From: Fidelibacterota bacterium
GTDB taxonomy: Bacteria; Fidelibacterota; UBA8477; JABMPR01
Direction: 5' to 3'
DNA length: 64,000 bases
Assembly (NCBI GenBank): GCA_018650445.1
Contig: JABIFX010000205.1
Coordinates: 1-64,000 of the forward strand
Made by a program: the position numbers and the translations under genes. Below the pieces are notes generated by a model, which did not search any database, was not told where the DNA came from, and worked only from the letters and a program-made list of their open reading frames with translations. This document shows, in pieces, positions 1-64,000 of this stretch; the stretch's first letter is position 1; each line of letters begins with the position of its first letter.

Positions 1-114
1 ATAGTAAATCATAGCACATGATGTGCACATGCTCCAAAATGAGTCTAAAATATGAATACAATAAGAACTTTCAGTGATATTCACAAGTGACTGTATATCA
101 GTCTATTAGAGGTG

Positions 115-199
115 TACCCGGGGCCGGAATCGAACCGGCACGCCTGTTTAGGGCGAGGGATTTTAAGTCCCTTGTGTCTACCAATTCCACCACCCGGGC
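115..199 (-). tRNA. tRNA-Leu (anticodon UAA)
   Basis: Read on the minus strand, the 5' acceptor GCCCGGG pairs with CCCGGGT before an A discriminator. The anticodon arm has a seven-base loop with TAA, a long variable arm typical of class II tRNAs follows, and the T-arm is GGTTCGATTCC. The total of 85 bases fits tRNA-Leu. The 3' CCA is not encoded. It is the last of a small minus-strand tRNA group downstream of groEL. Confidence 0.95.
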
Positions 200-243
200 C
201 ATCATAATATCGAATATCAATATGCAATCTTATTGTCAAACAT

Positions 244-320
244 GCCCCCGGGATTTTAAATCCCTTGTGTCAACCTCAATCGGCTTTCACAGAAAGGCGA
301 TGCTTTTCCACCACCCGGGC
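244..320 (-). pseudogene. Broken tRNA-Leu(UAA) copy
   Basis: On the minus strand this starts with the same GCCCGGGTGGTGGAA as the intact tRNA-Leu at 115-199. It keeps an anticodon arm with a seven-base loop containing TAA (GACACAAGGGATTTAAAATC). Between these parts lie about 35 unrelated bases with a small hairpin of their own. After the anticodon stem the sequence goes straight to GGGGGC, with no variable arm and no T-arm. It cannot fold as a normal tRNA, so I call it a partial, rearranged duplicate. A functional small RNA is possible but unsupported. Confidence 0.7.
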
Positions 321-352
321 TAAAAGGTATATCAAATTCTAAAAAAAAACTG

Positions 353-427
353 AGGCGTGGGTCGGATTCGAACCGGCGAATGATGGTTTTGCAAACCACT
401 CCCTTAGACCAACTTGGGCACCACGCC
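353..427 (-). tRNA. tRNA-Cys (anticodon GCA)
   Basis: Read on the minus strand, the acceptor GGCGTGG pairs with CCACGCC and the discriminator is U, a known identity element of tRNA-Cys. The anticodon loop is TTGCAAA, giving GCA. The T-arm CCGGTTCGAATCCG is normal. The length is 75 bases and CCA is not encoded. It lies upstream (minus-strand order) of the broken and intact tRNA-Leu copies. Confidence 0.95.
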
Positions 428-533
428 ATGTAAAAAGCCGCGCAATATAGTTTAGCGAATAGGTGAGGTCAATATCAGTGAGAGGGAATTGTACATTTCC
501 CTGCACTCAATGAAAAGTTGAACCCCACATCAT

Positions 534-562
534 AAAAAAGGCCGATCAATTGACCGGCCTTT
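534..562 (-). terminator. groEL terminator
   Basis: A GC-rich stem (GGCCG...CGGCC, extended by one mismatch and three further pairs) is followed on the minus strand by six T. It lies about 25 bases after the groEL stop codon, as expected for a Rho-independent terminator. Confidence 0.85.
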
Positions 563-587
563 TGGTAAAACAGTAATGGGGGGAGGT

Positions 588-2258
<1,671 letters not shown>

Positions 2259-2267
2259 TTAATAATT

Positions 2268-2283
2268 GTCAGTGTAAACTGAC
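2268..2283 (-). promoter_or_regulatory. Hairpin in the groEL leader
   Basis: A perfect six-base inverted repeat GTCAGT-GTAA-ACTGAC lies about 30 bases before the groEL start, between the CIRCE-like site and the ribosome binding site. It would form a small stem in the mRNA leader. Whether it stabilises the transcript or is chance is unknown. Confidence 0.35.
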
Positions 2284-2308
2284 GTATAAATTTCAAATAT
2301 AAGCTCTA

Positions 2309-2335
2309 TTAGCACTCAGACCTTTAGAGCGCCAA
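2309..2335 (-). promoter_or_regulatory. CIRCE-like HrcA operator
   Basis: The CIRCE consensus bound by the HrcA repressor is TTAGCACTC-N9-GAGTGCTAA. Here the plus strand reads TTAGCACTC-N9-GAGCGCCAA: one half is perfect, the other matches 7 of 9 bases, and the spacer is exactly nine. The site is about 70 bases upstream of groEL, where CIRCE elements normally sit. No hrcA gene is in the window. Confidence 0.85.
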
Positions 2336-2547
2336 ATTATATTCAGGTTACAATATGACTCCAAGTAAAAATCAGTTAAAAGGGTAGAGATGTTATCATT
2401 TATAAAGTGAATAATAACAGCTATATAAGCTAATAGCATCTCTTTTTGATGGCCAAGAAGTACATCAAAGCATTTGGAAACATTTAGGATAAGTTGAAGC
2501 GATTGAAAGAATCAGTCCCGACCGCAATCTATAGCGAGCTTAATAAA

Positions 2548-2985
2548 CTAATTCCCGGTACTGCCAAATCCTCCCGTTCCTCGACTGGTTTCTGTCAGAG
2601 TTTCCACCAGTTCAAAGGTGATGGGAGAACCATCCATAGCCACCAGTTGAAAGAGACGATCTCCAGCAGATACCTGGTAATCTTCGGTCTTAATATTATC
2701 TACCATGCCAATGATCTCACCTCGATATCCACCATCTATTAATCCAATGGAGTTTGACATCCTTAAAGGGGTCTTGGAGATACTTGAACGGGGCATGAGA
2801 TAGTAGGGTTGACCTGAGGCTGTCTCGCAGGATATTTGCAGTTTCAGCGGGACCGTTGCTCCTGCTTTGATGATCAGATCCTCCATAATGAATAAATCTA
2901 GACCAGCATCACCGGCATGATAATGCCCATGCTGTTCATACTGTTCACGGGATGTTGGGTTATGTGGGCGAATTCTTATATGCAT
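2548..2985 (-). CDS. dut: dUTP diphosphatase (dUTPase)
   Basis: Hydrolyses dUTP to dUMP and pyrophosphate, keeping uracil out of DNA and supplying dUMP for thymidylate synthesis. All five trimeric-dUTPase motifs are visible: HAGDAGLDL near residue 26, PRSSISKT near 66, GLIDGGYRGEI near 81, GDRLFQLV near 107, and the glycine-rich C-terminal RGTGGFGSTG. The 145-residue length is normal. AGGAGA precedes the ATG. It is the last gene of a minus-strand run after the GH3-beta-lactamase gene (60-base gap) and may be co-transcribed with it, although the functions are unrelated. Confidence 0.96.
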   Translation of the reverse strand: MHIRIRPHNPTSREQYEQHGHYHAGDAGLDLFIMEDLIIKAGATVPLKLQISCETASGQPYYLMPRSSISKTPLRMSNSIGLIDGGYRGEIIGMVDNIKTEDYQVSAGDRLFQLVAMDGSPITFELVETLTETSRGTGGFGSTGN

Positions 2986-3010
2986 CTGTTCTCCTATTCA
3001 AAAAGTAAAA

Positions 3011-3042
3011 GCCTCGGCTTCGACGAGCTCAGCCATGGGTAC
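3011..3042. repeat. Dispersed REP-like fragment
   Basis: The gap between dut and the upstream gene contains CTTCGACGAGCTCAGCCAT. From memory this resembles a short repeat scattered between genes in many Bacteroidota-like genomes (CTTCGACAAGCTCAG type). Only one copy is seen here, plus a distantly similar element at 58237-58304, so the call rests on recall. Confidence 0.4.
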
Positions 3043-3044
3043 TT

Positions 3045-6029
3045 CTAGTGAAATAATTTATACCACCAGGAATTGCGGCGGCGTTCTTCTTTAATCCAGC
3101 GTTCACGCCATTCCAGGCCAGGTGTTATTTCTGTATATCCTAAACTTTCATATACCCCTGCATGCACACGCTGACGCCAATCAAAATAGTTGGGGTATTT
3201 ATAACTGCGATTTGGGTGTACAGCATTGGTTAACAAAATGACAAACATTTGGTTGTCCGGGTCGATCCAGATGGAGGTACCGGTGAAACCAGTATGACCA
3301 AAACTATTGGCACTTAAATAGACACCCCCTGAACTGCTTTTAGAAGGACTATCCCATCCCAGGCAGCGAGAGTTTTCCTCTTCCAGCATATTTGCCCGTT
3401 GGGTAAACAATTCAATAGTTTCCGGTTTAAATATGACGGTATCACCCAGTGTGCCCTTATTCAGCATCATCTGGGCAAATCTGGCCAGATCAATTGATGT
3501 GGCAAAGAGACCGGCATGACCGGTAATCCCACCCAGGGAATGTGAGTTTTCATCATGGACAAAGCCATGCACCAGCATGCTGTCCAACTCGCTGATTTCA
3601 GTGGGGACAATTTGATCCAGTTTTTGATTGGGTAGATACCCCGTTCCATACATAGCAAGGGGCTTATATATGACGCTATCAGTGAAGGTTTTTAAATCAG
3701 TCCCGGCTAGTTTTTCAAGCACTTTCCCCAGAGTGATTAGTCCAATATCTGAATATTTATATTTTGTCCCAGGAATTGTATCTAACTCAGCTTGAAAGAC
3801 GCTATCCAACAATGCTTCCTTATTTGGTGCTTCCATGGCGTAAAATCGTTTGAAAGGTTTCATTCCCGCTGTGTGTGTCAACAGGTTCTTTACTGTTATG
3901 GTCTGCTTCAATGAATCAATGGTTGAATCAGGTCCAGCAAATTCTGGAAGATAGGATACTACAGTCGTGTCAAGATCGAGTTTGCCCTCCTCATACAGCT
4001 TCATGGCTGCAGAGGTGGTGGCTATAACTTTGGTAACTGATGCCAGATCAAAAATATCACCGCGGTAAGTGCGTCGGTCTGAATCGTAGGTATGTTCACC
4101 AAAGTATTCGTGTGTAAATATTTTGCCGTCCTTGGCTGCCAGAAGGACACCGCCTGGCCAGGCATTTTCCTCAAGAGCCTGATTTACAAAGGGCATGAAC
4201 CTGCCCGGGTCAGATCCAATGTCCTCTGGAGCTACATGTTGCAGAATCGTGGGCAGGAGGCGGGACTTGACCTGGGTGGTCACACGGGCAAAGGGAATTC
4301 CGGTTCTGGTTAAGCCATCTCCACGCTTGGCTATATCAGGAATGGTAATGGGAAGTTTGCCGGTGATGTTTGCTCTCCCAACCAGTGCTTTTGCCACTGC
4401 CCGTTGCATCTCAGATTGGTTGCTGTAGGCGACGAGGTAGGTGGGAATATCGGGGAAAGCCCTGATTAAATAAGGAGTTCCAAAACTCGTTGCAATCATG
4501 TTTGGAGTCTTGCGGGATAGGGAATCAACAAAATCGCTTTGAATGAGGGGTAGGAGTACACGGTCCTTGTTCATCTTGGTGCGACTGAAAATATTCACAA
4601 TTACATCAGCTGAATCAGGGATGCTTGCCAGGACATTATCATAGGTGGTGGCAAGATCTGTATTATCCAATATCCAGGCCGAAGAATTATTAAGCGATCT
4701 TTGTAAATCGGTCTGAATAACTGATCGATCATGATCATGAGCCCAATCCCGAATATCAACAATATAGACATGTTGGGAGTCATTGGCGCTGACTGGTACC
4801 AGGTCCAGACTATCCCTGATCAAAGTAATGGCTTTACTCATTATCTCACGGGACACAGATTTATTGTGTTGAGTACCTAATCTTGCCTGCATATCAGACA
4901 GACTCAAAGTTTTCTTTTTATTCAGACCCAGCTTTTCCTTGAGGGTCAGAATCCTCAGAACTGATTCATCAATCCGCGATTCGCTGATCAAACCATCTTT
5001 GACAGCTTCTTCAACCCAGTCAATTGAGCCTGTGTAGTTTCGATTCTGAATAATGATATCAGAACCAGCTTTTATTGTCTGAATCAAGGCATAGCGATCG
5101 GGATAATGTTTGGTGATACCACCCATGGCCATAGCATCGGTGATGATTGCGCCTTTGAAGCCTTGTTTCATTCTCAAAATATCATGTAGCCAGTAAGGGG
5201 AGAGGCTGGATGGAATGCCAGGTTCCATCTGAAAATCACCAGCATCCAGATGGCCCACCATCACCAGATCTACACCAGCGTCTATGATGGCTTGAAAAGG
5301 TTTGAGCTCAACATTCCACAGACGTGCAGAATCCGAAGGAATTTTAGCCAGAGATATATGTGAATCCGTCTGTGTATCACCATGTCCAGGATAATGTTTG
5401 GCAGTCGATAACATTCCCTGTGACTGGAGACCACGCATGAAGCTGATGGCATAACGCGAGACTTCATCAGGATCTTCGCTGAAGGCCCGTGTGTTAATAA
5501 TGGGATTAGAAGGATTGTTATTTACATCTACTACTGGAGCAAGCGCAAGATGTACACCCAGGGCACGTCCTTCTTCAGCAGTTATTCGACCTGCTTCAAA
5601 TGCCAACTTTGGGTCGCCTGTGGCGGCAAGTGCCATGGGCCAGGGGAGCTGAGTACCTGCACCAAACCTCGCTTGAAGACCGTATTCAAGATCAGCCTGG
5701 ACCATTATCGGAACGATGGATCGGGATTGCATTTCATTGAGAAGCGTTAGCGCTGAGGCTGTTTCACCACCCCATACGTGCAAAAAACCAATGCCATCCG
5801 TCTCGAGGAGATTCTCGATTTCTTCCCAACGGGCAGATTCTGCTGGCAAATAGTCCAGACTCATGGAATAGACCATCATCTGAGATATTTTTTGACGCAA
5901 ACTTAATTTCTTGAGTGTGGTCCTTACCCAGGGTGATGAATCAACAGAAGTAGGCTGACTACTACAGGTGACAAGTACCAGTACTACCAGGGTTGCTGCA
6001 GGAAGTCTAAAAATCCGAGAATAGTTCAT
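3045..6029 (-). CDS. GH3 beta-N-acetylhexosaminidase / serine beta-lactamase-fold fusion lipoprotein
   Basis: A 994-residue two-enzyme protein. Residues 35-390 are a glycoside hydrolase family 3 domain of NagZ type, with the loop KHYPGHGDTQTDSH near 210 and ITDAMAMGG near 300, where the Asp is the usual nucleophile. Residues 600-990 are a class C beta-lactamase/penicillin-binding-protein fold, with SVTK near 660 (SxxK), a YSD motif and GHTGFTG (KTG equivalent). The N-terminus is hydrophobic and ends LVTC at Cys22, a probable though imperfect lipobox. The likely role is envelope peptidoglycan or amino-sugar turnover. The fusion is known in Bacteroidota; the substrate of the second domain is not evident. 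It starts 26 bases after the GlmU-like gene, suggesting one operon. Confidence 0.92.
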   Translation of the reverse strand: MNYSRIFRLPAATLVVLVLVTCSSQPTSVDSSPWVRTTLKKLSLRQKISQMMVYSMSLDYLPAESARWEEIENLLETDGIGFLHVWGGETASALTLLNEMQSRSIVPIMVQADLEYGLQARFGAGTQLPWPMALAATGDPKLAFEAGRITAEEGRALGVHLALAPVVDVNNNPSNPIINTRAFSEDPDEVSRYAISFMRGLQSQGMLSTAKHYPGHGDTQTDSHISLAKIPSDSARLWNVELKPFQAIIDAGVDLVMVGHLDAGDFQMEPGIPSSLSPYWLHDILRMKQGFKGAIITDAMAMGGITKHYPDRYALIQTIKAGSDIIIQNRNYTGSIDWVEEAVKDGLISESRIDESVLRILTLKEKLGLNKKKTLSLSDMQARLGTQHNKSVSREIMSKAITLIRDSLDLVPVSANDSQHVYIVDIRDWAHDHDRSVIQTDLQRSLNNSSAWILDNTDLATTYDNVLASIPDSADVIVNIFSRTKMNKDRVLLPLIQSDFVDSLSRKTPNMIATSFGTPYLIRAFPDIPTYLVAYSNQSEMQRAVAKALVGRANITGKLPITIPDIAKRGDGLTRTGIPFARVTTQVKSRLLPTILQHVAPEDIGSDPGRFMPFVNQALEENAWPGGVLLAAKDGKIFTHEYFGEHTYDSDRRTYRGDIFDLASVTKVIATTSAAMKLYEEGKLDLDTTVVSYLPEFAGPDSTIDSLKQTITVKNLLTHTAGMKPFKRFYAMEAPNKEALLDSVFQAELDTIPGTKYKYSDIGLITLGKVLEKLAGTDLKTFTDSVIYKPLAMYGTGYLPNQKLDQIVPTEISELDSMLVHGFVHDENSHSLGGITGHAGLFATSIDLARFAQMMLNKGTLGDTVIFKPETIELFTQRANMLEEENSRCLGWDSPSKSSSGGVYLSANSFGHTGFTGTSIWIDPDNQMFVILLTNAVHPNRSYKYPNYFDWRQRVHAGVYESLGYTEITPGLEWRERWIKEERRRNSWWYKLFH

Positions 6030-6055
6030 GAGTGTCCAGATAATGAGGAATATTT

Positions 6056-7273
6056 CTAAAAACGAATAAAGTGTGTGTGGTCCTCAGCCAGATCTTTGAT
6101 CAGCTGAATCTGAGCCTCAGACAAGGTTAAGGCGCGGCGCTTCATCATCAGTTCAGCCGTTTGTATGGCTTTTTCTAACTCGTGGGTCCCATTTCCCCAT
6201 GAAAAGGAGGGGATAGCGCGGGGTGGAAAATCAGCCTGGAAGACATTACAAAACGCTCCAATAAGGGTGCCGGTATTTAAGCGAACTCCAATAGCTGTTT
6301 TGACATGATCGCCAATAATGGATCCAAGAAATTGACGACCACTTTCATAATTATTGCCATCCCAGGAAACGCGAATCTGCTGGTAATTGTTCTTCATATT
6401 GCTGGTGGATGTCCCTGCACCGAGATTTATCCACGACCCCAGAATAGAATCCCCAAGAAAACCATCATGACTCTTATTAGAATAGGGATGAATGATACTG
6501 CCCTTGACCTCACCACCTAAGTTGCAAACGTTACCAACTACGGTTTGTCTGATGGAGGTAGAGGGCTTTAACGAGCTTCGCTTGCCAAGATATACTGGAC
6601 CAACAATTGAGCTGAATGGACTGATCTTGCAATCCTGATCAATAACGATGGGTCCATTGCTGGCATCCAGATGCACGAATTTTCCGATCTGTGCTGTATT
6701 GTGGATAAAAATATTGCGATCTGTGAGCGTGTATAGATCGGCTGGAAGTTTGGTCAGGATATTATTGTCTGATTTCCAAAGATTCGTATCGAACTCCATG
6801 GCAGGAGCAATAAAATCCAGGTAATCCCAAATCCAATTGGGTTGCTTATTACATATTTCTGAATCACATTCAATTTTTGGTAAGGCATCCAGCTTCTGGT
6901 GAAAATCAGGAGCGAACTTAATTTCTGTCCCCGGTCGGGCAGCCACGATTTGCCCGTCAATGACAACTGCGGCGGTGTCAGATTCTTTTAATTTGGTTAA
7001 AGCTGATGGATACATCCAGGCTGGAGTCGCAGCATTTAGAAATATGGCATCCTTGCCAGCATGCGTATTTATTGGGGTCTCAGGATGCTTTTCTGAATGT
7101 TGCTTCGCCAAGATAGGACGGACCCACATTTGAACGGAGTCGTTGGATAGAATTCGCTGAGCCCTCTCCAGATTAGAGAAAATACCATAACGAAGCTCAG
7201 CAATAGATTTGAGCAGAGTCATGGGACCGAAAGGGGATAGATCCGCAGGTTCAAATAATATATGGGAGCTCAT
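6056..7273 (-). CDS. GlmU-like sugar nucleotidyltransferase with left-handed beta-helix
   Basis: A 405-residue protein like the 'putative sugar nucleotidyltransferase' family related to GlmU. The N-terminal ~190 residues match the nucleotidyltransferase region only loosely; FGPMTLLKSIAELRYG replaces the usual glycine-rich start. Residues ~195-370 show hexapeptide-type repeats (NTAQIGKFVHL, GPIVIDQDC, GTSTSNMKNNY) of a left-handed beta-helix acyltransferase fold. By analogy with GlmU it would act on sugar-1-phosphates or UDP-sugars, but the substrate cannot be read from sequence. It precedes the GH3 fusion by 26 bases and faces the divergent ROK regulator, pointing to amino-sugar or cell-wall metabolism. 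Confidence 0.8.
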   Translation of the reverse strand: MSSHILFEPADLSPFGPMTLLKSIAELRYGIFSNLERAQRILSNDSVQMWVRPILAKQHSEKHPETPINTHAGKDAIFLNAATPAWMYPSALTKLKESDTAAVVIDGQIVAARPGTEIKFAPDFHQKLDALPKIECDSEICNKQPNWIWDYLDFIAPAMEFDTNLWKSDNNILTKLPADLYTLTDRNIFIHNTAQIGKFVHLDASNGPIVIDQDCKISPFSSIVGPVYLGKRSSLKPSTSIRQTVVGNVCNLGGEVKGSIIHPYSNKSHDGFLGDSILGSWINLGAGTSTSNMKNNYQQIRVSWDGNNYESGRQFLGSIIGDHVKTAIGVRLNTGTLIGAFCNVFQADFPPRAIPSFSWGNGTHELEKAIQTAELMMKRRALTLSEAQIQLIKDLAEDHTHFIRF

Positions 7274-7437
7274 AATTCATCCTGTTTTAATGTGTATTAA
7301 TATCGAAGCTAGAGATAAATCCCCAGGCTCATGTCCTGTCATTCAGGATCTTAGATCGCAGGGTTTTTGCTTCTATTATCAACTCTCTTGAATCTAAGCC
7401 GGCTCTCTGTTGAATCAATACACAAAGCGATAGCATT

Positions 7438-7462
7438 AGTAAGTAAAAAAGATTAACTTACT
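7438..7462. promoter_or_regulatory. Inverted repeat, candidate operator
   Basis: AGTAAGT and ACTTACT form a perfect seven-base inverted repeat with an 11-base AT-rich spacer in the divergent region between the GlmU-like gene and the ROK regulator. NagC/ROK operators are AT-rich palindromes, so autoregulation is plausible. The link is inference from position and symmetry. Confidence 0.4.
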
Positions 7463-7564
7463 GACCTGGCAATACAAACTGAAAACGAAGATTGTTAAGT
7501 AGACCTCAACAAACTATAGAATTCATCGTGGGATGACAATGGCCGTTGAGCTCTGAGGATAGTT

Positions 7565-8815
7565 ATGAAAAAATCGAATTTCCATTTCGTCCGTCAAATT
7601 AATGAAATCTCGGTTTTACGGATCGTCCGGGATGAAGGTCCTATTTCCAGATCTGAAGTAGCCCGTCGTATGGGGGTATCAAAAGTAATCATTGGTGGGA
7701 TTGTCCGCCGTCTTCTCGGTACCAATATTCTTTTCGAAATTGGCAAAGGGGAGTCTACTGTCCAGGGTGGTAGGCGACCTGTGATGTTAGAGTTCAACGC
7801 AGATGCTGGTCTGGCCATTGGAATAGAAGTCCATTTACATAGTGCTACCATACTCATCACAAATATGAATGCAGAAATTTTGCATGAAGGTGTGGTAAGT
7901 TTTTCTGATAACACCAATCCTAAAGCCATTTTGACCCGAATAAACAGATCAATTGAGAAAATGGTTGGTGATGAAGATAAAATGAAATCGATTCTAGGTG
8001 TGGGAATTGCTTTACCTGGACTGATTGATTATGAAGCGGGTTCGATTCTATCTACGCATTCATTAAAAGATTGGGAAGGCTTTCCAATAAAAACCTTCCT
8101 TGAGGATTCCCTGGATACCAAAGTCTATATGGAAAATGATGTGAAGACCATTACGCTGGGTGAATACCATTGGGGAGCTGGCCAGCAGGCGAAGAATGTG
8201 GTCTATATCTGGCTGGGTGAGGGGATCGGAGCCGGAATTATCATCAATGGAGATATTTATCGAGGAATTACTGCCTCTGCTGGAGAGGTTGGTTATACTG
8301 AAATTTCTGCTCGAGGCATTCACCGTGGCAAATATCCTATCCTGTATCAGGATCAACGTCGCTTTGGTGAAATTCTTACGACATCACATCTGGAATTTTC
8401 AATGCAGCAGGCTGTTAATGCCAATGGAAGCACGTCAGTCCTCAAAGATTCTGAAATTAATCTGCAGAGCATAGCTGCCGCAGCCAAGAACAATGATGCA
8501 CTGTCTCTGGATGCCCTCAAGGAATTTGGAGAAATCCTTGGAGTACTTACAATTGGTGTGATCAATCTATTTAATCCTGAATTGATCATCATGGGCGGTC
8601 CCGTGATTGATAAGTGTCCCATGGTCCTTGAATCAGCGACTCGAAGCGCCAAGTCAGATGTTCTATTGATTCCTGCTGAAGTAGTTGAAATAAAAGCGGG
8701 TGCCCTAAAAAATCGGGCAGGTACCCTTGGAGCCGTGGGAATGGTCCTCCAGGATCTTTTTAAACCACCAATTGTAAATTTGGCGACCTACCGATCACTA
8801 ATTTTACCTGAATAA
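7565..8815 (+). CDS. ROK-family transcriptional regulator
   Basis: A 416-residue repressor-type ROK protein (NagC/XylR group). Residues 10-75 are a winged helix-turn-helix (ISRSEVARRMGVSKVIIGGI) ending in the typical QGGRRPVML linker. The rest is the ROK sugar-kinase-like fold, with GVGIALPGLIDYEAG near 140 and GEGIGAGIIINGDIYRG near 218. The usual cysteine-rich zinc loop (CxCGxxGC) after GEVGYTEIS is absent, being replaced by ARGIHRGKYPILYQ. GAGGA precedes the ATG. It is divergent from the GlmU-like/GH3 operon, a likely target. The effector is probably a sugar or amino sugar but is not determinable. Confidence 0.9.
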   Translation: MKKSNFHFVRQINEISVLRIVRDEGPISRSEVARRMGVSKVIIGGIVRRLLGTNILFEIGKGESTVQGGRRPVMLEFNADAGLAIGIEVHLHSATILITNMNAEILHEGVVSFSDNTNPKAILTRINRSIEKMVGDEDKMKSILGVGIALPGLIDYEAGSILSTHSLKDWEGFPIKTFLEDSLDTKVYMENDVKTITLGEYHWGAGQQAKNVVYIWLGEGIGAGIIINGDIYRGITASAGEVGYTEISARGIHRGKYPILYQDQRRFGEILTTSHLEFSMQQAVNANGSTSVLKDSEINLQSIAAAAKNNDALSLDALKEFGEILGVLTIGVINLFNPELIIMGGPVIDKCPMVLESATRSAKSDVLLIPAEVVEIKAGALKNRAGTLGAVGMVLQDLFKPPIVNLATYRSLILPE

Positions 8816-8834
8816 TTTGTAAATTTAAAACTGC

Positions 8835-9566
8835 TTACTTGGATGATCGGGCAATCTGGTCTCGAAGTAACGCTGCTTCCTCATAATTTTCAGAAAGCAA
8901 AGCCATCTGTAGCTCAATTTCAAGCTTTTCCTGTACAGGTAACTCTGAGGGAACTCCATCGTCTGTGATACGATGCTGCAATTCACGAAGCTGAAAAATT
9001 TCAGGACTCAAATCGGGTTGAGGATCATCGAGAACATTTTTGTAGATATGTTTGATTTGCCGAACACCTGTCTTTAGAATTCTCAAGGCTTCATTCTTGT
9101 CGTTAGACGCAAGTTTCAGCATGATTTTAGCTGATGTATTCATCATCATCACATAAGGTCGATGCTGTTGACTCGTAATATTCTCAACCGCTCCGGCATA
9201 ATTCGCAATGACATTGAGGATATCAAGATTGTGGCGGGTATCACGAATAACACCCTGGTATTCCTTCAACTGATGCAGGCTGAGATAGCGATGATAATAC
9301 TGCATGCCTTCCTGTCTCAGATTAAAGGATTGACGTGGATCTAAGGAGAATTCTTTTTCATTGGCAGCCAGGGAGCGATAATAGTCCAGGTAGGATTCAA
9401 AACCTTCAGGACGATAGCCATCAGGTCTACCCATATATTCCATTTGGATAAGACCCAGGTCAACCCGCATCTGGACCAGCTGTCGACCATCTTCAGCCTT
9501 AATTATTCTAGCACTTACTGTAAGGGGGTCAAAGGGCCATTCGCTTAATATCTTACTTATATCCAT
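8835..9566 (-). CDS. UVR-motif protein
   Basis: A 243-residue cytosolic protein of unknown function. The C-terminal ~35 residues (LEIELQMALLSENYEEAALL) form a UVR motif, the helical hairpin found in UvrB, UvrC and McsA. The N-terminal part (residues 1-90) has a conserved-looking segment around MRVDLGLIQMEYMGRPDGYR, and the middle is helical. No nuclease or helicase domain is present, so it is not UvrB or UvrC. It is divergent from the guanidine-modifying enzyme gene at 9602 with only 35 bases between starts, so they probably share a control region. No clear SD is seen. Confidence 0.72.
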   Translation of the reverse strand: MDISKILSEWPFDPLTVSARIIKAEDGRQLVQMRVDLGLIQMEYMGRPDGYRPEGFESYLDYYRSLAANEKEFSLDPRQSFNLRQEGMQYYHRYLSLHQLKEYQGVIRDTRHNLDILNVIANYAGAVENITSQQHRPYVMMMNTSAKIMLKLASNDKNEALRILKTGVRQIKHIYKNVLDDPQPDLSPEIFQLRELQHRITDDGVPSELPVQEKLEIELQMALLSENYEEAALLRDQIARSSK

Positions 9567-9601
9567 CGCACTTAATTAAATCGGAATCACCTTGATCTAC
9601 A

Positions 9602-10633
9602 ATGCTTAGATATGTGCCAATTGAAATTGTTTTGGAGCGCATCCCTGGCAGAGAAGTTACTTTCTCTCAGGGACAATCGCGCTATCTTGATCCCATGAAT
9701 GCACATTTACACAATCGAGAAATAATATTACTGGGGTTGGCCCCGGTGACCGAGGAAGTCCACGGTATGTGGCACAAAGGCTACCCTGTTCATCAAGGGG
9801 AAACAGAATCAAGTATGAATTTTGCCACGCTTTATGCCCAACAAAATGGTATTGTACCCGATCAAAACTTACTCAGGCAAGAATGGCTGAATTTTATAGA
9901 CACTCTCTTAACAGCTGGTTTTCACCTCCATATAGTTCCATTTCCTGATGAATTGAATCGACCTGATAGCCTCTATCACGATGCTGTATTTATTAGAGAC
10001 GGGGGCATGATCTTCAGGGGTATCTGGATCAAAAGTCGATTTAGTGTAAAAGACCGAATCTACGAAGGTGAATTCCATACCAAATTGATTGAATCCAAAC
10101 TTGGAAAAACGGTCGTTACTCTGCCAGAAGGTGCTCTCCTCGAGGGCGGTGATATCAATTATCTTGAAACGTGTCACGGCAGCTACTATTTCGGTGGGTT
10201 GTCTCGTTCAAATAAATCAGGGCACGATTTTGTACGCAGCATCATTCGTCCCGATCATTATATCCTGGTGGAATCAGAAGGATATCATCTGGATACTGTC
10301 TTTACCCCAGTTGTCACCGTAGATAATGAGATGAAAGCTGTCATCGTGACTGCTAATATGCTCAGTGATAAAAGCATGCGTGAGATTCGATCGCTAGGTG
10401 TCAAAGTTATGGAAGTCTCCCAATTGGACTCTTCTGGTATGGAAAATGAACTGGGAGATTACGCTGTGAATGCTCTCATTGCACCTGGTATCATGGTAAA
10501 CAGCAGTAGATTTTCAACCCCAGGTATCGAAGACCAACTGGCTGAGATGGGTATCCAGAGATATGTGACACCCCTGACTAGTTTTCGCTATGCAGGTGGC
10601 TCCGTACACTGCTTAACCAACGAAGTATACTAA
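9602..10633 (+). CDS. DDAH / arginine-deiminase-superfamily amidinohydrolase
   Basis: A 343-residue enzyme of the guanidino-group modifying superfamily (dimethylarginine dimethylaminohydrolase, arginine deiminase, amidinotransferase). Visible signatures are HDAVFIRDGG near residue 127, LEGGDINYLE near 180, the catalytic His in GYHLDTVF (His229) and the C-terminal GGSVHCLTNEVY with nucleophile Cys337. DDAH would convert methylated arginine to citrulline plus an amine, but other substrates are possible. No SD is obvious before the ATG. It is divergent from the UVR-motif gene and converges on rpsT. Confidence 0.85.
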   Translation: MLRYVPIEIVLERIPGREVTFSQGQSRYLDPMNAHLHNREIILLGLAPVTEEVHGMWHKGYPVHQGETESSMNFATLYAQQNGIVPDQNLLRQEWLNFIDTLLTAGFHLHIVPFPDELNRPDSLYHDAVFIRDGGMIFRGIWIKSRFSVKDRIYEGEFHTKLIESKLGKTVVTLPEGALLEGGDINYLETCHGSYYFGGLSRSNKSGHDFVRSIIRPDHYILVESEGYHLDTVFTPVVTVDNEMKAVIVTANMLSDKSMREIRSLGVKVMEVSQLDSSGMENELGDYAVNALIAPGIMVNSSRFSTPGIEDQLAEMGIQRYVTPLTSFRYAGGSVHCLTNEVY

Positions 10634-10656
10634 GCTATAAATTTTGGGTATAAAAA

Positions 10657-10677
10657 AGACCGGTGAATCACCGGTCT
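10657..10677 (-). terminator. rpsT terminator
   Basis: AGACCGGTG-AAT-CACCGGTCT is a perfect nine-base stem with a three-base loop, followed on the minus strand by a run of T. It is oriented to stop transcription of rpsT and lies between the convergent DDAH-like and rpsT genes. A second hairpin (TATAGCCG-AAG-CGGCTATA, 10687-10705) sits just before it in the rpsT direction. Confidence 0.85.
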
Positions 10678-10721
10678 AAATAACGCTATAGCCGAAGCGG
10701 CTATAAAATGCAAAAAGCGTT

Positions 10722-10976
10722 TTAAGAAAAAGTGGCCATATGTTTGGCAACACGTGATTTCTGATTAGCAGCTTTATTTTTATGGATGATTCCATTAGCA
10801 GCTACTTTGTCAATAATAACGAGGGCAGAATGTCCCAGAGCGTTTGCGTTCTCGGCATTGTCTGCAGCCATGGCTTTTTTGATAGCGCTTTTCATCATTG
10901 TACTATAATGCTTATTGCGTATACGAGCTTTTTCAGCTTGTCTGATACGTTTCGCGATGGTCTTTTTTACAGGCAT
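10722..10976 (-). CDS. rpsT: Ribosomal protein S20 (bS20)
   Basis: Small basic protein of the 30S subunit that binds 16S rRNA. The 84 residues, the Lys/Arg-rich N-terminus (VKKTIAKRIRQAEKARIRNK) and the C-terminal IIHKNKAANQKSRVAK are classic S20. GAGGAGAAAG lies ahead of the ATG. It is monocistronic, with a strong terminator at 10657-10677. Confidence 0.98.
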   Translation of the reverse strand: MPVKKTIAKRIRQAEKARIRNKHYSTMMKSAIKKAMAADNAENANALGHSALVIIDKVAANGIIHKNKAANQKSRVAKHMATFS

Positions 10977-11193
10977 ATTTTTTCTTTCTCCTCAAAAATG
11001 CCCGCGAATATAGATGCGCACCACACCTCTGTCAACGCTTTAAGTGGAAATATAAATCAAGCATTCGTATGTCTTTCTACTCATGTTAAGCATGCTAAAT
11101 AATTTTCTATTTTGAAATTTCTGTTTTTGCTTTGCTTCATTTCTGCCTACTTTATTGAATATCTAATAATGTTGATACCAGGAGGAGAGCAGG

Positions 11194-11898
11194 ATGAGCG
11201 ATCGGTTAGATGAAATCAAAGATTCCTTGAGATTGGTTCCTTTATTCTCGGATTTAAACGACAAAGTGCTCACACATCTCGCTGAAGTCTGTCAGGAGAA
11301 ATCCTACGATAAAGACCAGCATATCCTCCATCAGGAGCAATCTGGTGATAATTTTTTTGTAATTGAAACGGGATCAGTAAAAGTGACGCGTCTGGCGGAA
11401 GATGGACGTGAAGCTGTTCTGGCCTTTCTGCGAGAAGGAGATTTCTTTGGCGAATTGGCCATCCTTGATGGAGAGACCCGATCTGCCAATGTCATTACCT
11501 TGACTGAATGTAAAATTCAGACTATCAATCGCCGTGAATTTTTGGATCTGCTGGACCACCACCCCTCAGTGGCTACAGCACTACTTATGGAATTAGCCCT
11601 GCGTCTCCGGAAAACCGATATGCACCTTGAATATTTGACGCTCAGTGATGCCGAGGGTAAAATTGCGTCCATCCTCATTGGCTTGGCTGAAGAAAATGGA
11701 ACCTATAAAATGGGTGACGTCACGCTGGGGAATATGCCCATGCAGCAGGATATTGCCAACATGGCTGGAACCACCCGCGAAACGGTTTCACGCATGATGA
11801 AAAAATTAGAAGAAAAAAATTGGCTCACCCGAGATGGTCAGAAGGTGATTATCCGCAAATACAGCAAGTTTAAGGAAATATATCAGCTCAAATTCTGA
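11194..11898 (+). CDS. Crp/Fnr-family transcriptional regulator
   Basis: A 234-residue regulator with an N-terminal cyclic-nucleotide-binding-type beta-barrel (residues ~15-135; GDFFGELAILDGETRSANV matches the phosphate-binding cassette, including the R-S-A segment) and a C-terminal Crp winged helix (~155-225, ANMAGTTRETVSRMMKKLEE). The R-S-A residues suggest possible cAMP binding. The N-terminal cysteine cluster of Fnr is absent, so it is not an Fe-S oxygen sensor. A strong AGGAGGAG precedes the ATG. meaB follows 11 bases later, probably in one transcript. Confidence 0.93.
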   Translation: MSDRLDEIKDSLRLVPLFSDLNDKVLTHLAEVCQEKSYDKDQHILHQEQSGDNFFVIETGSVKVTRLAEDGREAVLAFLREGDFFGELAILDGETRSANVITLTECKIQTINRREFLDLLDHHPSVATALLMELALRLRKTDMHLEYLTLSDAEGKIASILIGLAEENGTYKMGDVTLGNMPMQQDIANMAGTTRETVSRMMKKLEEKNWLTRDGQKVIIRKYSKFKEIYQLKF

Positions 11899-11909
11899 TC
11901 CCAATTACC

Positions 11910-12851
11910 ATGAAATTTGATTTAAATGGAATATTAGATTCCAAGCGCCTGGCCATTTCCCGGGCGCTTTCATTTGTAGAAAATACCGATAATCTTGATA
12001 TGGAAATCACAGATGCTTTGTTTAAACATCTCGGTCGGGCATATCGAATTGGGGTGACAGGTCCTCCTGGAGCTGGTAAAAGCTCACTGGTCGATCGAAT
12101 CATTACCTACTGGCGCGCTCAAGGTAAGCGTATTGCTGTCATTTCAGTTGACCCCACCAGCCCCTTTACAGGAGGAGCGATTCTGGGAGATCGAGTTCGC
12201 ATGGGACGCCACTTTGCTGACAAAGGTGTTTTCATCAGATCCATGGCCACCCGTGGAAGTCATGGGGGCTTAGCTCTAAGGGCTCAGGATGCTGCTGATA
12301 TATTCGATGCCGCTGGCAATGATATCATTGTATATGAAACAGTCGGTGTTGGTCAGGTGGAGCTGGATGTCGCCAAAGCAGCCGATACTACCCTGGTGGT
12401 CCTCGTTCCAGAATCCGGTGATGATATTCAAGCCATGAAAGCAGGTCTCATGGAGATTGCTGATCTGTTTATTATTAATAAAGCAGACCGACAGGGAGCC
12501 AATCAAGCTTTTGCCCAGATTCAATCCATGCTGGAGATGAGACATCCAGAAAAAGGACAGTGGCCACCCCAGGTAATCAAAACCAGTGCACTCAAAGATG
12601 AGGGGATTTCAAATTTAACGGATGCCCTGGTTGAGCATCGTCAATTTTTAGATGAGCATGGTATCATCCGCCAGAATTTCAGAGACAGAATTCTTTTCAA
12701 AATTAAATCTCATATTGATGAAAACGTTCTTCACAAATTCTGGACACAAGAGAGAAGGACACAATTGGATCAAGCTATGACCACTGAAAATGTCATGAGT
12801 ATTTTGCCCGGAAAAGTTGTAGATACTTTATTGAAGGATGAAGCGAAGTAA
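11910..12851 (+). CDS. meaB: Methylmalonyl-CoA mutase-associated GTPase MeaB/ArgK
   Basis: A G3E-family GTPase that protects and reloads adenosylcobalamin-dependent methylmalonyl-CoA mutase. Over 313 residues it shows Walker A GVTGPPGAGKSSLVDR near 48, VISVDPTSPFTGGAILGDR near 80, the signature MATRGSHGGLA near 112, ETVGVGQVELDV and NKADRQGAN. The mutase genes are not in the window. Co-location with a Crp-type regulator hints that propionate or methylmalonyl-CoA use is regulated, but that is inference. The last codons run into a short repeat (12840-12883). Confidence 0.95.
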   Translation: MKFDLNGILDSKRLAISRALSFVENTDNLDMEITDALFKHLGRAYRIGVTGPPGAGKSSLVDRIITYWRAQGKRIAVISVDPTSPFTGGAILGDRVRMGRHFADKGVFIRSMATRGSHGGLALRAQDAADIFDAAGNDIIVYETVGVGQVELDVAKAADTTLVVLVPESGDDIQAMKAGLMEIADLFIINKADRQGANQAFAQIQSMLEMRHPEKGQWPPQVIKTSALKDEGISNLTDALVEHRQFLDEHGIIRQNFRDRILFKIKSHIDENVLHKFWTQERRTQLDQAMTTENVMSILPGKVVDTLLKDEAK

Positions 12852-12883
12852 AAGCGAGGAAAAGCGAGGTAAAAGCGGGGAAG
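12840..12883 (+). repeat. Short tandem repeat at the 3' end of meaB
   Basis: Four imperfect copies of a 10-11 base unit (AAAGCGAGG/A) begin in the last codons of meaB and continue past the stop. This looks like replication slippage. Copy number could vary between strains without altering the protein much. Confidence 0.6.
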
Positions 12884-12924
12884 GGGTAGGATTAGATTAT
12901 AAATGCTGCGCAGCGGTTTAATAA

Positions 12925-13398
12925 TTATTCATCAACTTTAACATCCCAGTCTTCAAATTCGCCATCCTGGTTGAGCGAGCGGTGTAAATCCATAACCTCT
13001 CCTCGATGAACTCCAATCAGGTATATTTCGCCACCTCCCTGATAGTAATAGGACAATTCCGTAAAATTGCTGCCATCTAATTCACCCGATTTAATGTTAT
13101 GCCAGTCCTGGGTCATAATTTTACCCAATTCCTCGGTAGGGTATTCACCCCACTCGCCATAATAAGCACGAACTTCATTCCGGATTGATCCTAGAGCTGC
13201 CTCGCCTTCGGCCCTGATAGCTTTTTGGATACCACCGCGGTAGATGGGGACTGCGACAGCAGCGAGAACACCGATAATGAGAATGATAATCATAAGCTCG
13301 ATCAGACTAAACCCCGTTATAGGCTTATTCCTGATCCCATTCACATCTGGGCTAGGTTGTTGATTCTTTTGTATGTAGCATCCATTCATAACTAACAC
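12925..13398 (-). CDS. Type IV pilin-like protein
   Basis: A 157-residue secreted or pilus protein. After a 29-residue leader comes the prepilin cleavage site G-FSLIELM (cut between Gly29 and Phe30), with the conserved Glu at mature position 5, then a hydrophobic helix (IIILIIGVLAAVAVPIY). The globular part has only one cysteine, located in the leader, and ends in an acidic tail. It would be processed by a PilD-type peptidase and assembled by a type IV pilus or type II secretion machine, none of which is encoded nearby. An internal Met at codon 4 is an alternative start. Confidence 0.88.
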   Translation of the reverse strand: MLVMNGCYIQKNQQPSPDVNGIRNKPITGFSLIELMIIILIIGVLAAVAVPIYRGGIQKAIRAEGEAALGSIRNEVRAYYGEWGEYPTEELGKIMTQDWHNIKSGELDGSNFTELSYYYQGGGEIYLIGVHRGEVMDLHRSLNQDGEFEDWDVKVDE

Positions 13399-13602
13399 AC
13401 AGTATAAAGCGCGAGAGGGGGGAATTCAAATTCAATATTTCCAATTCATAGTAGCAGAGAAAATCTCATTATACGTTAATCCCCACACTGAAAATCAAAT
13501 CAAGGTTGATCGGCAAATTAAGATGGTAGATAGGTTAGAATTGTTCACATCTTACTTCAATTGGGGTTTGTCTCACCCCTAATCCTTTTATCTTAATCGA
13601 CT

Positions 13603-14412
13603 ATGTCAAATGTAATCAAAACCGAAATGCCCCTGCTAGATCACCTCGAGGAGTTGAGGTGGCGGGTAATTAAAGCTTTTAGTAGTATTCTTCTTTTTGC
13701 CATCATCGGTTTTATTTTTTCCAACCAACTCATCTACATCTTGAGCATTCCCATTGATCAAACTGAACCTAAACTGGATCTGTTGAACACAACCATCCTT
13801 GGTGTTTTCCTGGCTAAAATGCGGGTGGCGGTTGTCCTGGGTATTGTGTTTTCTTTACCAGTTATTATTCATCAAATCTGGAAATTCATTGCTCCTGGAC
13901 TGCTGGATGATGAACGTAGTTTCGCTCCCATGCTCATTATCACAACCATTGTGAGCTTCGTTATCGGCGGGCTTTTCTCTTATTTTGTTATGATACCCTG
14001 GTCGTTGAAATTTTTTGCCGTACTGAATTATGGTCTTGAAGGTCTTGTTAACTATGTAACCATCACTGACTATCTTAATTATATCACTATTCTTATACTT
14101 TTTACAGGTATGGCCTTTGAACTTCCAGTAATTGTATTTATCCTGGCCAAAATCGGTATTGTGACCCCTAATATTTTAAGGAAAATTCGTCGTTTTGCAT
14201 ATCTCGCCATACTTATGGTATCAGCGATTTTTACACCTGCTGATCCTTTTACCATGGTGGGCGTAGCAATGCCCATGGTTCTACTATATGAAATCAGTAT
14301 TTTTGTAGCGAAACTTGTTAAGCAAAAAAAACAGGAAAAATCCGAGATGGAAGAGGTTGATTCTGAGGGAATAAATAAAGAGGACGAGTTACTTGAAGAT
14401 TTCCTTGGATGA
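13603..14412 (+). CDS. tatC: Sec-independent protein translocase TatC
   Basis: The membrane receptor that recognises twin-arginine signal peptides in the Tat export pathway. It is 269 residues with six hydrophobic segments. The N-terminal MPLLDHLEELRWRVIKA carries the conserved His-Leu-Glu-Glu-Leu-Arg motif, and FIAPGLLDDER matches the conserved first periplasmic region. The C-terminus is long and charged (KQKKQEKSEMEEVDSEG). tatA is not adjacent. Its last 20 bases overlap the next gene's start, suggesting translational coupling. Confidence 0.97.
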   Translation: MSNVIKTEMPLLDHLEELRWRVIKAFSSILLFAIIGFIFSNQLIYILSIPIDQTEPKLDLLNTTILGVFLAKMRVAVVLGIVFSLPVIIHQIWKFIAPGLLDDERSFAPMLIITTIVSFVIGGLFSYFVMIPWSLKFFAVLNYGLEGLVNYVTITDYLNYITILILFTGMAFELPVIVFILAKIGIVTPNILRKIRRFAYLAILMVSAIFTPADPFTMVGVAMPMVLLYEISIFVAKLVKQKKQEKSEMEEVDSEGINKEDELLEDFLG

Positions 14413-15370
14413 TCTCCTTCGGCCTATTCAGGCTGAATTGAATAGCTTTCAGCATTATTTCGAGAATTCTCTCAAATCCCATGTGTTCCTGATTAATCAG
14501 GTCATGAAATATGTTATTGCCCAGAAGGGCAAAAAGATGCGTCCTATGCTCTTATTGCTTTCAGCTAAGCTGAGTGGTGAGTGCACGGAGCAAACGTATT
14601 CTGCTGCGACGCTCGTTGAGGTCTTGCATACTGCTACCCTGGTTCACGATGATGTTGTCGATGAGGCTGAAACCAGACGGGGGCTCCCCAGCATCAACTC
14701 TATATGGCGTAATAAAATCAGCGTCCTCATTGGAGACTACCTTTTCTCCAAGGCTCTGGTGAAAATGGTGGCTCTCAAACATCCCGAGATGTTGGAGCTC
14801 CTGGCAAATACCGCAAACAAACTGGTGACTGGTGAAATTGACCAGATCGATCGTGCTCGCTCCGATACCATGACCGAAGATGCTTATTATGCCATGATTG
14901 AGGATAAAACCGCTTCACTGCTTGCCACGGGATGTAAGCTGGGTGCCATGACGACTTCTGATGACCAGAAGGTGTGGGATGCACTCTATGAATATGGTAG
15001 AAATTTTGGAATTGCCTTTCAAATCAAAGACGATTTATTCGATTTTGAAGGACGTGCTTCATCGGTGGGGAAACCCATTGGTCTGGATGTTAAACACAAC
15101 ATGGTAACCTTACCCCTGATTCATGCATTGCAGCAGTGTGACAAACAAGAGCAACGGGAATTTAAGCGCATGATCAAAAAGGGCAGCGACAAGGTTATTC
15201 AGCAAAATGTCCTCGAGTTTATCAATCGCTATGGCGGTCTGGAATACACCAAACAAAAACTTCAGGACTATTCTGATAAAGCCAAGACCACGCTAAGCGA
15301 TTTCCCCGATTCAGCAGTCAAACACTCCATGATTCAGTTTATCGATTTCAATATTCAACGCGAGAAATAA
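14393..15370 (+). CDS. Polyprenyl (trans-isoprenyl) diphosphate synthase
   Basis: Elongates allylic diphosphates with isopentenyl diphosphate, for example to make the menaquinone side chain. Over 325 residues it has the first Asp-rich motif in HDDVVDEAETRRG (Asp86-Asp90) and the second in FQIKDDLFDFEG (Asp213-Asp217). GKKMRPMLLLL is the conserved N-terminal Lys-Arg region. The bulk before the first motif suggests a long-chain (octaprenyl/heptaprenyl-type) product, but length cannot be set from sequence alone. The start is TTG within the end of tatC, with AGGACGAG as the likely ribosome binding site. Confidence 0.95.
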   Translation: MKISLDDLLRPIQAELNSFQHYFENSLKSHVFLINQVMKYVIAQKGKKMRPMLLLLSAKLSGECTEQTYSAATLVEVLHTATLVHDDVVDEAETRRGLPSINSIWRNKISVLIGDYLFSKALVKMVALKHPEMLELLANTANKLVTGEIDQIDRARSDTMTEDAYYAMIEDKTASLLATGCKLGAMTTSDDQKVWDALYEYGRNFGIAFQIKDDLFDFEGRASSVGKPIGLDVKHNMVTLPLIHALQQCDKQEQREFKRMIKKGSDKVIQQNVLEFINRYGGLEYTKQKLQDYSDKAKTTLSDFPDSAVKHSMIQFIDFNIQREK

Positions 15371-15374
15371 AACC

Positions 15375-16031
15375 ATGCCGTGCCATATTCAGGTTAAAAA
15401 TCTGGCACTTACTTATCGCTGGAAAGCATATCAAAAAACAATATTTAAGGATTTAAATCTATGCATTCCATCGGGATCGTTTGTGACGATTATTGGTGGA
15501 AATGGCAGTGGTAAAAGCAGTCTGGTTAAGCTTATTCTGGGCTTAGTTAAACCTGAATCCGGCGATGTCTTATTAAACGATAAAATCGTCAGGGCTGGCT
15601 ATCCAGAATCCATAAAAACCAATCGAATATCCTATTTAACTCAACAGATTGAGGATCTTTTTTTCTCTGAAACTGTTGCTGAAGAATTGAGCTATCAGGA
15701 CGATGTTCTGGGGGATTCCGATATGCTGGATATTCTCCATACACTTGGCTTGGATATGCTTATGGATCGAAGCGTGGAAAGTTTGTCCGGGGGAGAAAGA
15801 CAATCGCTGGCACTGGCTCAATTCATGATACAGGATGCTCCGCTACTGATTCTGGACGAACCCAGCTCTTATTTTGATCGGACCAAAGCCTCAATACTTA
15901 AGGCATTTCTAGAAAAAGCCCATCAATCTGGAAAAACAGTTTTACATGTGACCCAATTCACTTCAGAGCTCGAGTGGGGAACCCATGTGATCGATCTGGA
16001 TGAAACAAATGTAACCCTGGCCACTCTATGA
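15375..16031 (+). CDS. ABC transporter ATP-binding protein, ECF/Cbi-type (first of pair)
   Basis: A 218-residue nucleotide-binding subunit. Walker A GGNGSGKSS is near residue 42, the Q-loop TQQIEDLFF near 90, the signature LSGGERQSLALAQ near 135 and Walker B LLILDEP near 155. At the H-loop the usual His is Gln (LHVTQFTSELE), which weakens ATP hydrolysis in many ABC proteins. It overlaps the next ATPase gene by four bases. The pair resembles EcfA1/EcfA2 of energy-coupling-factor vitamin transporters, but no EcfT or substrate subunit is nearby. Confidence 0.88.
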   Translation: MPCHIQVKNLALTYRWKAYQKTIFKDLNLCIPSGSFVTIIGGNGSGKSSLVKLILGLVKPESGDVLLNDKIVRAGYPESIKTNRISYLTQQIEDLFFSETVAEELSYQDDVLGDSDMLDILHTLGLDMLMDRSVESLSGGERQSLALAQFMIQDAPLLILDEPSSYFDRTKASILKAFLEKAHQSGKTVLHVTQFTSELEWGTHVIDLDETNVTLATL

Positions 16032-16690
16032 ATCACACACTTCCAGCATTGAGCAAGAGGTATAGCGATAACCCAACCTTTATTCTAGAATCTCCTGAGC
16101 TATCGCTAAGTGGTGAAGGATACACCTGCATCATTGGAATAAATGGATCTGGCAAGAGTACTTTTGGGGAAACTCTGGCAGAGATATCAGCTAATAACCC
16201 AGGTGAAAAGTGGTATTATTTACCCCAGCATCTTGACCGATTTCTATTTGCTGAAAACCTAAGCGAACAACTCAGCGCCTTACTCTCACAAGAAATTAAC
16301 CAACCCAGATTGATCAGCCTCATTGAAGAACTTGGATTCTCTGATCCTGAAGGAATGCTTCATTTCCCCTTTTTACTTATGAGTGGGGGAGAACGACGAC
16401 GTATGGCACTGGTTTGTGTGTTTTATCTTGAACCAGTCCGCCTGATTCTTGATGAACCAGAGATTGGTGTGACAGCAAAAGAAAACATGGTGCTTCTATC
16501 AAAATTACATAATTTGACTGGCAAGAATACGAGGGTTATCATTATCTCGCATAATGCTGCATTTGTAAGACAATCATCGGATATTATCTGTCTTATTAAT
16601 GGAAAAATTGCCAGGACGGGTCAGACTAAGGATCTACTTTCTGACCCTACCTTTGAATTGGAAAAATACGGAGTTAGGTTTAGTCAATAA
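16028..16690 (+). CDS. ABC transporter ATP-binding protein (second of pair)
   Basis: A 220-residue nucleotide-binding subunit with Walker A GINGSGKST near residue 38, signature LMSGGERRRMAL near 119, Walker B VRLILDEPEIGV near 139 and an intact H-loop His (IIISHNAAFV). Its start overlaps the stop of the preceding ATPase (ATGA), so the two are translationally coupled and probably form a heterodimer. The partner membrane protein is not in this operon, where the next gene is a phospholipid synthase. The substrate is unknown. Confidence 0.88.
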   Translation: MNHTLPALSKRYSDNPTFILESPELSLSGEGYTCIIGINGSGKSTFGETLAEISANNPGEKWYYLPQHLDRFLFAENLSEQLSALLSQEINQPRLISLIEELGFSDPEGMLHFPFLLMSGGERRRMALVCVFYLEPVRLILDEPEIGVTAKENMVLLSKLHNLTGKNTRVIIISHNAAFVRQSSDIICLINGKIARTGQTKDLLSDPTFELEKYGVRFSQ

Positions 16691-17269
16691 ATGGTAAATT
16701 ACGCATCCATGAAAAAGTTCTTCACCGCCGCTAATGTGACCTCATTGGCCAGAGCTTTTATGCTATTCCCCCTGGTGTATTCATTGAATAGATGGGAGGG
16801 CGGCATCGCAGAATTTCCTCTGTGGGCTGTATTCTGGATCATTCTGGCCATGTTTTCAGATTATCTGGATGGCTGGTTTGCACGCTCCTATCATGAAGTG
16901 AGTCGCTTTGGGAAATTCCTTGATCCAATGGCTGATAAAATTGTTGTATTTGGTGTTCTATTTTTTGCAAAACCAATATCCCAGGCAATACCAGGCTGGT
17001 TTGTGGCTTTCATTATCATTAGAGAGCTATTAATATTTGGTTTAGGATATTACGTCAGTAAGGATTCAAAACGTGATATGCAGGCAAATCGAACCGGTAA
17101 ATGGTCCATATTCCTGACCAGCATCACCTTCATACTTATGATATTTGAACTTCATCCATGGGCTGATTATTTGCTATATCTTACGGTGGTAGTTGGCACC
17201 TTCTCCTTATTCTTTTATATGAAGCGTTATTACCATCTTTATCAGGTTGATGTCAAGAAATCCTCGTAG
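16691..17269 (+). CDS. pgsA: CDP-alcohol phosphatidyltransferase, PgsA-like
   Basis: An integral-membrane enzyme that most likely makes phosphatidylglycerol phosphate from CDP-diacylglycerol and glycerol-3-phosphate. Its 192 residues contain the full CDP-alcohol phosphotransferase motif in two parts, DYLDGWFAR and GKFLDPMADK (D-x2-D-G-x2-A-R-x8-G-x3-D-x3-D). Four or more hydrophobic segments follow. PgsA is the best guess from size and the FLDPMADK form, but other alcohol acceptors are possible. The first ATG abuts the previous stop; a second ATG 18 bases on (MKKFF) is an alternative start. Confidence 0.87.
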   Translation: MVNYASMKKFFTAANVTSLARAFMLFPLVYSLNRWEGGIAEFPLWAVFWIILAMFSDYLDGWFARSYHEVSRFGKFLDPMADKIVVFGVLFFAKPISQAIPGWFVAFIIIRELLIFGLGYYVSKDSKRDMQANRTGKWSIFLTSITFILMIFELHPWADYLLYLTVVVGTFSLFFYMKRYYHLYQVDVKKSS

Positions 17270-17305
17270 CACCTGATTTTTAATCTTTAAGTAAAGTGTT
17301 AAGAT

Positions 17306-18229
17306 ATGATATTTTCGTCTGCATTTAATCGACTTAAACAAGGTTTAAGCCGTTCACGTACACAATTTAACAACCGTATCAGTAAATTATTTACTGGATC
17401 AGTTCCCCTCACTGATGAATTGCTGGAGGAGATCGAAGAGATTCTCATCTCTGCTGATATCGGTGTGGAACTCTCAATGGAAATCATTGAGGATCTGCGT
17501 AAGAATTTTCCTCTCAATCAGGTAGTTGAAATGAATTCAGTGGTGGATTTTCTAAAATCCGATCTCATGCGACGTATGGAGGTTAAGCAGACTCCCAATG
17601 AAGCTCCTGAAAAACCGCATGTAATTCTTGTTGTGGGTGTGAATGGAACAGGGAAAACTACCTCAATCGGAAAGTTGGCTTACCACTATACCAATCAGGG
17701 TAAAAGCGTGCTCCTGGTTGCCGGAGATACCTTCCGTGCAGCCGCAATAGAGCAACTCGAGATATGGTCCCAGCGGAGTGGGGCGGAATTGACCAAAAAG
17801 GTAGCTGCAGATCCAAGCTCAGTAGTTTATGATGCGCTGCAAAGTGCGAACCAGCGGGGGATAGATGTAGTTCTCATTGATACAGCCGGCCGATTGCACA
17901 CTCAGAAGAATCTTATGATCGAATTGGATAAAATTCAGCGAGTAATTAAAAAGGTTATTCCCAATGCTCCTCACGAAACTGTATTAACCATCGATGCCAC
18001 CACTGGACAGAATGGTCTTATTCAGGCTCGGCAGTTTTCAGAGGTCACACCAGTAGATCATCTCTTTCTTACAAAATTGGATGGGACTGCCAAAGGCGGG
18101 ATAGCCATAGCCATCCATCATAATCTTGATATTCCAGTTAAATATATTGGTATTGGTGAGCAGAAAGATGATATCCAGGACTTTGACGCAGCTGGTTATG
18201 TTCAAGCACTATTTGAAATTAATGAGTGA
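17306..18229 (+). CDS. ftsY: Signal recognition particle receptor FtsY
   Basis: An SRP-type GTPase that docks ribosome-SRP complexes at the membrane. Over 307 residues it has an N domain (1-95) and a G domain with GVNGTGKTTSIGKLA near 110, AGDTFRAAAIEQLE near 138, DTAGRLHTQKNL near 190 and TKLDGTAKGG near 255. The long acidic N-terminal extension of E. coli FtsY is absent, as in many bacteria. It is the last gene of the tatC-pgsA-ftsY run; no ffh is present. Confidence 0.98.
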   Translation: MIFSSAFNRLKQGLSRSRTQFNNRISKLFTGSVPLTDELLEEIEEILISADIGVELSMEIIEDLRKNFPLNQVVEMNSVVDFLKSDLMRRMEVKQTPNEAPEKPHVILVVGVNGTGKTTSIGKLAYHYTNQGKSVLLVAGDTFRAAAIEQLEIWSQRSGAELTKKVAADPSSVVYDALQSANQRGIDVVLIDTAGRLHTQKNLMIELDKIQRVIKKVIPNAPHETVLTIDATTGQNGLIQARQFSEVTPVDHLFLTKLDGTAKGGIAIAIHHNLDIPVKYIGIGEQKDDIQDFDAAGYVQALFEINE

Positions 18230-18263
18230 TTTTCCTTAAAGTTGTAATGTCACGAAAATGATA

Positions 18264-18446
18264 AACCGTTAAAACGGTTACTGAACTCGTAGATGTTAAG
18301 CAACCCACGACTTAAGTCATGGGTTACACCACCAAGGTACACATTACTATTTTAACGATTGATGAACTTATGAGTGTGAAGCAACCCACGACTTAAGTCG
18401 TGGGTTACATGATCCCAAAGAAGCTGTACACCGTTTTAACGGTTTT
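18264..18446 (+). repeat. Tandem palindromic repeat array (REP/BIME-like)
   Basis: The gap between ftsY and rimO holds a unit of about 81 bases repeated twice plus a partial third. Each full unit carries a near-perfect palindrome built on AACCCACGACTT and its reverse complement (18302-18325 with one change, 18383-18406 perfect). They are set in identical 31-base direct repeats at 18298-18328 and 18379-18409. The outer edges carry CCGTTAAAACGG (18266-18277) and its exact reverse complement CCGTTTTAACGG (near 18431-18442), the latter followed by six T. This resembles REP elements mobilised by REP-associated tyrosine transposases; no transposase is nearby. Confidence 0.8.
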
Positions 18447-18448
18447 TT
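18430..18448 (+). terminator. Possible terminator within the repeat array
   Basis: CCGTTTTAACGG can form a short stem and is followed by TTTTTT on the plus strand, about 200 bases after ftsY and 30 bases before rimO. It could end ftsY transcription, but it is also the last repeat edge of the palindromic array and the stem is weak. Confidence 0.45.
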
Positions 18449-18476
18449 CTTACACCATTGCTAAAAGAGAGTATTT

Positions 18477-19817
18477 ATGCCAACCTCTATATCAAATAAA
18501 AAAATCCACATCATCAGTCTTGGTTGTGTTAAGAATACCGTTGACAGTGAAATCATTGCTGGTGGACTTGAATCTGCCGGGATAGAACTGGTTGATGAAC
18601 CTGAGGATGCCAGTACCATCATCATCAACACCTGTGGTTTTATCGGTGATGCCAAGCAAGAATCGGTAGAAGTCATTCTTGAAGCTGCCCAGCTAAAAAC
18701 CGATGGTCAACTTGAAGAACTACTCGTAGCAGGCTGTCTGTCAGCACGTTATAAGAAAGAGCTCACCCAGGAAATGCCCGAAGTTGACAAATTCTTTGTC
18801 ACTGAAGATTTCCGGAAAATATTTGATTACATCGCATCCAAGCCACATCTGGCAGATGACCCCGATCATCGTAGAAAACTCCTGACACCCCGTCATTATG
18901 CCTATCTCAAAATCAGTGAGGGTTGTGACAATGTGTGTAGTTTCTGTGCGATACCACTTATGCGTGGTATGCAGCGCAGTCGGCAAGTGGATTCGCTGGT
19001 GAGTGAAGCCAAATCCCTGGCGGCTCGCGGCGTCAAGGAAATGATGGTGATTGGTCAGGACACGACCACCTACGGATGGGACCTGCGACCCAAGAGTTAC
19101 CTGCATGAGTTATTGTCTGAATTAGACAAGATTGAGGGTCTGGATTGGATTCGTTTGCACTATGCTCACCCTTCCCATTTTTCCAGGAAGCTTATTCCTA
19201 TCTTTAAAAATGCCAAGCGGATACTTCCTTACCTGGATATTCCGGTTCAGCATGCCTCCTCAAATATGCTGACTGCAATGAAGCGGGGTCTTGATGCTGA
19301 TGGTCTGCGCAGATTGCTGTTGGAACTGCGTGAGGAGATACCTCAACTCAAATTAAGAACCTCTGTCATTGTTGGATTTCCTGGTGAAACGGATGATGAT
19401 TTCGATACGCTGTTGAATTTTCTGGAAGAGATCCAATTTGACCGTCTTGGTGTATTCACTTATTCTGAGGAAGAAGATACCAGTGGAGCTGATCTTGAAG
19501 ATGATGTCCCCATGGATGTGAAAATTCAGAGAATGGATGCCGTCATGGATCTCCAACATAGTATATCTTTCAATAATAATCAGGCTCTGATAGGTCAAGA
19601 GCTGGATATCATCATAGATAGTTCAGATCCGGATGATGATCAGCAAATGCTGGGTCGTACTATCTGGGATGCCCCCGAGATTGACCAACAGGTAATCGTT
19701 AGTGGGGTTTATGAGCTGGGAAGTATTGTTAAATTGAAAATCGATGAGGCTGGTGCGTACGAATTGTATGCCTCAGGGCAAACCGACAATATCATTCCGC
19801 TGGGTGATATCAACTAA
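18477..19817 (+). CDS. rimO: Ribosomal protein S12 methylthiotransferase RimO
   Basis: A radical-SAM iron-sulfur enzyme that adds a methylthio group to the conserved Asp of ribosomal protein S12. Over 446 residues the N-terminal MTTase domain has its three cluster cysteines (SLGCVKNTVDSE, NTCGFIGDA, AGCLSARY), the radical-SAM motif is EGCDNVCSFC (Cys150, Cys154, Cys157), and a C-terminal TRAM-type domain follows (~380-446). GCVKNTVDSE and the absence of a MiaB-type signature favour RimO over MiaB. It starts just after the palindromic repeat array, with a weak SD (AGAGAG). Confidence 0.95.
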   Translation: MPTSISNKKIHIISLGCVKNTVDSEIIAGGLESAGIELVDEPEDASTIIINTCGFIGDAKQESVEVILEAAQLKTDGQLEELLVAGCLSARYKKELTQEMPEVDKFFVTEDFRKIFDYIASKPHLADDPDHRRKLLTPRHYAYLKISEGCDNVCSFCAIPLMRGMQRSRQVDSLVSEAKSLAARGVKEMMVIGQDTTTYGWDLRPKSYLHELLSELDKIEGLDWIRLHYAHPSHFSRKLIPIFKNAKRILPYLDIPVQHASSNMLTAMKRGLDADGLRRLLLELREEIPQLKLRTSVIVGFPGETDDDFDTLLNFLEEIQFDRLGVFTYSEEEDTSGADLEDDVPMDVKIQRMDAVMDLQHSISFNNNQALIGQELDIIIDSSDPDDDQQMLGRTIWDAPEIDQQVIVSGVYELGSIVKLKIDEAGAYELYASGQTDNIIPLGDIN

Positions 19818-19913
19818 ACCCGTTTCAGTCCAGTCAGACTGTTATTTCATGCTGGCATAAGCATCTCGAAATGTTTATATCTCAGCAACTTTCAACCATA
19901 AGCAGGATATATC

Positions 19914-22640
19914 ATGATCGATAAAAAATCTAAAGTAATATATTTAATTGATGGCTCAGCTCTCGTTTATAGATCTCATTTTGCCTTTATCAGAAACCCT
20001 TTGATCAACTCCAAGGGACAACTGGTGAGTGCAATTTATGGTTTTATGAATGCCATGCTGCGACTCATGACCCGTGAGAATCCAGAATATCTGGCTGTGG
20101 TTATGGACACCAAAGAAAAGACATTCCGACACAAGCAATATCCAGAATACAAAGCCACCCGCGAAAAAATGCCTGACGAGCTGGCAGCTCAGTTACCTGT
20201 CATCGATGATATCGTTACCAAACTAAATATACCCTACGTGAAGCGGGAGGGGTTTGAGGCTGATGACATTATTGGAACCATCTCGAAACTCGGTGCAGAA
20301 CAGGGCTTTGAAGTAAAAGTGCTCTCTGGTGATAAAGATTTTGCCCAACTGGTCAACGATCAGGTGCAAATTGTGAATCCCAAAGACAATAAGGTATGGA
20401 CCTCAGCCTATGTTGAAGAGAAGTGGGGCGTTCCTCCTGAAATGATCATTGATTTACTTGGACTTATGGGTGATGCCTCGGATAATGTCCCAGGTGTGCC
20501 CGGGGTAGGTCCCAAAACAGCTGTAAAACTGATTCAGGAGCATGGAACCATGCTTGAGCTCTATGAGAAGCTGGAAGACGTTAAAAACCCAAAATTGAAG
20601 CTCAAATTGGAAGAGAACAAAGAAAAGGCGCTATTATCCCGAGAATTGGTCACTATAAAAACGGATATGGATAATATGCCAAGCTGGGAAGAGATTCGTA
20701 TCGAATCCATGGATATTGATGCTGCCCGTAGTGTATTTCAGGAATTTGAATTATTTAATCTCATGAAACCTCTAGATGATGTACGGGCGCTTTATGCGAC
20801 AGGTGATGCGCCAGTTCGTGAGGAGCGATCTCACAACTATACTGTGGTTAAACATATTCCCGAACTTATCGAGCTCGTGGAAACCCTTAAGACCAAGCAA
20901 ATGGTAGCCTTTGACCTGGAAACAACCAGTCTGGATGTACTCACAACAGAAATTGTTGGGTTGTCCTTTGCCTGGGAAGCCAACAGTGCCGTTTATATTG
21001 CCGTGAAATATCCAAATCCACCCGATGGCTGTTTTACTCCTGATGATATTGGCATTGTTCTCAGAGAACTCAAACCATTCTGGGACTCAGAGACCATCAA
21101 GAAGACGGGTCACAATCTCAAATTCGATCTTTCTGTACTAAAAAGCTATGACATTGATGTAGCAGGCGTTGGATTTGATTCACAAATCGCCGGGTATCTG
21201 GTAAATCCAGGGGGGCGGGGCTATGGGATGAACGACCTCAGTGTCCAATATCTCGGTATTGACCCTATTCACATCGAAGAACTGATCGGCAAGGGCAAAG
21301 ATCAAATCACGATGGATCTGGTAACCCTGGATGTCATTAGCGAGTATGCCGCCGAGGATGCAGACATTTCATTTCAACTCTATGATATACTCTCAGAAAA
21401 AATTGAGAAGGACCAGCTCAACGCGGTTCTGGATGATATCGATCTGCCCTTGATTCCTGTGCTTATGGACATGGAGCGTGAGGGTACCTTTGTGGATGCC
21501 GGTATTCTGAATGATATGTCAGCGAGCCTTGGTAAAGAATTGGTCAGGCTTGAAAAAGCAATTTTCGAAGAAGCTGGTGAAGAATTTAATGTGGCTTCTC
21601 CGCGTCAGGTGGCTGAGATACTTTTTGAGAAAAAGGGTATTAAACCCATTCGCAAGACCAAGACAGGCTATTCAACAGATGTGAATGTTTTGCAGATACT
21701 GGCCAAAGAGCACGCTATCCCACGCTATATGCTGGACTACAGACAAGTAGCTAAGCTCAAATCCACATACACAGACACTCTGCCATTGTTGATTCACGAA
21801 AAAACGGGTCGCATTCATTCCAGCTTTAACCAGACCATTGCAGCTACAGGACGCTTGAGTTCCACCAATCCTAACTTTCAGAACATACCAGTAAGAACTG
21901 AATTGGGCCGGGACATCCGCAAGGCTTTTCGACCTCAAGCCAGCGGGTGGAAGATTCTGGCAGCTGATTATTCCCAGATAGAGCTCAGACTTATGGCTCA
22001 ATACTCAAAGGACAAACGTCTGATTGAAGCCTTTAAAAATGGCGAAGATATACATACGGCTACAGCCGCTCACGTTTTTGGGACCAACCTCTTTGGTGTC
22101 TCAGACGACCAACGTCGCCGCGCTAAGGTAGTTAACTTTGGTATCATGTATGGGGCTGGTCCATTCAGGATGTCCAATGAACTGGAAATTTCCAGGGGGG
22201 AGGCGGCTGAATTGATCAGTGATTACTTCAACACCTATCCCGGCATTCGCAATTATCTGGATGAGACCATCGAATTTGCCAGGGAAAATAAGTTTGTCCA
22301 GACCCTCTTTGGTAGAAAGAGACCGGTTCCGGATATTGATGCTTCCAATAGAATGAGCAGGGAAGGAGCAGAACGCATTGCCACCAATATGCCTATTCAG
22401 GGAACTGCGGCAGACATTATTAAATTGGCCATGATTCAAGTCCATAAGCGTATAAAAGCTGAAGGTCTTAAGAGTAAGATGATTCTGCAGGTCCATGATG
22501 AATTGGTATTTGAAGTACCTGATGATGAAATTGAAACACTCACTTTACTTGTGAGGGAGACCATGGAACACGCAGTCGATTTGGATATTCCATTGACAGT
22601 AGATATTGGGATCGGTGACAATTGGTTAGAGGCACATTGA
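19914..22640 (+). CDS. polA: DNA polymerase I
   Basis: A 908-residue repair and Okazaki-processing polymerase with all three domains. The 5' nuclease (1-290) has GDKDFAQLV and GVPGVGPKTA. The 3'-5' proofreading exonuclease (~320-510) retains AFDLETTSLD, GHNLKFDL and YAAEDADISFQ, so it is probably active. The polymerase (~530-908) has motif A DYSQIELRLMAQYS, motif B RRRAKVVNFGIMYGAG and motif C VHDELVFEV. The start ATG has no strong SD. No clear terminator follows; a 365-base gap leads into the receptor modules. Confidence 0.98.
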   Translation: MIDKKSKVIYLIDGSALVYRSHFAFIRNPLINSKGQLVSAIYGFMNAMLRLMTRENPEYLAVVMDTKEKTFRHKQYPEYKATREKMPDELAAQLPVIDDIVTKLNIPYVKREGFEADDIIGTISKLGAEQGFEVKVLSGDKDFAQLVNDQVQIVNPKDNKVWTSAYVEEKWGVPPEMIIDLLGLMGDASDNVPGVPGVGPKTAVKLIQEHGTMLELYEKLEDVKNPKLKLKLEENKEKALLSRELVTIKTDMDNMPSWEEIRIESMDIDAARSVFQEFELFNLMKPLDDVRALYATGDAPVREERSHNYTVVKHIPELIELVETLKTKQMVAFDLETTSLDVLTTEIVGLSFAWEANSAVYIAVKYPNPPDGCFTPDDIGIVLRELKPFWDSETIKKTGHNLKFDLSVLKSYDIDVAGVGFDSQIAGYLVNPGGRGYGMNDLSVQYLGIDPIHIEELIGKGKDQITMDLVTLDVISEYAAEDADISFQLYDILSEKIEKDQLNAVLDDIDLPLIPVLMDMEREGTFVDAGILNDMSASLGKELVRLEKAIFEEAGEEFNVASPRQVAEILFEKKGIKPIRKTKTGYSTDVNVLQILAKEHAIPRYMLDYRQVAKLKSTYTDTLPLLIHEKTGRIHSSFNQTIAATGRLSSTNPNFQNIPVRTELGRDIRKAFRPQASGWKILAADYSQIELRLMAQYSKDKRLIEAFKNGEDIHTATAAHVFGTNLFGVSDDQRRRAKVVNFGIMYGAGPFRMSNELEISRGEAAELISDYFNTYPGIRNYLDETIEFARENKFVQTLFGRKRPVPDIDASNRMSREGAERIATNMPIQGTAADIIKLAMIQVHKRIKAEGLKSKMILQVHDELVFEVPDDEIETLTLLVRETMEHAVDLDIPLTVDIGIGDNWLEAH

Positions 22641-23005
22641 TTTAGCCTTTTCATACGAGGGAATAATACGCTAAAACTGTGCATAATCTATCCCACGAAT
22701 CGTTGAGTGAGTTTCCCTCGTTCGATAAGAAATTAAAAGGATTTATGAATTAGGAGATCCTCAATATTTAGTTAATAAATAATTAGTATTAACTCATTGA
22801 ATCCCTATATTTCAGCAATTAAAAAATGTTGGAGATACACTTTCATGTGTTCGTCATGGTTTTACAATCTTGTCTATATTGCAGCTCTTGATATTTTTGG
22901 ACCAATTGAATAAAAATTATGACAGTTAATAAGAAATATTTTATCCGGAATTTGGTGGGTTCACAGACGTCCCATCATAGAATTTCATAGCTTGAGGAAC
23001 GATAT
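22641..23005. other. 365-base AT-rich intergenic region
   Basis: It contains no credible gene. ACGAGGGA (22655-22662) and TCCCTCGT (22714-22721) form an eight-base inverted repeat with a 51-base loop shortly after polA, of unknown meaning. The right half is AT-rich and should carry the promoter for receptor module A; TGAGGAA just before 23006 is the likely ribosome binding site. I could not fix -35/-10 boxes with confidence. Confidence 0.5.
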
Positions 23006-26000
23006 ATGAGAAAAGCCAGTCTATTCCTTATCATGTTAGCCCTAGCATCCACTATCATGGCAGCAACCACCGGCAAAATTTCAGGAGTGGTGGTTGAGAA
23101 GACCAGTGGTGAAGCAATGATCGGTGTCAATATTATTGTTGAAGGAACCAGCCTTGGGGCGGTTACTGATATCACCGGTTATTATGTAATACTAAATGTT
23201 CAACCGGGGTATCAAACTCTAAAGGCGACTATGATTGGTTATTCTCAATACACGATTGAGGATGTCCGAGTTGAAATAGATCGAACTCAGACCGTTAATA
23301 TTGAAATGGCAGAGGAAGTACTCGAAGGTCAATCAGTAGTGATTGTCGCTGAACGTAAAGTGATAAAGATGGATGTGGCTGCCAGTCAGCGTAGCGTTAC
23401 CGCTGAGGGGATTGAAGAATTACCAGTAACCAGCGTTGCTGAAGTTTTGACACTACAGGCAGGAGTGAGTGGTTTTTCTGTCAGGGGTGGTGGAACCGAC
23501 GAAACAAGTCTCATGATTGATGGAATTGAATTGAAGGATGAGAGGACTAATAAACCCATTACAGGTATCCCACTCAGTTCAGTACAAGAAATTTCAGTCC
23601 AAACCGGTGGTTTTAGTGCTGAATACGGAAATGTTCGATCCGGTGTGGTCAATGTAGTAACCAAAGATGGTAGTGGTGGCTATAGTGGGACCCTGACGAT
23701 CAAACATAGTGCTGCTGAACCGAAGCATTTTGGTATATCACCTTATGATGAAGACTCGTTTTATATGAGACCTTATCTCGATGATGCAGTAGCATGGACG
23801 GGAACCGAAGTCGGTGAAACCTATACAGATGCAAATAACAATGGCTATTGGGATGAGGGTGAAACTTATACTGATTTCAATGAAGATGGAGAGTATACGG
23901 CCTGGGATAAATATACCCAACGTCAATACCCAGCATTTGACGGATGGAATGCAGTTTCAGAAGCCACGCTGGCCAATGATGATCCTACTGACGATTTGAC
24001 ACCATCTGCAGCGAAAAGATTATTTGAATGGCAGTATCGCAAACCTGGAAACATTGTCAACCCTGATGTAAATATTGATGGTGGTTTTGGGGGACCAGTT
24101 CCACTTATTGGTGACCGCCTGGGCAATTTGAGATTCTTTCTTTCCTATAGACAGGAAAACAATGAATACCTCTATCCCGTCTCAGAAAGCGGAACCCTGT
24201 CCAAGACAACCTTACTGCGTCTGACTTCTGATGTTGACAAATCCAAAAAACTTAACTTTACGTACATGGCTGGAAACCTTACTGCTACAACATCCTCCAG
24301 AGGCGGACTAACCAGTTATATGTCCAACGTATGGGACTTGGCCACACAGGTCAACCGTAGGGGTTTCACCATGCCCTGGAGATTGTACTCCAATCAATAC
24401 TGGGCGCCCACTGCCGTCTCACATGCCACTTATTCTGCAAAATTCACGCACTTGCTCAGCTCTTCCTCCTACTATGAATTCATAGTTAAACACATCAAGA
24501 AGCAATATGACACTGGCCCTGGACCAGAGAGAAATCTGGACGAGGTCTATGAGATATTTGATGGATATTTTGTGAATGAAGCTCCCGAGGGCTTTTATGG
24601 TACTCCTGTAAGTACTATTGATGGTAACATGAATATGGGTGGTGCTGTTAGTACTTCTCGAGATCAATCAATTGTTAAAACAACTTCCCTAAGTGGAGAC
24701 TATGTAAATCAGATAAACCCAAACAACCAAATCAAGGCTGGATTTGATTTTGTCTATGATGATCTCGAAATGGAGTTTGGTTCATTGAACTACTTTTTGC
24801 CTGAAGGAAATTATTGGTCGCGGATGTATTACACTCCGTATCGGTTTACCACTTACCTCCAGGATAAAATGGAATTTGAGGGATTTATCGCTTCCATCGG
24901 TTTAAACGCTGAGCTTATCAGCCCCAATACCTCATGGTACAAGGTAGATCCTTATGATGAAAGTTTTTACTCCTCGAGCTATAGCCAGGCTACCGAGGAA
25001 AGCTTTGAGAAAGAGGATGTGAAGGCACGATTATACCTGAGTCCTCGTTTGGCAATCTCACATCCTATCACCATCAATTCAAAATTGTATTTCAACTATG
25101 GTCATTATAGACAAGTCCCAACCACTGAAAGTCTGTTTAGAGTACAGAGGAAGGTGGTTCTCAACGGAGACAGAGAAATTGAAGACCTCACTCAGTTGTC
25201 AACGATTGGTGATCCAAATCTAGATCAAGCCAGAACCATTTCCTATGAGTTGGGCTATGACCATGCACTGTTTGATACCTATCTTCTCCATCTTGCCGCC
25301 TACTATAAGGACATCACTGATCAGCAGGATTGGACACGCTATATCAGTGCCAGTGGTCAGGTGAACTATAGTCATCTCACCGCAAACAGTTATGAGGATA
25401 TCAGGGGTTTTGAAGCTGATATATCCAAAATGGTGGGTGACTGGATCACTGGAAATATCAACTTTGAATATCGGGTGAATACATCAGGCTATTTTGGTGT
25501 AAAAAGATACTATCAGAATCCCAGCGAGCAGCGCGATTATCTGAAAAATAATTCAGTGCAAAGTAAACCGCGGCCTACCCCACGGGTAAAATCTGTGGTG
25601 GATTTCCACACACCTCGCAACTTTGGACCAACAATCTTCAGTCAAAAACCCCTGGCCGAATGGCACATTAATATTTTGAGCAGTTGGAGAGCTGGATCCT
25701 GGTTTGGATACAATCCCAGAGGCATAGAAGGTATCGGTTACAATTTTAGATGGCAGGATTCAAAATCAGTTGATTTGAAGATCTCCAAAATTTTCAAGGC
25801 TGGCAATATGAGTATCAAGTTTTTTGCTGATATCAACAATGCCTTGAACCTGAAGACCTTTAGCGGTTACGGTTTCGAAGATATTCATGACTATGACTTC
25901 TATTTAGGCTCCCTATTACTTCCTCAAGACAAACTGGAAGCCATTGGTGAAGCCATATTCCCCGGTATCGAACACAATGATAATCCAGGTGATGTGAGGC

Positions 26001-26272
26001 CAGACGATGTGGCATTTGTACCCATTGAGTGGATTGCTGATATCGAAAAACTATCTGCCGATTCGCGGAGTGAGCGTGGTATTTATTATGATGCTGCCAC
26101 TGAGACTTACCTGCAATTCGATCACAATAGTGGCTGGGAAGAGGTTGAATCGAGCTATCTGGATGAAGTGGTTGATAGTAAGGCATATATCGATATGCCC
26201 AACCAGGGTTCATTCATATTTCTTTCACCCCAAGATATCTTTTTGGGTCTAAACATTTCTTATGATTTCTAG
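23006..26272 (+). CDS. TonB-dependent outer-membrane receptor (module A)
   Basis: A 1088-residue outer-membrane transporter or receptor. It has a signal peptide (cleaved after IMAA, about residue 21), a carboxypeptidase-regulatory-like Ig domain (~24-105, GKISGVVVEKTSGEAMIGVN), a plug domain (~125-225, MIDGIELKDE, GGFSAEYGNVRSGVVNVV), then a long beta-barrel ending in Phe (NISYDF). Residues ~270-300 insert two EF-hand-like loops (DANNNGYWDEGE, DFNEDGEYTAWD). No SusD partner follows; instead a sorting-domain protein, a lipoprotein and a PorV-like protein do. It is strongly similar to the module B receptor (ISPYDEDSFYMRPYLDD versus ISPFDEDSYFMRPYLDD). The substrate is unknown. Confidence 0.92.
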   Translation: MRKASLFLIMLALASTIMAATTGKISGVVVEKTSGEAMIGVNIIVEGTSLGAVTDITGYYVILNVQPGYQTLKATMIGYSQYTIEDVRVEIDRTQTVNIEMAEEVLEGQSVVIVAERKVIKMDVAASQRSVTAEGIEELPVTSVAEVLTLQAGVSGFSVRGGGTDETSLMIDGIELKDERTNKPITGIPLSSVQEISVQTGGFSAEYGNVRSGVVNVVTKDGSGGYSGTLTIKHSAAEPKHFGISPYDEDSFYMRPYLDDAVAWTGTEVGETYTDANNNGYWDEGETYTDFNEDGEYTAWDKYTQRQYPAFDGWNAVSEATLANDDPTDDLTPSAAKRLFEWQYRKPGNIVNPDVNIDGGFGGPVPLIGDRLGNLRFFLSYRQENNEYLYPVSESGTLSKTTLLRLTSDVDKSKKLNFTYMAGNLTATTSSRGGLTSYMSNVWDLATQVNRRGFTMPWRLYSNQYWAPTAVSHATYSAKFTHLLSSSSYYEFIVKHIKKQYDTGPGPERNLDEVYEIFDGYFVNEAPEGFYGTPVSTIDGNMNMGGAVSTSRDQSIVKTTSLSGDYVNQINPNNQIKAGFDFVYDDLEMEFGSLNYFLPEGNYWSRMYYTPYRFTTYLQDKMEFEGFIASIGLNAELISPNTSWYKVDPYDESFYSSSYSQATEESFEKEDVKARLYLSPRLAISHPITINSKLYFNYGHYRQVPTTESLFRVQRKVVLNGDREIEDLTQLSTIGDPNLDQARTISYELGYDHALFDTYLLHLAAYYKDITDQQDWTRYISASGQVNYSHLTANSYEDIRGFEADISKMVGDWITGNINFEYRVNTSGYFGVKRYYQNPSEQRDYLKNNSVQSKPRPTPRVKSVVDFHTPRNFGPTIFSQKPLAEWHINILSSWRAGSWFGYNPRGIEGIGYNFRWQDSKSVDLKISKIFKAGNMSIKFFADINNALNLKTFSGYGFEDIHDYDFYLGSLLLPQDKLEAIGEAIFPGIEHNDNPGDVRPDDVAFVPIEWIADIEKLSADSRSERGIYYDAATETYLQFDHNSGWEEVESSYLDEVVDSKAYIDMPNQGSFIFLSPQDIFLGLNISYDF

Positions 26273-26286
26273 AAGAATGCAGATGC

Positions 26287-28392
26287 ATGAATAAGGAAAA
26301 TAAATTTATGATGGCTAATAAAATGAGAAGTAAGATTTATTGGCAGGCACTTGGCGTATTGGTCGGGATCAGTCTGTTGGTGAATATTACATTTGCCGCC
26401 GAGAGCAAGTGGATTGCTGTAGGTAATTTGCATAACTGGTACTCTGAAGAGGGTAGCGAGGTTGAAGTTGGTCGCACGGGACAGATACGGGATCAACAAG
26501 ACGGTCTCCGCTGGCCAGCACAGTTTAGCTTTCAAGACGCTCAAGCTGCCAAGGGCTTGTGGATCGGTACCACCAATTTTTTCGATCCCCAGATAAGCAG
26601 CCAATTTGATTTTAAGGTGGCGCATGTGGGTCCCCGTGGTCCTGTGGATAGTAAAACTGAGATCATGACTCAAACCTTCAAGATGTACGGTAAATATGAT
26701 CACCCCGCTGTGTTTGTGGATGGCGATCCAGCCAGCACACTTCAGTACCTGGATATTGTGGATAGTGTAGACGCTACCATGATTGAGGATCGCAAAATCG
26801 TAAATATTATTAATACCTCTACAGGTATAACAATGACACGTACGATTCGGGGATTCTCAAATCAAAACCATGATAACTATCATGTCTTTGATTACGTTTT
26901 TGAGAATACAGGTATTTACGATATTGCCGGGAGCTCATTTAGTGAAACGCTAACCGGTGTGTATTTCGGATTACAGTATCGTTATGCCCCTACGAGGGAA
27001 AGCGGACCTTACGGTGCAGGGGGATATTGGGCACCTCAGAATACAGCCTGGGGCGCCAACACTGTCAATGAGGTGATTGGAGAGAATCCAGCTGACAATG
27101 AAATTCGTGCGCTCTATTCCTGGCATGGATTGCATTCTCAGGCTGCCGATGGCCATGATAATATTGGTTCTCCATACTATGGTGATGGGGGAGATGGTCA
27201 CCTGAGTGCTCAGCAATTTGTGGGAGTAGTCACTATTCACGCTGATAAATCTACCACTGATCAAACCGATGATTTATACCAACCTACAACCACTTTATAC
27301 ACAGGTTCTGACGAACCCATAACTCAAAGCAATGATCAATTCAATCCCGTCAAAATGCAGGAGAGATATAACCATATGGCTGCGGGTCATCCCTCTGAAT
27401 CACACGCTGAAGCAATTGGAGACAGTTACGCTGACGCCTGGGGAACCGATCCAGGTGGTTATTCACAACTACATGCTTTCGGACCTTATGACATCGCTCC
27501 AGGTGAGAAAATCCATATTGTCCTGGCTGAAGGAGCTGCAGGTATTAATCGAGATATGTGCTATCAGGTAGGCGGCAACTGGTTCGACGCTAGTGTTGCC
27601 GTTGGTGATCTCTTGAATCCTGATGGATCCGCCCCAGCCACCAAAGACGAATACAAGAATAAGTGGGTATTTACAGGTGAGGATTCGCTTTTACAGACCT
27701 TTCACCGCGCGATTGAAACTTATGACTCTGATTATGCTGTACCAGAGCCACCACCACCGCCAGCTGAATTTACTGTGACCTCTGGTGGTGATCAGATTGG
27801 TCTCTCCTGGGATTCAAACGCTGAGATGCATGCTGGTTTTATGGGTTATAAAGTTTATAGAGCGATTCACAAGCCAGATACGACATATGAGGAAATATTT
27901 TCCTGTGATTTGGATAATCTCTCTAATGCATTTGCCGATGTAAAGGCGAAACGCGGGTTTAAATATTTCTACTATGTTGTTTCTTACGATGATGGGAATA
28001 CGAATCAAGTATCCCCTGGAGCACCACTTTACAGTAGCAAATTTTACACGATGACCAATAAAGGGGCATCTCTTAAACGACCTGCTGGGGATCATCTCAG
28101 CAAGATCCGTGTTGTTCCAAACCCATATAATATCAAGTCGAAAGAACTCCAATTCAGTGAGTCTGGAGTAGATCGATTATACTTTTATGATATTCCAGGT
28201 GTTTGCACAATTCGTATTTATACTGAACGTGGTGATTTAATAAAAACCATTGAACACACTGACAATAGTGGTGATGAATCCTGGGATTCTATTACCAAGT
28301 ACAGACAGGTTGTGTCCAGTGGTATCTATATTGCCCATTTTGAAACTCCTGAAGGTCAAACGACTTTTCGAAAATTTATTGTAATCCGATAA
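26287..28392 (+). CDS. Secreted FN3-type protein with C-terminal sorting-like domain (module A)
   Basis: A 701-residue exported protein without a known catalytic motif. The signal peptide covers ~residues 10-37. A large N-terminal domain (~38-490) includes TMTRTIRGFSNQNHDNYHV, a proline hinge (PEPPPPPAEF) follows near 490, then a fibronectin-III-like domain (~495-590). A type IX-like C-terminal domain (~600-701) begins IRVVPNPYNI and ends FRKFIVIR. It has clear paralogues at 33387 and 46530, each directly after a TonB receptor. The gene starts 14 bases after the receptor. ATG at 26308 (AAGGA upstream) is an alternative start. It may be a surface-exposed or released partner of the receptor; function unknown. 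Confidence 0.8.
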   Translation: MNKENKFMMANKMRSKIYWQALGVLVGISLLVNITFAAESKWIAVGNLHNWYSEEGSEVEVGRTGQIRDQQDGLRWPAQFSFQDAQAAKGLWIGTTNFFDPQISSQFDFKVAHVGPRGPVDSKTEIMTQTFKMYGKYDHPAVFVDGDPASTLQYLDIVDSVDATMIEDRKIVNIINTSTGITMTRTIRGFSNQNHDNYHVFDYVFENTGIYDIAGSSFSETLTGVYFGLQYRYAPTRESGPYGAGGYWAPQNTAWGANTVNEVIGENPADNEIRALYSWHGLHSQAADGHDNIGSPYYGDGGDGHLSAQQFVGVVTIHADKSTTDQTDDLYQPTTTLYTGSDEPITQSNDQFNPVKMQERYNHMAAGHPSESHAEAIGDSYADAWGTDPGGYSQLHAFGPYDIAPGEKIHIVLAEGAAGINRDMCYQVGGNWFDASVAVGDLLNPDGSAPATKDEYKNKWVFTGEDSLLQTFHRAIETYDSDYAVPEPPPPPAEFTVTSGGDQIGLSWDSNAEMHAGFMGYKVYRAIHKPDTTYEEIFSCDLDNLSNAFADVKAKRGFKYFYYVVSYDDGNTNQVSPGAPLYSSKFYTMTNKGASLKRPAGDHLSKIRVVPNPYNIKSKELQFSESGVDRLYFYDIPGVCTIRIYTERGDLIKTIEHTDNSGDESWDSITKYRQVVSSGIYIAHFETPEGQTTFRKFIVIR

Positions 28393-28403
28393 GGGGAGCA
28401 CTT

Positions 28404-29414
28404 ATGACTTACCTAAATAGAAAAAATATGCGTCCTTTTGTCTTCCTATTCATGGTGGCTGCGCTGTTCACATCATGTGAGGATTTTGAAGAAAAGACCT
28501 ATGAAATGAGTGATGTGGAAATGTCCGCCTGCGCATTGATGAATGATACCTTAGAAGTATCGGTTGATACCTATGATATGGCTCATGTCAGTCCAGCCTG
28601 GTCAGGTTATGATATCGAATCCGCACTCACCTCCAATGAGCGTATTGGCAGTACCTGGTTTGATGATGACCATTTGATTATAAATGATATCTATGTGTTT
28701 ACGCTGGGTAGCGATACTCTGGCTGCACTACAATTCAGATCTTTAGTGTATGAAGAATTATCAAACACAGTGGACAGTGTAGAAGTAGAATTTCTCTACA
28801 ATGCAAGCGGTGGTCCAAGTTTTGATACGGCTGTCGGTGACACTGTGTTGGTGACAGGGATTGTAAACTCCTCAGCTTATCTAAATTTTGAATTGGGATT
28901 GGTAACAGCCTCTGATGTCTGGCATCTCCAATTTGATGGGGGGACTGTCAAGCAAAATACTGATCTTAAACACAATCGGGTTCGTGGACAAAAAATTTCT
29001 ACTTTCTCGACTGCTTCAAGTGGAAAATATTTTGCCGATGGCCCTGGCTATGATATCGCACTTGAGAGTTTAATGGCCGATTCGCTTTATCTGGTTTATT
29101 CCGATTCATTAAACTATCTGAATTTGTCAAATTCAATCGACGCTGGTTTTATCCTCTGGGATAGATCAGGTCAGCTCAGCAAAACATTAATATTGAACCT
29201 GGATGAATACATATCGATTTTTATATGGGACTCAGAGGGAATGCTGGTGACTCCCATCGACAATTCAATATCAATGGAAACCATATCCTACTGTAGCTCA
29301 GTCAAGGTTCGTGAGGTATTTGAGCTAGAAGAAGAAATGTATCTATTGCGATTCCGACCGCATGAATCCGCTGTCGAGTGGAATCACCACCTAGCTATCG
29401 TGGAGGGAGAATAA
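28404..29414 (+). CDS. Lipoprotein of unknown function (module A)
   Basis: A 336-residue probable lipoprotein. The hydrophobic N-terminus ends ALFTSC near residue 27, a good lipobox, followed by an acidic segment (EDFEEKTYEMSD). The rest is beta-rich with many Asp/Ser (FDTAVGDTVLVTG, WHLQFDGGTVKQN) and no recognised domain. It lies 11 bases after the sorting-domain protein and one base before the PorV-like gene, so it belongs to one operon. It occupies the position SusD would take in a Bacteroidota uptake locus but shows no SusD-like TPR helices. Confidence 0.75.
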   Translation: MTYLNRKNMRPFVFLFMVAALFTSCEDFEEKTYEMSDVEMSACALMNDTLEVSVDTYDMAHVSPAWSGYDIESALTSNERIGSTWFDDDHLIINDIYVFTLGSDTLAALQFRSLVYEELSNTVDSVEVEFLYNASGGPSFDTAVGDTVLVTGIVNSSAYLNFELGLVTASDVWHLQFDGGTVKQNTDLKHNRVRGQKISTFSTASSGKYFADGPGYDIALESLMADSLYLVYSDSLNYLNLSNSIDAGFILWDRSGQLSKTLILNLDEYISIFIWDSEGMLVTPIDNSISMETISYCSSVKVREVFELEEEMYLLRFRPHESAVEWNHHLAIVEGE

Positions 29415-29415
29415 C

Positions 29416-30426
29416 ATGAAGCGTACGAGGAACACACAATTTATTTACGCCCTATTCGCCCTGCTATTACTCTCTAGTAATAGTACGTCGGTCTATTCAC
29501 AGGTGAAGTTGGCTCAGTCAGGTGCTCAATTTCTAAGTGTTGATTCTGATGCGAAAGCCGGAGGAATGGCTGGCGCACTGACTACGGTTGAATCAAATTC
29601 TGCTTCCATTTTCTTCAACCCTGCCGGAATGGCCAGAATGAACCCAAATGTAGACTTGATGGCCAGTCAGAATCAGTGGTTTGCAGATATCGCATACAAC
29701 TCCTTTTCCGCTGCCTTTAAACCAGGAGCCGGTGAATGGGGTGTATTCGGACTCTCCTTTGTTTCGGTTGACTACGGAGAAATCCAGGGAACTCAGCGTT
29801 GGGACAATGATCTGGGATATATCGATACAGAGATACTCACACCATCAGCATATGCTGCTGGATTTGGTTATGCCAAGGCTCTCAATGATAAGTTTTCGGT
29901 TGGTGCTCATCTCAAGTACATCGGTCTTAATTATGGTAAAAGTATCTACCCCGATGATGCTGGTAGTCCTGATACTGTTAAGTCTCATCTGGCTTTCGCC
30001 AATGCATTTGATTTTGGTACCATCTATAAGACAGGCTGGAAAACCCTGGCTTTTGGCATGTCAGTGAAAAATTTCTCAAATGAAGTGGTTTTCGAAAAGG
30101 AAGGTTTTCAATTGCCCCTGACATTCACACTTGGCATATCAATGGATGCCTTTGAATTGGTCAGGAACGCTATGGGTCAGCAAACCATGCTGGTAAGCCT
30201 GGATGTACTTCATTATCGCTCACATGCTGAGCAACTCAGAATTGGGTTGGAATACAAACCTATCAATATGCTTGCGCTACGAGCGGGCTACATGTCTGCC
30301 AATGACGAGAATGATATTTCTTTTGGTATCGGAATTCAACAATTCGGTCTTGCCTTTGATTATGCCTATGAACCCTTTGGCCGTTTAGGTGATGTACAAC
30401 GGATGACCGTCCGATTCTCGATATAA
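29416..30426 (+). CDS. PorV/PorQ-family outer-membrane protein (module A)
   Basis: A 336-residue beta-barrel protein with a signal peptide (~residues 1-30). The family start is seen in AQFLSVDSDAKAGGMAGA and NSASIFFNPAGMARMNPN, and the C-terminus VRFSI has the pattern of outer-membrane barrels. PorV acts in the type IX secretion attachment complex, shuttling cargo recognised by its C-terminal domain; PorQ is a relative. It ends the module A operon, next to a protein with such a C-terminal domain, which supports a secretion role. A fatty-acid-transporter-like (FadL-fold) function cannot be excluded. Confidence 0.85.
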   Translation: MKRTRNTQFIYALFALLLLSSNSTSVYSQVKLAQSGAQFLSVDSDAKAGGMAGALTTVESNSASIFFNPAGMARMNPNVDLMASQNQWFADIAYNSFSAAFKPGAGEWGVFGLSFVSVDYGEIQGTQRWDNDLGYIDTEILTPSAYAAGFGYAKALNDKFSVGAHLKYIGLNYGKSIYPDDAGSPDTVKSHLAFANAFDFGTIYKTGWKTLAFGMSVKNFSNEVVFEKEGFQLPLTFTLGISMDAFELVRNAMGQQTMLVSLDVLHYRSHAEQLRIGLEYKPINMLALRAGYMSANDENDISFGIGIQQFGLAFDYAYEPFGRLGDVQRMTVRFSI

Positions 30427-30444
30427 TGTGAGTAATGGGGAATT

Positions 30445-33387
30445 ATGACTAAACACATCACACGCGGAGTGTTATTACTCCTCATATGTGTGAACACATT
30501 AATTTCAGCAACCACTGGTAAAATCAGTGGTCATGTCACTGATTCAGAAACTGGTGAGCCTCTGATTGGTGTAAATATTTTCATCTCTAATCTAGGTACT
30601 GGCGCAGCCACGGATATTGATGGCTATTATGCCATTTTAAATGTCCGCCCAGGAAAACATGAATTACGTGCATCCATGATTGGTTACACTCCTTTTGTTA
30701 TGCAGAATGTGGATGTTGTGATGGGACTGACCTCAAAGATTGATTTATCTATGTCCTCTGAAATTCTGGGTATGGAAACGGTCACTGTTGTCAGTGAGAG
30801 ACCCATCGTGGCCAAGGATTTATCAGGGAGTCAGTTAAACATAGATTCAGAATCGATCGAGCAATGGCCCATCTCCTCAGTTAATGCAGTTCTTGGTGTC
30901 CAAGCGGGTGTTGAGAATATGCAGGTAAGGGGAGGCTCAGTTTCCCAGACCGCGGTTATGGTGGATGGATTTCTCTCCAATGACAGCCGCTCAAATGCTC
31001 CAGTGACCACCTTGAGTTTGAGCTCAGTAGAAGAGATTCAGGTCCAATCAGGTGGATTCAATGCCGAGTATGGCAACATTCGCTCTGGTATTGTTAATAT
31101 TGTGACAGCAGAGGGTCCCGCAGATCATTATTCAGGATCATTCTACTATCAGAATAGCCCCGCTGCACCCAAAAATTATGGCATATCACCCTTTGATGAA
31201 GATTCATATTTTATGCGCCCCTATCTGGATGATGATGTTGCCTGGACGGGAACTGGAAGTGGTGGCTGGGATGCATATACTCAGGATCAATATCCTGGCT
31301 TTGAAGGATGGAATTCATATAACAATCCAGAAACGGGCATGACAGCGTCTGCAGCTCAACAGGAATGGATTTATGAGCATCGTAGAACTGGTAAAATTAC
31401 CAAACCGGACCAAACCCTGGATCTGGGTTTCGGTGGTCCCATTCCCGGCGTTGCAAAACTTAGATTTTTTCTATCCATAAGAAGCGAAGAAGAACAATTT
31501 ATTGTTCCTTTATCCAGAGACGGATACAGCTCAAACTCCAGTCGTTTAAAATTGAATTATGATTTGAGCAGCAATCAGAAGCTGATTGCCACGATGCTCT
31601 ATTCAGAAGAGCACTCAGTGAACCAATATAATTGGACTACTGTGCCTGAGGGCAATCTATTACGTGGGACCTATAGGGTGGCAAATCTGGTCACAGCCAC
31701 CGGGTTATTTACACCTGCTTATTATAGCCCCTACTCAGTATTTCGAGGACGGTTTGATGTGAGCTATAACCATATGCTGAGTTCTGACTCTTATTTTGAA
31801 ATTGTATTTCAGCATGGACAAACCCAATACCAGACTTATCAGATGGATGATCGTGACACGACGAAACTCGAAATATTTCCAGATTATTTCCATGATGAGG
31901 CACCGTATGGATATAATTCTGCTGATTGGATGAGTCTGGGAAGAGATACCAGCCACACCAGCTCGACACTGCTGAAGGCAGACTATACCGACCAGCTTAA
32001 TTCATACAATCAGATCAAAATGGGTGTACAGGCCAATTTTTATGATCTGCAGATAAGATCCTACACGGAGAGTGATAAGGATACCTGGTCCAGGACCATG
32101 AATTATGATGTAATTCCAATCAGGATAAGTGGCTATGTCCAGAACAAGCTTGAGTTTGAAGGGTTCATCGCCAACCTGGGTCTTCGTGCAGAATATTCAT
32201 CTGCAAATACCGATGTGTACAAACTGGATGCCTATGATGATCTTTTTAAACAGGGACTGGGAAATAATCTTGAGGAAATTGCTGAGAAACAAAACGCAAA
32301 ATCCACCTTTACGTTAAGTCCAAGACTGGGAATTTCACATCCTATAACAGATCATTCCAAATTGTATTTCAATTATGGACATTTTTACTCAGAGGCTGGC
32401 TCAACCTACCGGTTCAGACTGCAGCGAGAATCCAATGGGTTGGTCACTAATCTTGGAAATCCTGAACTGGAACAAGAGCGAACCATTGCTTATGAGTTAG
32501 GTTACTCACATGGATTTCGTAACACATACATACTTGATTTAGCCACCTACTATAAAGACATCACGCAACAACCAGGTTGGGTGATTTATAAGAATGCGAC
32601 TGGTTCAGTCAATTATCGTAAGGCAGAAAGCAATAATTATCAGGATATACGTGGTATTGAAATCACCCTTAGTAAACCAAAAGGTCGCATTTTCTCGGGA
32701 TTTATAAATTATACCTATATGGTAAAAACTAGCGGGTATTTTGGACTACTGCGTCAGTTTCAGAATCCTCAGGAACAGCGAGATTATGAAAACCACAATG
32801 TCGTTGACAGCAAGCCAAGAGCGCGACCCTATATCCGAGCAAATCTTTCTATGAGAACCCCTGATAAATTTGGACCGTCATTGGCTGGAATGTATCCGGC
32901 AGAGGGTTTTGAAATCAGTTTCCTGGCCAATTATAAGACTGGAAGCCAATTCATCCACCATTCCTCTCTTGCCGGTGATGTATATGTTCAATGGACTCCT
33001 CAATGGAATGTGGATTTACGAATTCAGAAAGCTATTTCCGTTGGTGGTTTGACTTTAACGGCGTTTTGCGATATTGCTAATCTTCCTGATAATAAATATC
33101 TCAGCTATAGTGGCTTTTCGAATCAGTTTGACTATGCTGATTATCTCAGCTCGCTCAACTTTTCTTTCGAAGAGGGTATAGATCATGGGGATGATTACGT
33201 GGGAGCATATCGCGAAGATGATGTAGCTTACGATCCTCTCGTGCCAAATCCTGATAATGATTCACAAATTGCTGCGGATAATGAGCGCCGGCGGGACACC
33301 AAATCATACATCGATATGCCGGACTATCGATCACTTACCTTCTTAAACCCCCGTAAATTCACTTTCGGGTTGAGGTTTAATTTCTAA
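30445..33387 (+). CDS. TonB-dependent outer-membrane receptor (module B)
   Basis: A 980-residue paralogue of the module A receptor. It has a signal peptide (to about residue 22), a carboxypeptidase-regulatory-like domain (~25-105, GKISGHVTDSETGEPLIGVN), a plug (~125-225, MVDGFLSND, GGFNAEYGNIRSGIVNIV) and a barrel ending FGLRFNF. Unlike module A it lacks the EF-hand-like insert: VAWTGTGSGGWDAYTQ goes straight on. It begins only 18 bases after the module A PorV gene, so A and B may be one transcript. Its stop overlaps the next start by one base (TAATG). The substrate is unknown. Confidence 0.92.
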   Translation: MTKHITRGVLLLLICVNTLISATTGKISGHVTDSETGEPLIGVNIFISNLGTGAATDIDGYYAILNVRPGKHELRASMIGYTPFVMQNVDVVMGLTSKIDLSMSSEILGMETVTVVSERPIVAKDLSGSQLNIDSESIEQWPISSVNAVLGVQAGVENMQVRGGSVSQTAVMVDGFLSNDSRSNAPVTTLSLSSVEEIQVQSGGFNAEYGNIRSGIVNIVTAEGPADHYSGSFYYQNSPAAPKNYGISPFDEDSYFMRPYLDDDVAWTGTGSGGWDAYTQDQYPGFEGWNSYNNPETGMTASAAQQEWIYEHRRTGKITKPDQTLDLGFGGPIPGVAKLRFFLSIRSEEEQFIVPLSRDGYSSNSSRLKLNYDLSSNQKLIATMLYSEEHSVNQYNWTTVPEGNLLRGTYRVANLVTATGLFTPAYYSPYSVFRGRFDVSYNHMLSSDSYFEIVFQHGQTQYQTYQMDDRDTTKLEIFPDYFHDEAPYGYNSADWMSLGRDTSHTSSTLLKADYTDQLNSYNQIKMGVQANFYDLQIRSYTESDKDTWSRTMNYDVIPIRISGYVQNKLEFEGFIANLGLRAEYSSANTDVYKLDAYDDLFKQGLGNNLEEIAEKQNAKSTFTLSPRLGISHPITDHSKLYFNYGHFYSEAGSTYRFRLQRESNGLVTNLGNPELEQERTIAYELGYSHGFRNTYILDLATYYKDITQQPGWVIYKNATGSVNYRKAESNNYQDIRGIEITLSKPKGRIFSGFINYTYMVKTSGYFGLLRQFQNPQEQRDYENHNVVDSKPRARPYIRANLSMRTPDKFGPSLAGMYPAEGFEISFLANYKTGSQFIHHSSLAGDVYVQWTPQWNVDLRIQKAISVGGLTLTAFCDIANLPDNKYLSYSGFSNQFDYADYLSSLNFSFEEGIDHGDDYVGAYREDDVAYDPLVPNPDNDSQIAADNERRRDTKSYIDMPDYRSLTFLNPRKFTFGLRFNF

Positions 33388-35489
33388 TGAATCGAATTTA
33401 TATCAAGAGCCTGATATTGTTATCTACACTGCTGCTGATTTCTGCAAATAATTACGCGCAGGTTGATGCTGCGGCCAAGAGGTATGTGAGGGTTGGATCA
33501 TTGCAGAGCCATTTCTCGGCATATGGTGCTGAGCGAGCATGGAATAATTCCTACTATGAAGGTCTCATTTGGCCTGCTGATTACCCGTATCAAGACAACG
33601 CTGTGATTAAGCGAGCCTGGGCTGCCGTTAAGGATTTTAGCGATCCCAGAGGTGTTTACTGGCCCTATTACGGCATCTACTATACTCTCGGAGCAAATGA
33701 GACTGGATTGTTCCCTATGGAGCTGACTCAGACTGCCAAATTTACTCCTCCAAATGTTTTTGTTGATGGTAACGATTTACGAGTCATTTATGCGGGTGAA
33801 ATTGATAATATTGATCCTGATCTAATTGCTGATCGGGTGATTACAAACATTGTCAATTCTTCAATGGGATTGACCATGACTCGCAAAGTCTACGCCTTCA
33901 GTCAGCAGTATCACGATAACTACTTCATCAAGGAATTTACTTTTACAAATACAGGTAACACCAATGCTGATGATGTGATTGAGTTGAACGATACTCTGCG
34001 GGGTGTTCGATTTGGCTGGGGTACGCGATATTCTGGCGGACGTGAAGCAAGCTGGACTATTGGCGACGGTCAAAGTTGGGGAAAGCATTCCTGGGTCACC
34101 CGGCGTGGTGAGAATTATCCTCAACATTATACTGAGGAAATCACTCCAGCAAATCCAATTGTAGATTGGCTAAGAGCAGGGTTTTCCTGGGCTGGTCAGG
34201 GAGAAAATAACACTTTCGATAATCTGGGGGGACCAGATATGACTGCATCTGGACGCCTGACATCACCTCATCATGTCGGCTCCGTTGCTATTCATGTGGA
34301 TAGATCTGCTACCGATAGTCAAGATTGGATATATCAACCCGCCTTTTTAGGATGGCATGCAGGGGACACCTATCCCAGTGTTGGTGATCAACGCCTTGAA
34401 GATGCTCCCGAAATGAAAAGTCTTTATGAGATGCTGAGTGGAATTCCATTTGGCAGCACTATGGGTGGCCAGACCAGAATGGATGAAGCCTTCGAAGATT
34501 TCTTCGATGATGCATATAAGGTTCACAATGATGGGGGAGGCACCAACGTCATGCTGGCCTATGGTCCCTTTGATCTTGGACCAGGTGAAAGTGTCACCAT
34601 TGTGGAAGCTGAAGGAATCAGTGGATTGAATCGTCAGATGTGTGAAATGATTGGTGAGCGATGGAAAAAAGCTTATGACACCCCTGGCGACATTGGACCC
34701 TTTCTTCTGCCTGACGGCTCAGAAACGGGTGATCTGAATCATTATAAAAATTCTTGGGTTGAGACAGGGAAAGATTCCTTGATGCTGACCTTTGGTAGAG
34801 CAAAACGAAACTGGGATGCAAATTTTCAGATTCCTCAACCTCCGCTGCCACCCAGCAGCTTTTCTGTTGAATCAGGCGGGGACAGGATTTTTACCAGTTG
34901 GTTACCCAGTGCTTCGGAATCAGACCCTGATTTTGGAGGATATCGACTTTATCGTGCCATAGGAAAACCTGACACAACCTATGAAGAAATATATGCCTGC
35001 GGCTTTGGAACAGACGAACCGTTAAGCTACTATTACGATGATATTTCCCCTGTGAGGGGTCAGGAGTATTACTACTACCTGGTTGCCTATGATGATGGGA
35101 GTGAGAATAACACCAATCTCAATCCATCAGGTTCACTTCATAGCAGCCGTTTTTATACGAGAACTACAGAAGGTGCGACACTGCAAAGGAGACCTGGTTC
35201 GCTGGATGATATTAGGGTAGTTCCTAATCCGTTTAACATCCATCAAGAAGCCTTTGTTGGTAGTCCGGACAAACTCGCATTTTTTGATATCCCCGGTCAT
35301 TGCACAATTCGGATCTATACTGAAAGGGGAGATCTTATCAAAACCCTCGATCATAACAATGGTAGTGGTACTGCATATTGGTGGTTGAATACGGATCAAC
35401 TACAGGTTGTAGTGAGTGGAATCTACATAGCACATTTTGAGACGCCAACGGGTCAATCTGCGTTCAAGAAATTTATAATTGTACGTTAG
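33387..35489 (+). CDS. Secreted FN3-type protein with C-terminal sorting-like domain (module B)
   Basis: A 700-residue paralogue of the protein at 26287. It has a signal peptide (cleaved near NNYAQ, residue 25), a large N-terminal domain (~28-495; GLTMTRKVYAFSQQYHDNY matches the paralogue), a proline-rich hinge (PQPPLPPSSF), a fibronectin-III-like domain (~500-595) and a terminal domain (~605-700) beginning IRVVPNPFNI and ending FKKFIIVR. Conserved acidic surface motifs (YGPFDLGPGESVTIVEAEG) are shared with module A. It is translationally coupled to the upstream receptor through TAATG, suggesting the two proteins are needed together. Confidence 0.8.
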   Translation: MNRIYIKSLILLSTLLLISANNYAQVDAAAKRYVRVGSLQSHFSAYGAERAWNNSYYEGLIWPADYPYQDNAVIKRAWAAVKDFSDPRGVYWPYYGIYYTLGANETGLFPMELTQTAKFTPPNVFVDGNDLRVIYAGEIDNIDPDLIADRVITNIVNSSMGLTMTRKVYAFSQQYHDNYFIKEFTFTNTGNTNADDVIELNDTLRGVRFGWGTRYSGGREASWTIGDGQSWGKHSWVTRRGENYPQHYTEEITPANPIVDWLRAGFSWAGQGENNTFDNLGGPDMTASGRLTSPHHVGSVAIHVDRSATDSQDWIYQPAFLGWHAGDTYPSVGDQRLEDAPEMKSLYEMLSGIPFGSTMGGQTRMDEAFEDFFDDAYKVHNDGGGTNVMLAYGPFDLGPGESVTIVEAEGISGLNRQMCEMIGERWKKAYDTPGDIGPFLLPDGSETGDLNHYKNSWVETGKDSLMLTFGRAKRNWDANFQIPQPPLPPSSFSVESGGDRIFTSWLPSASESDPDFGGYRLYRAIGKPDTTYEEIYACGFGTDEPLSYYYDDISPVRGQEYYYYLVAYDDGSENNTNLNPSGSLHSSRFYTRTTEGATLQRRPGSLDDIRVVPNPFNIHQEAFVGSPDKLAFFDIPGHCTIRIYTERGDLIKTLDHNNGSGTAYWWLNTDQLQVVVSGIYIAHFETPTGQSAFKKFIIVR

Positions 35490-35508
35490 TCATCGGAGGT
35501 AACGTATT

Positions 35509-36762
35509 ATGCAAAATACAGGACATAGCCATATGAAACTATTTAAGAGTATTATCCAACCACTTATGTTATTGAGTGCGACCTTCTTCATACTTATCGC
35601 CTGTGAGGAGGATCCAAAAAGTATATACGATCCAGATGCTATAGGCAATCCCGATCCGATTATTGCGACGGTCGTGCCTGATAGCAATTTTAGCAGCGGT
35701 AATATAGTTTTTGCCGGTATTGGAGTAGTCCGCATCACCGGTGAGAATTTTTCAGCCACTAGAGAATACAATAGTGTCTTTTTTGACGGCGTGCTTGGAA
35801 CCATCCTATCAGCTAGCACCACCTCGTTAAGAGTTCAGGTCCCAAATGTAACAGGGGATAGTGTTCAGGTTCGAATTACCGTACGGGATGCTTATTACTT
35901 CGGTGATTATTCATCACCTCTTCCAGTTGTTTCAGCGGTGAAGGAAGTAGGTGGCTTTATCGATAGTGACTCGTATATCTCTACTGTTTCTTGCGACAAC
36001 TCTGGCAATACTTATGTCAATGGTGACAAGAATATATATATCATTAAACCTGATAGCGTGAAATCTGAGTACAATTCAACTATTCTCACCGGAATTGGCA
36101 AAATGAAAATGGGACCTGCGGGTAATCATTACTTCATTATTGCTACCGCTATTTCCAGAATCACGCCTCCTGATGTTACTGAAGGTCTCTGGTTTAAAGC
36201 TATGCCCGAAGCGCTCCTTGATTTTGATTTCAATGTGACGGGCTCAATATTATTAGCTGGTGTATCCGGAGTGATTTACTCTTTTGACATTGATACAAAA
36301 ACATTCACAGAGGATTCTACTTATCATGGCATCAATGTGAGAAGCATGCGGGTGTTTGATGGTGATTTATATGTATCAGGAGAGCGCTTAGATACCCTTG
36401 GAGCCATTGTGCAAAAAGGGCTGTGGTCCAGTGAGATTGTTGGTGAATCCCTCAGTGGAATGGAGTTGCTAGCTGATCTGGGAGATATCGACGCGAATGG
36501 TGACCTGACGATAACATCGATGGCTATTTCTGCTTCCGGATCAATTTTTCTGGGAAATTTGAATGATCCACCATTAATTAGATACAAAAATGGTCAACTC
36601 TCCCCATTCCACGAACCTATCCTTTCATCACCAATTGGAGCGCTTTCGTGGGGAAGTGGAGACTATTTATATCTTGTTAGACAGGCACGTGGTGATGTCA
36701 CTCAGCGGGTTCTAGAACTCGATATGGGACAGGCTGGCGCCGTGTATTATGGACGAGACTAG
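35509..36762 (+). CDS. Lipoprotein with IPT/TIG-like and beta-propeller-like regions (module B)
   Basis: A 417-residue probable lipoprotein with lipobox FILIAC near residue 31. Residues ~45-140 look like an IPT/TIG immunoglobulin-like domain (VPDSNFSSGNIVFAGIGVVRITGENFS, TSLRVQVPNVTGDSVQV). Residues ~150-417 have repeating short beta segments of NHL or propeller type (GNTYVNGDKNIYIIKPDS, GSIFLGNLNDPPLIRYKNG). GGAGG lies nine bases before this ATG; another ATG at 35533 gives a shorter signal peptide and is possible. It ends module B in the place where module A has a lipoprotein plus PorV-like protein. Function unknown; possibly ligand capture at the outer membrane. Confidence 0.72.
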   Translation: MQNTGHSHMKLFKSIIQPLMLLSATFFILIACEEDPKSIYDPDAIGNPDPIIATVVPDSNFSSGNIVFAGIGVVRITGENFSATREYNSVFFDGVLGTILSASTTSLRVQVPNVTGDSVQVRITVRDAYYFGDYSSPLPVVSAVKEVGGFIDSDSYISTVSCDNSGNTYVNGDKNIYIIKPDSVKSEYNSTILTGIGKMKMGPAGNHYFIIATAISRITPPDVTEGLWFKAMPEALLDFDFNVTGSILLAGVSGVIYSFDIDTKTFTEDSTYHGINVRSMRVFDGDLYVSGERLDTLGAIVQKGLWSSEIVGESLSGMELLADLGDIDANGDLTITSMAISASGSIFLGNLNDPPLIRYKNGQLSPFHEPILSSPIGALSWGSGDYLYLVRQARGDVTQRVLELDMGQAGAVYYGRD

Positions 36763-36803
36763 GCGAAAATATTATTTAACTAAGACGTGCTAAAAAGCAA
36801 GGA

Positions 36804-36817
36804 ATGTGTATACACAT
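36804..36817. promoter_or_regulatory. Perfect 14-base palindrome, candidate operator
   Basis: ATGTGTATACACAT is a perfect palindrome 46 bases upstream of the secreted propeller gene at 36863. A dimeric regulator could bind here. No regulator is adjacent and no second copy was noticed, so the function is open. Confidence 0.4.
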
Positions 36818-36862
36818 AAAGTATCTTTAGGCACAATAAAGACACAATAGAAGGAGAAAGAC

Positions 36863-38269
36863 ATGAAAAAAATGCTATCCGTATTTACCACTGTTCTGGT
36901 TTTGAGCAGTGTTCTGTTCGGTGGTTGGGAATTCGATGAGGTTGTGGTATCGTATCCAGACCTGGAAGTATCTGATGGCTACGGAATTCATAGCGTAGTT
37001 GTTGATAATGCTGGAAATATTTGGTATACCATGTATGGAATCACAACCGGTACCTACTATCCGACAGCAACAGACACCGTAGAAGCCATTGGCATCCATG
37101 CAATGACAGCAGCTGGTGTGCCTCTCTCATTTTCGCCCATTGATTTTGTGACCGTGGGTGGAGTGACAGATACACTGCAAAGTTCGTGTCGGGGTATGAT
37201 GAAAGCCGGTGATGGCAACATCCTGGTTGCACTTGGCAACGGTTCCCTGTATAAGATCAATGCCACTGATGGAACTGGTATGGCAAAATATGAGCACCCA
37301 GACGGATCCTCATTGACCAAACCAGCCGTTGATGCTGCCGGTAACATTTATATCGGTCGTGTAAGTTCTGGCTATCCAGTTAAAATGTTGAACTCAGATC
37401 TGGTATTTCAGACTGATGTTGTTGAGGCATTTCCAAAAATCAATAGAGCTATCGCGGTTTCACCCGATGGAACTGATCTTTATTTTGGTAGCACCTGGAA
37501 TGGCGCTGGAATATTCAAATATCATAGTGACGCACCTGGTATCTTGCCTCATACACCAGACTTAACTACTCCAGTGTTTGGTAACTGGGAGCCAGCTGGT
37601 GTCATGGACACATCTATTACTGTTTCCAATGATACAACCATTATTGGTACGGATACGACGATCGTAGCAGTTACTGATACTGCTATCACCCAACATGTCG
37701 ATTATATGTGGCCTGAAGATGTAAGCATGGGGCCTGACAATAGAATCTATGCTGCAAATGGTCAGATTGGTCATAACAGTGACGACGTCCATGGATCCCG
37801 CTGGTTTGTATTCGATACAGATGGTACTGAACTCTACTCCCTTGGTGTACAAGAGGGTGATTATTTACAGGGAGGTACCTACAACGGTCGTGGAGCCGCC
37901 TGGACTTCTGATGGTACAGTGATGTATCTGGCAGACTGGGGATACAATAGTATCGCAAAATATAACCAGGTTCCAGATGGTGTTGATCGAGTGATCACAC
38001 TTCCAAGCGCCTTCAGTTTAGCACAGAACTTCCCCAATCCATTCAATCCTTCAACCAGCATACCTTTCGAGCTACATCAGGATGGTATGGTCGAGTTGAA
38101 AGTATTTGATGTGAGTGGTCGTGAAGTTGCAACTCTACTGAATAAACAGCTTCATGCTGGAAATCACACTGCACAGTTTAATGGATCAGATCTGAGCTCA
38201 GGTCTTTATATCTATCAACTATCCTTTAATGGAGAAGTGAGTGCAAAGAATATGTTGCTTGTAAAATAA
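36863..38269 (+). CDS. Secreted beta-propeller protein with type IX-like sorting domain
   Basis: A 468-residue exported protein. It has a signal peptide (residues 1-19, ending SSVLFGG), then repeated propeller-like strands with asparagine/glycine turns (SVVVDNAGNIWYTMYG, AVDAAGNIYIGRVSSG, AVSPDGTDLYFGSTW). Residues ~385-468 are a classic type A sorting domain: FSLAQNFPNPFNPSTSIPF, VKVFDVSGREVATLL-like, ending AKNMLLVK. It follows the module B lipoprotein by 100 bases and has its own AAGGAGAAAG, a possible operator (36804-36817) and a strong terminator, so it is probably its own unit. No catalytic motif. Confidence 0.85.
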   Translation: MKKMLSVFTTVLVLSSVLFGGWEFDEVVVSYPDLEVSDGYGIHSVVVDNAGNIWYTMYGITTGTYYPTATDTVEAIGIHAMTAAGVPLSFSPIDFVTVGGVTDTLQSSCRGMMKAGDGNILVALGNGSLYKINATDGTGMAKYEHPDGSSLTKPAVDAAGNIYIGRVSSGYPVKMLNSDLVFQTDVVEAFPKINRAIAVSPDGTDLYFGSTWNGAGIFKYHSDAPGILPHTPDLTTPVFGNWEPAGVMDTSITVSNDTTIIGTDTTIVAVTDTAITQHVDYMWPEDVSMGPDNRIYAANGQIGHNSDDVHGSRWFVFDTDGTELYSLGVQEGDYLQGGTYNGRGAAWTSDGTVMYLADWGYNSIAKYNQVPDGVDRVITLPSAFSLAQNFPNPFNPSTSIPFELHQDGMVELKVFDVSGREVATLLNKQLHAGNHTAQFNGSDLSSGLYIYQLSFNGEVSAKNMLLVK

Positions 38270-38288
38270 GAGCAACTTATTATTTCAA

Positions 38289-38320
38289 AAAAGGGCGAGT
38301 GTTTACTCGCCCTTTTTTTT
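38289..38320 (+). terminator. Rho-independent terminator
   Basis: GGGCGAGT-GTTT-ACTCGCCC is a perfect eight-base stem followed by eight T, 20 bases after the secreted propeller gene. Confidence 0.93.
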
Positions 38321-38432
38321 ATACAATATAATCCAAATTGTGTTCAATTCACACGTAGTTAGTATGCTAAATTTACTTACTTAAAGTGTATTCATGCTTA
38401 TCTTCATCGAGATTTAACAAAGGGAGAGAGTT

Positions 38433-41400
38433 ATGCGGCTAAAAACATTTGGGATTACGCTTTTACTATTGGTATCAATTGTCTGGGCGCAGACGGATAA
38501 CGAAGAATTTCGTGCAACCTGGGTTATCACCTGGGAACACATAAGGGCAGGGGATAGTGTTGCTGAAAACCAGGCCCGCATACGAACTATCATGGACAAT
38601 CACTTAGCTGCGAACATGACGAGTGTGTTGTTCCAGGCACGACAAGCTGGAACTGCATACTATAATTCATCTTTTGAGCCCTGGGGTTCCTATGCAGGTG
38701 GCTCATTCCCTGGATACGATCCTTTGGAATACGCCATTGAGCAAGCACACATAAGAGGGCTAGAATTACATGCCTGGTTCAATGCTTTCCATGCTTCTTC
38801 AATAGAACAAGGCACACCTGCAGCCGAACATCCTGAATGGGTCTGTCGGGACGGTGATGGCAATCCGATGCCACTTAAACGAGCTCTCAGTCCAGGCCTA
38901 GCTGAGGTACGTGATTATACCATTGATGTAGCCATGGAAATTGTAAACAATTACGATATAGATGGCCTCCATCTGGATTATATCCGCTGGAACGAATACA
39001 ATACCACCAGCATCTGGGATGATCTTCAACTCACTCCAGAAGATGAAGTCAGTTTGTTGGATGGACAGAATCCTGAGTTATTCAATTCTTTGAGTAGAAT
39101 GACTGATGCAGAAAATTACTTATTCGATGTGGAGCATCCCTATAATCAAGGAATTCCAACAGGTTATTCAAGCTGGCCGGAGTTTTGGAGATCATCGGTC
39201 ACTACCTTTGTTCATACTCTACACGATTCAATACAGACCCAGAAACCTTGGGTGAGGTTATCTGTTGCTGCCCTGGGCAAATACAATTGGAGCGGCTGGA
39301 ATGGATACAATTCTGTTTATCAGGATGCAGCATTATGGTTTAATGAAGGCTTTATTGATCAATTAACTCCCATGCATTACCACTGGACAACATCTTCTGG
39401 TTTTCTGGGAATGCTGGTTAATGACAGTCCCTACTGTTGGGGTGACTTTATCCAACCAGGTGTCGATGCAGGTAGACTTTTCTCAGTAGGTCCAGGTTCT
39501 TATGTACTTGACAGGAATAATGTCTGGAATAGACACCCCAGTATCGTCAGCACTTCACGTTCGGTAGGATGGGTTGACGGATTTCAATTTTTCTCCTATC
39601 AGCGTTGGCAGGATTATCAATATTGGCCAACAGCTGGAAATAGCTTTTTCAGTAATAAAACCAAGATTCGTGGGAATGGACTGTTTGTTGACGAAACACC
39701 TCCAACACCTTCGCTATCTTTGGATATAGTAGATTCCCTGACATTTGATCTTACTGTTACGCCAGACAATACTGCATCTGGCGATTATTGGTGGGCATTG
39801 TATAGATCACAATCTGATGACATCGTGGTTACTTCAAGTGATATTGTCGGTGTCTATTTCGGGTCTGAAGCATTTACAGTCAGAGAGCAATTCGATGGGA
39901 CTCAGGATGAAAACTCCAGTTACTTTTATAGTACGACCATGCTGGATCGCTATTGGAATGAGTCTGAGTTGTCAACATCAGTTGAAACAAGCCTGCTCCC
40001 ATCTCTGCCACCCGTGTTGACCAGTGTTTACCCTGCCCAGGATGATACTGTGGAGGTAAGTACTCTTCTCACGATCCAGTTCTCAAAAACAATGAATGTT
40101 GCCTCAGTTGAATCATCCCTCAGCTTCAGTCCAGAAATTGGAGTTGATCACTACACATGGACAGAGGGTGATCATCGCATAATAATTTATCCCGACACAA
40201 ACTTCGCATATTTTAGCAGTTATACCATGACACTCACTGATGATGCTATGGATATCAATGGTTCAGCTTTGGATGGGGATGCTGATGGGTTGGCCGGGGG
40301 GGACATCATCATCACATTTTACACCAAAGATCTGGATGAGGCAGGTCCCACGGTGGTGTACAGTATGCCAGACATCGATTTGGGGACAGAGACATTTGAT
40401 GTAGATGGTTCTATTTCTTTGTTATTTGATGAAATGTTGGATCCCTCGACAGTCAATCTTGAATCTATTTATTTAGAGGAGAGTGGAAGTCCAATCGAAA
40501 TAGAATATGTGCTGTCTGAAGTTCGGGGAAAATCAGTATTAGATATCAAACCGTATGACAGACTGGGTGCAGCGAGTGATTTTTTACTTACCCTGGATTC
40601 AACACTAACCGATGTTCTCGGAAATAATGTTGACGAAGCGATTCTAATTCCCTTTTCAACGGCAAATGAACATTATTCCGCCATAAATAGCATAGATGAT
40701 TTCACTTATACAAATGAATGGTGGGATCCTGAAGGCAGCGGATCAACTGTGGGAACGTTAGGATCAACCACATACTGGGGGTATTCCACCTCGATTTATC
40801 TACCGGGTACAAGTACAGTGCAGTCACAAAAAAGGTCAGGTTTTATAAACTATGGGTGGGATACGGCCGCCGGCACCCACTTATTGCGGGAATATATGCC
40901 CAGTGGCGCACCTCGTAATGTGATATTTGACAATAGCTATACTATGCAGTGTTACGTCTACGGTGATGCTAGCAATAATCAATTCAGATTTGCTGTTGAT
41001 GAAGGCGATGGAACTGATTGGCCTGGTCATGAAGTCTCTGCCTGGTTTGACATCGATTGGGTGGGCTGGAGATTGCTTGAATGGGATTTAAGTGATCCTT
41101 CCATGGTCGGCAACTGGATTGGCAATAGCGTTCTGGATGGGCAGGCCTATCGTGTGGATAGCTTTCAAATGACCTTTAATTCAGAATCAGGTACTGCTGC
41201 TGGTCGTATCTATCTGGACAATTTTAGAGTTGTGAAGAAGATGCCAGGCGTCTCCATTGATAATGAACGCATAGCGCTTCCTCAGGCAGTCAGTCTGCAC
41301 CAAAACTATCCCAATCCCTTCAACCCTGAAACGGTAATTAGCTTTGACCTGCCTTCAAGCATGCAAGCCCAGGTTTCCGTTTTTGATATTCGAGGTCGAG

Positions 41401-41546
41401 AATTGGAAATTCTGATGAACGATAATCTTCCGTCTGGAAAGCATACGCTTCATTTTAATGGGAGTGCTTATGCTGCAGGAGTGTATATGGTTGTTCTGGA
41501 AACTGAATTAGGTACACAGGCCAAACGGATGTTATTGCTTAAATAG
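38433..41546 (+). CDS. GHL10-type secreted glycoside hydrolase with Ig-like and sorting domains
   Basis: A 1037-residue exported, probably cell-surface enzyme. The signal peptide ends IVWAQ (residue ~19). Residues ~25-345 are a GHL10/DUF187-type TIM barrel (EEFRATWVITWEHIRAG, VLFQARQAGTAYYNSS, GLELHAWFNAFHAS, YDIDGLHLDYIRW); HLDY sits where this family has catalytic acids. Two Big_5-type Ig-like domains follow (PVLTSVYPAQDDTVEVS near 530, GPTVVYSMPDIDLG near 645), then a carbohydrate-binding-like region (~755-945) and a sorting domain (LHQNYPNPFNPETVISF, ending AKRMLLLK). The likely substrate is a polysaccharide, identity unknown. It is preceded by a well-placed GGGAGAGAG and ends at a shared terminator. 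Confidence 0.88.
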   Translation: MRLKTFGITLLLLVSIVWAQTDNEEFRATWVITWEHIRAGDSVAENQARIRTIMDNHLAANMTSVLFQARQAGTAYYNSSFEPWGSYAGGSFPGYDPLEYAIEQAHIRGLELHAWFNAFHASSIEQGTPAAEHPEWVCRDGDGNPMPLKRALSPGLAEVRDYTIDVAMEIVNNYDIDGLHLDYIRWNEYNTTSIWDDLQLTPEDEVSLLDGQNPELFNSLSRMTDAENYLFDVEHPYNQGIPTGYSSWPEFWRSSVTTFVHTLHDSIQTQKPWVRLSVAALGKYNWSGWNGYNSVYQDAALWFNEGFIDQLTPMHYHWTTSSGFLGMLVNDSPYCWGDFIQPGVDAGRLFSVGPGSYVLDRNNVWNRHPSIVSTSRSVGWVDGFQFFSYQRWQDYQYWPTAGNSFFSNKTKIRGNGLFVDETPPTPSLSLDIVDSLTFDLTVTPDNTASGDYWWALYRSQSDDIVVTSSDIVGVYFGSEAFTVREQFDGTQDENSSYFYSTTMLDRYWNESELSTSVETSLLPSLPPVLTSVYPAQDDTVEVSTLLTIQFSKTMNVASVESSLSFSPEIGVDHYTWTEGDHRIIIYPDTNFAYFSSYTMTLTDDAMDINGSALDGDADGLAGGDIIITFYTKDLDEAGPTVVYSMPDIDLGTETFDVDGSISLLFDEMLDPSTVNLESIYLEESGSPIEIEYVLSEVRGKSVLDIKPYDRLGAASDFLLTLDSTLTDVLGNNVDEAILIPFSTANEHYSAINSIDDFTYTNEWWDPEGSGSTVGTLGSTTYWGYSTSIYLPGTSTVQSQKRSGFINYGWDTAAGTHLLREYMPSGAPRNVIFDNSYTMQCYVYGDASNNQFRFAVDEGDGTDWPGHEVSAWFDIDWVGWRLLEWDLSDPSMVGNWIGNSVLDGQAYRVDSFQMTFNSESGTAAGRIYLDNFRVVKKMPGVSIDNERIALPQAVSLHQNYPNPFNPETVISFDLPSSMQAQVSVFDIRGRELEILMNDNLPSGKHTLHFNGSAYAAGVYMVVLETELGTQAKRMLLLK

Positions 41547-41572
41547 GAACGTGTGTCAATTTAGCGAATCTT

Positions 41573-41606
41573 AAAAGCACCCGAATGAGTTCGGGTGCTT
41601 TTTTTT
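41573..41606. terminator. Bidirectional terminator
   Basis: AAAGCACCCGAA-TGAG-TTCGGGTGCTTT is a perfect 12-base stem with a four-base loop. It has T on the plus side and a short A/T run on the other, between two convergent genes. Confidence 0.93.
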
Positions 41607-41608
41607 AT

Positions 41609-43129
41609 CTAGATAAAAAGAAAATATACAGCTATAAATATCAACCCACCAGATAGGGAACCAGCCACATTTACCCAATCATTATCCAGCCATAGGACAC
41701 CTGATACATGTTTGGTTTCTTGATGGCAATGGCTGACTTTCTCAGTATTCTTCCCACAAACCGCACATTCAAATTTGGCCTGTATGCTGGCACCAAGAAT
41801 ACTATCAATAATACTACCGAGAAATCCGGCAATAATTATCGTAACGATGAGAATTATATCCCCTTGAATAAATCCCATCGTTGCTGCTATGGAGACAATA
41901 AGCGCAGCGCCTATCACGCCACCCGAAGTTCCTAACAATGAAATCCCACCTGAGAAACCCTTGGGTACTCTTTTCCAGGTAAGAATATTTAGAGGCAGGG
42001 ATTTGGCGAAGCTGCCGATCTCTGTTTCCCAGGTATCCGCGGTAGCACTGGCCAGAGAGGCCAGAAAGGCCCAGTAAAGCCAATCAATTGAGTAATTGCT
42101 AAGATACCATGCGATGGTAAAAATTAGCGGTATGCCGCCATTTGCGTAGACTTGTACAATATCTCGCTGGGATCCTTTGGATGAGATGATATCCTTTTGG
42201 GATTTTCTATCTGCAATTTTTGACAAAAGACTTGAGAGGACAAAAAAACCGATCAGCGGTAGCATGGTATGCCAACTCCCCATACCGAACATGAATACAC
42301 CCAGGAGGAAGGCACCAAAACCACCACTAACACTGAGTGATTTGAGCTTGAAGGCTCCATATCCAAAAATCAAGGATGCAGCAAACCAGCCGCCCATATA
42401 TGCAAGCGAACCTGTGTGCATGGATGATAGATATAAATCCATCCCAAGTGCTGCAGTCAGCGTGAGTGTCAGATTATCGCTCCCACGTTTGGAAACAGCC
42501 TCACCAACAGTGGCGACAAAAGCCGTGAAAAAAGCCATGGTTACTAAATGATGCAGGGGGAGTGGTGGATTGTTGATGATGTTGGAGTAAATGGGGTAGG
42601 CACCCATAACAACAAGTAGGGTCATGAGAAAGAATGCAATGCTGCCTGGCCAGCTCTTTTTATCATACCATAAAATAAATTTGTGCTTCGAATTGATCCG
42701 TTCACCAATCACGGTTGCCGCTGTATCCGAGAAGGCCAGAATAAGCATAGCTACTATAAACAGAACAATATTGCGATCCCAGAACATGATGACCAGCAGT
42801 GTAAAGGCTATTGGGAAATATACGGTCCCGAATGACACACGTTCCGTGGTGTGCATGCCCTTTAAGCTATCCTTTTTAAGCGCGACATAGTTAAGGATAG
42901 TAAATATCACGCCCAGTAAAATGACCGGTGTACTGGATTGAAGAAAGAAAGGTGCCAGAGAGACAAGTATACCAACCATAACATGTACAAATTTGCGGGA
43001 AAATTCGGGAGACAGTTTTAGAACTTTTCTGGCGATTTCTGCAAGTCCAATAAAAAATGTGATGATTATAAAAAATACAAGAAACGCAATCCATTCGTTG
43101 GGGACGTTAATCAGTTGGGGCACAATCAT
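41609..43129 (-). CDS. Fused dolichol-kinase-like (VTE5-type) / DUF92 (VTE6-type) membrane protein
   Basis: A ~506-residue polytopic membrane protein of two enzyme halves. The first ~235 residues match the CTP-dependent lipid-alcohol kinase family (dolichol kinase, phytol kinase VTE5): FSRKFVHVMVGI, FSDTAATVIGER and KSWPGSIAFF. The second half (~260-505) is DUF92, the family of plant VTE6 phytyl-phosphate kinase: GGFGAFLLGVFMFG, SLASATADTWETEIG, GTSGGVIGA, and a late CAVCGKNTEKVSHC. In plants these two enzymes act in sequence to turn phytol into phytyl diphosphate, so this protein may salvage an isoprenoid alcohol to its diphosphate. A TTG start six codons earlier is possible. Confidence 0.85.
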   Translation of the reverse strand: MIVPQLINVPNEWIAFLVFFIIITFFIGLAEIARKVLKLSPEFSRKFVHVMVGILVSLAPFFLQSSTPVILLGVIFTILNYVALKKDSLKGMHTTERVSFGTVYFPIAFTLLVIMFWDRNIVLFIVAMLILAFSDTAATVIGERINSKHKFILWYDKKSWPGSIAFFLMTLLVVMGAYPIYSNIINNPPLPLHHLVTMAFFTAFVATVGEAVSKRGSDNLTLTLTAALGMDLYLSSMHTGSLAYMGGWFAASLIFGYGAFKLKSLSVSGGFGAFLLGVFMFGMGSWHTMLPLIGFFVLSSLLSKIADRKSQKDIISSKGSQRDIVQVYANGGIPLIFTIAWYLSNYSIDWLYWAFLASLASATADTWETEIGSFAKSLPLNILTWKRVPKGFSGGISLLGTSGGVIGAALIVSIAATMGFIQGDIILIVTIIIAGFLGSIIDSILGASIQAKFECAVCGKNTEKVSHCHQETKHVSGVLWLDNDWVNVAGSLSGGLIFIAVYFLFI

Positions 43130-43656
43130 TTCCTTTCTGAGCGACAAAATGTACTATTTATTTGCTTCGACATTTTCATCACTGATAATACATAATAATG
43201 TACATGCATCAATCCAGATTATTAATAAAAAGAGGTCATCTCTCCACATATATTTTGCTAATGCAATAATTGCCTATATTATGCTCGAAATATTCATGAA
43301 TTCCACCATTCAATGCTACAAAGTTAGTAAAAGTAAAATTACTAATTAGAGTCCTAAATATATAATAAACAGCATGAAGGATGTATAAATGGATGGATAT
43401 TTATAAAAAGGTTACTATCGAGTTGTTTACTAACTATATTTGCAGCAACATTGAGCTAAATCATCGAAATTAATAAACTGCATTTGCCTGCAGTTTTTGA
43501 CAATAAGTAATATCCTGTAATTACATTCACAGACTTTGATCAGGATCAGTATTTAGTCCGTTGAATCATATTTGAAGGCAAAATGGGGAGAGAGCTATCA
43601 ATATGAGATCTCACAATTTTCCAAATTCGAACTACTTGAAGACAATGAGGTATACT
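43130..43656. other. Long AT-rich intergenic region with candidate promoter
   Basis: About 500 bases hold no credible gene. The left part is the leader of the minus-strand kinase gene. At 43475-43496 AAACTGCA-TTTGCC-TGCAGTTT forms a perfect eight-base stem. It is immediately followed by TTGACA at 43497-43502, an exact -35 box, and TGTAATTA at 43516-43523 could be an extended -10. This would drive module C. Two in-frame ATG codons upstream of the chosen receptor start (43603, 43645) fall here. Confidence 0.5.
43475..43523 (+). promoter_or_regulatory. Candidate promoter with abutting hairpin for module C
   Basis: An exact TTGACA (43497-43502) is followed after 15 bases by TAATTA preceded by TG. 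A perfect eight-base inverted repeat with a six-base loop ends one base before the -35 box and could be an operator. The 15-base spacer is shorter than optimal, so confidence is modest. Confidence 0.4.
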
Positions 43657-46506
43657 ATGCAACGTATTTTCATCACTATCATCCTTCTCGTGATCACGTT
43701 GTCATCTATTTTCGCAGGAACCAGTGGAAAGATAACTGGCGTCGTGACCGATGAGAATGGAGCACCCCTTATCGGTGTCAATGTATTAATTGAGAATACT
43801 AACATGGGAGCTTCGACCAATATTGATGGCTATTATGCAATTCTCAATGTCCCACCAGGTACTTATGCGCTATCAACATCCTACATTGGCTATGCAAATG
43901 TAAAGGTCACTGATATCATGGTTTCCATTGATCTGACTAGATATGTGGATATTACCATGACAACAGAAGTCCTGATGTCAGGTGAAGAAGTTATCGTGGT
44001 TGCGAAACGTACGCTACTCAATCAGGATGAATTCTCATCCAAGCATATCGTTTCCGCGGATGAAATGGAGATCCAGCCCGTGGAAAGTGTTATTGGAATC
44101 GCCAAGAATCAGGCCGGTACTGTGGGAAGTAATTTTCGTGGTGGCCGTAGTGGGGAAGTTCTGGTGGTGATTGATGGTATTCCTGTCCGCGATGCATCTT
44201 CTGCATATACTGGTGACTTTGGTGGATTTACTTTAGATATTCCAAAAGAGGCCGTTCAGGAGATGGAAGTATCACTGGGAGGCTTTTCAGCTGAATATGG
44301 AAATGTTCAATCTGGTATTTTGAATCTCGCAATGAAGGAAGGTAGCCCAAGATTCAAAGGCTCCTTGTTCATGACTACCACTGATTTTGGAGGTATAACC
44401 GAAAAGCTGATGCCAAAAGATGAATGGTGGCTGGATGCCAAATATCAGCAGAAACTGGAAAGCAATTATCGCTTTTCTCTGAGTGGTCCCATTGCATCAG
44501 GTCTGACCTTTAGTATATCAGGTGATGTCTTCAACAGAAATCAGGGACGCTTCTTAAATCAGGAAGCCTTCAATCAGAGTTATCAGGGGAAAGTATCCTA
44601 TCGGATATCCAATAATGCTAAAATTTCCATTGGTGGGAACTACAGTCAAAACGAATGGGACAGTTTCTATTTTCAGGCAGGTAAATATGGTCCTGGTGAA
44701 AATTTCAGAACTGATCAATACGATTTTATCGAAGATTTGAACGCTTCAAATGATACTCTAACCCGCTATTTCTACGTGGATGATGCTTTTGATTCTACCC
44801 TATATAGCTCTGGTCTTGTTGATAGTCTTTTAAGTCCATATTTTATTACTCTTAATGATTCAGATTCTGTCGGCGTTGCTTACCATCGTGACATTTACCT
44901 TGATTCTCCATTGAATCACTTGACCTCCCGGAATAAAGAGAGCCAAATGTTATATGGTGTATTTACCTATACTTTTAGTTCGCGTACATTTTTGGAAGTC
45001 AGTGCACAGATGATGAAATCCATGTATGAGAATGGCATGCGTGACTATTCTGATCGGGATGGTGATGGTGATACGAAGGAGATGATCCAGTGGGATAGAA
45101 ATGTTGAAGGCCCCAGACCGAATCGGCTAGGGCGAGAGTACCAGTTCTGGTGGCTGCGGGGAGACGATTCCGAGTATAGACACCAAGAGTCCAGCTCATT
45201 TCTTTTAAAATCAGATTTAACATCACAAGTCGATCAATATCATATGCTCAAGGGAGGTGTTCAGCTTAACATGAACACAACTGATGTTACGGATATTACA
45301 TGGTCATCCGTTTCCGAAGAAAGTGATTTTGCGCTGAACTCGCTTCGTAAGGACATCTGGAAAAACACAGACGTGGAATTTGGGGCCTATATCCAGGATA
45401 AGATGGAATTCAAGGATGCCCTGGTAACCCTGATAGGGCTCCGCTATGACTACTTTAATCCCAATGGTTTCGATGATCCAATACTTTACCCCGGAAATAT
45501 GGACAATCCAATATTGACAAATGATGAGAATGATTTTGCCATCTTCAATGATCCCCAGGAAGCAAAAGCCAGCCATCAGCTCAGTCCCCGGATCGGAATC
45601 TCTCATCCCATCTCAGATCGGGATATCCTGTTCTTTACTTACGGACACTATTTCCAACGACCAGACGGCCGTTATCTATTTCGGAACCATCAATATCAAA
45701 GTTTGACCAAGGTAGGGAACTGGGTAGGTAATCCAGCACTCAAGCCAGAAAAAACGGTAGCCTATGATATATCATTTGAGCATCTGTTTACACCGAACTT
45801 GAAGATGTCCATCACCGGCTATTTCAAGGATGTCTCGGATCTCGTGAACAACGAGAAATTTGTTTTCCCAGATGGTACTGAGGTCAATCGGTATGTCAAT
45901 GGTGATTATGCCAATATCAAAGGTGCCGAGCTGGCGGTCAAACGCCAGAAGGTTGGCAACTGGAGCCTTCAGGGGAATATTTCATACTCTATTGCCAAAG
46001 GACGCAACTCTTCTTCAGGTGGCGTGAAACTCTATCCCTATGACAAGAAGATGTATCCTTTGAGCTATGATAGAAGGATCAGTTCAAATGTGAATGTTGG
46101 CTTATACTCAAATAAGGGAATTCAACCCATCGCCTGGTTAACCAAAGATTGGGTGGCCAGTATTCAATATGAGTATGGTACCGGTAAACCTTTCACAACT
46201 TATGGTGTTCTGGGTGCGAGCAATGATCAACGGTTACCAACTTTCAGCAATGTTGATATTCGCTTAAGCCGCAAATTGGAAATGGGGAACTTTGACTTCC
46301 TGTTCAATTTTGACATCTTTAATGTTTTTAACAATGACGTCCATTATAGCATCTATAGCAAATATTATAATGTGGATGAGGATCCCGGTGAGACCAATCC
46401 TCCGGATATCATTTACAAGGAAGAGCTCTCCGATCTGGAGATCAGAACGCCATTGATCTACGCTTCAGAGCGTCAATTCAAAATCGGCCTTTCGCTGAAA
46501 TTCTAG
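43657..46506 (+). CDS. TonB-dependent outer-membrane receptor (module C)
   Basis: A ~949-residue receptor. It has a signal peptide (MQRIFITIILLVITLSSIFA), a carboxypeptidase-regulatory-like domain (GKITGVVTDENGAPLIGVNV), a plug (VVIDGIPVRDASSAYTG, GGFSAEYGNVQSGILNLAMK) and a barrel ending IGLSLKF. It is more diverged from the A and B receptors, lacking the ISPYDEDS region. I chose this ATG because it gives a standard signal peptide and has GAGG six bases before it; 43603 and 43645 are in-frame alternatives. A 23-base gap leads to the sorting-domain protein. Substrate unknown; no SusD is present. Confidence 0.9.
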   Translation: MQRIFITIILLVITLSSIFAGTSGKITGVVTDENGAPLIGVNVLIENTNMGASTNIDGYYAILNVPPGTYALSTSYIGYANVKVTDIMVSIDLTRYVDITMTTEVLMSGEEVIVVAKRTLLNQDEFSSKHIVSADEMEIQPVESVIGIAKNQAGTVGSNFRGGRSGEVLVVIDGIPVRDASSAYTGDFGGFTLDIPKEAVQEMEVSLGGFSAEYGNVQSGILNLAMKEGSPRFKGSLFMTTTDFGGITEKLMPKDEWWLDAKYQQKLESNYRFSLSGPIASGLTFSISGDVFNRNQGRFLNQEAFNQSYQGKVSYRISNNAKISIGGNYSQNEWDSFYFQAGKYGPGENFRTDQYDFIEDLNASNDTLTRYFYVDDAFDSTLYSSGLVDSLLSPYFITLNDSDSVGVAYHRDIYLDSPLNHLTSRNKESQMLYGVFTYTFSSRTFLEVSAQMMKSMYENGMRDYSDRDGDGDTKEMIQWDRNVEGPRPNRLGREYQFWWLRGDDSEYRHQESSSFLLKSDLTSQVDQYHMLKGGVQLNMNTTDVTDITWSSVSEESDFALNSLRKDIWKNTDVEFGAYIQDKMEFKDALVTLIGLRYDYFNPNGFDDPILYPGNMDNPILTNDENDFAIFNDPQEAKASHQLSPRIGISHPISDRDILFFTYGHYFQRPDGRYLFRNHQYQSLTKVGNWVGNPALKPEKTVAYDISFEHLFTPNLKMSITGYFKDVSDLVNNEKFVFPDGTEVNRYVNGDYANIKGAELAVKRQKVGNWSLQGNISYSIAKGRNSSSGGVKLYPYDKKMYPLSYDRRISSNVNVGLYSNKGIQPIAWLTKDWVASIQYEYGTGKPFTTYGVLGASNDQRLPTFSNVDIRLSRKLEMGNFDFLFNFDIFNVFNNDVHYSIYSKYYNVDEDPGETNPPDIIYKEELSDLEIRTPLIYASERQFKIGLSLKF

Positions 46507-46529
46507 TAGAGCGATTCTTAGGAGAAGTT

Positions 46530-48557
46530 ATGCTTAGAAAAATAAAATTCTATTTGCCACTGTTGTTGATCGCCATCTTGGTTCAAGCTGCTGGTGAGCC
46601 ACTAAAACTCCCCAAAAAGAAGATCAGCTTATTCAAAAAGAGCGAGATTGTTCCCATTGATCATGAGTTTCATCGTATCGGGAAGATCTGGATGCGGGTG
46701 ACTAATTTTTCCATGATAGGTGATGACTCATACCGCGAAAGAACGCCCTCTGCTGATTGGCCAGGCGGTTCAGGCAATTCCTATCTTTATCGAGGCTCGC
46801 TGTGGCTCACAGGAACTCGTAACGACATCCGAAGTACCAGCGGAACAGAGGACCAAGAGTATACCCCTCTGGCCCTGGTTGAAAAGGAAACAATCCTGGA
46901 TGGTCTTGCAGAGCATACCTGGACGAAATTTACTGATGCGATTCAGGTCGATGATGCGCATGTTCCACTGGGTTTGGAAGTAACACAACATACATACGCC
47001 TACGGACTTAGTTTTGCCGATGATTTCATCATTTATAAATACTATCTGAAGAATGTTGGATTGGATACGGATGACGATGGGACTGTAGATGATATGTCTG
47101 CACTGAGAGATGTTCACTTCACTTTTAGAATGGATGGCGATGTCAGCAAGTTGACCACCTGGGATACAGAAGCTGATTTTGTGAACCGTGACGATCATGC
47201 GATGTGTCTCACAGGTGGATGGGATGAACTGTTGTTATTTCCATATGTGGAATATCAAACTGAAATAGACACAACACTCTGGCCGTACATAAATACTTTC
47301 ATTGGTGACTCAACATTAACCATCATGTTTGACGGTGACAATCGGGGTGTAAATGCTGAAATTGATACCAGTTTGATAGACCGCACCACCGTGCCCGGTG
47401 CGTATCAGTATGAGAATCCACATGATGATTTTGGAAATCCAAATCCCCTCGGTGTCTTTCAGACGCCTGGTGTCCTGGCCATGCAGATGATCCATACAGA
47501 TCCATATATGCCACCGAAATCATACACAACATCCTATATCGGCCAAGATTTTTCCGGTGATGCTGCCATGTGGACAAATGCTATTGGGAAGACGACTTTC
47601 GACAAACTGTTCAAATTACCTCCATTTCAAGGGGGTGGAGTGAATGAAGGTGATTATCGTGCTATTACCACCTTTGGTCCTGTTGATTCACTGGCTTACG
47701 GCGATTCAATCGAGGTGATCTTCGCCATTGGTGTTGGCGCAGATGCCGACCTGGGAGGGGCTTATAGTTTCGTCCGACTCCTTGAAGACATGGAAGTGGC
47801 CAAAACACTGGTAGATGATAATTTTGATATTGATCTGAATGAGATTCCTGCATTAACACCTCTGGAAATCGGCGCCGTCCTTAATGACGAAAATGTTTTT
47901 GAGGGTGTAAATGTGACATGGAATCCAACAGCCTCCATGGCTCACCCCAATTTCAGAGGATTTGTTGTAGCAAAATTCAAAGAGAGAACTGTAGCTGGAC
48001 TACCTATTTATGATACGCTGGGTGTTTATACCAAGGCAGATGTTGAGGCCGAATTGCTAGCCACGGGTGAAAATTACTTGAGTGTCTTCGATGAAGATGT
48101 GGCATTTGGTTATGATTATACTTACTCATTGTTTGTCCGTGGGTACTCAGATAAATATTTTAACATGGAACTTCTTTCCAGCGATTTTATCACTGCCACT
48201 GGTAAAAGCCATGTGAATTCCATGGATGATATTTTGGTTGTACCAAATCCATACCGAGCTTCTGCACCATGGAACAATGCAAGTCCATCATCCTCGTCTC
48301 AATGGAAAGATCGCCTGTTCTTTATCAATTTACCAGACGATGCCAGCGTGAGAATTTTCACACTTGATGGTGATTTCGTGAAATTGATCAAAAGTACAGA
48401 TTTGAGAAATATTGAAAATTTGCCAGAGACCAATTCTGCTACGGCGGAATGGGATTTGGTGAGTACATCTAATCGTGAAGTGGCACCAGGTGTCTATCTT
48501 TACCACGTTTCTTCGTCCATGGGCGAAAAAATCGGCAAATTCATCATTCTTAAGTAG
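46530..48557 (+). CDS. Secreted protein with C-terminal sorting-like domain (module C)
   Basis: A 675-residue exported protein, distant paralogue of those at 26287 and 33387. It has a signal peptide (ending LVQAAG, residue ~23), an N-terminal domain including IWMRVTNFSM and SADWPGGSGNSYLYRGSLW (comparable to the WIAVGNL...WPAQ region in module A), a central part with several Asp-rich loops (GLDTDDDGTVDDM, possibly calcium-binding), and a terminal domain beginning ILVVPNPYRA and ending IGKFIILK. The gene sits between receptor C (23-base gap) and a PorV-like gene (11-base gap), with AGGAG before the ATG. No enzyme motif is seen. Confidence 0.78.
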   Translation: MLRKIKFYLPLLLIAILVQAAGEPLKLPKKKISLFKKSEIVPIDHEFHRIGKIWMRVTNFSMIGDDSYRERTPSADWPGGSGNSYLYRGSLWLTGTRNDIRSTSGTEDQEYTPLALVEKETILDGLAEHTWTKFTDAIQVDDAHVPLGLEVTQHTYAYGLSFADDFIIYKYYLKNVGLDTDDDGTVDDMSALRDVHFTFRMDGDVSKLTTWDTEADFVNRDDHAMCLTGGWDELLLFPYVEYQTEIDTTLWPYINTFIGDSTLTIMFDGDNRGVNAEIDTSLIDRTTVPGAYQYENPHDDFGNPNPLGVFQTPGVLAMQMIHTDPYMPPKSYTTSYIGQDFSGDAAMWTNAIGKTTFDKLFKLPPFQGGGVNEGDYRAITTFGPVDSLAYGDSIEVIFAIGVGADADLGGAYSFVRLLEDMEVAKTLVDDNFDIDLNEIPALTPLEIGAVLNDENVFEGVNVTWNPTASMAHPNFRGFVVAKFKERTVAGLPIYDTLGVYTKADVEAELLATGENYLSVFDEDVAFGYDYTYSLFVRGYSDKYFNMELLSSDFITATGKSHVNSMDDILVVPNPYRASAPWNNASPSSSSQWKDRLFFINLPDDASVRIFTLDGDFVKLIKSTDLRNIENLPETNSATAEWDLVSTSNREVAPGVYLYHVSSSMGEKIGKFIILK

Positions 48558-48568
48558 GGGAGGCGAGC

Positions 48569-49534
48569 ATGTATAGAATCCTAGTTTTATCATTCCTGGT
48601 CGTAAATAGCCTCTTGGCATCTGCTTCGATTGGTTCCGTTGCTGGTCAATTTCTTGAGGTCAATCTCCATGTCCGCAACATGGGTATGGGGAATGCTGCT
48701 ACATCCCTTGTGAAGGGCAGCAGTGCTGTGCTTATCAATCCTGCAGGTCTGTCTGAATATCATCCTGATGGTGGGATAGATTCATATATCAGCTATGTAA
48801 AATGGCCAGCTGATATTAATTTTGGAACCGTTGGTATAGCCACAAATATTGGCAATATGGGTCGCATAGCCTTTAGTGCTGTATACGTAAATTATGGTGA
48901 TGAAATTCGCACCACACCTGATATGCCTTTTGGCAATGGAACCTTTTCCATGGGGGGGATGAGTCTTGGGCTGAGTTATTCCAGATTTCTTACGGACAAA
49001 TTCTCATTTGGAGTCACAGTGAAAAATGTCAGTGAGAAATATGATGAATCCGGCTACTCTCAACTTGCCTGGGATATCGGAACTCTATACCGCACAAGTT
49101 TTCGAGGGCTTAAGATAGGTATGAGCATTCTAAACTTCTCAAAGGAAGCCCAGTTTGACGGAAACTATCTGGATTATAGCGACCCCATTAAATATGCCGT
49201 CAATGACTCCAGCGAATATGGAAAATGGCCACTGCCCATGACGTTTAGGACCGGACTCTCATTAGATGTATGGTCTTCTGCGAACTTAAAAGCCAATCTT
49301 GCCATGGATATGATCCACTCCAACAACAATGATGAGATTTATGCTTTGGGGACTGAGATCAATTATCTGAAAAAATTTGATCTACGTGCGGGATATCAAA
49401 TGGGAACCGATATTAATGGTTTAAGTTTCGGCGCTGGATTCCAGGTACTGAAAAGCTTGGGATTCGACTACGCCTTTAACGCAATGGAATATTTTGGACC
49501 TCGCCACAGAGTGGGACTCCGACTAAATTTTTAA
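48569..49534 (+). CDS. PorV/PorQ-family outer-membrane protein (module C)
   Basis: A 321-residue barrel protein. It has a signal peptide (to about residue 21), the family signature AGQFLEVNLHVRNMGMGNAA and SSAVLINPAGLSEYHPDG, and the C-terminus HRVGLRLNF of outer-membrane barrels. It is a paralogue of the module A protein at 29416. By family it could be the cargo shuttle of a type IX-like secretion step for the adjacent sorting-domain proteins. GGGGAGG lies before the ATG and it is in one operon with the preceding two genes. The following FG-GAP gene begins 40 bases later. Confidence 0.85.
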   Translation: MYRILVLSFLVVNSLLASASIGSVAGQFLEVNLHVRNMGMGNAATSLVKGSSAVLINPAGLSEYHPDGGIDSYISYVKWPADINFGTVGIATNIGNMGRIAFSAVYVNYGDEIRTTPDMPFGNGTFSMGGMSLGLSYSRFLTDKFSFGVTVKNVSEKYDESGYSQLAWDIGTLYRTSFRGLKIGMSILNFSKEAQFDGNYLDYSDPIKYAVNDSSEYGKWPLPMTFRTGLSLDVWSSANLKANLAMDMIHSNNNDEIYALGTEINYLKKFDLRAGYQMGTDINGLSFGAGFQVLKSLGFDYAFNAMEYFGPRHRVGLRLNF

Positions 49535-49574
49535 GAGAATGTTTGTATATTAACGCAACAAGAAAGGAACCTGT

Positions 49575-51266
49575 ATGAGAAAAGTTACTATAATCGTGTT
49601 ATTGGGGTTATTTGCTTTTTCCCAATTAAGCGCTGATTTACTTCCACGTCTGGAAGAAGTAAATATCGAAGATGCATTGACACTAAATGTTGGTGGCATT
49701 GGTAATATTATTGCTGGTGTAGATGTTGATGGAGATGGCCTTACCGAAATATATATGGTCAATAACAATTGGAATGATGGAGCCGATGAAGTTATTCCCC
49801 GTATTTACAAGTACGAGAGACTTGCTGCTGATCTTTGGGCAATGGTTTGGGAAGCTATACCACCAACAACCCTGGTTGAGAAACAGAATACCTGGCCAAC
49901 CCTTTCATTGACTGATCTTGACAATGATGGCAAGATGGAATTATGTTGGGGCATCGTTAACAATGTTGTTACTATCGCAAATCCTGCTCGTATTGTCGTC
50001 TACGAACATGCCGGTGGTGATAATTTTGGTGTGGATAATGCAGGTGTATGGGAACCCAATTCATCCTGGACAATTACTGATTCTGTATCAACGCAGAATA
50101 TCAGACCCATCGATTGGGAAATTGCTGATATCGATGATGATGGTGTTGATGAAATCATTTTCGCCGATAGAAAAGGAACGACTTCTGGTATGTACTACGG
50201 TATCTGCTCAGTAAGTGACATTCCTGATGCTGGTGATGGATCTGAAACCTGGACCCTGGAAAGCAGTGGCTTAGATGTTGGCATGACCTCAGCGGCAGAG
50301 AATAAGTGGGATGTGGCTGTTGTTGGTAACAATGCCTATATCTTCTCTGAAACTGAAATCTCAAAAATATCATGGACCGGTACTGCCTATGAATATACTG
50401 CCCTTTCACCAATTATAGGTGGATCTCCAAACCAGGCCGCATTGGGTGTTGATATTGATGGTGATGGTACTACAGAGATCTTCGCACCAACTTATGATTG
50501 GGGTGTTGATAGTCTAAAGGGCGTCTACATTCTTAAGGAAGTCGCGGATACATTACAGGCAACCCTAGTTGCGAACATGTCAGAATATTGGCCAAGTGGA
50601 TCCCGTGGTATCTGGGGTGCTGCGAGTGGTGATATTGATGACGATGGGCTGATGGATTTCGTCATGGGTAGTCGAGCTTCTTCACCTCACAATGGTATGA
50701 TCTTCAGAATCGAACATCAAGGTGGCGATATTTATGCAGCTGCCAATTGGGAATTGACTATCATTGACTCTGCTTATGCAGTTGTTGATTTAGCCGACGG
50801 TGGAATCTGGAGTGAGTTCGCAATTGGGAACATGGATGAAGATGCTGGGAATGAAGTTTTCTACGCATCCTCAGTAGCAGTACCCTATTCGGTAGAATTT
50901 GCTACCACAAGTGTTTCTGCTCCAGTTATCATCCTTGATTCACCAAATACCAGTGTATCAATCGAGGAACGTGAAGTTCAGATTGCTGATGGTTACAAAC
51001 TTCAGCAGAACTATCCTAACCCCTTCAACCCAAGTACTACCATTACATTCCATATTCCTCAGAATGAAGTGGTTAGCTTGAGTGTGTATGATCTACAGGG
51101 TCGGGAAGTTGCAACTCTGTTGAATCAGTCCATGAGTACAGGTTCTTACGACCTCACATGGGGTGGTCTTGACAATAATGGTGTCCAAGTTGCATCAGGT
51201 GTATATGTTTATACTCTGAGAACATCATCTTACACCGATTCAAAGACCATGCTGTTTCTGAAATAA
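49575..51266 (+). CDS. Secreted FG-GAP/VCBS-repeat protein with type IX-like sorting domain
   Basis: A 563-residue exported protein. It has a signal peptide (residues 1-20) and then a likely seven-bladed propeller of FG-GAP type with calcium-binding Asp loops (GVDVDGDGLTEIYMV, LTDLDNDGKMELCWG, ADIDDDGVDEIIFAD, GVDIDGDGTTEIFAP, SGDIDDDGLMDFVMG, NMDEDAGNEVFYASS). The sorting domain starts KLQQNYPNPFNPSTTITF, contains YDLQGREVATLL and ends SKTMLFLK. These propellers usually bind ligands or partner proteins outside the cell. It lies at the end of module C, before a terminator. Confidence 0.9.
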   Translation: MRKVTIIVLLGLFAFSQLSADLLPRLEEVNIEDALTLNVGGIGNIIAGVDVDGDGLTEIYMVNNNWNDGADEVIPRIYKYERLAADLWAMVWEAIPPTTLVEKQNTWPTLSLTDLDNDGKMELCWGIVNNVVTIANPARIVVYEHAGGDNFGVDNAGVWEPNSSWTITDSVSTQNIRPIDWEIADIDDDGVDEIIFADRKGTTSGMYYGICSVSDIPDAGDGSETWTLESSGLDVGMTSAAENKWDVAVVGNNAYIFSETEISKISWTGTAYEYTALSPIIGGSPNQAALGVDIDGDGTTEIFAPTYDWGVDSLKGVYILKEVADTLQATLVANMSEYWPSGSRGIWGAASGDIDDDGLMDFVMGSRASSPHNGMIFRIEHQGGDIYAAANWELTIIDSAYAVVDLADGGIWSEFAIGNMDEDAGNEVFYASSVAVPYSVEFATTSVSAPVIILDSPNTSVSIEEREVQIADGYKLQQNYPNPFNPSTTITFHIPQNEVVSLSVYDLQGREVATLLNQSMSTGSYDLTWGGLDNNGVQVASGVYVYTLRTSSYTDSKTMLFLK

Positions 51267-51288
51267 TAATATCAGAAACACGCTTATT

Positions 51289-51316
51289 AAAGAGGCCACC
51301 ATTGTGTGGCCTCTTT
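51289..51316 (+). terminator. Rho-independent terminator
   Basis: AAAGAGGCCAC-N6-GTGGCCTCTTT is an 11-base stem followed by T, 23 bases after the FG-GAP protein stop. It closes module C. Confidence 0.9.
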
Positions 51317-51527
51317 TGATTTCATCATAAACATTGGTGAGGTATTCACAAAATATTCGGGTAATTTGAATGACAGATTCGAAATCCCATGAGGAGTTGG
51401 TTGAATATGTACATTTTTCAAGAACCTGCTGTTTTGGACATCACTGTTTAGCTTTGGCTGACTCTGTGAAATCCGTGATCTTCATCTATAGTGAGGGGAA
51501 CTTGATCTTAGAAGGAAAAATTATAGT

Positions 51528-52673
51528 ATGCGAAAGATGACCTTATTATTACTTCAGACCCTTTTCCTAAGCAGTGTATTCGCACTTCAGATTGATTCAC
51601 AAGTCACTCTGAGGGATGCTGCAAAGTCCTGGGTGTCTATGGATGGCCAACCTTTGTTCTATACTTCAAGCAATTCACAGTATATGATTGATAATCAGGC
51701 TATTAGGAAATTACCTGCGTATAGTTCTGAAGCGATAATCAGTCTCTCACCAACGGGCGATTATCGTCTGATCTCCATGCTTAAAAATCTGGGAGAGATT
51801 AAAAATGGGAAACGATATTCTGATTATTTCGTCCTCGATGATCATAATGATTTGATGTATGCTGTGAACATGGGTACAGAATCAGATCTCAAACCCCATG
51901 TCGCCGCAATATCCGATAAAGGAGTGTTGGCTCTAGTCGATCCTGTGAAGGCCTTGATCTATTTCTATGTATCCGGCAATCTTATAGCGGAAGGCCAGCT
52001 TTATGAGGATGATGGCGATATGAGTTTGGAACGCAATGTTCTCATGCAATGGATCGGTGAGAAGTGCTATATACTGCTTGAACGTCCAGGGTTTAATGGA
52101 GGTCCTGCTGGAAAGTCTCTTTTCATCAGCATCAATTCCAACGGACGTGGTCAAAGAACATCTTATCTACCCTTCTCATATCTCCAGGATTTCGTGTTTC
52201 AGAATCAACGCTTTTTTGCAAGTGGGTATGATTACTCCGCGGCAGATAAAGAGATACAGCCCTTGATTGTTGAGCTATCTGCTAGGGGTGAAGTACTGTG
52301 GAGCAATGAAAATTTTGGGCATGAACTCCATTTATCACCAAACGGTTCTTATCTGGCAGCATTAAGTAGCCATGAGTTCATCCAGTTGTTCGAATTAAGT
52401 CCAAAACGCGTCCAAAAGATACGCTTTGATAATGATAACAAAGTTTGCCTGGGACTCTCAGTCAACAATAGAGGTGAAGTGGCTGTTATCCGTGTTGCGG
52501 CCGATTTCTTTGCCAAACGAAATACCCATTTCTCCCAGATCTTTTTTCCCCAGACGGAAAGCAGCACAGACATTCAAATAGATCCCCGTTTTCCCCTTTT
52601 ATTCCAGGTTGATACAGATGGCGACCGCTTTTTTATCGGTACTAACTATGAATGGCTAGAAATCAGCCAGTAA
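51528..52673 (+). CDS. Secreted protein of unknown function, propeller-like
   Basis: A 381-residue protein with a signal peptide (MRKMTLLLLQTLFLSSVFA). No family is recognised. Short repeating segments such as EAIISLSPTGDYRLISMLK, PHVAAISDKGVLALVDPVK and LHLSPNGSYLAALSSHEF have the spacing of WD40 or YVTN-type blades, so a beta-propeller is likely. No sorting domain is present at the C-terminus. Size and style resemble the protein at 54822, suggesting distant paralogues flanking the M23 peptidase gene. AGAAGGAAAAA precedes the ATG. Its stop overlaps the next start (TAATG). Confidence 0.65.
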   Translation: MRKMTLLLLQTLFLSSVFALQIDSQVTLRDAAKSWVSMDGQPLFYTSSNSQYMIDNQAIRKLPAYSSEAIISLSPTGDYRLISMLKNLGEIKNGKRYSDYFVLDDHNDLMYAVNMGTESDLKPHVAAISDKGVLALVDPVKALIYFYVSGNLIAEGQLYEDDGDMSLERNVLMQWIGEKCYILLERPGFNGGPAGKSLFISINSNGRGQRTSYLPFSYLQDFVFQNQRFFASGYDYSAADKEIQPLIVELSARGEVLWSNENFGHELHLSPNGSYLAALSSHEFIQLFELSPKRVQKIRFDNDNKVCLGLSVNNRGEVAVIRVAADFFAKRNTHFSQIFFPQTESSTDIQIDPRFPLLFQVDTDGDRFFIGTNYEWLEISQ

Positions 52674-54814
52674 TGCACAAATATTTCATCTTGTTGTGCC
52701 TACCCTTATGGTTGGCCGCACAGATAAATAATTTTTCCTGGCCCCTGGCACCCATGAACCAACAACATCGCATTTCTGCTACCTTTGATGAATGCCGTGA
52801 AGACAGGGACCATTTCCACAATGGAACTGACATGCCACTTGCTCAAGGGCAAAATGTTCTGAGTATCATGGCTGGTACTGTCACAGGTATTGGTTCGGAT
52901 TGGATCCGTGTGGAAGACTTTGCATATGTCCATGTTATCCCGCTAGCTACACTTCTGGTGGGCAATACAGTCGCTCAGGGAGCCGTGGTCGGTCATACCG
53001 ATAGTTATGCTCATATCCACCTGAATTATGGTGGAGGAGCCAGTGGCCATCCAACAGGCAATCCTCTGCTACCTGGCAAGATTACACCTTTCGTGGACCC
53101 ATACCACCCGCGGTCACCCATTATTCAATTTGTACTGGATGGAAGTTCTAGCACCTTCCCCAACAATACCCTCAGTGGACATGTTGATATCATCGCCCAG
53201 GCAGCAGATACAACCGATCTCCAGTCCAGCATTGATATGAACAATGGTATCTACACGATTGGTTGGGCTCTACATTCAGCAGATACCTCTGAAACCTTAG
53301 AAGGACCTTATTTCTGGTTTGAGGCTGATGAATTGTACTCAAATTCAAATATTAATCGAGTGTATGCTCCTGGTTCCAGTACCAGTATTTATCGCTATAT
53401 CGTGACAAATCGCATCACTTCAAATGACTATCTGAATTGTGATCTTTATGAACCTGGTCCATACGTCATATCGGTGATGAGTTCTGACACTCGGGATAAC
53501 TGGGATACAACCTATGTTAATGTTCTTCTCAGTAATGTTGATTTATTGCCACCTGGGCGACCCGACTTCAGGTACATTGGTTCAGATGCAAATGGGAATC
53601 TTCACCTCGAATGGGATCCACCAGATGATGCAGATCTGGCTGGTTATATCCTTGAATTCTCTTTCGATGGAATAAACTGGAGCTCCAATCATGGTCCAGA
53701 TATTCTTACAGCTGATATGACCAGTTTCACAGAAGAAAGCTTCTCAGGGGACTCCTACATTCAATTTCGGATGAAAGCTGTAGACACATCCTTCAACCCA
53801 AATCACAGTGAATATTCAGATACCTATGCTGTCCGTCTGAGTGATAATCAACCCTCCATATTAATTGTTGATGGTTTTGATCGTACAAATGGATCCTGGA
53901 CCAGTCTCCAGCACAATTTTGCCACCTATTATTCTGAAGCCATTGTAAATAGTGGTTTCTCGGCAGGTATCAGCACAGCGAGCAATGAGTGGGTGACCGC
54001 TACACAAGATATTCACGATTATTCTGCTGTATTCTGGTTTATGGGAGATGACAGCAGAACTGATGAAACCTTTAGCACTTCTGAACAAAGTGTAATAACA
54101 GCCTATCTCGCTGAGGGAGGATATTTATTTGCATCAGGTGCTGAAATTGGCTACGATCTGAGTGCAGGCTCGCCTGCTGACATTCAATTTATGAATCAAG
54201 TACTCCACTTAGACTATGCCAATGATGATGCAGATAATTACCATGTCGATGGAGTGGGACCATTCTTCTCAGGATTTGACTTTAACTATGGTTCAAATCC
54301 ATATATTGAGGACTGGCCGGATCATTTTTCACCCTCTACTGGTGGTGAAATAGCTCTCAAATATGGCAATGGTCTGAATGCAGCCATCAGTTATCGAGGT
54401 AATAATTCAGGAACCTTTGTTTTGGGTTTGGCTTTTGAAACCATTGATACTGAAGCCAATAGATCTGAGCTAGTGGGTAGGATACTTGAATTTTTCGCGG
54501 TGACGCCGGAGAACGGTGATACCCCACTCCCGGAAGAAATGTCTATTTATAAAGCCTATCCAAATCCCTTTAACGCCTCCGTTAATATTGAGTACCATCT
54601 GGATCAATTTGCCCATAGTCGAATTATCGTTTATGATATTCAGGGGAGAACAATAAAGGATCATGAATTGAAAAATGCCACCCCTGGAACCTATCTCTGG
54701 ACCTGGAATGCTGAAAATAAAAAAGAACAAACTATGCCAAGTGGTGCTTATTTTGTACAGCTGATTCAAGGTGATGAACGCAGTTTGACACATAAAATTG
54801 TTTTACTGAAATAG
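52673..54814 (+). CDS. Secreted M23 (LytM-type) metallopeptidase with sorting domain
   Basis: A 713-residue exported protein. It has a signal peptide (to residue ~17), then an M23 peptidase domain (~20-150) with zinc ligands in HNGTD (His49, Asp53) and AHIHLNY (His114/His116), so it looks active. A fibronectin-III-like domain (~300-390) and a Rossmann-like segment (~395-600; SILIVDGFD, AYLAEGGYLFASGAEIGYDL) resembling glutamine-amidotransferase folds follow, then a terminal sorting domain (YKAYPNPFNASVNIEY, ending THKIVLLK). M23 enzymes usually cut peptidoglycan cross-bridges or surface peptides. I prefer this ATG because TAATG couples it to the previous gene and gives a proper signal peptide; an ATG 21 bases upstream is worse. 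Confidence 0.85.
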   Translation: MHKYFILLCLPLWLAAQINNFSWPLAPMNQQHRISATFDECREDRDHFHNGTDMPLAQGQNVLSIMAGTVTGIGSDWIRVEDFAYVHVIPLATLLVGNTVAQGAVVGHTDSYAHIHLNYGGGASGHPTGNPLLPGKITPFVDPYHPRSPIIQFVLDGSSSTFPNNTLSGHVDIIAQAADTTDLQSSIDMNNGIYTIGWALHSADTSETLEGPYFWFEADELYSNSNINRVYAPGSSTSIYRYIVTNRITSNDYLNCDLYEPGPYVISVMSSDTRDNWDTTYVNVLLSNVDLLPPGRPDFRYIGSDANGNLHLEWDPPDDADLAGYILEFSFDGINWSSNHGPDILTADMTSFTEESFSGDSYIQFRMKAVDTSFNPNHSEYSDTYAVRLSDNQPSILIVDGFDRTNGSWTSLQHNFATYYSEAIVNSGFSAGISTASNEWVTATQDIHDYSAVFWFMGDDSRTDETFSTSEQSVITAYLAEGGYLFASGAEIGYDLSAGSPADIQFMNQVLHLDYANDDADNYHVDGVGPFFSGFDFNYGSNPYIEDWPDHFSPSTGGEIALKYGNGLNAAISYRGNNSGTFVLGLAFETIDTEANRSELVGRILEFFAVTPENGDTPLPEEMSIYKAYPNPFNASVNIEYHLDQFAHSRIIVYDIQGRTIKDHELKNATPGTYLWTWNAENKKEQTMPSGAYFVQLIQGDERSLTHKIVLLK

Positions 54815-54821
54815 GTGAATA

Positions 54822-56009
54822 GTGAAAAGTAAGTCATTACTTATATTTTTAGGACTTTTGGAGCTCATCTTTGCGGATGTCCTGCATATAGAACCCTATG
54901 CACAATGGACCTTCGACACACCTCTGGAGCAGGTTATTTTCAGGACAGGCACCAGTGGATTCCCAATCATGTACACTGTGACAGAGAAGCAAATTTCGTA
55001 CTATGACAGCCTGGGTAGTAATGTCATTGAAATTCCCCGCACATCAAATGATGTATTCGAGATAAATCAGGACCTCTCAAGCTTTATGTTGATTCAGGAA
55101 AATGAATCAATCGAGGCCTCTAAACCACAGAGACTATACTCATTTCAAGTGTATGATTATAAGGGTAACCCAAAATATACATTGGTGCATGGTGTTCCAT
55201 TAGGTGGGGGAGAACTCAATTCAAGTCTCACCAATCATGGTAGCATATTGCTTACTCAGAAGGATCAACCCTGGATTCTTGAAATAAACGATGCAGACAC
55301 ACTCCTCTTTTTGGAGAATGTTGTACAGGGTGATCAGGATAATTGTGAAATAAATCTTGTGATGGACAAATTGATCAACAGAAATGAATTCATCACTGCC
55401 TCTTCATGCATCTCTAATACCGATGCCGACTCGACATCAACCATCGAAATTCATCTGTGGAATCATGACAAACTTTTGAATGACCCTGTGAGCGTTCCAG
55501 GTCGGCTTGTGGGACTTGAGGCTATGCCAGGTACAGATTATTACTTTCTGGAGATTCATGATGGCTTTGAGTCGACTCTTACGCTATTCAACAGAGATAG
55601 AATCATGGGACACTTCCCCTGGAAAACCTGGGAGATCAGCTCACTTGGACGGGAGACAGCCTTTATCATTTCGGAAAAAGATTTGAATGTTGTAAATCTG
55701 GGTGATGGGACCCTTGTTTCTAGCTACCATCCCATTGATATATCCAGCATCAGTGATGCCGACTATCTGTCTCGCTGGGGCTTGTTTCTGTATATTCGTT
55801 ATGAACCATTCTTCACTGAAGATGGTGAGCTAGCTTACCGCAATTTTGAACTTGAGGGTGTAAGTAAAACTGGCCAGATCGCCCACCGTAGCTCATTTGG
55901 GAGCTGGACAACCACATTACCAAAATTATCTCAAATTGGAAAAGATTTATTTGCAATTCATATGCACAATGCTGTTCTTTTGTATCGTGTTGAATTGGAA
56001 GAGAAATAA
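54822..56009 (+). CDS. Secreted protein of unknown function
   Basis: A 395-residue protein with a GTG start and a short signal peptide (MKSKSLLIFLGLLELIFA). AGGTGA overlapping the previous stop can serve as ribosome binding site. The body is beta-rich (LSSFMLIQENESI, TLTLFNRDRIMGHF, DLNVVNLGDGTLVSS) and probably a propeller. No domain is recognised and no sorting domain is present. It is similar in size, export signal and position to the protein at 51528; they may be paralogues bracketing the M23 peptidase in one operon. Confidence 0.65.
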   Translation: MKSKSLLIFLGLLELIFADVLHIEPYAQWTFDTPLEQVIFRTGTSGFPIMYTVTEKQISYYDSLGSNVIEIPRTSNDVFEINQDLSSFMLIQENESIEASKPQRLYSFQVYDYKGNPKYTLVHGVPLGGGELNSSLTNHGSILLTQKDQPWILEINDADTLLFLENVVQGDQDNCEINLVMDKLINRNEFITASSCISNTDADSTSTIEIHLWNHDKLLNDPVSVPGRLVGLEAMPGTDYYFLEIHDGFESTLTLFNRDRIMGHFPWKTWEISSLGRETAFIISEKDLNVVNLGDGTLVSSYHPIDISSISDADYLSRWGLFLYIRYEPFFTEDGELAYRNFELEGVSKTGQIAHRSSFGSWTTTLPKLSQIGKDLFAIHMHNAVLLYRVELEEK

Positions 56010-56051
56010 GTTTTTTTCCAAAATCAACTAAAACAAAATCAGGAGTGTAAC

Positions 56052-57110
56052 TTGAAAATAAAGTTTTTCGTATTATTGGTGTTAAGCGTGGCAATTATGA
56101 GCTGTAGCACCCAACAGGAAATCGTTGTTGAGGAAAAGCCGTTTGGTCTTTCCAAGGTGGAGCAATTGACCTTCGAAGGTGACAACGGGGAAGCTTATTG
56201 GGGTCCTCAGGGACAACAGATAATCTTCCAGAGCAAACGCGATGGTAATGGTTGTGATAAAATCTACATCATGAATGCAGATGGTAGCGAACAGCATATG
56301 GTAAGTCCCGAACTGGGAGCAAATACCTGTTCATATTTCAGTATGGAGAAGGATAGAATTATCTTCGCCTCCACATATGGTGTCGTGGACAGCTGTCCAC
56401 CAAGACCTAAACCTCAGGGCAATAAATACCTTTGGCCACTTTTTCCATATGATATCTATTCAGCCAATCCTGACGGATCTGATCTTGTACGAATCAGAGA
56501 AAATGCTGGCTATGATGCTGAGCCAACCGTTTCCTTTCTTACAGGCAGGGTTATTTTCACATCTGAAATCGATGATGATTTAGAGTTGTTCACTATGAAT
56601 ATGGATGGATCTGATGTCCAGAGAATCACCAATCATCTTGGTTATGATGGTGGACCCTACTTTAGCCCCGATGCAAAAAAGATTGTCTGGCGTGCCTGGT
56701 ATCCAGAAAATGCCGAAGACACCCTGCGCTGGCAGGAAAACATGTCTCTAGATCAGGTTGAGGCCGTGCCACTATCCATATATACCATGGATGTAGATGG
56801 TCAGAATAAAGTACGATTGACCAACAATGGCGCCACCAATTGGGCTCCATCCTGGCATCCTGATGGCAAGCATGTTGTTTTCTCATCAAATATGGATGAC
56901 TGGAATGAAGAAGCCCAGGCATTTGGTCATAACTTTGAGCTTTACATGGTGGCTATTGATGGTACAGAACTAAAACGACTGACCAACAATACCTTCTTCG
57001 ATAGTTTTCCCATGTTTAGCCCCGATGGAAAATTCATGGCATTTGCTTCCAATCGTGATGCTGATAATCCCAGGGCAACTCATATTTTTAAAGCCGAGTG
57101 GAACGATTAA
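56052..57110 (+). CDS. TolB-like WD40-type beta-propeller lipoprotein
   Basis: A 352-residue lipoprotein (lipobox VAIMSC, Cys near residue 18) with TTG start and AGGAG ahead. It consists of TolB/PD40 blades: DKIYIMNADGSEQHM, DIYSANPDGSDLVRI, LELFTMNMDGSDVQRIT, SIYTMDVDGQNKVRLT and LYMVAIDGTELKRLT, each followed by a W/Y-xPxFSPDG-type turn. Classic TolB is periplasmic and paired with Pal; the lipid anchor and lack of tol/pal genes argue for a different, surface or outer-membrane-associated role. It is the last gene of the 51528-57110 run and is followed by a terminator. Confidence 0.88.
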   Translation: MKIKFFVLLVLSVAIMSCSTQQEIVVEEKPFGLSKVEQLTFEGDNGEAYWGPQGQQIIFQSKRDGNGCDKIYIMNADGSEQHMVSPELGANTCSYFSMEKDRIIFASTYGVVDSCPPRPKPQGNKYLWPLFPYDIYSANPDGSDLVRIRENAGYDAEPTVSFLTGRVIFTSEIDDDLELFTMNMDGSDVQRITNHLGYDGGPYFSPDAKKIVWRAWYPENAEDTLRWQENMSLDQVEAVPLSIYTMDVDGQNKVRLTNNGATNWAPSWHPDGKHVVFSSNMDDWNEEAQAFGHNFELYMVAIDGTELKRLTNNTFFDSFPMFSPDGKFMAFASNRDADNPRATHIFKAEWND

Positions 57111-57140
57111 TTAGTTACTGAAAATCTGCTTAGGCAAAGA

Positions 57141-57182
57141 AATGGTGTCTTGCTAAATTTGTAGTAGTGAGACACCATTTTT
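57141..57182 (+). terminator. Rho-independent terminator
   Basis: AATGGTGTCT and AGACACCATT form a ten-base stem with a 19-base loop, followed by T. It lies 30 bases after the TolB-like gene. Confidence 0.75.
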
Positions 57183-57207
57183 ACATTAGTGAAATTGTCA
57201 GAATCAA

Positions 57208-57393
57208 ATGAATAAATTGCTACTCACATATTTGCCCTACGGTGCCATTGATCTTCTACTTGGTATTGCCATTATCAGCGAATTGATCAATAAGCGTTAT
57301 GATCTGCTGTGGGCGAATCTGCCAATCCTGATCTGGGGTTTGGTTTCACTCAATAAGCAAGTTAGAAAAATGCAAGATGATCTGGTTGATTGA
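57208..57393 (+). CDS. Small two-helix membrane protein
   Basis: A 61-residue protein with two hydrophobic helices (LLTYLPYGAIDLLLGIAII and LLWANLPILIWGLVSL) and a charged C-terminus (NKQVRKMQDDLVD). It is not recognised. No strong SD. Its 3' end overlaps the next membrane-protein gene by 17 bases, the best evidence that it is real and expressed with it. Confidence 0.55.
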   Translation: MNKLLLTYLPYGAIDLLLGIAIISELINKRYDLLWANLPILIWGLVSLNKQVRKMQDDLVD

Positions 57394-57994
57394 AATCAGC
57401 ATCATCCTGGTGACAGCCATTCTGGTGACCCACGCCAGAAAGGTGTATAGTTTATCATTTGTGAAAGTTTTTTGGATATCTGGGCTGATGTTAGGATTTC
57501 TTCGTGAATATGCGCTTAGCGAAATCATGAAAATCTATAGTTACGGTGACTTCCATATCACCTTCTTTGGCTTGCCCCTCATTTATACTCTATTCTGGAC
57601 CAACATCGCTTATATCGGTTTGACCTGGAGCAATAATTTTCTAGAACGTGAATATTTGAAAGCCAAGCCCTTTGATTATCACTTGCCGCTCATATTTCTC
57701 ACCATGGTTCTAATCTCTTTTTTCTTTGAAGCGCTGCTCTCACAATATGGTCTACTTATCTGGAACGTTGACTCCAGTGCAAAGTTGTGGGGAAACACAC
57801 CAATCCTGGCACCTTTTGCCTATGGATGGACCTCAGTGTTATTTATAAAAAGTTTGAAATTACTTTCTAAAGAGCCGCAGCAAAATTGGCAAGTGCTTGT
57901 ACTCAAGCTCAGTCTAGTTCAACCGTTGGTGGTTATGATTCTCGCAGGTTTGCTACTCTTGTCAAACTTGGCGATTATTCTTGTTCTTTCCTGA
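57377..57994 (+). CDS. Multi-pass membrane protein of unknown function
   Basis: A 205-residue protein with about six hydrophobic segments (IEISIILVTAILVTHA, VFWISGLMLGFLREYAL, ITFFGLPLIYTLFWTNIAYIG, LPLIFLTMVLISFFFEALL, ILAPFAYGWTSVLFI, and a C-terminal LVVMILAGLLLLSNLAIIL). The FFGLPL...W pattern is reminiscent of carotenoid-biosynthesis membrane proteins (CruF-like), but I would not assign that. It overlaps the 61-residue gene and ends 44 bases before tRNA-Leu. Confidence 0.6.
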   Translation: MIWLIEISIILVTAILVTHARKVYSLSFVKVFWISGLMLGFLREYALSEIMKIYSYGDFHITFFGLPLIYTLFWTNIAYIGLTWSNNFLEREYLKAKPFDYHLPLIFLTMVLISFFFEALLSQYGLLIWNVDSSAKLWGNTPILAPFAYGWTSVLFIKSLKLLSKEPQQNWQVLVLKLSLVQPLVVMILAGLLLLSNLAIILVLS

Positions 57995-58038
57995 TTGACA
58001 GAGGCTGGAGGGGGGATTACATTAGCCCGCTTTTTGAT

Positions 58039-58124
58039 GCCCGGGTGGCGGAATTGGTAGACGCGCTAGGTTCAGGTCCTAGTGCACTCTTTTGTGCGTG
58101 CTGGTTCGACTCCAGTCTCGGGCA
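58039..58124 (+). tRNA. tRNA-Leu (anticodon CAG)
   Basis: Acceptor GCCCGGG pairs with CTCGGGC (one G-U pair), discriminator A. The anticodon loop TTCAGGT gives CAG. The variable arm (TGCACTCTTTTGTGC) has a clear stem and the T-arm is CTGGTTCGACTCCAG. The length is 86 bases; CCA is not encoded. Confidence 0.95.
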
Positions 58125-58139
58125 CATTCAGTAAAAATT

Positions 58140-58166
58140 GCCACTGCAGAAATGTAGTGGCTTTTT
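58140..58166 (+). terminator. Terminator after tRNA-Leu(CAG)
   Basis: GCCACT-N10-AGTGGC followed by five T, 15 bases after the tRNA. Confidence 0.8.
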
Positions 58167-58236
58167 AATTTATGAGACTTCGAGAACCTCAGCCTCCTTG
58201 CCTGTAGTAACTTTCAATAACGATTAATAGTGTTTT

Positions 58237-58304
58237 CACCCGAGCGGAGTCGATGGATACCACTACTTCGTCTATTTATCAATCCTTCATCTCAGCTCGG
58301 GGTG
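58237..58304. repeat. REP-like imperfect palindrome
   Basis: CACCCGAGC and GCTCGGGGTG form an imperfect terminal inverted repeat around ~50 bases containing GCGGAGTCGATGG and CATCTCAG. This resembles the common intergenic 'GAGCGGAGTCGA...TCAGCTCGGG' repeats of FCB-group genomes (from memory). It lies in the 275-base gap between tRNA-Leu and the thioesterase operon and is not obviously a terminator. Confidence 0.45.
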
Positions 58305-58407
58305 ATGAAACTCCAGATTAATGCAGACAAATCACTCCAGCATGAACAATCAGCTTCAATCCTGAGAAGTTCTCATTAGCTTATGTGCAATCATAGGAGG
58401 AGTGCAG

Positions 58408-58920
58408 TTGAAGATGGTCGATTATAAGCAGCTTGAGAACACCATCCCCATCGAATTTGGCAAGCAATTCATCTCATTTATAACGGGTGAACATAATGAT
58501 CAGCGAATTTCATTAAAATATCACTTTAATGAAAAGAGTGGGTCGGTTTATGCTGATGTCAAATTTGGTAAACTGGCACAGGGACCGCCAGGGCACACTC
58601 ATGGTGGTGCAATATCAGCAGTTTTTGATGAGCTGATGGGCGCCTGCTGCTGGGTCAATGGTTATCCTGCCATGACCGCCCAATACACAACACGCTTCTT
58701 CAAACCATTACCCCTCGAAAAGAATGTGTTGTATTGTGCCAAAATTAAAATCATTGAAGGCAGTAAAATTTCGCTTAAAGCAAAATTGATTGATGAAACC
58801 AATACTAAATATGCCAGTGCACGAGGACTTTTTATCCTCCAGGATATAGAAAAGTTTAAGCAAATGAACCTGGAGACAGGTGATAAGGTACCATCACTGG
58901 CCCAGACAGGCCAATATTGA
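58408..58920 (+). CDS. Hotdog-fold thioesterase (PaaI/YbgC-like)
   Basis: A ~170-residue acyl-CoA or acyl-ACP thioesterase of the PaaI type. GHTHGGAISAVFDELMG holds the HGG motif and the catalytic-type Asp/Glu helix; TAQYTTRFFKPLPL and KISLKAKLIDE are the following strands. A perfect AGGAGG at 58395-58400 is seven bases from this TTG codon, so I prefer it over the GTG at 58402 (one base away) and the ATG at 58414. It is first of a tight run of five genes ending with the NtrC-type regulator; its role in that group is unclear. Confidence 0.82.
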   Translation: MKMVDYKQLENTIPIEFGKQFISFITGEHNDQRISLKYHFNEKSGSVYADVKFGKLAQGPPGHTHGGAISAVFDELMGACCWVNGYPAMTAQYTTRFFKPLPLEKNVLYCAKIKIIEGSKISLKAKLIDETNTKYASARGLFILQDIEKFKQMNLETGDKVPSLAQTGQY

Positions 58921-58943
58921 GATGAAGAGAAAAGGAGTATAAA

Positions 58944-59135
58944 ATGGCGTGGACATTCAAATTTGAACTCGATAAGTATGAAATAGAGGACCTCAAAATC
59001 GTCCTTGAAAAACTGAAAAAGAAAGATGTGCGCAAAGTGGAAGTCTCTGTAAATGGAGATGTCCGAAAACTGGCGACCAATATGCTGAAAGCCGTTTATG
59101 ACCAGGAGGATTTCTTTAAGGATGATCGCTGGTAA
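58944..59135 (+). CDS. Small conserved-looking protein of unknown function
   Basis: A 63-residue highly charged protein (MAWTFKFELDKYEIEDLKIV, then EKLKKKDVRKVEVSVNGDVR) with no membrane segment. Alternating helix and strand are predicted by eye, like a tiny ferredoxin-type or binding domain. AAAGGAG lies before the ATG, and it is spaced 23 and 24 bases from its neighbours, so it is very likely translated as part of the thioesterase-kinase operon. Function unknown. Confidence 0.65.
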   Translation: MAWTFKFELDKYEIEDLKIVLEKLKKKDVRKVEVSVNGDVRKLATNMLKAVYDQEDFFKDDRW

Positions 59136-59159
59136 CTAAATATCAAAATAGCCAGGTTT

Positions 59160-60065
59160 ATGAATAATATTAATCTTAAAGTTTTACTTCCAGTACTTCT
59201 ATTCCTGGTATGTCTTAGTATTTCTTATGTCTTCATCATGGATGTTGAGACACCCTTGCCAGAAATAGTTTCACAGCCTGGTGAAAAAGATGAGTTAGTA
59301 TATTTCGGTGTCATTTCCAGATATTCTCCCCGTTCAATTGTGAGTGGATATCAACCCCTCATGGAGTATCTCTCTGAAAACACGCCCTACAATTTTAAAT
59401 TAAAACTCAGTCGTAATTATCTTGAAACCGTTGACCAGCTGGCTATGGGGCGCATCGATTTCGCCTCTCTTGGAAATTACACCTATATCCAGGCGCATAA
59501 CAAATACGGAATCAGGTGTATCGCCATGCCTATAAATGCTGAAGGCAGTATTGAGAATTATGACGATATAATAGTTTCTACCCATTCAGAAATTCAATCC
59601 CTCAAAGATCTGAATGGGAAGTCTTTTGCCTTTGCTTCAAAGCAATCATTCAGCTCCTGGATGGGCATCTGGATGCTCAAAGAAGCTGGAGTTGAACTAT
59701 CCGATTTATCTCGCTATGAGAACTTGAGTTATCATGACCTGGTGGCTGAGAAAGTACTGCGCGGAGATTTTGATGCAGGAATGGTCAAAGCAGTTGTTGC
59801 AGAGTCATTTAAAGCCTCAGGCATCAGGGTATTGGCTAGGTCGCCGGCTATTCCCAGTGTGCCGTTAGTGGTTGCGTCCCATGTAGATTCTACCAGGAAG
59901 AGGGTGGTTCAAAACGCATTGTTGCGATTAAATGAACTCATTGCTGCTGGGATAGTCGATACTGAGGGGTGGGATACTGAAGTTGCCAATGGTTTTAGAG
60001 CAGGTCATGACAGCCTATACAATTTCCCTCGTCAATTGTTGAACGAATTGGAATCGTCAAACTAA
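59160..60065 (+). CDS. PhnD-like periplasmic binding protein (sensor component)
   Basis: A 301-residue substrate-binding protein of the phosphate/phosphonate (PhnD/SsuA-type) family. An N-terminal hydrophobic segment (LPVLLFLVCLSISYVFIM) acts as signal or anchor; mature sequence includes FGVISRYSPRSIVSGYQPLMEYL, MGRIDFASLGNYTYIQA, IVSTHSEIQSLKDLNGKSFAF and LRGDFDAGMVKA. No ABC permease or ATPase is adjacent. Instead its stop overlaps the start of a histidine kinase (TAATG), as in three-component systems where a PhnD-type protein presents ligand to the kinase. The ligand is probably an oxyanion or phosphonate-like compound, by family only. Confidence 0.85.
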   Translation: MNNINLKVLLPVLLFLVCLSISYVFIMDVETPLPEIVSQPGEKDELVYFGVISRYSPRSIVSGYQPLMEYLSENTPYNFKLKLSRNYLETVDQLAMGRIDFASLGNYTYIQAHNKYGIRCIAMPINAEGSIENYDDIIVSTHSEIQSLKDLNGKSFAFASKQSFSSWMGIWMLKEAGVELSDLSRYENLSYHDLVAEKVLRGDFDAGMVKAVVAESFKASGIRVLARSPAIPSVPLVVASHVDSTRKRVVQNALLRLNELIAAGIVDTEGWDTEVANGFRAGHDSLYNFPRQLLNELESSN

Positions 60066-61522
60066 TGCGTTTACGTTCTAGTATTCATGATCGACTTGTT
60101 ATCAGGATTGGTGCCAGCCTCGCCCTGGTGATGCTGGTTCTATTTATTGCCATAATGACCTCTCAGAAGGAAGCAATTATTGGGAAGCATCGTATCATCG
60201 CCACCACCATGGTTCAGACAGCAATAATACCTATTAATGATGCTCTCTACTTATCAGAAACGGATAGCGATGATTTTCTTCAGTCATTTTTAAACAATTT
60301 TCTACAAGAATATAGCGATATGGTGAAATATGCCGTCATTCTGGATCAAAACGCTCAGGTCATCGCACATTCTGAGATATCCCAGGTCAAGACCGAATAT
60401 ACGGATATCTATAGTCTTTCTGCTTTGGAAGCCATTGAACCTGTTTTTCACATTTTTAAGAATGATCATGCCGAATGGATCATGGAAATATCGGCACCTC
60501 TTGGACTTATAACGCTTTCCCATGGTGCCGTACGCCTTGGTCTGGATGCCCAACCACTCATAAATGAATTAAGAAGGTCCACATTAATTATCATGGGCTT
60601 ATTTGTTGGGGCACTTCTTTTCGTCGTGGTTGTTGTGCTGCAGATTAGTTATAGTGTCACCAGCAAATTGCGGCATACTGTGCAAGCCATGGATACATTT
60701 GATTTTCAAACCGCTGAACCTCTGGCGTTACCTGAGGCAGATGATGAGATTGGTTTGCTCAACGAGCGCTTTACCAGCCTCCAGAACAGGTTAATAAAAG
60801 CTCGCTCCAGTATGGAAGCAACTAATCAGAACCTTATCCAGACAGAAAAACTGGCGGCAATGGGGCGGATGGCCGCAGGTGTTGCACATGAAATCAATAA
60901 TCCACTCCTGGGTTTAAAGAATTGTCTCCATCTACTACACATTGACCCAGAGAACCAAGTCGATCATATCCGCCTTCTCAGTGACGGGCTTGATCGAATT
61001 GAAGTGATTGTATCAAGATTACTGGAAGGAGCTCGAAAAAAAGCAGGTACCATCAAGGACTATGATTTTAATATGAGTGTTCGCGATGTATTAAACTTGG
61101 TCGGTCATAGGCTTTCCAGGGAAAAAATTGTTACGCAAGTGCATTTGGGTGAGGACATACCAACTGTGTATAATAATAAATCTGGATTTGAAGAAGCACT
61201 CCTGAATATTTGCATGAATGCACTTGATGCTATTGGAAGCGTGGGCACTATTCAACTGACAACTGAGGTCAGGGGTAAGCATGTGGCTGTTATCGTGGGA
61301 GATTCTGGATCTGGAATCCCCAGTGAAGAAAGATCGAAAATGTTTGAACCCTTTGTCACCTCGAAGGAAGTGGGGAAGGGGACAGGGCTGGGGCTATATG
61401 TGTCCCGAGAGATCATAGGAATCATGGGTGGAAATATTAGCTACGCGACCAGTAGCCTGGGTGGGGCTGAATTCACCATTGAACTCCCAATCCACAATGT
61501 GTCAGACGAGGATACGGAATAA
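60065..61522 (+). CDS. Membrane sensor histidine kinase
   Basis: A 485-residue two-component kinase. TM1 is ~16-38 (ALVMLVLFIAIMTS), a ~135-residue periplasmic sensor domain follows, TM2 is ~175-200 (IIMGLFVGALLFVVVVVLQI), then a HAMP region, then HisKA with phospho-acceptor His275 (GVAHEINNPLLGLKNC) and the HATPase domain with N box LLNICMNALDAI, G1 GDSGSGIPSEE and G2 GTGLGLYVSREI. The H-E-I-N-N-P-L form is typical of NtrB-class kinases that pair with NtrC regulators. It is coupled to the PhnD-like gene upstream and is one base from the regulator gene downstream. Confidence 0.95.
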   Translation: MRLRSSIHDRLVIRIGASLALVMLVLFIAIMTSQKEAIIGKHRIIATTMVQTAIIPINDALYLSETDSDDFLQSFLNNFLQEYSDMVKYAVILDQNAQVIAHSEISQVKTEYTDIYSLSALEAIEPVFHIFKNDHAEWIMEISAPLGLITLSHGAVRLGLDAQPLINELRRSTLIIMGLFVGALLFVVVVVLQISYSVTSKLRHTVQAMDTFDFQTAEPLALPEADDEIGLLNERFTSLQNRLIKARSSMEATNQNLIQTEKLAAMGRMAAGVAHEINNPLLGLKNCLHLLHIDPENQVDHIRLLSDGLDRIEVIVSRLLEGARKKAGTIKDYDFNMSVRDVLNLVGHRLSREKIVTQVHLGEDIPTVYNNKSGFEEALLNICMNALDAIGSVGTIQLTTEVRGKHVAVIVGDSGSGIPSEERSKMFEPFVTSKEVGKGTGLGLYVSREIIGIMGGNISYATSSLGGAEFTIELPIHNVSDEDTE

Positions 61523-61523
61523 A

Positions 61524-62876
61524 ATGCTAAAATTATTGCTTGTTGAAGATGAACGCATTAATCGAATTACGCTGAAGAAGTTACTAGAGCATGCAGGTCA
61601 TGCAGTAACTGCCGTAGAAGACGGTACAGCAGGGCTAGAAGCCGTTCAAAATGAAACCTGGGATGTAGTCCTCACCGACTACCGACTCCCCGGTGCTGAC
61701 GGTATTGAAATTCTCGAAGAAGTCAAACGAGTTTCACCTGATACCCAAGTTTTGATTATGACCGCCTTCGCAACAGTTGAGAATGCTTTATCCGCCTTAA
61801 AAAAAGGTGCTTTTGATTATCTCACAAAGCCCTTCGATCCAGATGAATTGTTCCATCTTTTAGCCCGCATCATGGCTGTAAAAGCCCTGAGCTCTGAAAA
61901 CGAACTATTGAGAGCATCACTGGCTGAGTTGAAGGTCTCACCTGATCTCATCGGTCAATCTGATATCATGCGTGATCTTTTTGATAAAGTCAAAATCGTA
62001 GCGGAAAGCGAACATACCGTTCTAATTCAAGGAGCTAGCGGGACAGGTAAGGAAAAAATTGCTAATGCTGTCCAATCACTGAGCCAACGTCGAGAACACC
62101 CCTATGTAAAAATCAATTGTTCTGCCCTCAGTGAAACCCTTTTTGAAACGGAAATGTTTGGTCACGAAAAAGGCGCTTTTACTGGTGCAGTTAAGCGATC
62201 CATAGGTCGCTTCGAACGTGCCAAGGGTGGCACCATCCTACTGGATGATATCGATGATCTGAGTTTACGACTTCAAACCAAACTACTCAGGGTCATCCAG
62301 GAAGGTGAAATCGAACGGGTCGGGGGCACCGAAGTTATTCGTGTAGATGTGAGGATTATTGCAGCCACCAAAGTTGATTTGAAATCTTTGGTAGAGAACA
62401 AGTCCTTTCGAGAGGATTTATACTATCGTCTAAACGTTATAAAACTTATTGTTCCAACTCTGAATGAACGTAAGTCAGACATCCCTTTACTGGCACACTT
62501 CTTTTTGTCCAAACTGAGTGCAGATAAACAGCTTTCACCTGATCTCATTAAGTATCTCATTGACCTGGATTGGCCTGGGAATGTGCGTGAGTTGGAACAC
62601 GTAATCATGCAGATGTCTGTATTTTCAAGAAAATTAGTGATAGATCTGGAGGATATCCCTGATTCATATCTTTCCGTGCAAGGAGATTACGATTCACAGG
62701 ATAATGGTAAAGCATCGCTTACCCAAAAGGTGAACGAGTATGAATTGCAGATTATTAATGAGACCATGGATCAATATCAGGGGAATCAACAAAAGGTGGC
62801 CGATTCATTGGGAATCCCCAGAACCACCCTCAGAAGCAAATTGCTAAAACATGGGCTCATCGATTTAAAGGATTAA
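61524..62876 (+). CDS. NtrC-family sigma-54-dependent response regulator
   Basis: A 450-residue enhancer-binding protein. The receiver domain (1-120) has LLLVEDERINR and phospho-acceptor Asp52 (VVLTDYRLPG). The AAA+ domain (~140-370) has Walker A GASGTGKEKIAN, the sigma-54 contact loop GAFTGA (217-222), Walker B GGTILLDDIDDL and an arginine-finger region. A Fis-type HTH ends the protein (~405-447, QQKVADSLGIPRTTLRSKL). GAFTGA is intact, so it should open sigma-54 promoters. I use the ATG right after the kinase stop, because the 32 residues upstream lie inside the kinase gene. A likely target promoter is at 63099. Confidence 0.95.
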   Translation: MLKLLLVEDERINRITLKKLLEHAGHAVTAVEDGTAGLEAVQNETWDVVLTDYRLPGADGIEILEEVKRVSPDTQVLIMTAFATVENALSALKKGAFDYLTKPFDPDELFHLLARIMAVKALSSENELLRASLAELKVSPDLIGQSDIMRDLFDKVKIVAESEHTVLIQGASGTGKEKIANAVQSLSQRREHPYVKINCSALSETLFETEMFGHEKGAFTGAVKRSIGRFERAKGGTILLDDIDDLSLRLQTKLLRVIQEGEIERVGGTEVIRVDVRIIAATKVDLKSLVENKSFREDLYYRLNVIKLIVPTLNERKSDIPLLAHFFLSKLSADKQLSPDLIKYLIDLDWPGNVRELEHVIMQMSVFSRKLVIDLEDIPDSYLSVQGDYDSQDNGKASLTQKVNEYELQIINETMDQYQGNQQKVADSLGIPRTTLRSKLLKHGLIDLKD

Positions 62877-62975
62877 AGCTATTCCCCGGGCTCGTGAGCC
62901 ATCAGGGACCCTCATCTCACTCTGATAATAGTCTAATCTGAAAGACATATATTTTCCATCAAAGTTATGCGTAAT

Positions 62976-62993
62976 TAGACGACATCTCGTCTA
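62976..62993. promoter_or_regulatory. Inverted repeat, candidate enhancer site for the NtrC-type regulator
   Basis: TAGACGA-CATC-TCGTCTA is a perfect seven-base inverted repeat. Its centre is about 115 bases upstream of the sigma-54-like promoter at 63099, within the usual range for enhancer-binding proteins. It lies 100 bases after the regulator gene itself. Binding is inferred. Confidence 0.5.
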
Positions 62994-63098
62994 TAATGAC
63001 GATATCTGGTCAGCAATATCGTAGTTCCTATTTTATAACCAGTAATAAAAGAAGCTGTAAGAGGAGTAAATACAATAAGAATGAACCCTGAAAGTTCT

Positions 63099-63114
63099 TG
63101 GCACGCCATTTGGA
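63099..63114 (+). promoter_or_regulatory. Sigma-54-type (-24/-12) promoter
   Basis: TGGCACG-CCAT-TTGGA matches the sigma-54 consensus TGGCACG-N4-TTGCW at every defined position except the second base of the -12 GC (G instead of C), with exact spacing. It is 55 bases before the ATG of the 199-residue gene and directly downstream of a sigma-54 activator gene. Confidence 0.6.
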
Positions 63115-63169
63115 ATACATGAGGACTATAAATATAAATAATGATCCATCAAGATAAGGATAACAAGAC

Positions 63170-63769
63170 ATGGCAAAGATTGAATTAGGCAAGATTGTTC
63201 CAAGATGGGAATGGCGAACTTTTGGAGAAGAGTTTGGTGTTGCTGAAGAGAATATCAAAGCCCACGAATGCACCCGCGAAATTGAAAGTAGCGAAGTGTA
63301 CATCCTTTCCAAAAAAAGTGGTGAGAATATCAAGATCAGAGATACACTCATGGATATAAAAGTATTGAGAAATGCTGAGAATGATCTGGAACAATGGTTC
63401 CCAATCATGAAAGCTACCTTTCCAATTGGCGCTGAAGAAGCTGCTGAAGTATTTCAAGCAGCTGGAGTTGAAATTGACCTTAATGAAGGTGATACCTGGC
63501 AATATGATGCCTTTATCTCCCAAATGGTTGATACCAATTCCGATCTTAAAGCGGTAGGCGTATTCAAAAAACGCTACGGCTATATGATTGATGGTGCTAC
63601 GGTTGAAATTGCTGATCTCACTATTGATGGAGAAGCCATCCGGACTACAGCAGTTGAAGATGCAGATCCCGAATTAGTTACAAATCTGGTTAAGAAGCTC
63701 GGTCTCAGTGGATATGAAAACATCAGCTACATCAAAGCCATGCGTCGCATGGTTGGTTTCGAGGACTAG
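63170..63769 (+). CDS. Uncharacterised protein, probably CYTH-like
   Basis: A 199-residue soluble protein without a confident family. The alternating charged strands (VPRWEWRTFGEEF, SSEVYILSKKSGENIKIRD, LMDIKVLRN, VGVFKKRYGYMIDGATVEIADL, IRTTAVEDADPELV) follow the pattern of the CYTH triphosphate-tunnel fold, and the next gene is a clear CYTH protein. A role in binding or hydrolysing triphosphates or polyphosphate is inferred. A sigma-54-like promoter lies 55 bases upstream. Its stop is three bases before the next ATG, so the two are co-expressed. Confidence 0.65.
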   Translation: MAKIELGKIVPRWEWRTFGEEFGVAEENIKAHECTREIESSEVYILSKKSGENIKIRDTLMDIKVLRNAENDLEQWFPIMKATFPIGAEEAAEVFQAAGVEIDLNEGDTWQYDAFISQMVDTNSDLKAVGVFKKRYGYMIDGATVEIADLTIDGEAIRTTAVEDADPELVTNLVKKLGLSGYENISYIKAMRRMVGFED

Positions 63770-63772
63770 ACC

Positions 63773-64000
63773 ATGGGTCAGGAAATAGAACGCAAATTTC
63801 TGGTCACAGCTACAACCTATCGCGAGCTGGCAGAGGGTACGCATTATAAGCAAGGATACCTGAACAGTCAGAAGGAACGTGTTGTACGCGTGCGCACCAT
63901 AGATGAAACAGGTTATATGACCGTTAAGGGGATTACTAAAGGTGCTACCCGGCTGGAATATGAATATAAAATTCCGGCTAAAGATGCTGATGAATTATTG
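63773..64000 (+). CDS. CYTH-domain protein (partial, runs off window)
   Basis: The first 76 residues of a CYTH (CyaB/thiamine-triphosphatase) protein: it starts MGQEIERKFLV, the signature ExExK-type motif, followed by YKQGYLNSQKERVVRVRT and GYMTVKGITKGATRLEYEYKI, all standard tunnel strands. Bacterial members are mostly inorganic triphosphatases or, rarely, class IV adenylate cyclases. It is translated just after the 199-residue CYTH-like protein. The rest lies beyond base 64000. Confidence 0.9.
   Translation, partial: MGQEIERKFLVTATTYRELAEGTHYKQGYLNSQKERVVRVRTIDETGYMTVKGITKGATRLEYEYKIPAKDADELL

Follow-up and report, generated by a model that had tools for sequence, protein, structure and literature searches.

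Three genes for TonB-dependent receptors in the window, the whole 64,000-nucleotide stretch of DNA analysed here, are each followed directly by a gene for a large protein with a predicted C-terminal sorting domain of the type IX secretion system (T9SS). This arrangement raises the question of what the partner protein does beside the receptor, and how it is held at the cell surface.

Organization of the receptor modules

The ten genes that a sequence-only reading had assigned to modules A, B and C were all confirmed in place, and they and the other features described here lie on the forward strand. Module A contains a receptor (23006–26272; PF13715, 63.6 bits, and PF07715, 44.4 bits, both above cut-off), a partner (26287–28392), a putative lipoprotein (28404–29414), and an outer membrane barrel of the PorV/PorQ family (29416–30426; NF033709, 177 bits, cut-off 90). 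Module B is formed by a receptor (30445–33387), a partner (33387–35489), and a putative lipoprotein with an IPT/TIG domain and a beta-propeller (35509–36762), and it lacks its own PorV-like gene. The receptor and partner genes of module B overlap and share one base of stop and start codon in the motif TAATG. A and B had been described as two separate modules; instead, they constitute one seven-gene operon (23006–36762) with intergenic gaps of −1 to 19 nt. Module C comprises a receptor (43603–46506) with CarboxypepD_reg, Plug, and TonB_dep_Rec barrel domains, a partner (46530–48557), and a PorV/PorQ-family barrel (48569–49534; NF033709, 163 bits, cut-off 90).

The first gene 3′ of the A/B operon encodes an ordinary T9SS cargo with a PNPFN-type sorting domain (36863–38269; PF18962, 35.3 bits, above cut-off). 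Another ordinary cargo has a GHL10 glycosidase-like domain (38433–41546; GHL10, 108 bits; PF18962, 33.8 bits). A terminator-like hairpin with a T tail (41573–41602; 13 pairs, six of them G-C), recognized by pattern match alone, is likely to mark the end of the A/B transcription unit.

The Plug domain scores 44.4, 28.8, and 28.0 bits in receptors A, B, and C (cut-off 23.9), and their CarboxypepD_reg-like domains also pass the Pfam cut-offs. None of the three reaches the cut-off of TIGR04056 (OMP_RagA_SusC, 368.25 bits), on which they score 61.4, 52.5, and 72.9 bits.

Partner proteins and their sorting domain

Partners A, B, and C have no match in Pfam. The sorting-domain model TIGR04183 gives 19.5, 17.2, and 17.1 bits, below its cut-off of 23, which some relatives narrowly pass, and the type B model TIGR04131 does not match the three partners at E-values up to 1. 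The signal regions of all three lack cysteine, and thus a lipobox. Partners A and B are 42% identical, and only a profile comparison of the bodies, with the sorting domain left out, relates partner C to them (hhalign probability 99.2, E 7.8e-20, 417 columns). The structure of partner A predicted by AF2 (pLDDT 90.9) consists of a beta-sandwich body, a fibronectin type III (FnIII) domain, and a C-terminal domain (CTD) of seven strands (residues 608 to 699) with an Ig-like sandwich fold. Lysine 696 is invariant across 67 A/B-type partner sequences, and other partners have lysine or arginine at this position. The partners in general are large extracellular proteins that vary among themselves and include an FnIII domain.

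The C-terminal domains of all partners belong to one sorting-domain class, here called V-CTD, which is clearly distinct from the ordinary sorting domains of the T9SS. Scores of the V-CTD profile are bimodal in two closed genomes of relatives, with 22 matches of at least 68 bits and the next at 45 bits or less, which rules out that the partners carry a generic sorting domain. The only PDB matches of the V-CTD with E < 0.001 are the CTDs of PorU and PorZ, and the likeness is modest (E 2e-4 and 5e-4). The profile of ordinary CTDs preferentially matches FlgD and RemZ/NucA-type domains, and the CTD of this genome's own PorU is nearer to the ordinary class than to the V-CTD.

A genome-wide search for SusD (PF07980) gave no match, and none of the partners matches SusD. 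The proposal that a sorting-domain protein occupies the place of SusD was right. A disguised SusD is ruled out by the missing Pfam match and by the absence of a SusD-like fold among the listed PDB fold matches of partner A. The fold matches are weak, with a TM-score of about 0.25. They include GH94-type phosphorylases as the sole lead to a known enzyme, which is not usable at that score. A PDB sequence search with the whole partner returned FnIII-type domains and chance matches alone.

Linkage of partners to receptors across genomes

The modules are not confined to the window. The whole genome (Ca. Neomarinimicrobiota) contains 13 receptor/partner pairs, and a PorV/PorQ-family gene comes next in 11 of them. 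The sequence-only reading had named one outcome that would count against it, namely homologues of the roughly 700-residue partners lying mainly away from TonB receptors. This outcome did not occur. Among 92 homologues from Neomarinimicrobiota, KSB1, Calditrichota, Ignavibacteria/Melioribacter, and Bacteroidota records, 85 were found directly 3′ of a receptor gene, with a median gap of 15 nt and 19 overlapping pairs. The exceptions are mostly cut loci, shifted starts, or cases with an interposed gene.

Adjacency was counted on closed genomes to keep contig ends from distorting the result. When loci of the two closed relatives were read, 18 of 22 V-CTD genes directly followed a receptor, and all 18 had a PorV-like gene at most two genes downstream. 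By coordinates alone, a gene with a Plug domain precedes 17 of the 22 V-CTD genes but only one of 146 ordinary CTD genes (Fisher p 6e-18). A third closed genome has 13 V-CTD genes, of which only 8 come immediately after a receptor, although 11 are followed by a PorV-like gene; a receptor is therefore not obligatory for V-CTD genes. Two loci (L221 and L227) contain a V-CTD/PorV-like pair without a receptor.

The same body also occurs with an ordinary CTD, and none of these seven genes is receptor-linked, as opposed to the 85 of 92 with a V-CTD (p 2e-7). Thus it is the sorting domain, not the body, that tracks the receptor. Across the genomes read, a PorV-like gene lies no more than two genes away in 36 of 38 modules. 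Distances among receptors and among partners correlate (r 0.94), and their A/B classes agree in 58 of 58 cases; paired trees are also expected from operons merely inherited as units. The gene order of the module is far beyond chance, and linkage genome-wide and across phyla rules out coincidence or local duplication. Ordinary CTD cargo genes are also found near modules. The bearers of the modules are poorly known, mostly marine bacteria, with many module copies.

PorV/PorQ-like barrels and T9SS machinery

Barrels A and C do not reach the canonical equivalog cut-offs of NF033710 (250) and NF033711 (220). Barrel A scores 68 and 65 bits on these models, and barrel C is closer to PorQ (86 bits) than to PorV (46 bits). 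In a tree, the PorV-like proteins of the modules group apart from canonical PorV, for which the candidate in this genome is the C184 gene (205 bits, itself below the cut-off). The genome encodes the SprA translocon (723.5 bits, cut-off 200) and the PorU sortase (691 bits, cut-off 420).

A PorV-like protein had been proposed to export the partner. The export pore should be SprA, so the proposal is probably not quite correct. By analogy to PorU–PorV, PorZ–PorQ, and type B CTDs with PorP/SprF, the barrel should instead collect and anchor the partner (PMC5562754, PMC12618676, PMC9143113). PorU and PorZ retain their CTDs and sit on the PorV and PorQ barrels (PMC5562754).

The strongest competing explanation is that the genes are co-transcribed but act independently. 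The partner would be an ordinary type A cargo that PorU cleaves and that becomes linked to LPS, the PorV-like gene would encode a redundant shuttle, and the genes would stay together since all serve one nutrient, with no complex formed. We consider this unlikely, although SprA and PorU are encoded, the seven-strand sandwich resembles type A CTDs, as does its conserved basic residue close to the end, and the proximity of ordinary cargo genes fits as well. As T9SS has been described, a single PorV shuttles all type A cargo in Bacteroidota and PorP/SprF proteins shuttle type B cargo (PMC12618676), so a dozen dedicated barrels would need a reason. Moreover, V-CTDs and ordinary CTDs are separate classes with opposite linkage to receptors.

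Putative accessory lipoproteins

The products of the genes at 28404–29414 and 35509–36762 look like lipoproteins. About 30 homologues of lipoprotein A were found, all within A/B-type operons among the loci read. The family of lipoprotein B has an invariant cysteine in 32 aligned members, and its predicted structure (pLDDT 89.2) is closest in fold to the Bacteroides auxiliary nutrient-binding proteins BT_3476 and BACOVA_00264. The module had been interpreted as a device for either alternative uptake or surface display. Uptake is favoured over mere display because the operon carries lipoproteins, of which B resembles nutrient-binding proteins.

It is improbable that the module is a device for sensing or adhesion, with the partner attaching to a surface or particle and a TonB-dependent signal passing through the receptor. 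Such a role would suit large, varied, FnIII-containing extracellular partners, but the window modules include no anti-sigma or sigma gene, and the fold of lipoprotein B points to nutrient binding.

Even less probable is a receptor that exports the partner, as Oar does for the protease PopC in Myxococcus xanthus. Receptors and partners are paired one-to-one, and the receptor shares the N-terminal CarboxypepD_reg architecture with Oar; however, 28% of all receptors of this kind have that architecture (PMC6434023), the partner itself bears a T9SS-type export tag in a genome that encodes SprA, and V-CTD/PorV-like pairs without a receptor exist. We give least credence to the PorV-like barrel being a FadL-type channel in a module that imports a hydrophobic substrate by two parallel routes, since the sub-threshold match of barrel A to the Toluene_X/FadL family is set against a score above the PorV/PorQ family cut-off and the adjoining sorting-domain gene, which other PorV-like genes of these genomes have too.

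Proposed mechanism and comparison with known systems

On balance, the module is probably an outer-membrane uptake unit, in which a receptor cap exported by T9SS is held by a dedicated PorV-like barrel. The TonB receptor would serve as the energised import channel. The partner would pass through the SprA pore by means of its V-type sorting domain, and may cover the receptor or feed it from outside, in a role like that of SusD, BtuG, and XusB in Bacteroides. The barrel would be both the partner's own shuttle and its permanent membrane anchor, picking up the V-CTD at SprA and keeping it uncut, as in PorQ/PorZ and in PorP-like proteins with type B cargo. The A/B operon may represent an elaborated unit of two receptor/partner pairs with one barrel in common and two accessory lipoproteins.

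The module resembles SusCD/RagAB in that a TonB-dependent receptor with a CarboxypepD_reg-like N-terminus is followed by a large surface partner, and in its accessory nutrient-binding lipoproteins and many paralogous copies per genome. It differs in that the genome gave no SusD match, in a partner that is not a lipoprotein and has a predicted beta body in place of the helical SusD fold, in the T9SS-type sorting domain that ends the partner, in the added PorV-like barrel, and in receptors whose TIGR04056 scores of 52–73 bits stay below the cut-off of 368. BtuBG and XusAB also combine a receptor with a non-SusD surface cap (PMC10404256, PMC13142918), but their caps are lipid-anchored, whereas the candidate cap described here is T9SS-tagged, and a protein barrel presumably holds it. 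In the T9SS attachment complex, PorZ–PorQ and PorU–PorV offer the example of a CTD-retaining surface protein held 1:1 by a PorV/PorQ barrel (PMC5562754); these are single pairs with a housekeeping role in cargo processing and no receptor, whereas the modules amount to many pairs, and each includes a TonB receptor. Type B CTD systems likewise have the gene of a dedicated shuttle and anchor barrel directly downstream of the sorting-domain gene (PMC12618676, PMC9143113), but here TIGR04131 does not match, the barrel belongs to the PorV/PorQ family and not to PorP, and a receptor is present. In Oar–PopC, too, the function of a TonB receptor is bound up with a single secreted protein (PMC6434023); Oar is needed for PopC export, whereas the partner here is T9SS-tagged and the T9SS pore is encoded. 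In the literature library searched, no published operon of receptor, PorV, and sorting-domain protein was found, and passages retrieved from genome papers on Melioribacter, Caldithrix, and Latescibacteria do not describe the pattern.

We tentatively suggest, as a possibility a little short of even, that the modules represent a third kind of capped TonB transporter. Its cap would be a non-lipoprotein exported by T9SS, whose sorting domain forms a class of its own, kept uncut on a dedicated PorV/PorQ-like barrel, and this unit rather than SusCD would be a standard multi-copy uptake unit in Neomarinimicrobiota and related phyla. These genomes contain a third sorting-domain class and about ten PorV-like barrels dedicated to it, which are mostly linked to TonB receptors, and a V-type CTD can serve as an annotation rule that predicts a receptor partner. 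If the proposal is true, it would explain the abundance of "PorV/PorQ family" genes in these genomes, lid-type transport would reach beyond lipoproteins, and it would suggest how abundant, mostly uncultured bacteria import nutrients without SusD.

Gene modules in the window

The positions of all ten module genes proposed by the sequence-only reading were confirmed. Receptors A (23006–26272), B (30445–33387) and C (43603–46506), all on the forward strand, each combine a CarboxypepD_reg-like domain with a TonB Plug, and genes 29416–30426 (+) and 48569–49534 (+) belong to the PorV/PorQ family; functional assignments rest on profiles. Partners A (26287–28392), B (33387–35489) and C (46530–48557), also forward, have no Pfam match, and the scores of their terminal domains fall slightly short of the type A T9SS sorting-domain model. 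Named Neomarinimicrobiota MAGs supply the homologues closest to partner A (92–93% identity), and therefore the source organism is Candidatus Neomarinimicrobiota.

Since the intergenic gaps across 23006–36762 are −1 to 19 nt and receptor B joins partner B at TAATG, modules A and B look like a single operon rather than separate units. The gene order is receptor A, partner A, lipoprotein A (28404–29414, +), PorV-like, receptor B, partner B, lipoprotein B (35509–36762, +), and it is kept in close relatives as far as their loci extend. Among the loci read, the two lipoproteins occur only in operons of this type. A DUF92/CTP-transferase-like membrane protein (41609–43147, reverse strand) separates the operon from module C. 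Downstream of module C are genes of proteins with the ordinary T9SS C-terminal sorting domain (CTD) and FG-GAP repeats or a weak M23-peptidase-like match (49575–51266 and 52652–54814), which are possibly co-expressed cargo.

Copies of the module

The source genome, a 273-contig draft, was searched separately with partner A, Plug and the PorV family, and the loci were then read. It contains thirteen receptor/partner pairs, eleven of which are followed directly or nearly so by a PorV-like gene; the others are B, which has none of its own, and a pair at a contig edge. The partners are 545–1182 residues long, and their bodies are linked in homology networks; profile comparison after removal of the sorting domains also relates the A/B bodies to those of C (probability 99.2, E 7.8e-20). 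SprA and PorU are both encoded, and SusD was not found in the search of this draft (87% completeness). The distances of receptor, partner and barrel are correlated across 34 modules (rho 0.52–0.76; shuffles at most 0.31), a pattern that inheritance and duplication of whole modules would produce. Within the A/B family, the receptor–partner correlation is 0.94, and class is kept in 58 of 58 pairs. No description of the receptor/partner/PorV-like unit was found in the open-access literature searched.

The sorting domain marks receptor linkage

Homologues of the ~700-residue partners, which the sequence-only reading had tied to TonB receptors, are not mainly located away from them: 85 of the 92 with readable upstream sequence directly follow a same-strand receptor. 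Four loci not counted as linked (L118, L130, L132, L139) can be put down to start calls, truncation of the locus or a gene lying in between. The true exceptions, at loci L116 (5923–10527) and L129 (two genes; 6019–10635), join the partner body to beta-helix-like repeats. Two of these genes are complete, and both end in an ordinary sorting domain of the QN[YF]PNPFNP type. The same architecture, with no adjoining receptor and an ordinary domain where the end is present, was seen at L168–L172. These genes represent a natural sorting-domain swap. Other genomes of the phylum contain further receptor-unlinked body homologues with ordinary CTDs, including L176 and L179, of normal length and without repeats.

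The partners' own sorting-domain class (V-CTD; consensus VVPNPY...GKFxVIK) gave 22 profile matches of at least 68 bits in two closed genomes, and none between 45 and 68. From coordinates alone, 17 of the 22 genes directly follow a Plug gene, versus 1 of 146 listed ordinary CTDs. Reading the loci raised this to 18, each with a PorV-like gene at most two genes away (18/18); the remainder are a tandem second partner, a gene with a downstream receptor in the same gene run, and a receptor-less tandem pair. At L188 (6253–10828), two tandem V-CTD genes have neither a receptor nor a PorV-like gene nearby. Among partner-body homologues, 85 of 92 V-CTD versions are receptor-linked versus 0 of 7 ordinary-CTD versions (p 2e-7), although p-values are guides only, because the sequences are not independent; there may have been as few as two independent domain swaps. 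Two of the seven unlinked V-CTD versions adjoin receptor fragments at contig edges, and one has an interposed gene. Receptor linkage is thus marked by the partner's sorting domain.

Pairing with the PorV-like barrel

In the two closed genomes, 18 of the 22 PorV-family genes over the cut-off lie in receptor/V-CTD modules, and one more adjoins a receptor. A tree of 42 PorV-family proteins from three genomes places the module genes in one cluster, separate from the canonical PorV clade. The single non-module gene within the module cluster (L080) lies where its contig ends, and its upstream gene is out of view. The V-CTD profile is also bimodal in CP070707, a third closed genome, where 13 matches reach at least 65 bits and the next scores 48. 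A receptor lies directly upstream of eight of these 13 genes, and 11 of them are followed by a PorV-like gene; therefore, V-CTD protein and barrel form the closer pair, and the receptor is the usual third member.

Several arrangements depart from the common order. At L221 (6935–9950) and L227 (3467–6625) of CP070707, a V-CTD gene directly precedes a PorV-like gene with no adjoining receptor. At L078 (3055–6758) and L211, a receptor directly precedes a PorV-like gene, with no V-CTD gene between them; the PorV-like proteins of these loci group together (0.995), and the ~500-residue gene beside them may replace the partner. Tandem PorV-like genes follow a V-CTD gene at L189 (8705–11236) and L226 (7906–10430); the second is long (494–504 residues) and divergent, and that of L189 (at 9722) falls outside the module cluster.

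Predicted structures

The AlphaFold2 model of partner A is confident (pLDDT 90.9) and contains a large beta body, helices near residues 420–480, an FnIII domain and a seven-strand C-terminal domain; its matches to PDB folds are weak. The predicted terminal domain resembles type A CTDs, which are described as seven-strand domains (PMC12618676). When the V-CTD profile was searched against PDB sequences, the CTDs of PorU and PorZ were its sole matches below E 0.001, whereas a profile of ordinary CTDs, built from these same genomes, favours FlgD and cargo CTDs. Both PorU and PorZ of P. gingivalis retain the CTD, and the two proteins are held by PorV and PorQ (PMC5562754). The model of lipoprotein B (pLDDT 89.2) combines an IPT domain with a beta-propeller, and the folds that it matches best are those of Bacteroides auxiliary nutrient-binding proteins (3tc9, 4hw6).

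Proposed mechanism

Most likely, the partner would exit the periplasm through SprA, be caught by its own PorV/PorQ-like barrel and remain there with its CTD uncut. The retained partner would cap or feed the receptor, which would import a substrate with TonB. Type B CTDs provide an established case of cognate shuttles that double as anchors (PMC12618676, PMC9143113), and BtuBG and XusAB provide established cases of caps other than SusD (PMC10404256, PMC13142918). The main rival is an Oar–PopC-like case (PMC6434023), in which the receptor itself exports the partner. It is disfavoured because the partner carries a T9SS tag, SprA is encoded, and V-CTD/PorV pairs occur without a receptor.

Non-module PorV-like genes also adjoin an ordinary sorting-domain gene (L079, L208, L209; L086, L210, L215, L216), and the canonical PorV candidate of the source genome adjoins an inactive M6-protease-like protein. 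The non-module PorV-like genes beside sorting-domain genes suggest a general rule in the phylum, in which a CTD protein has its own barrel.
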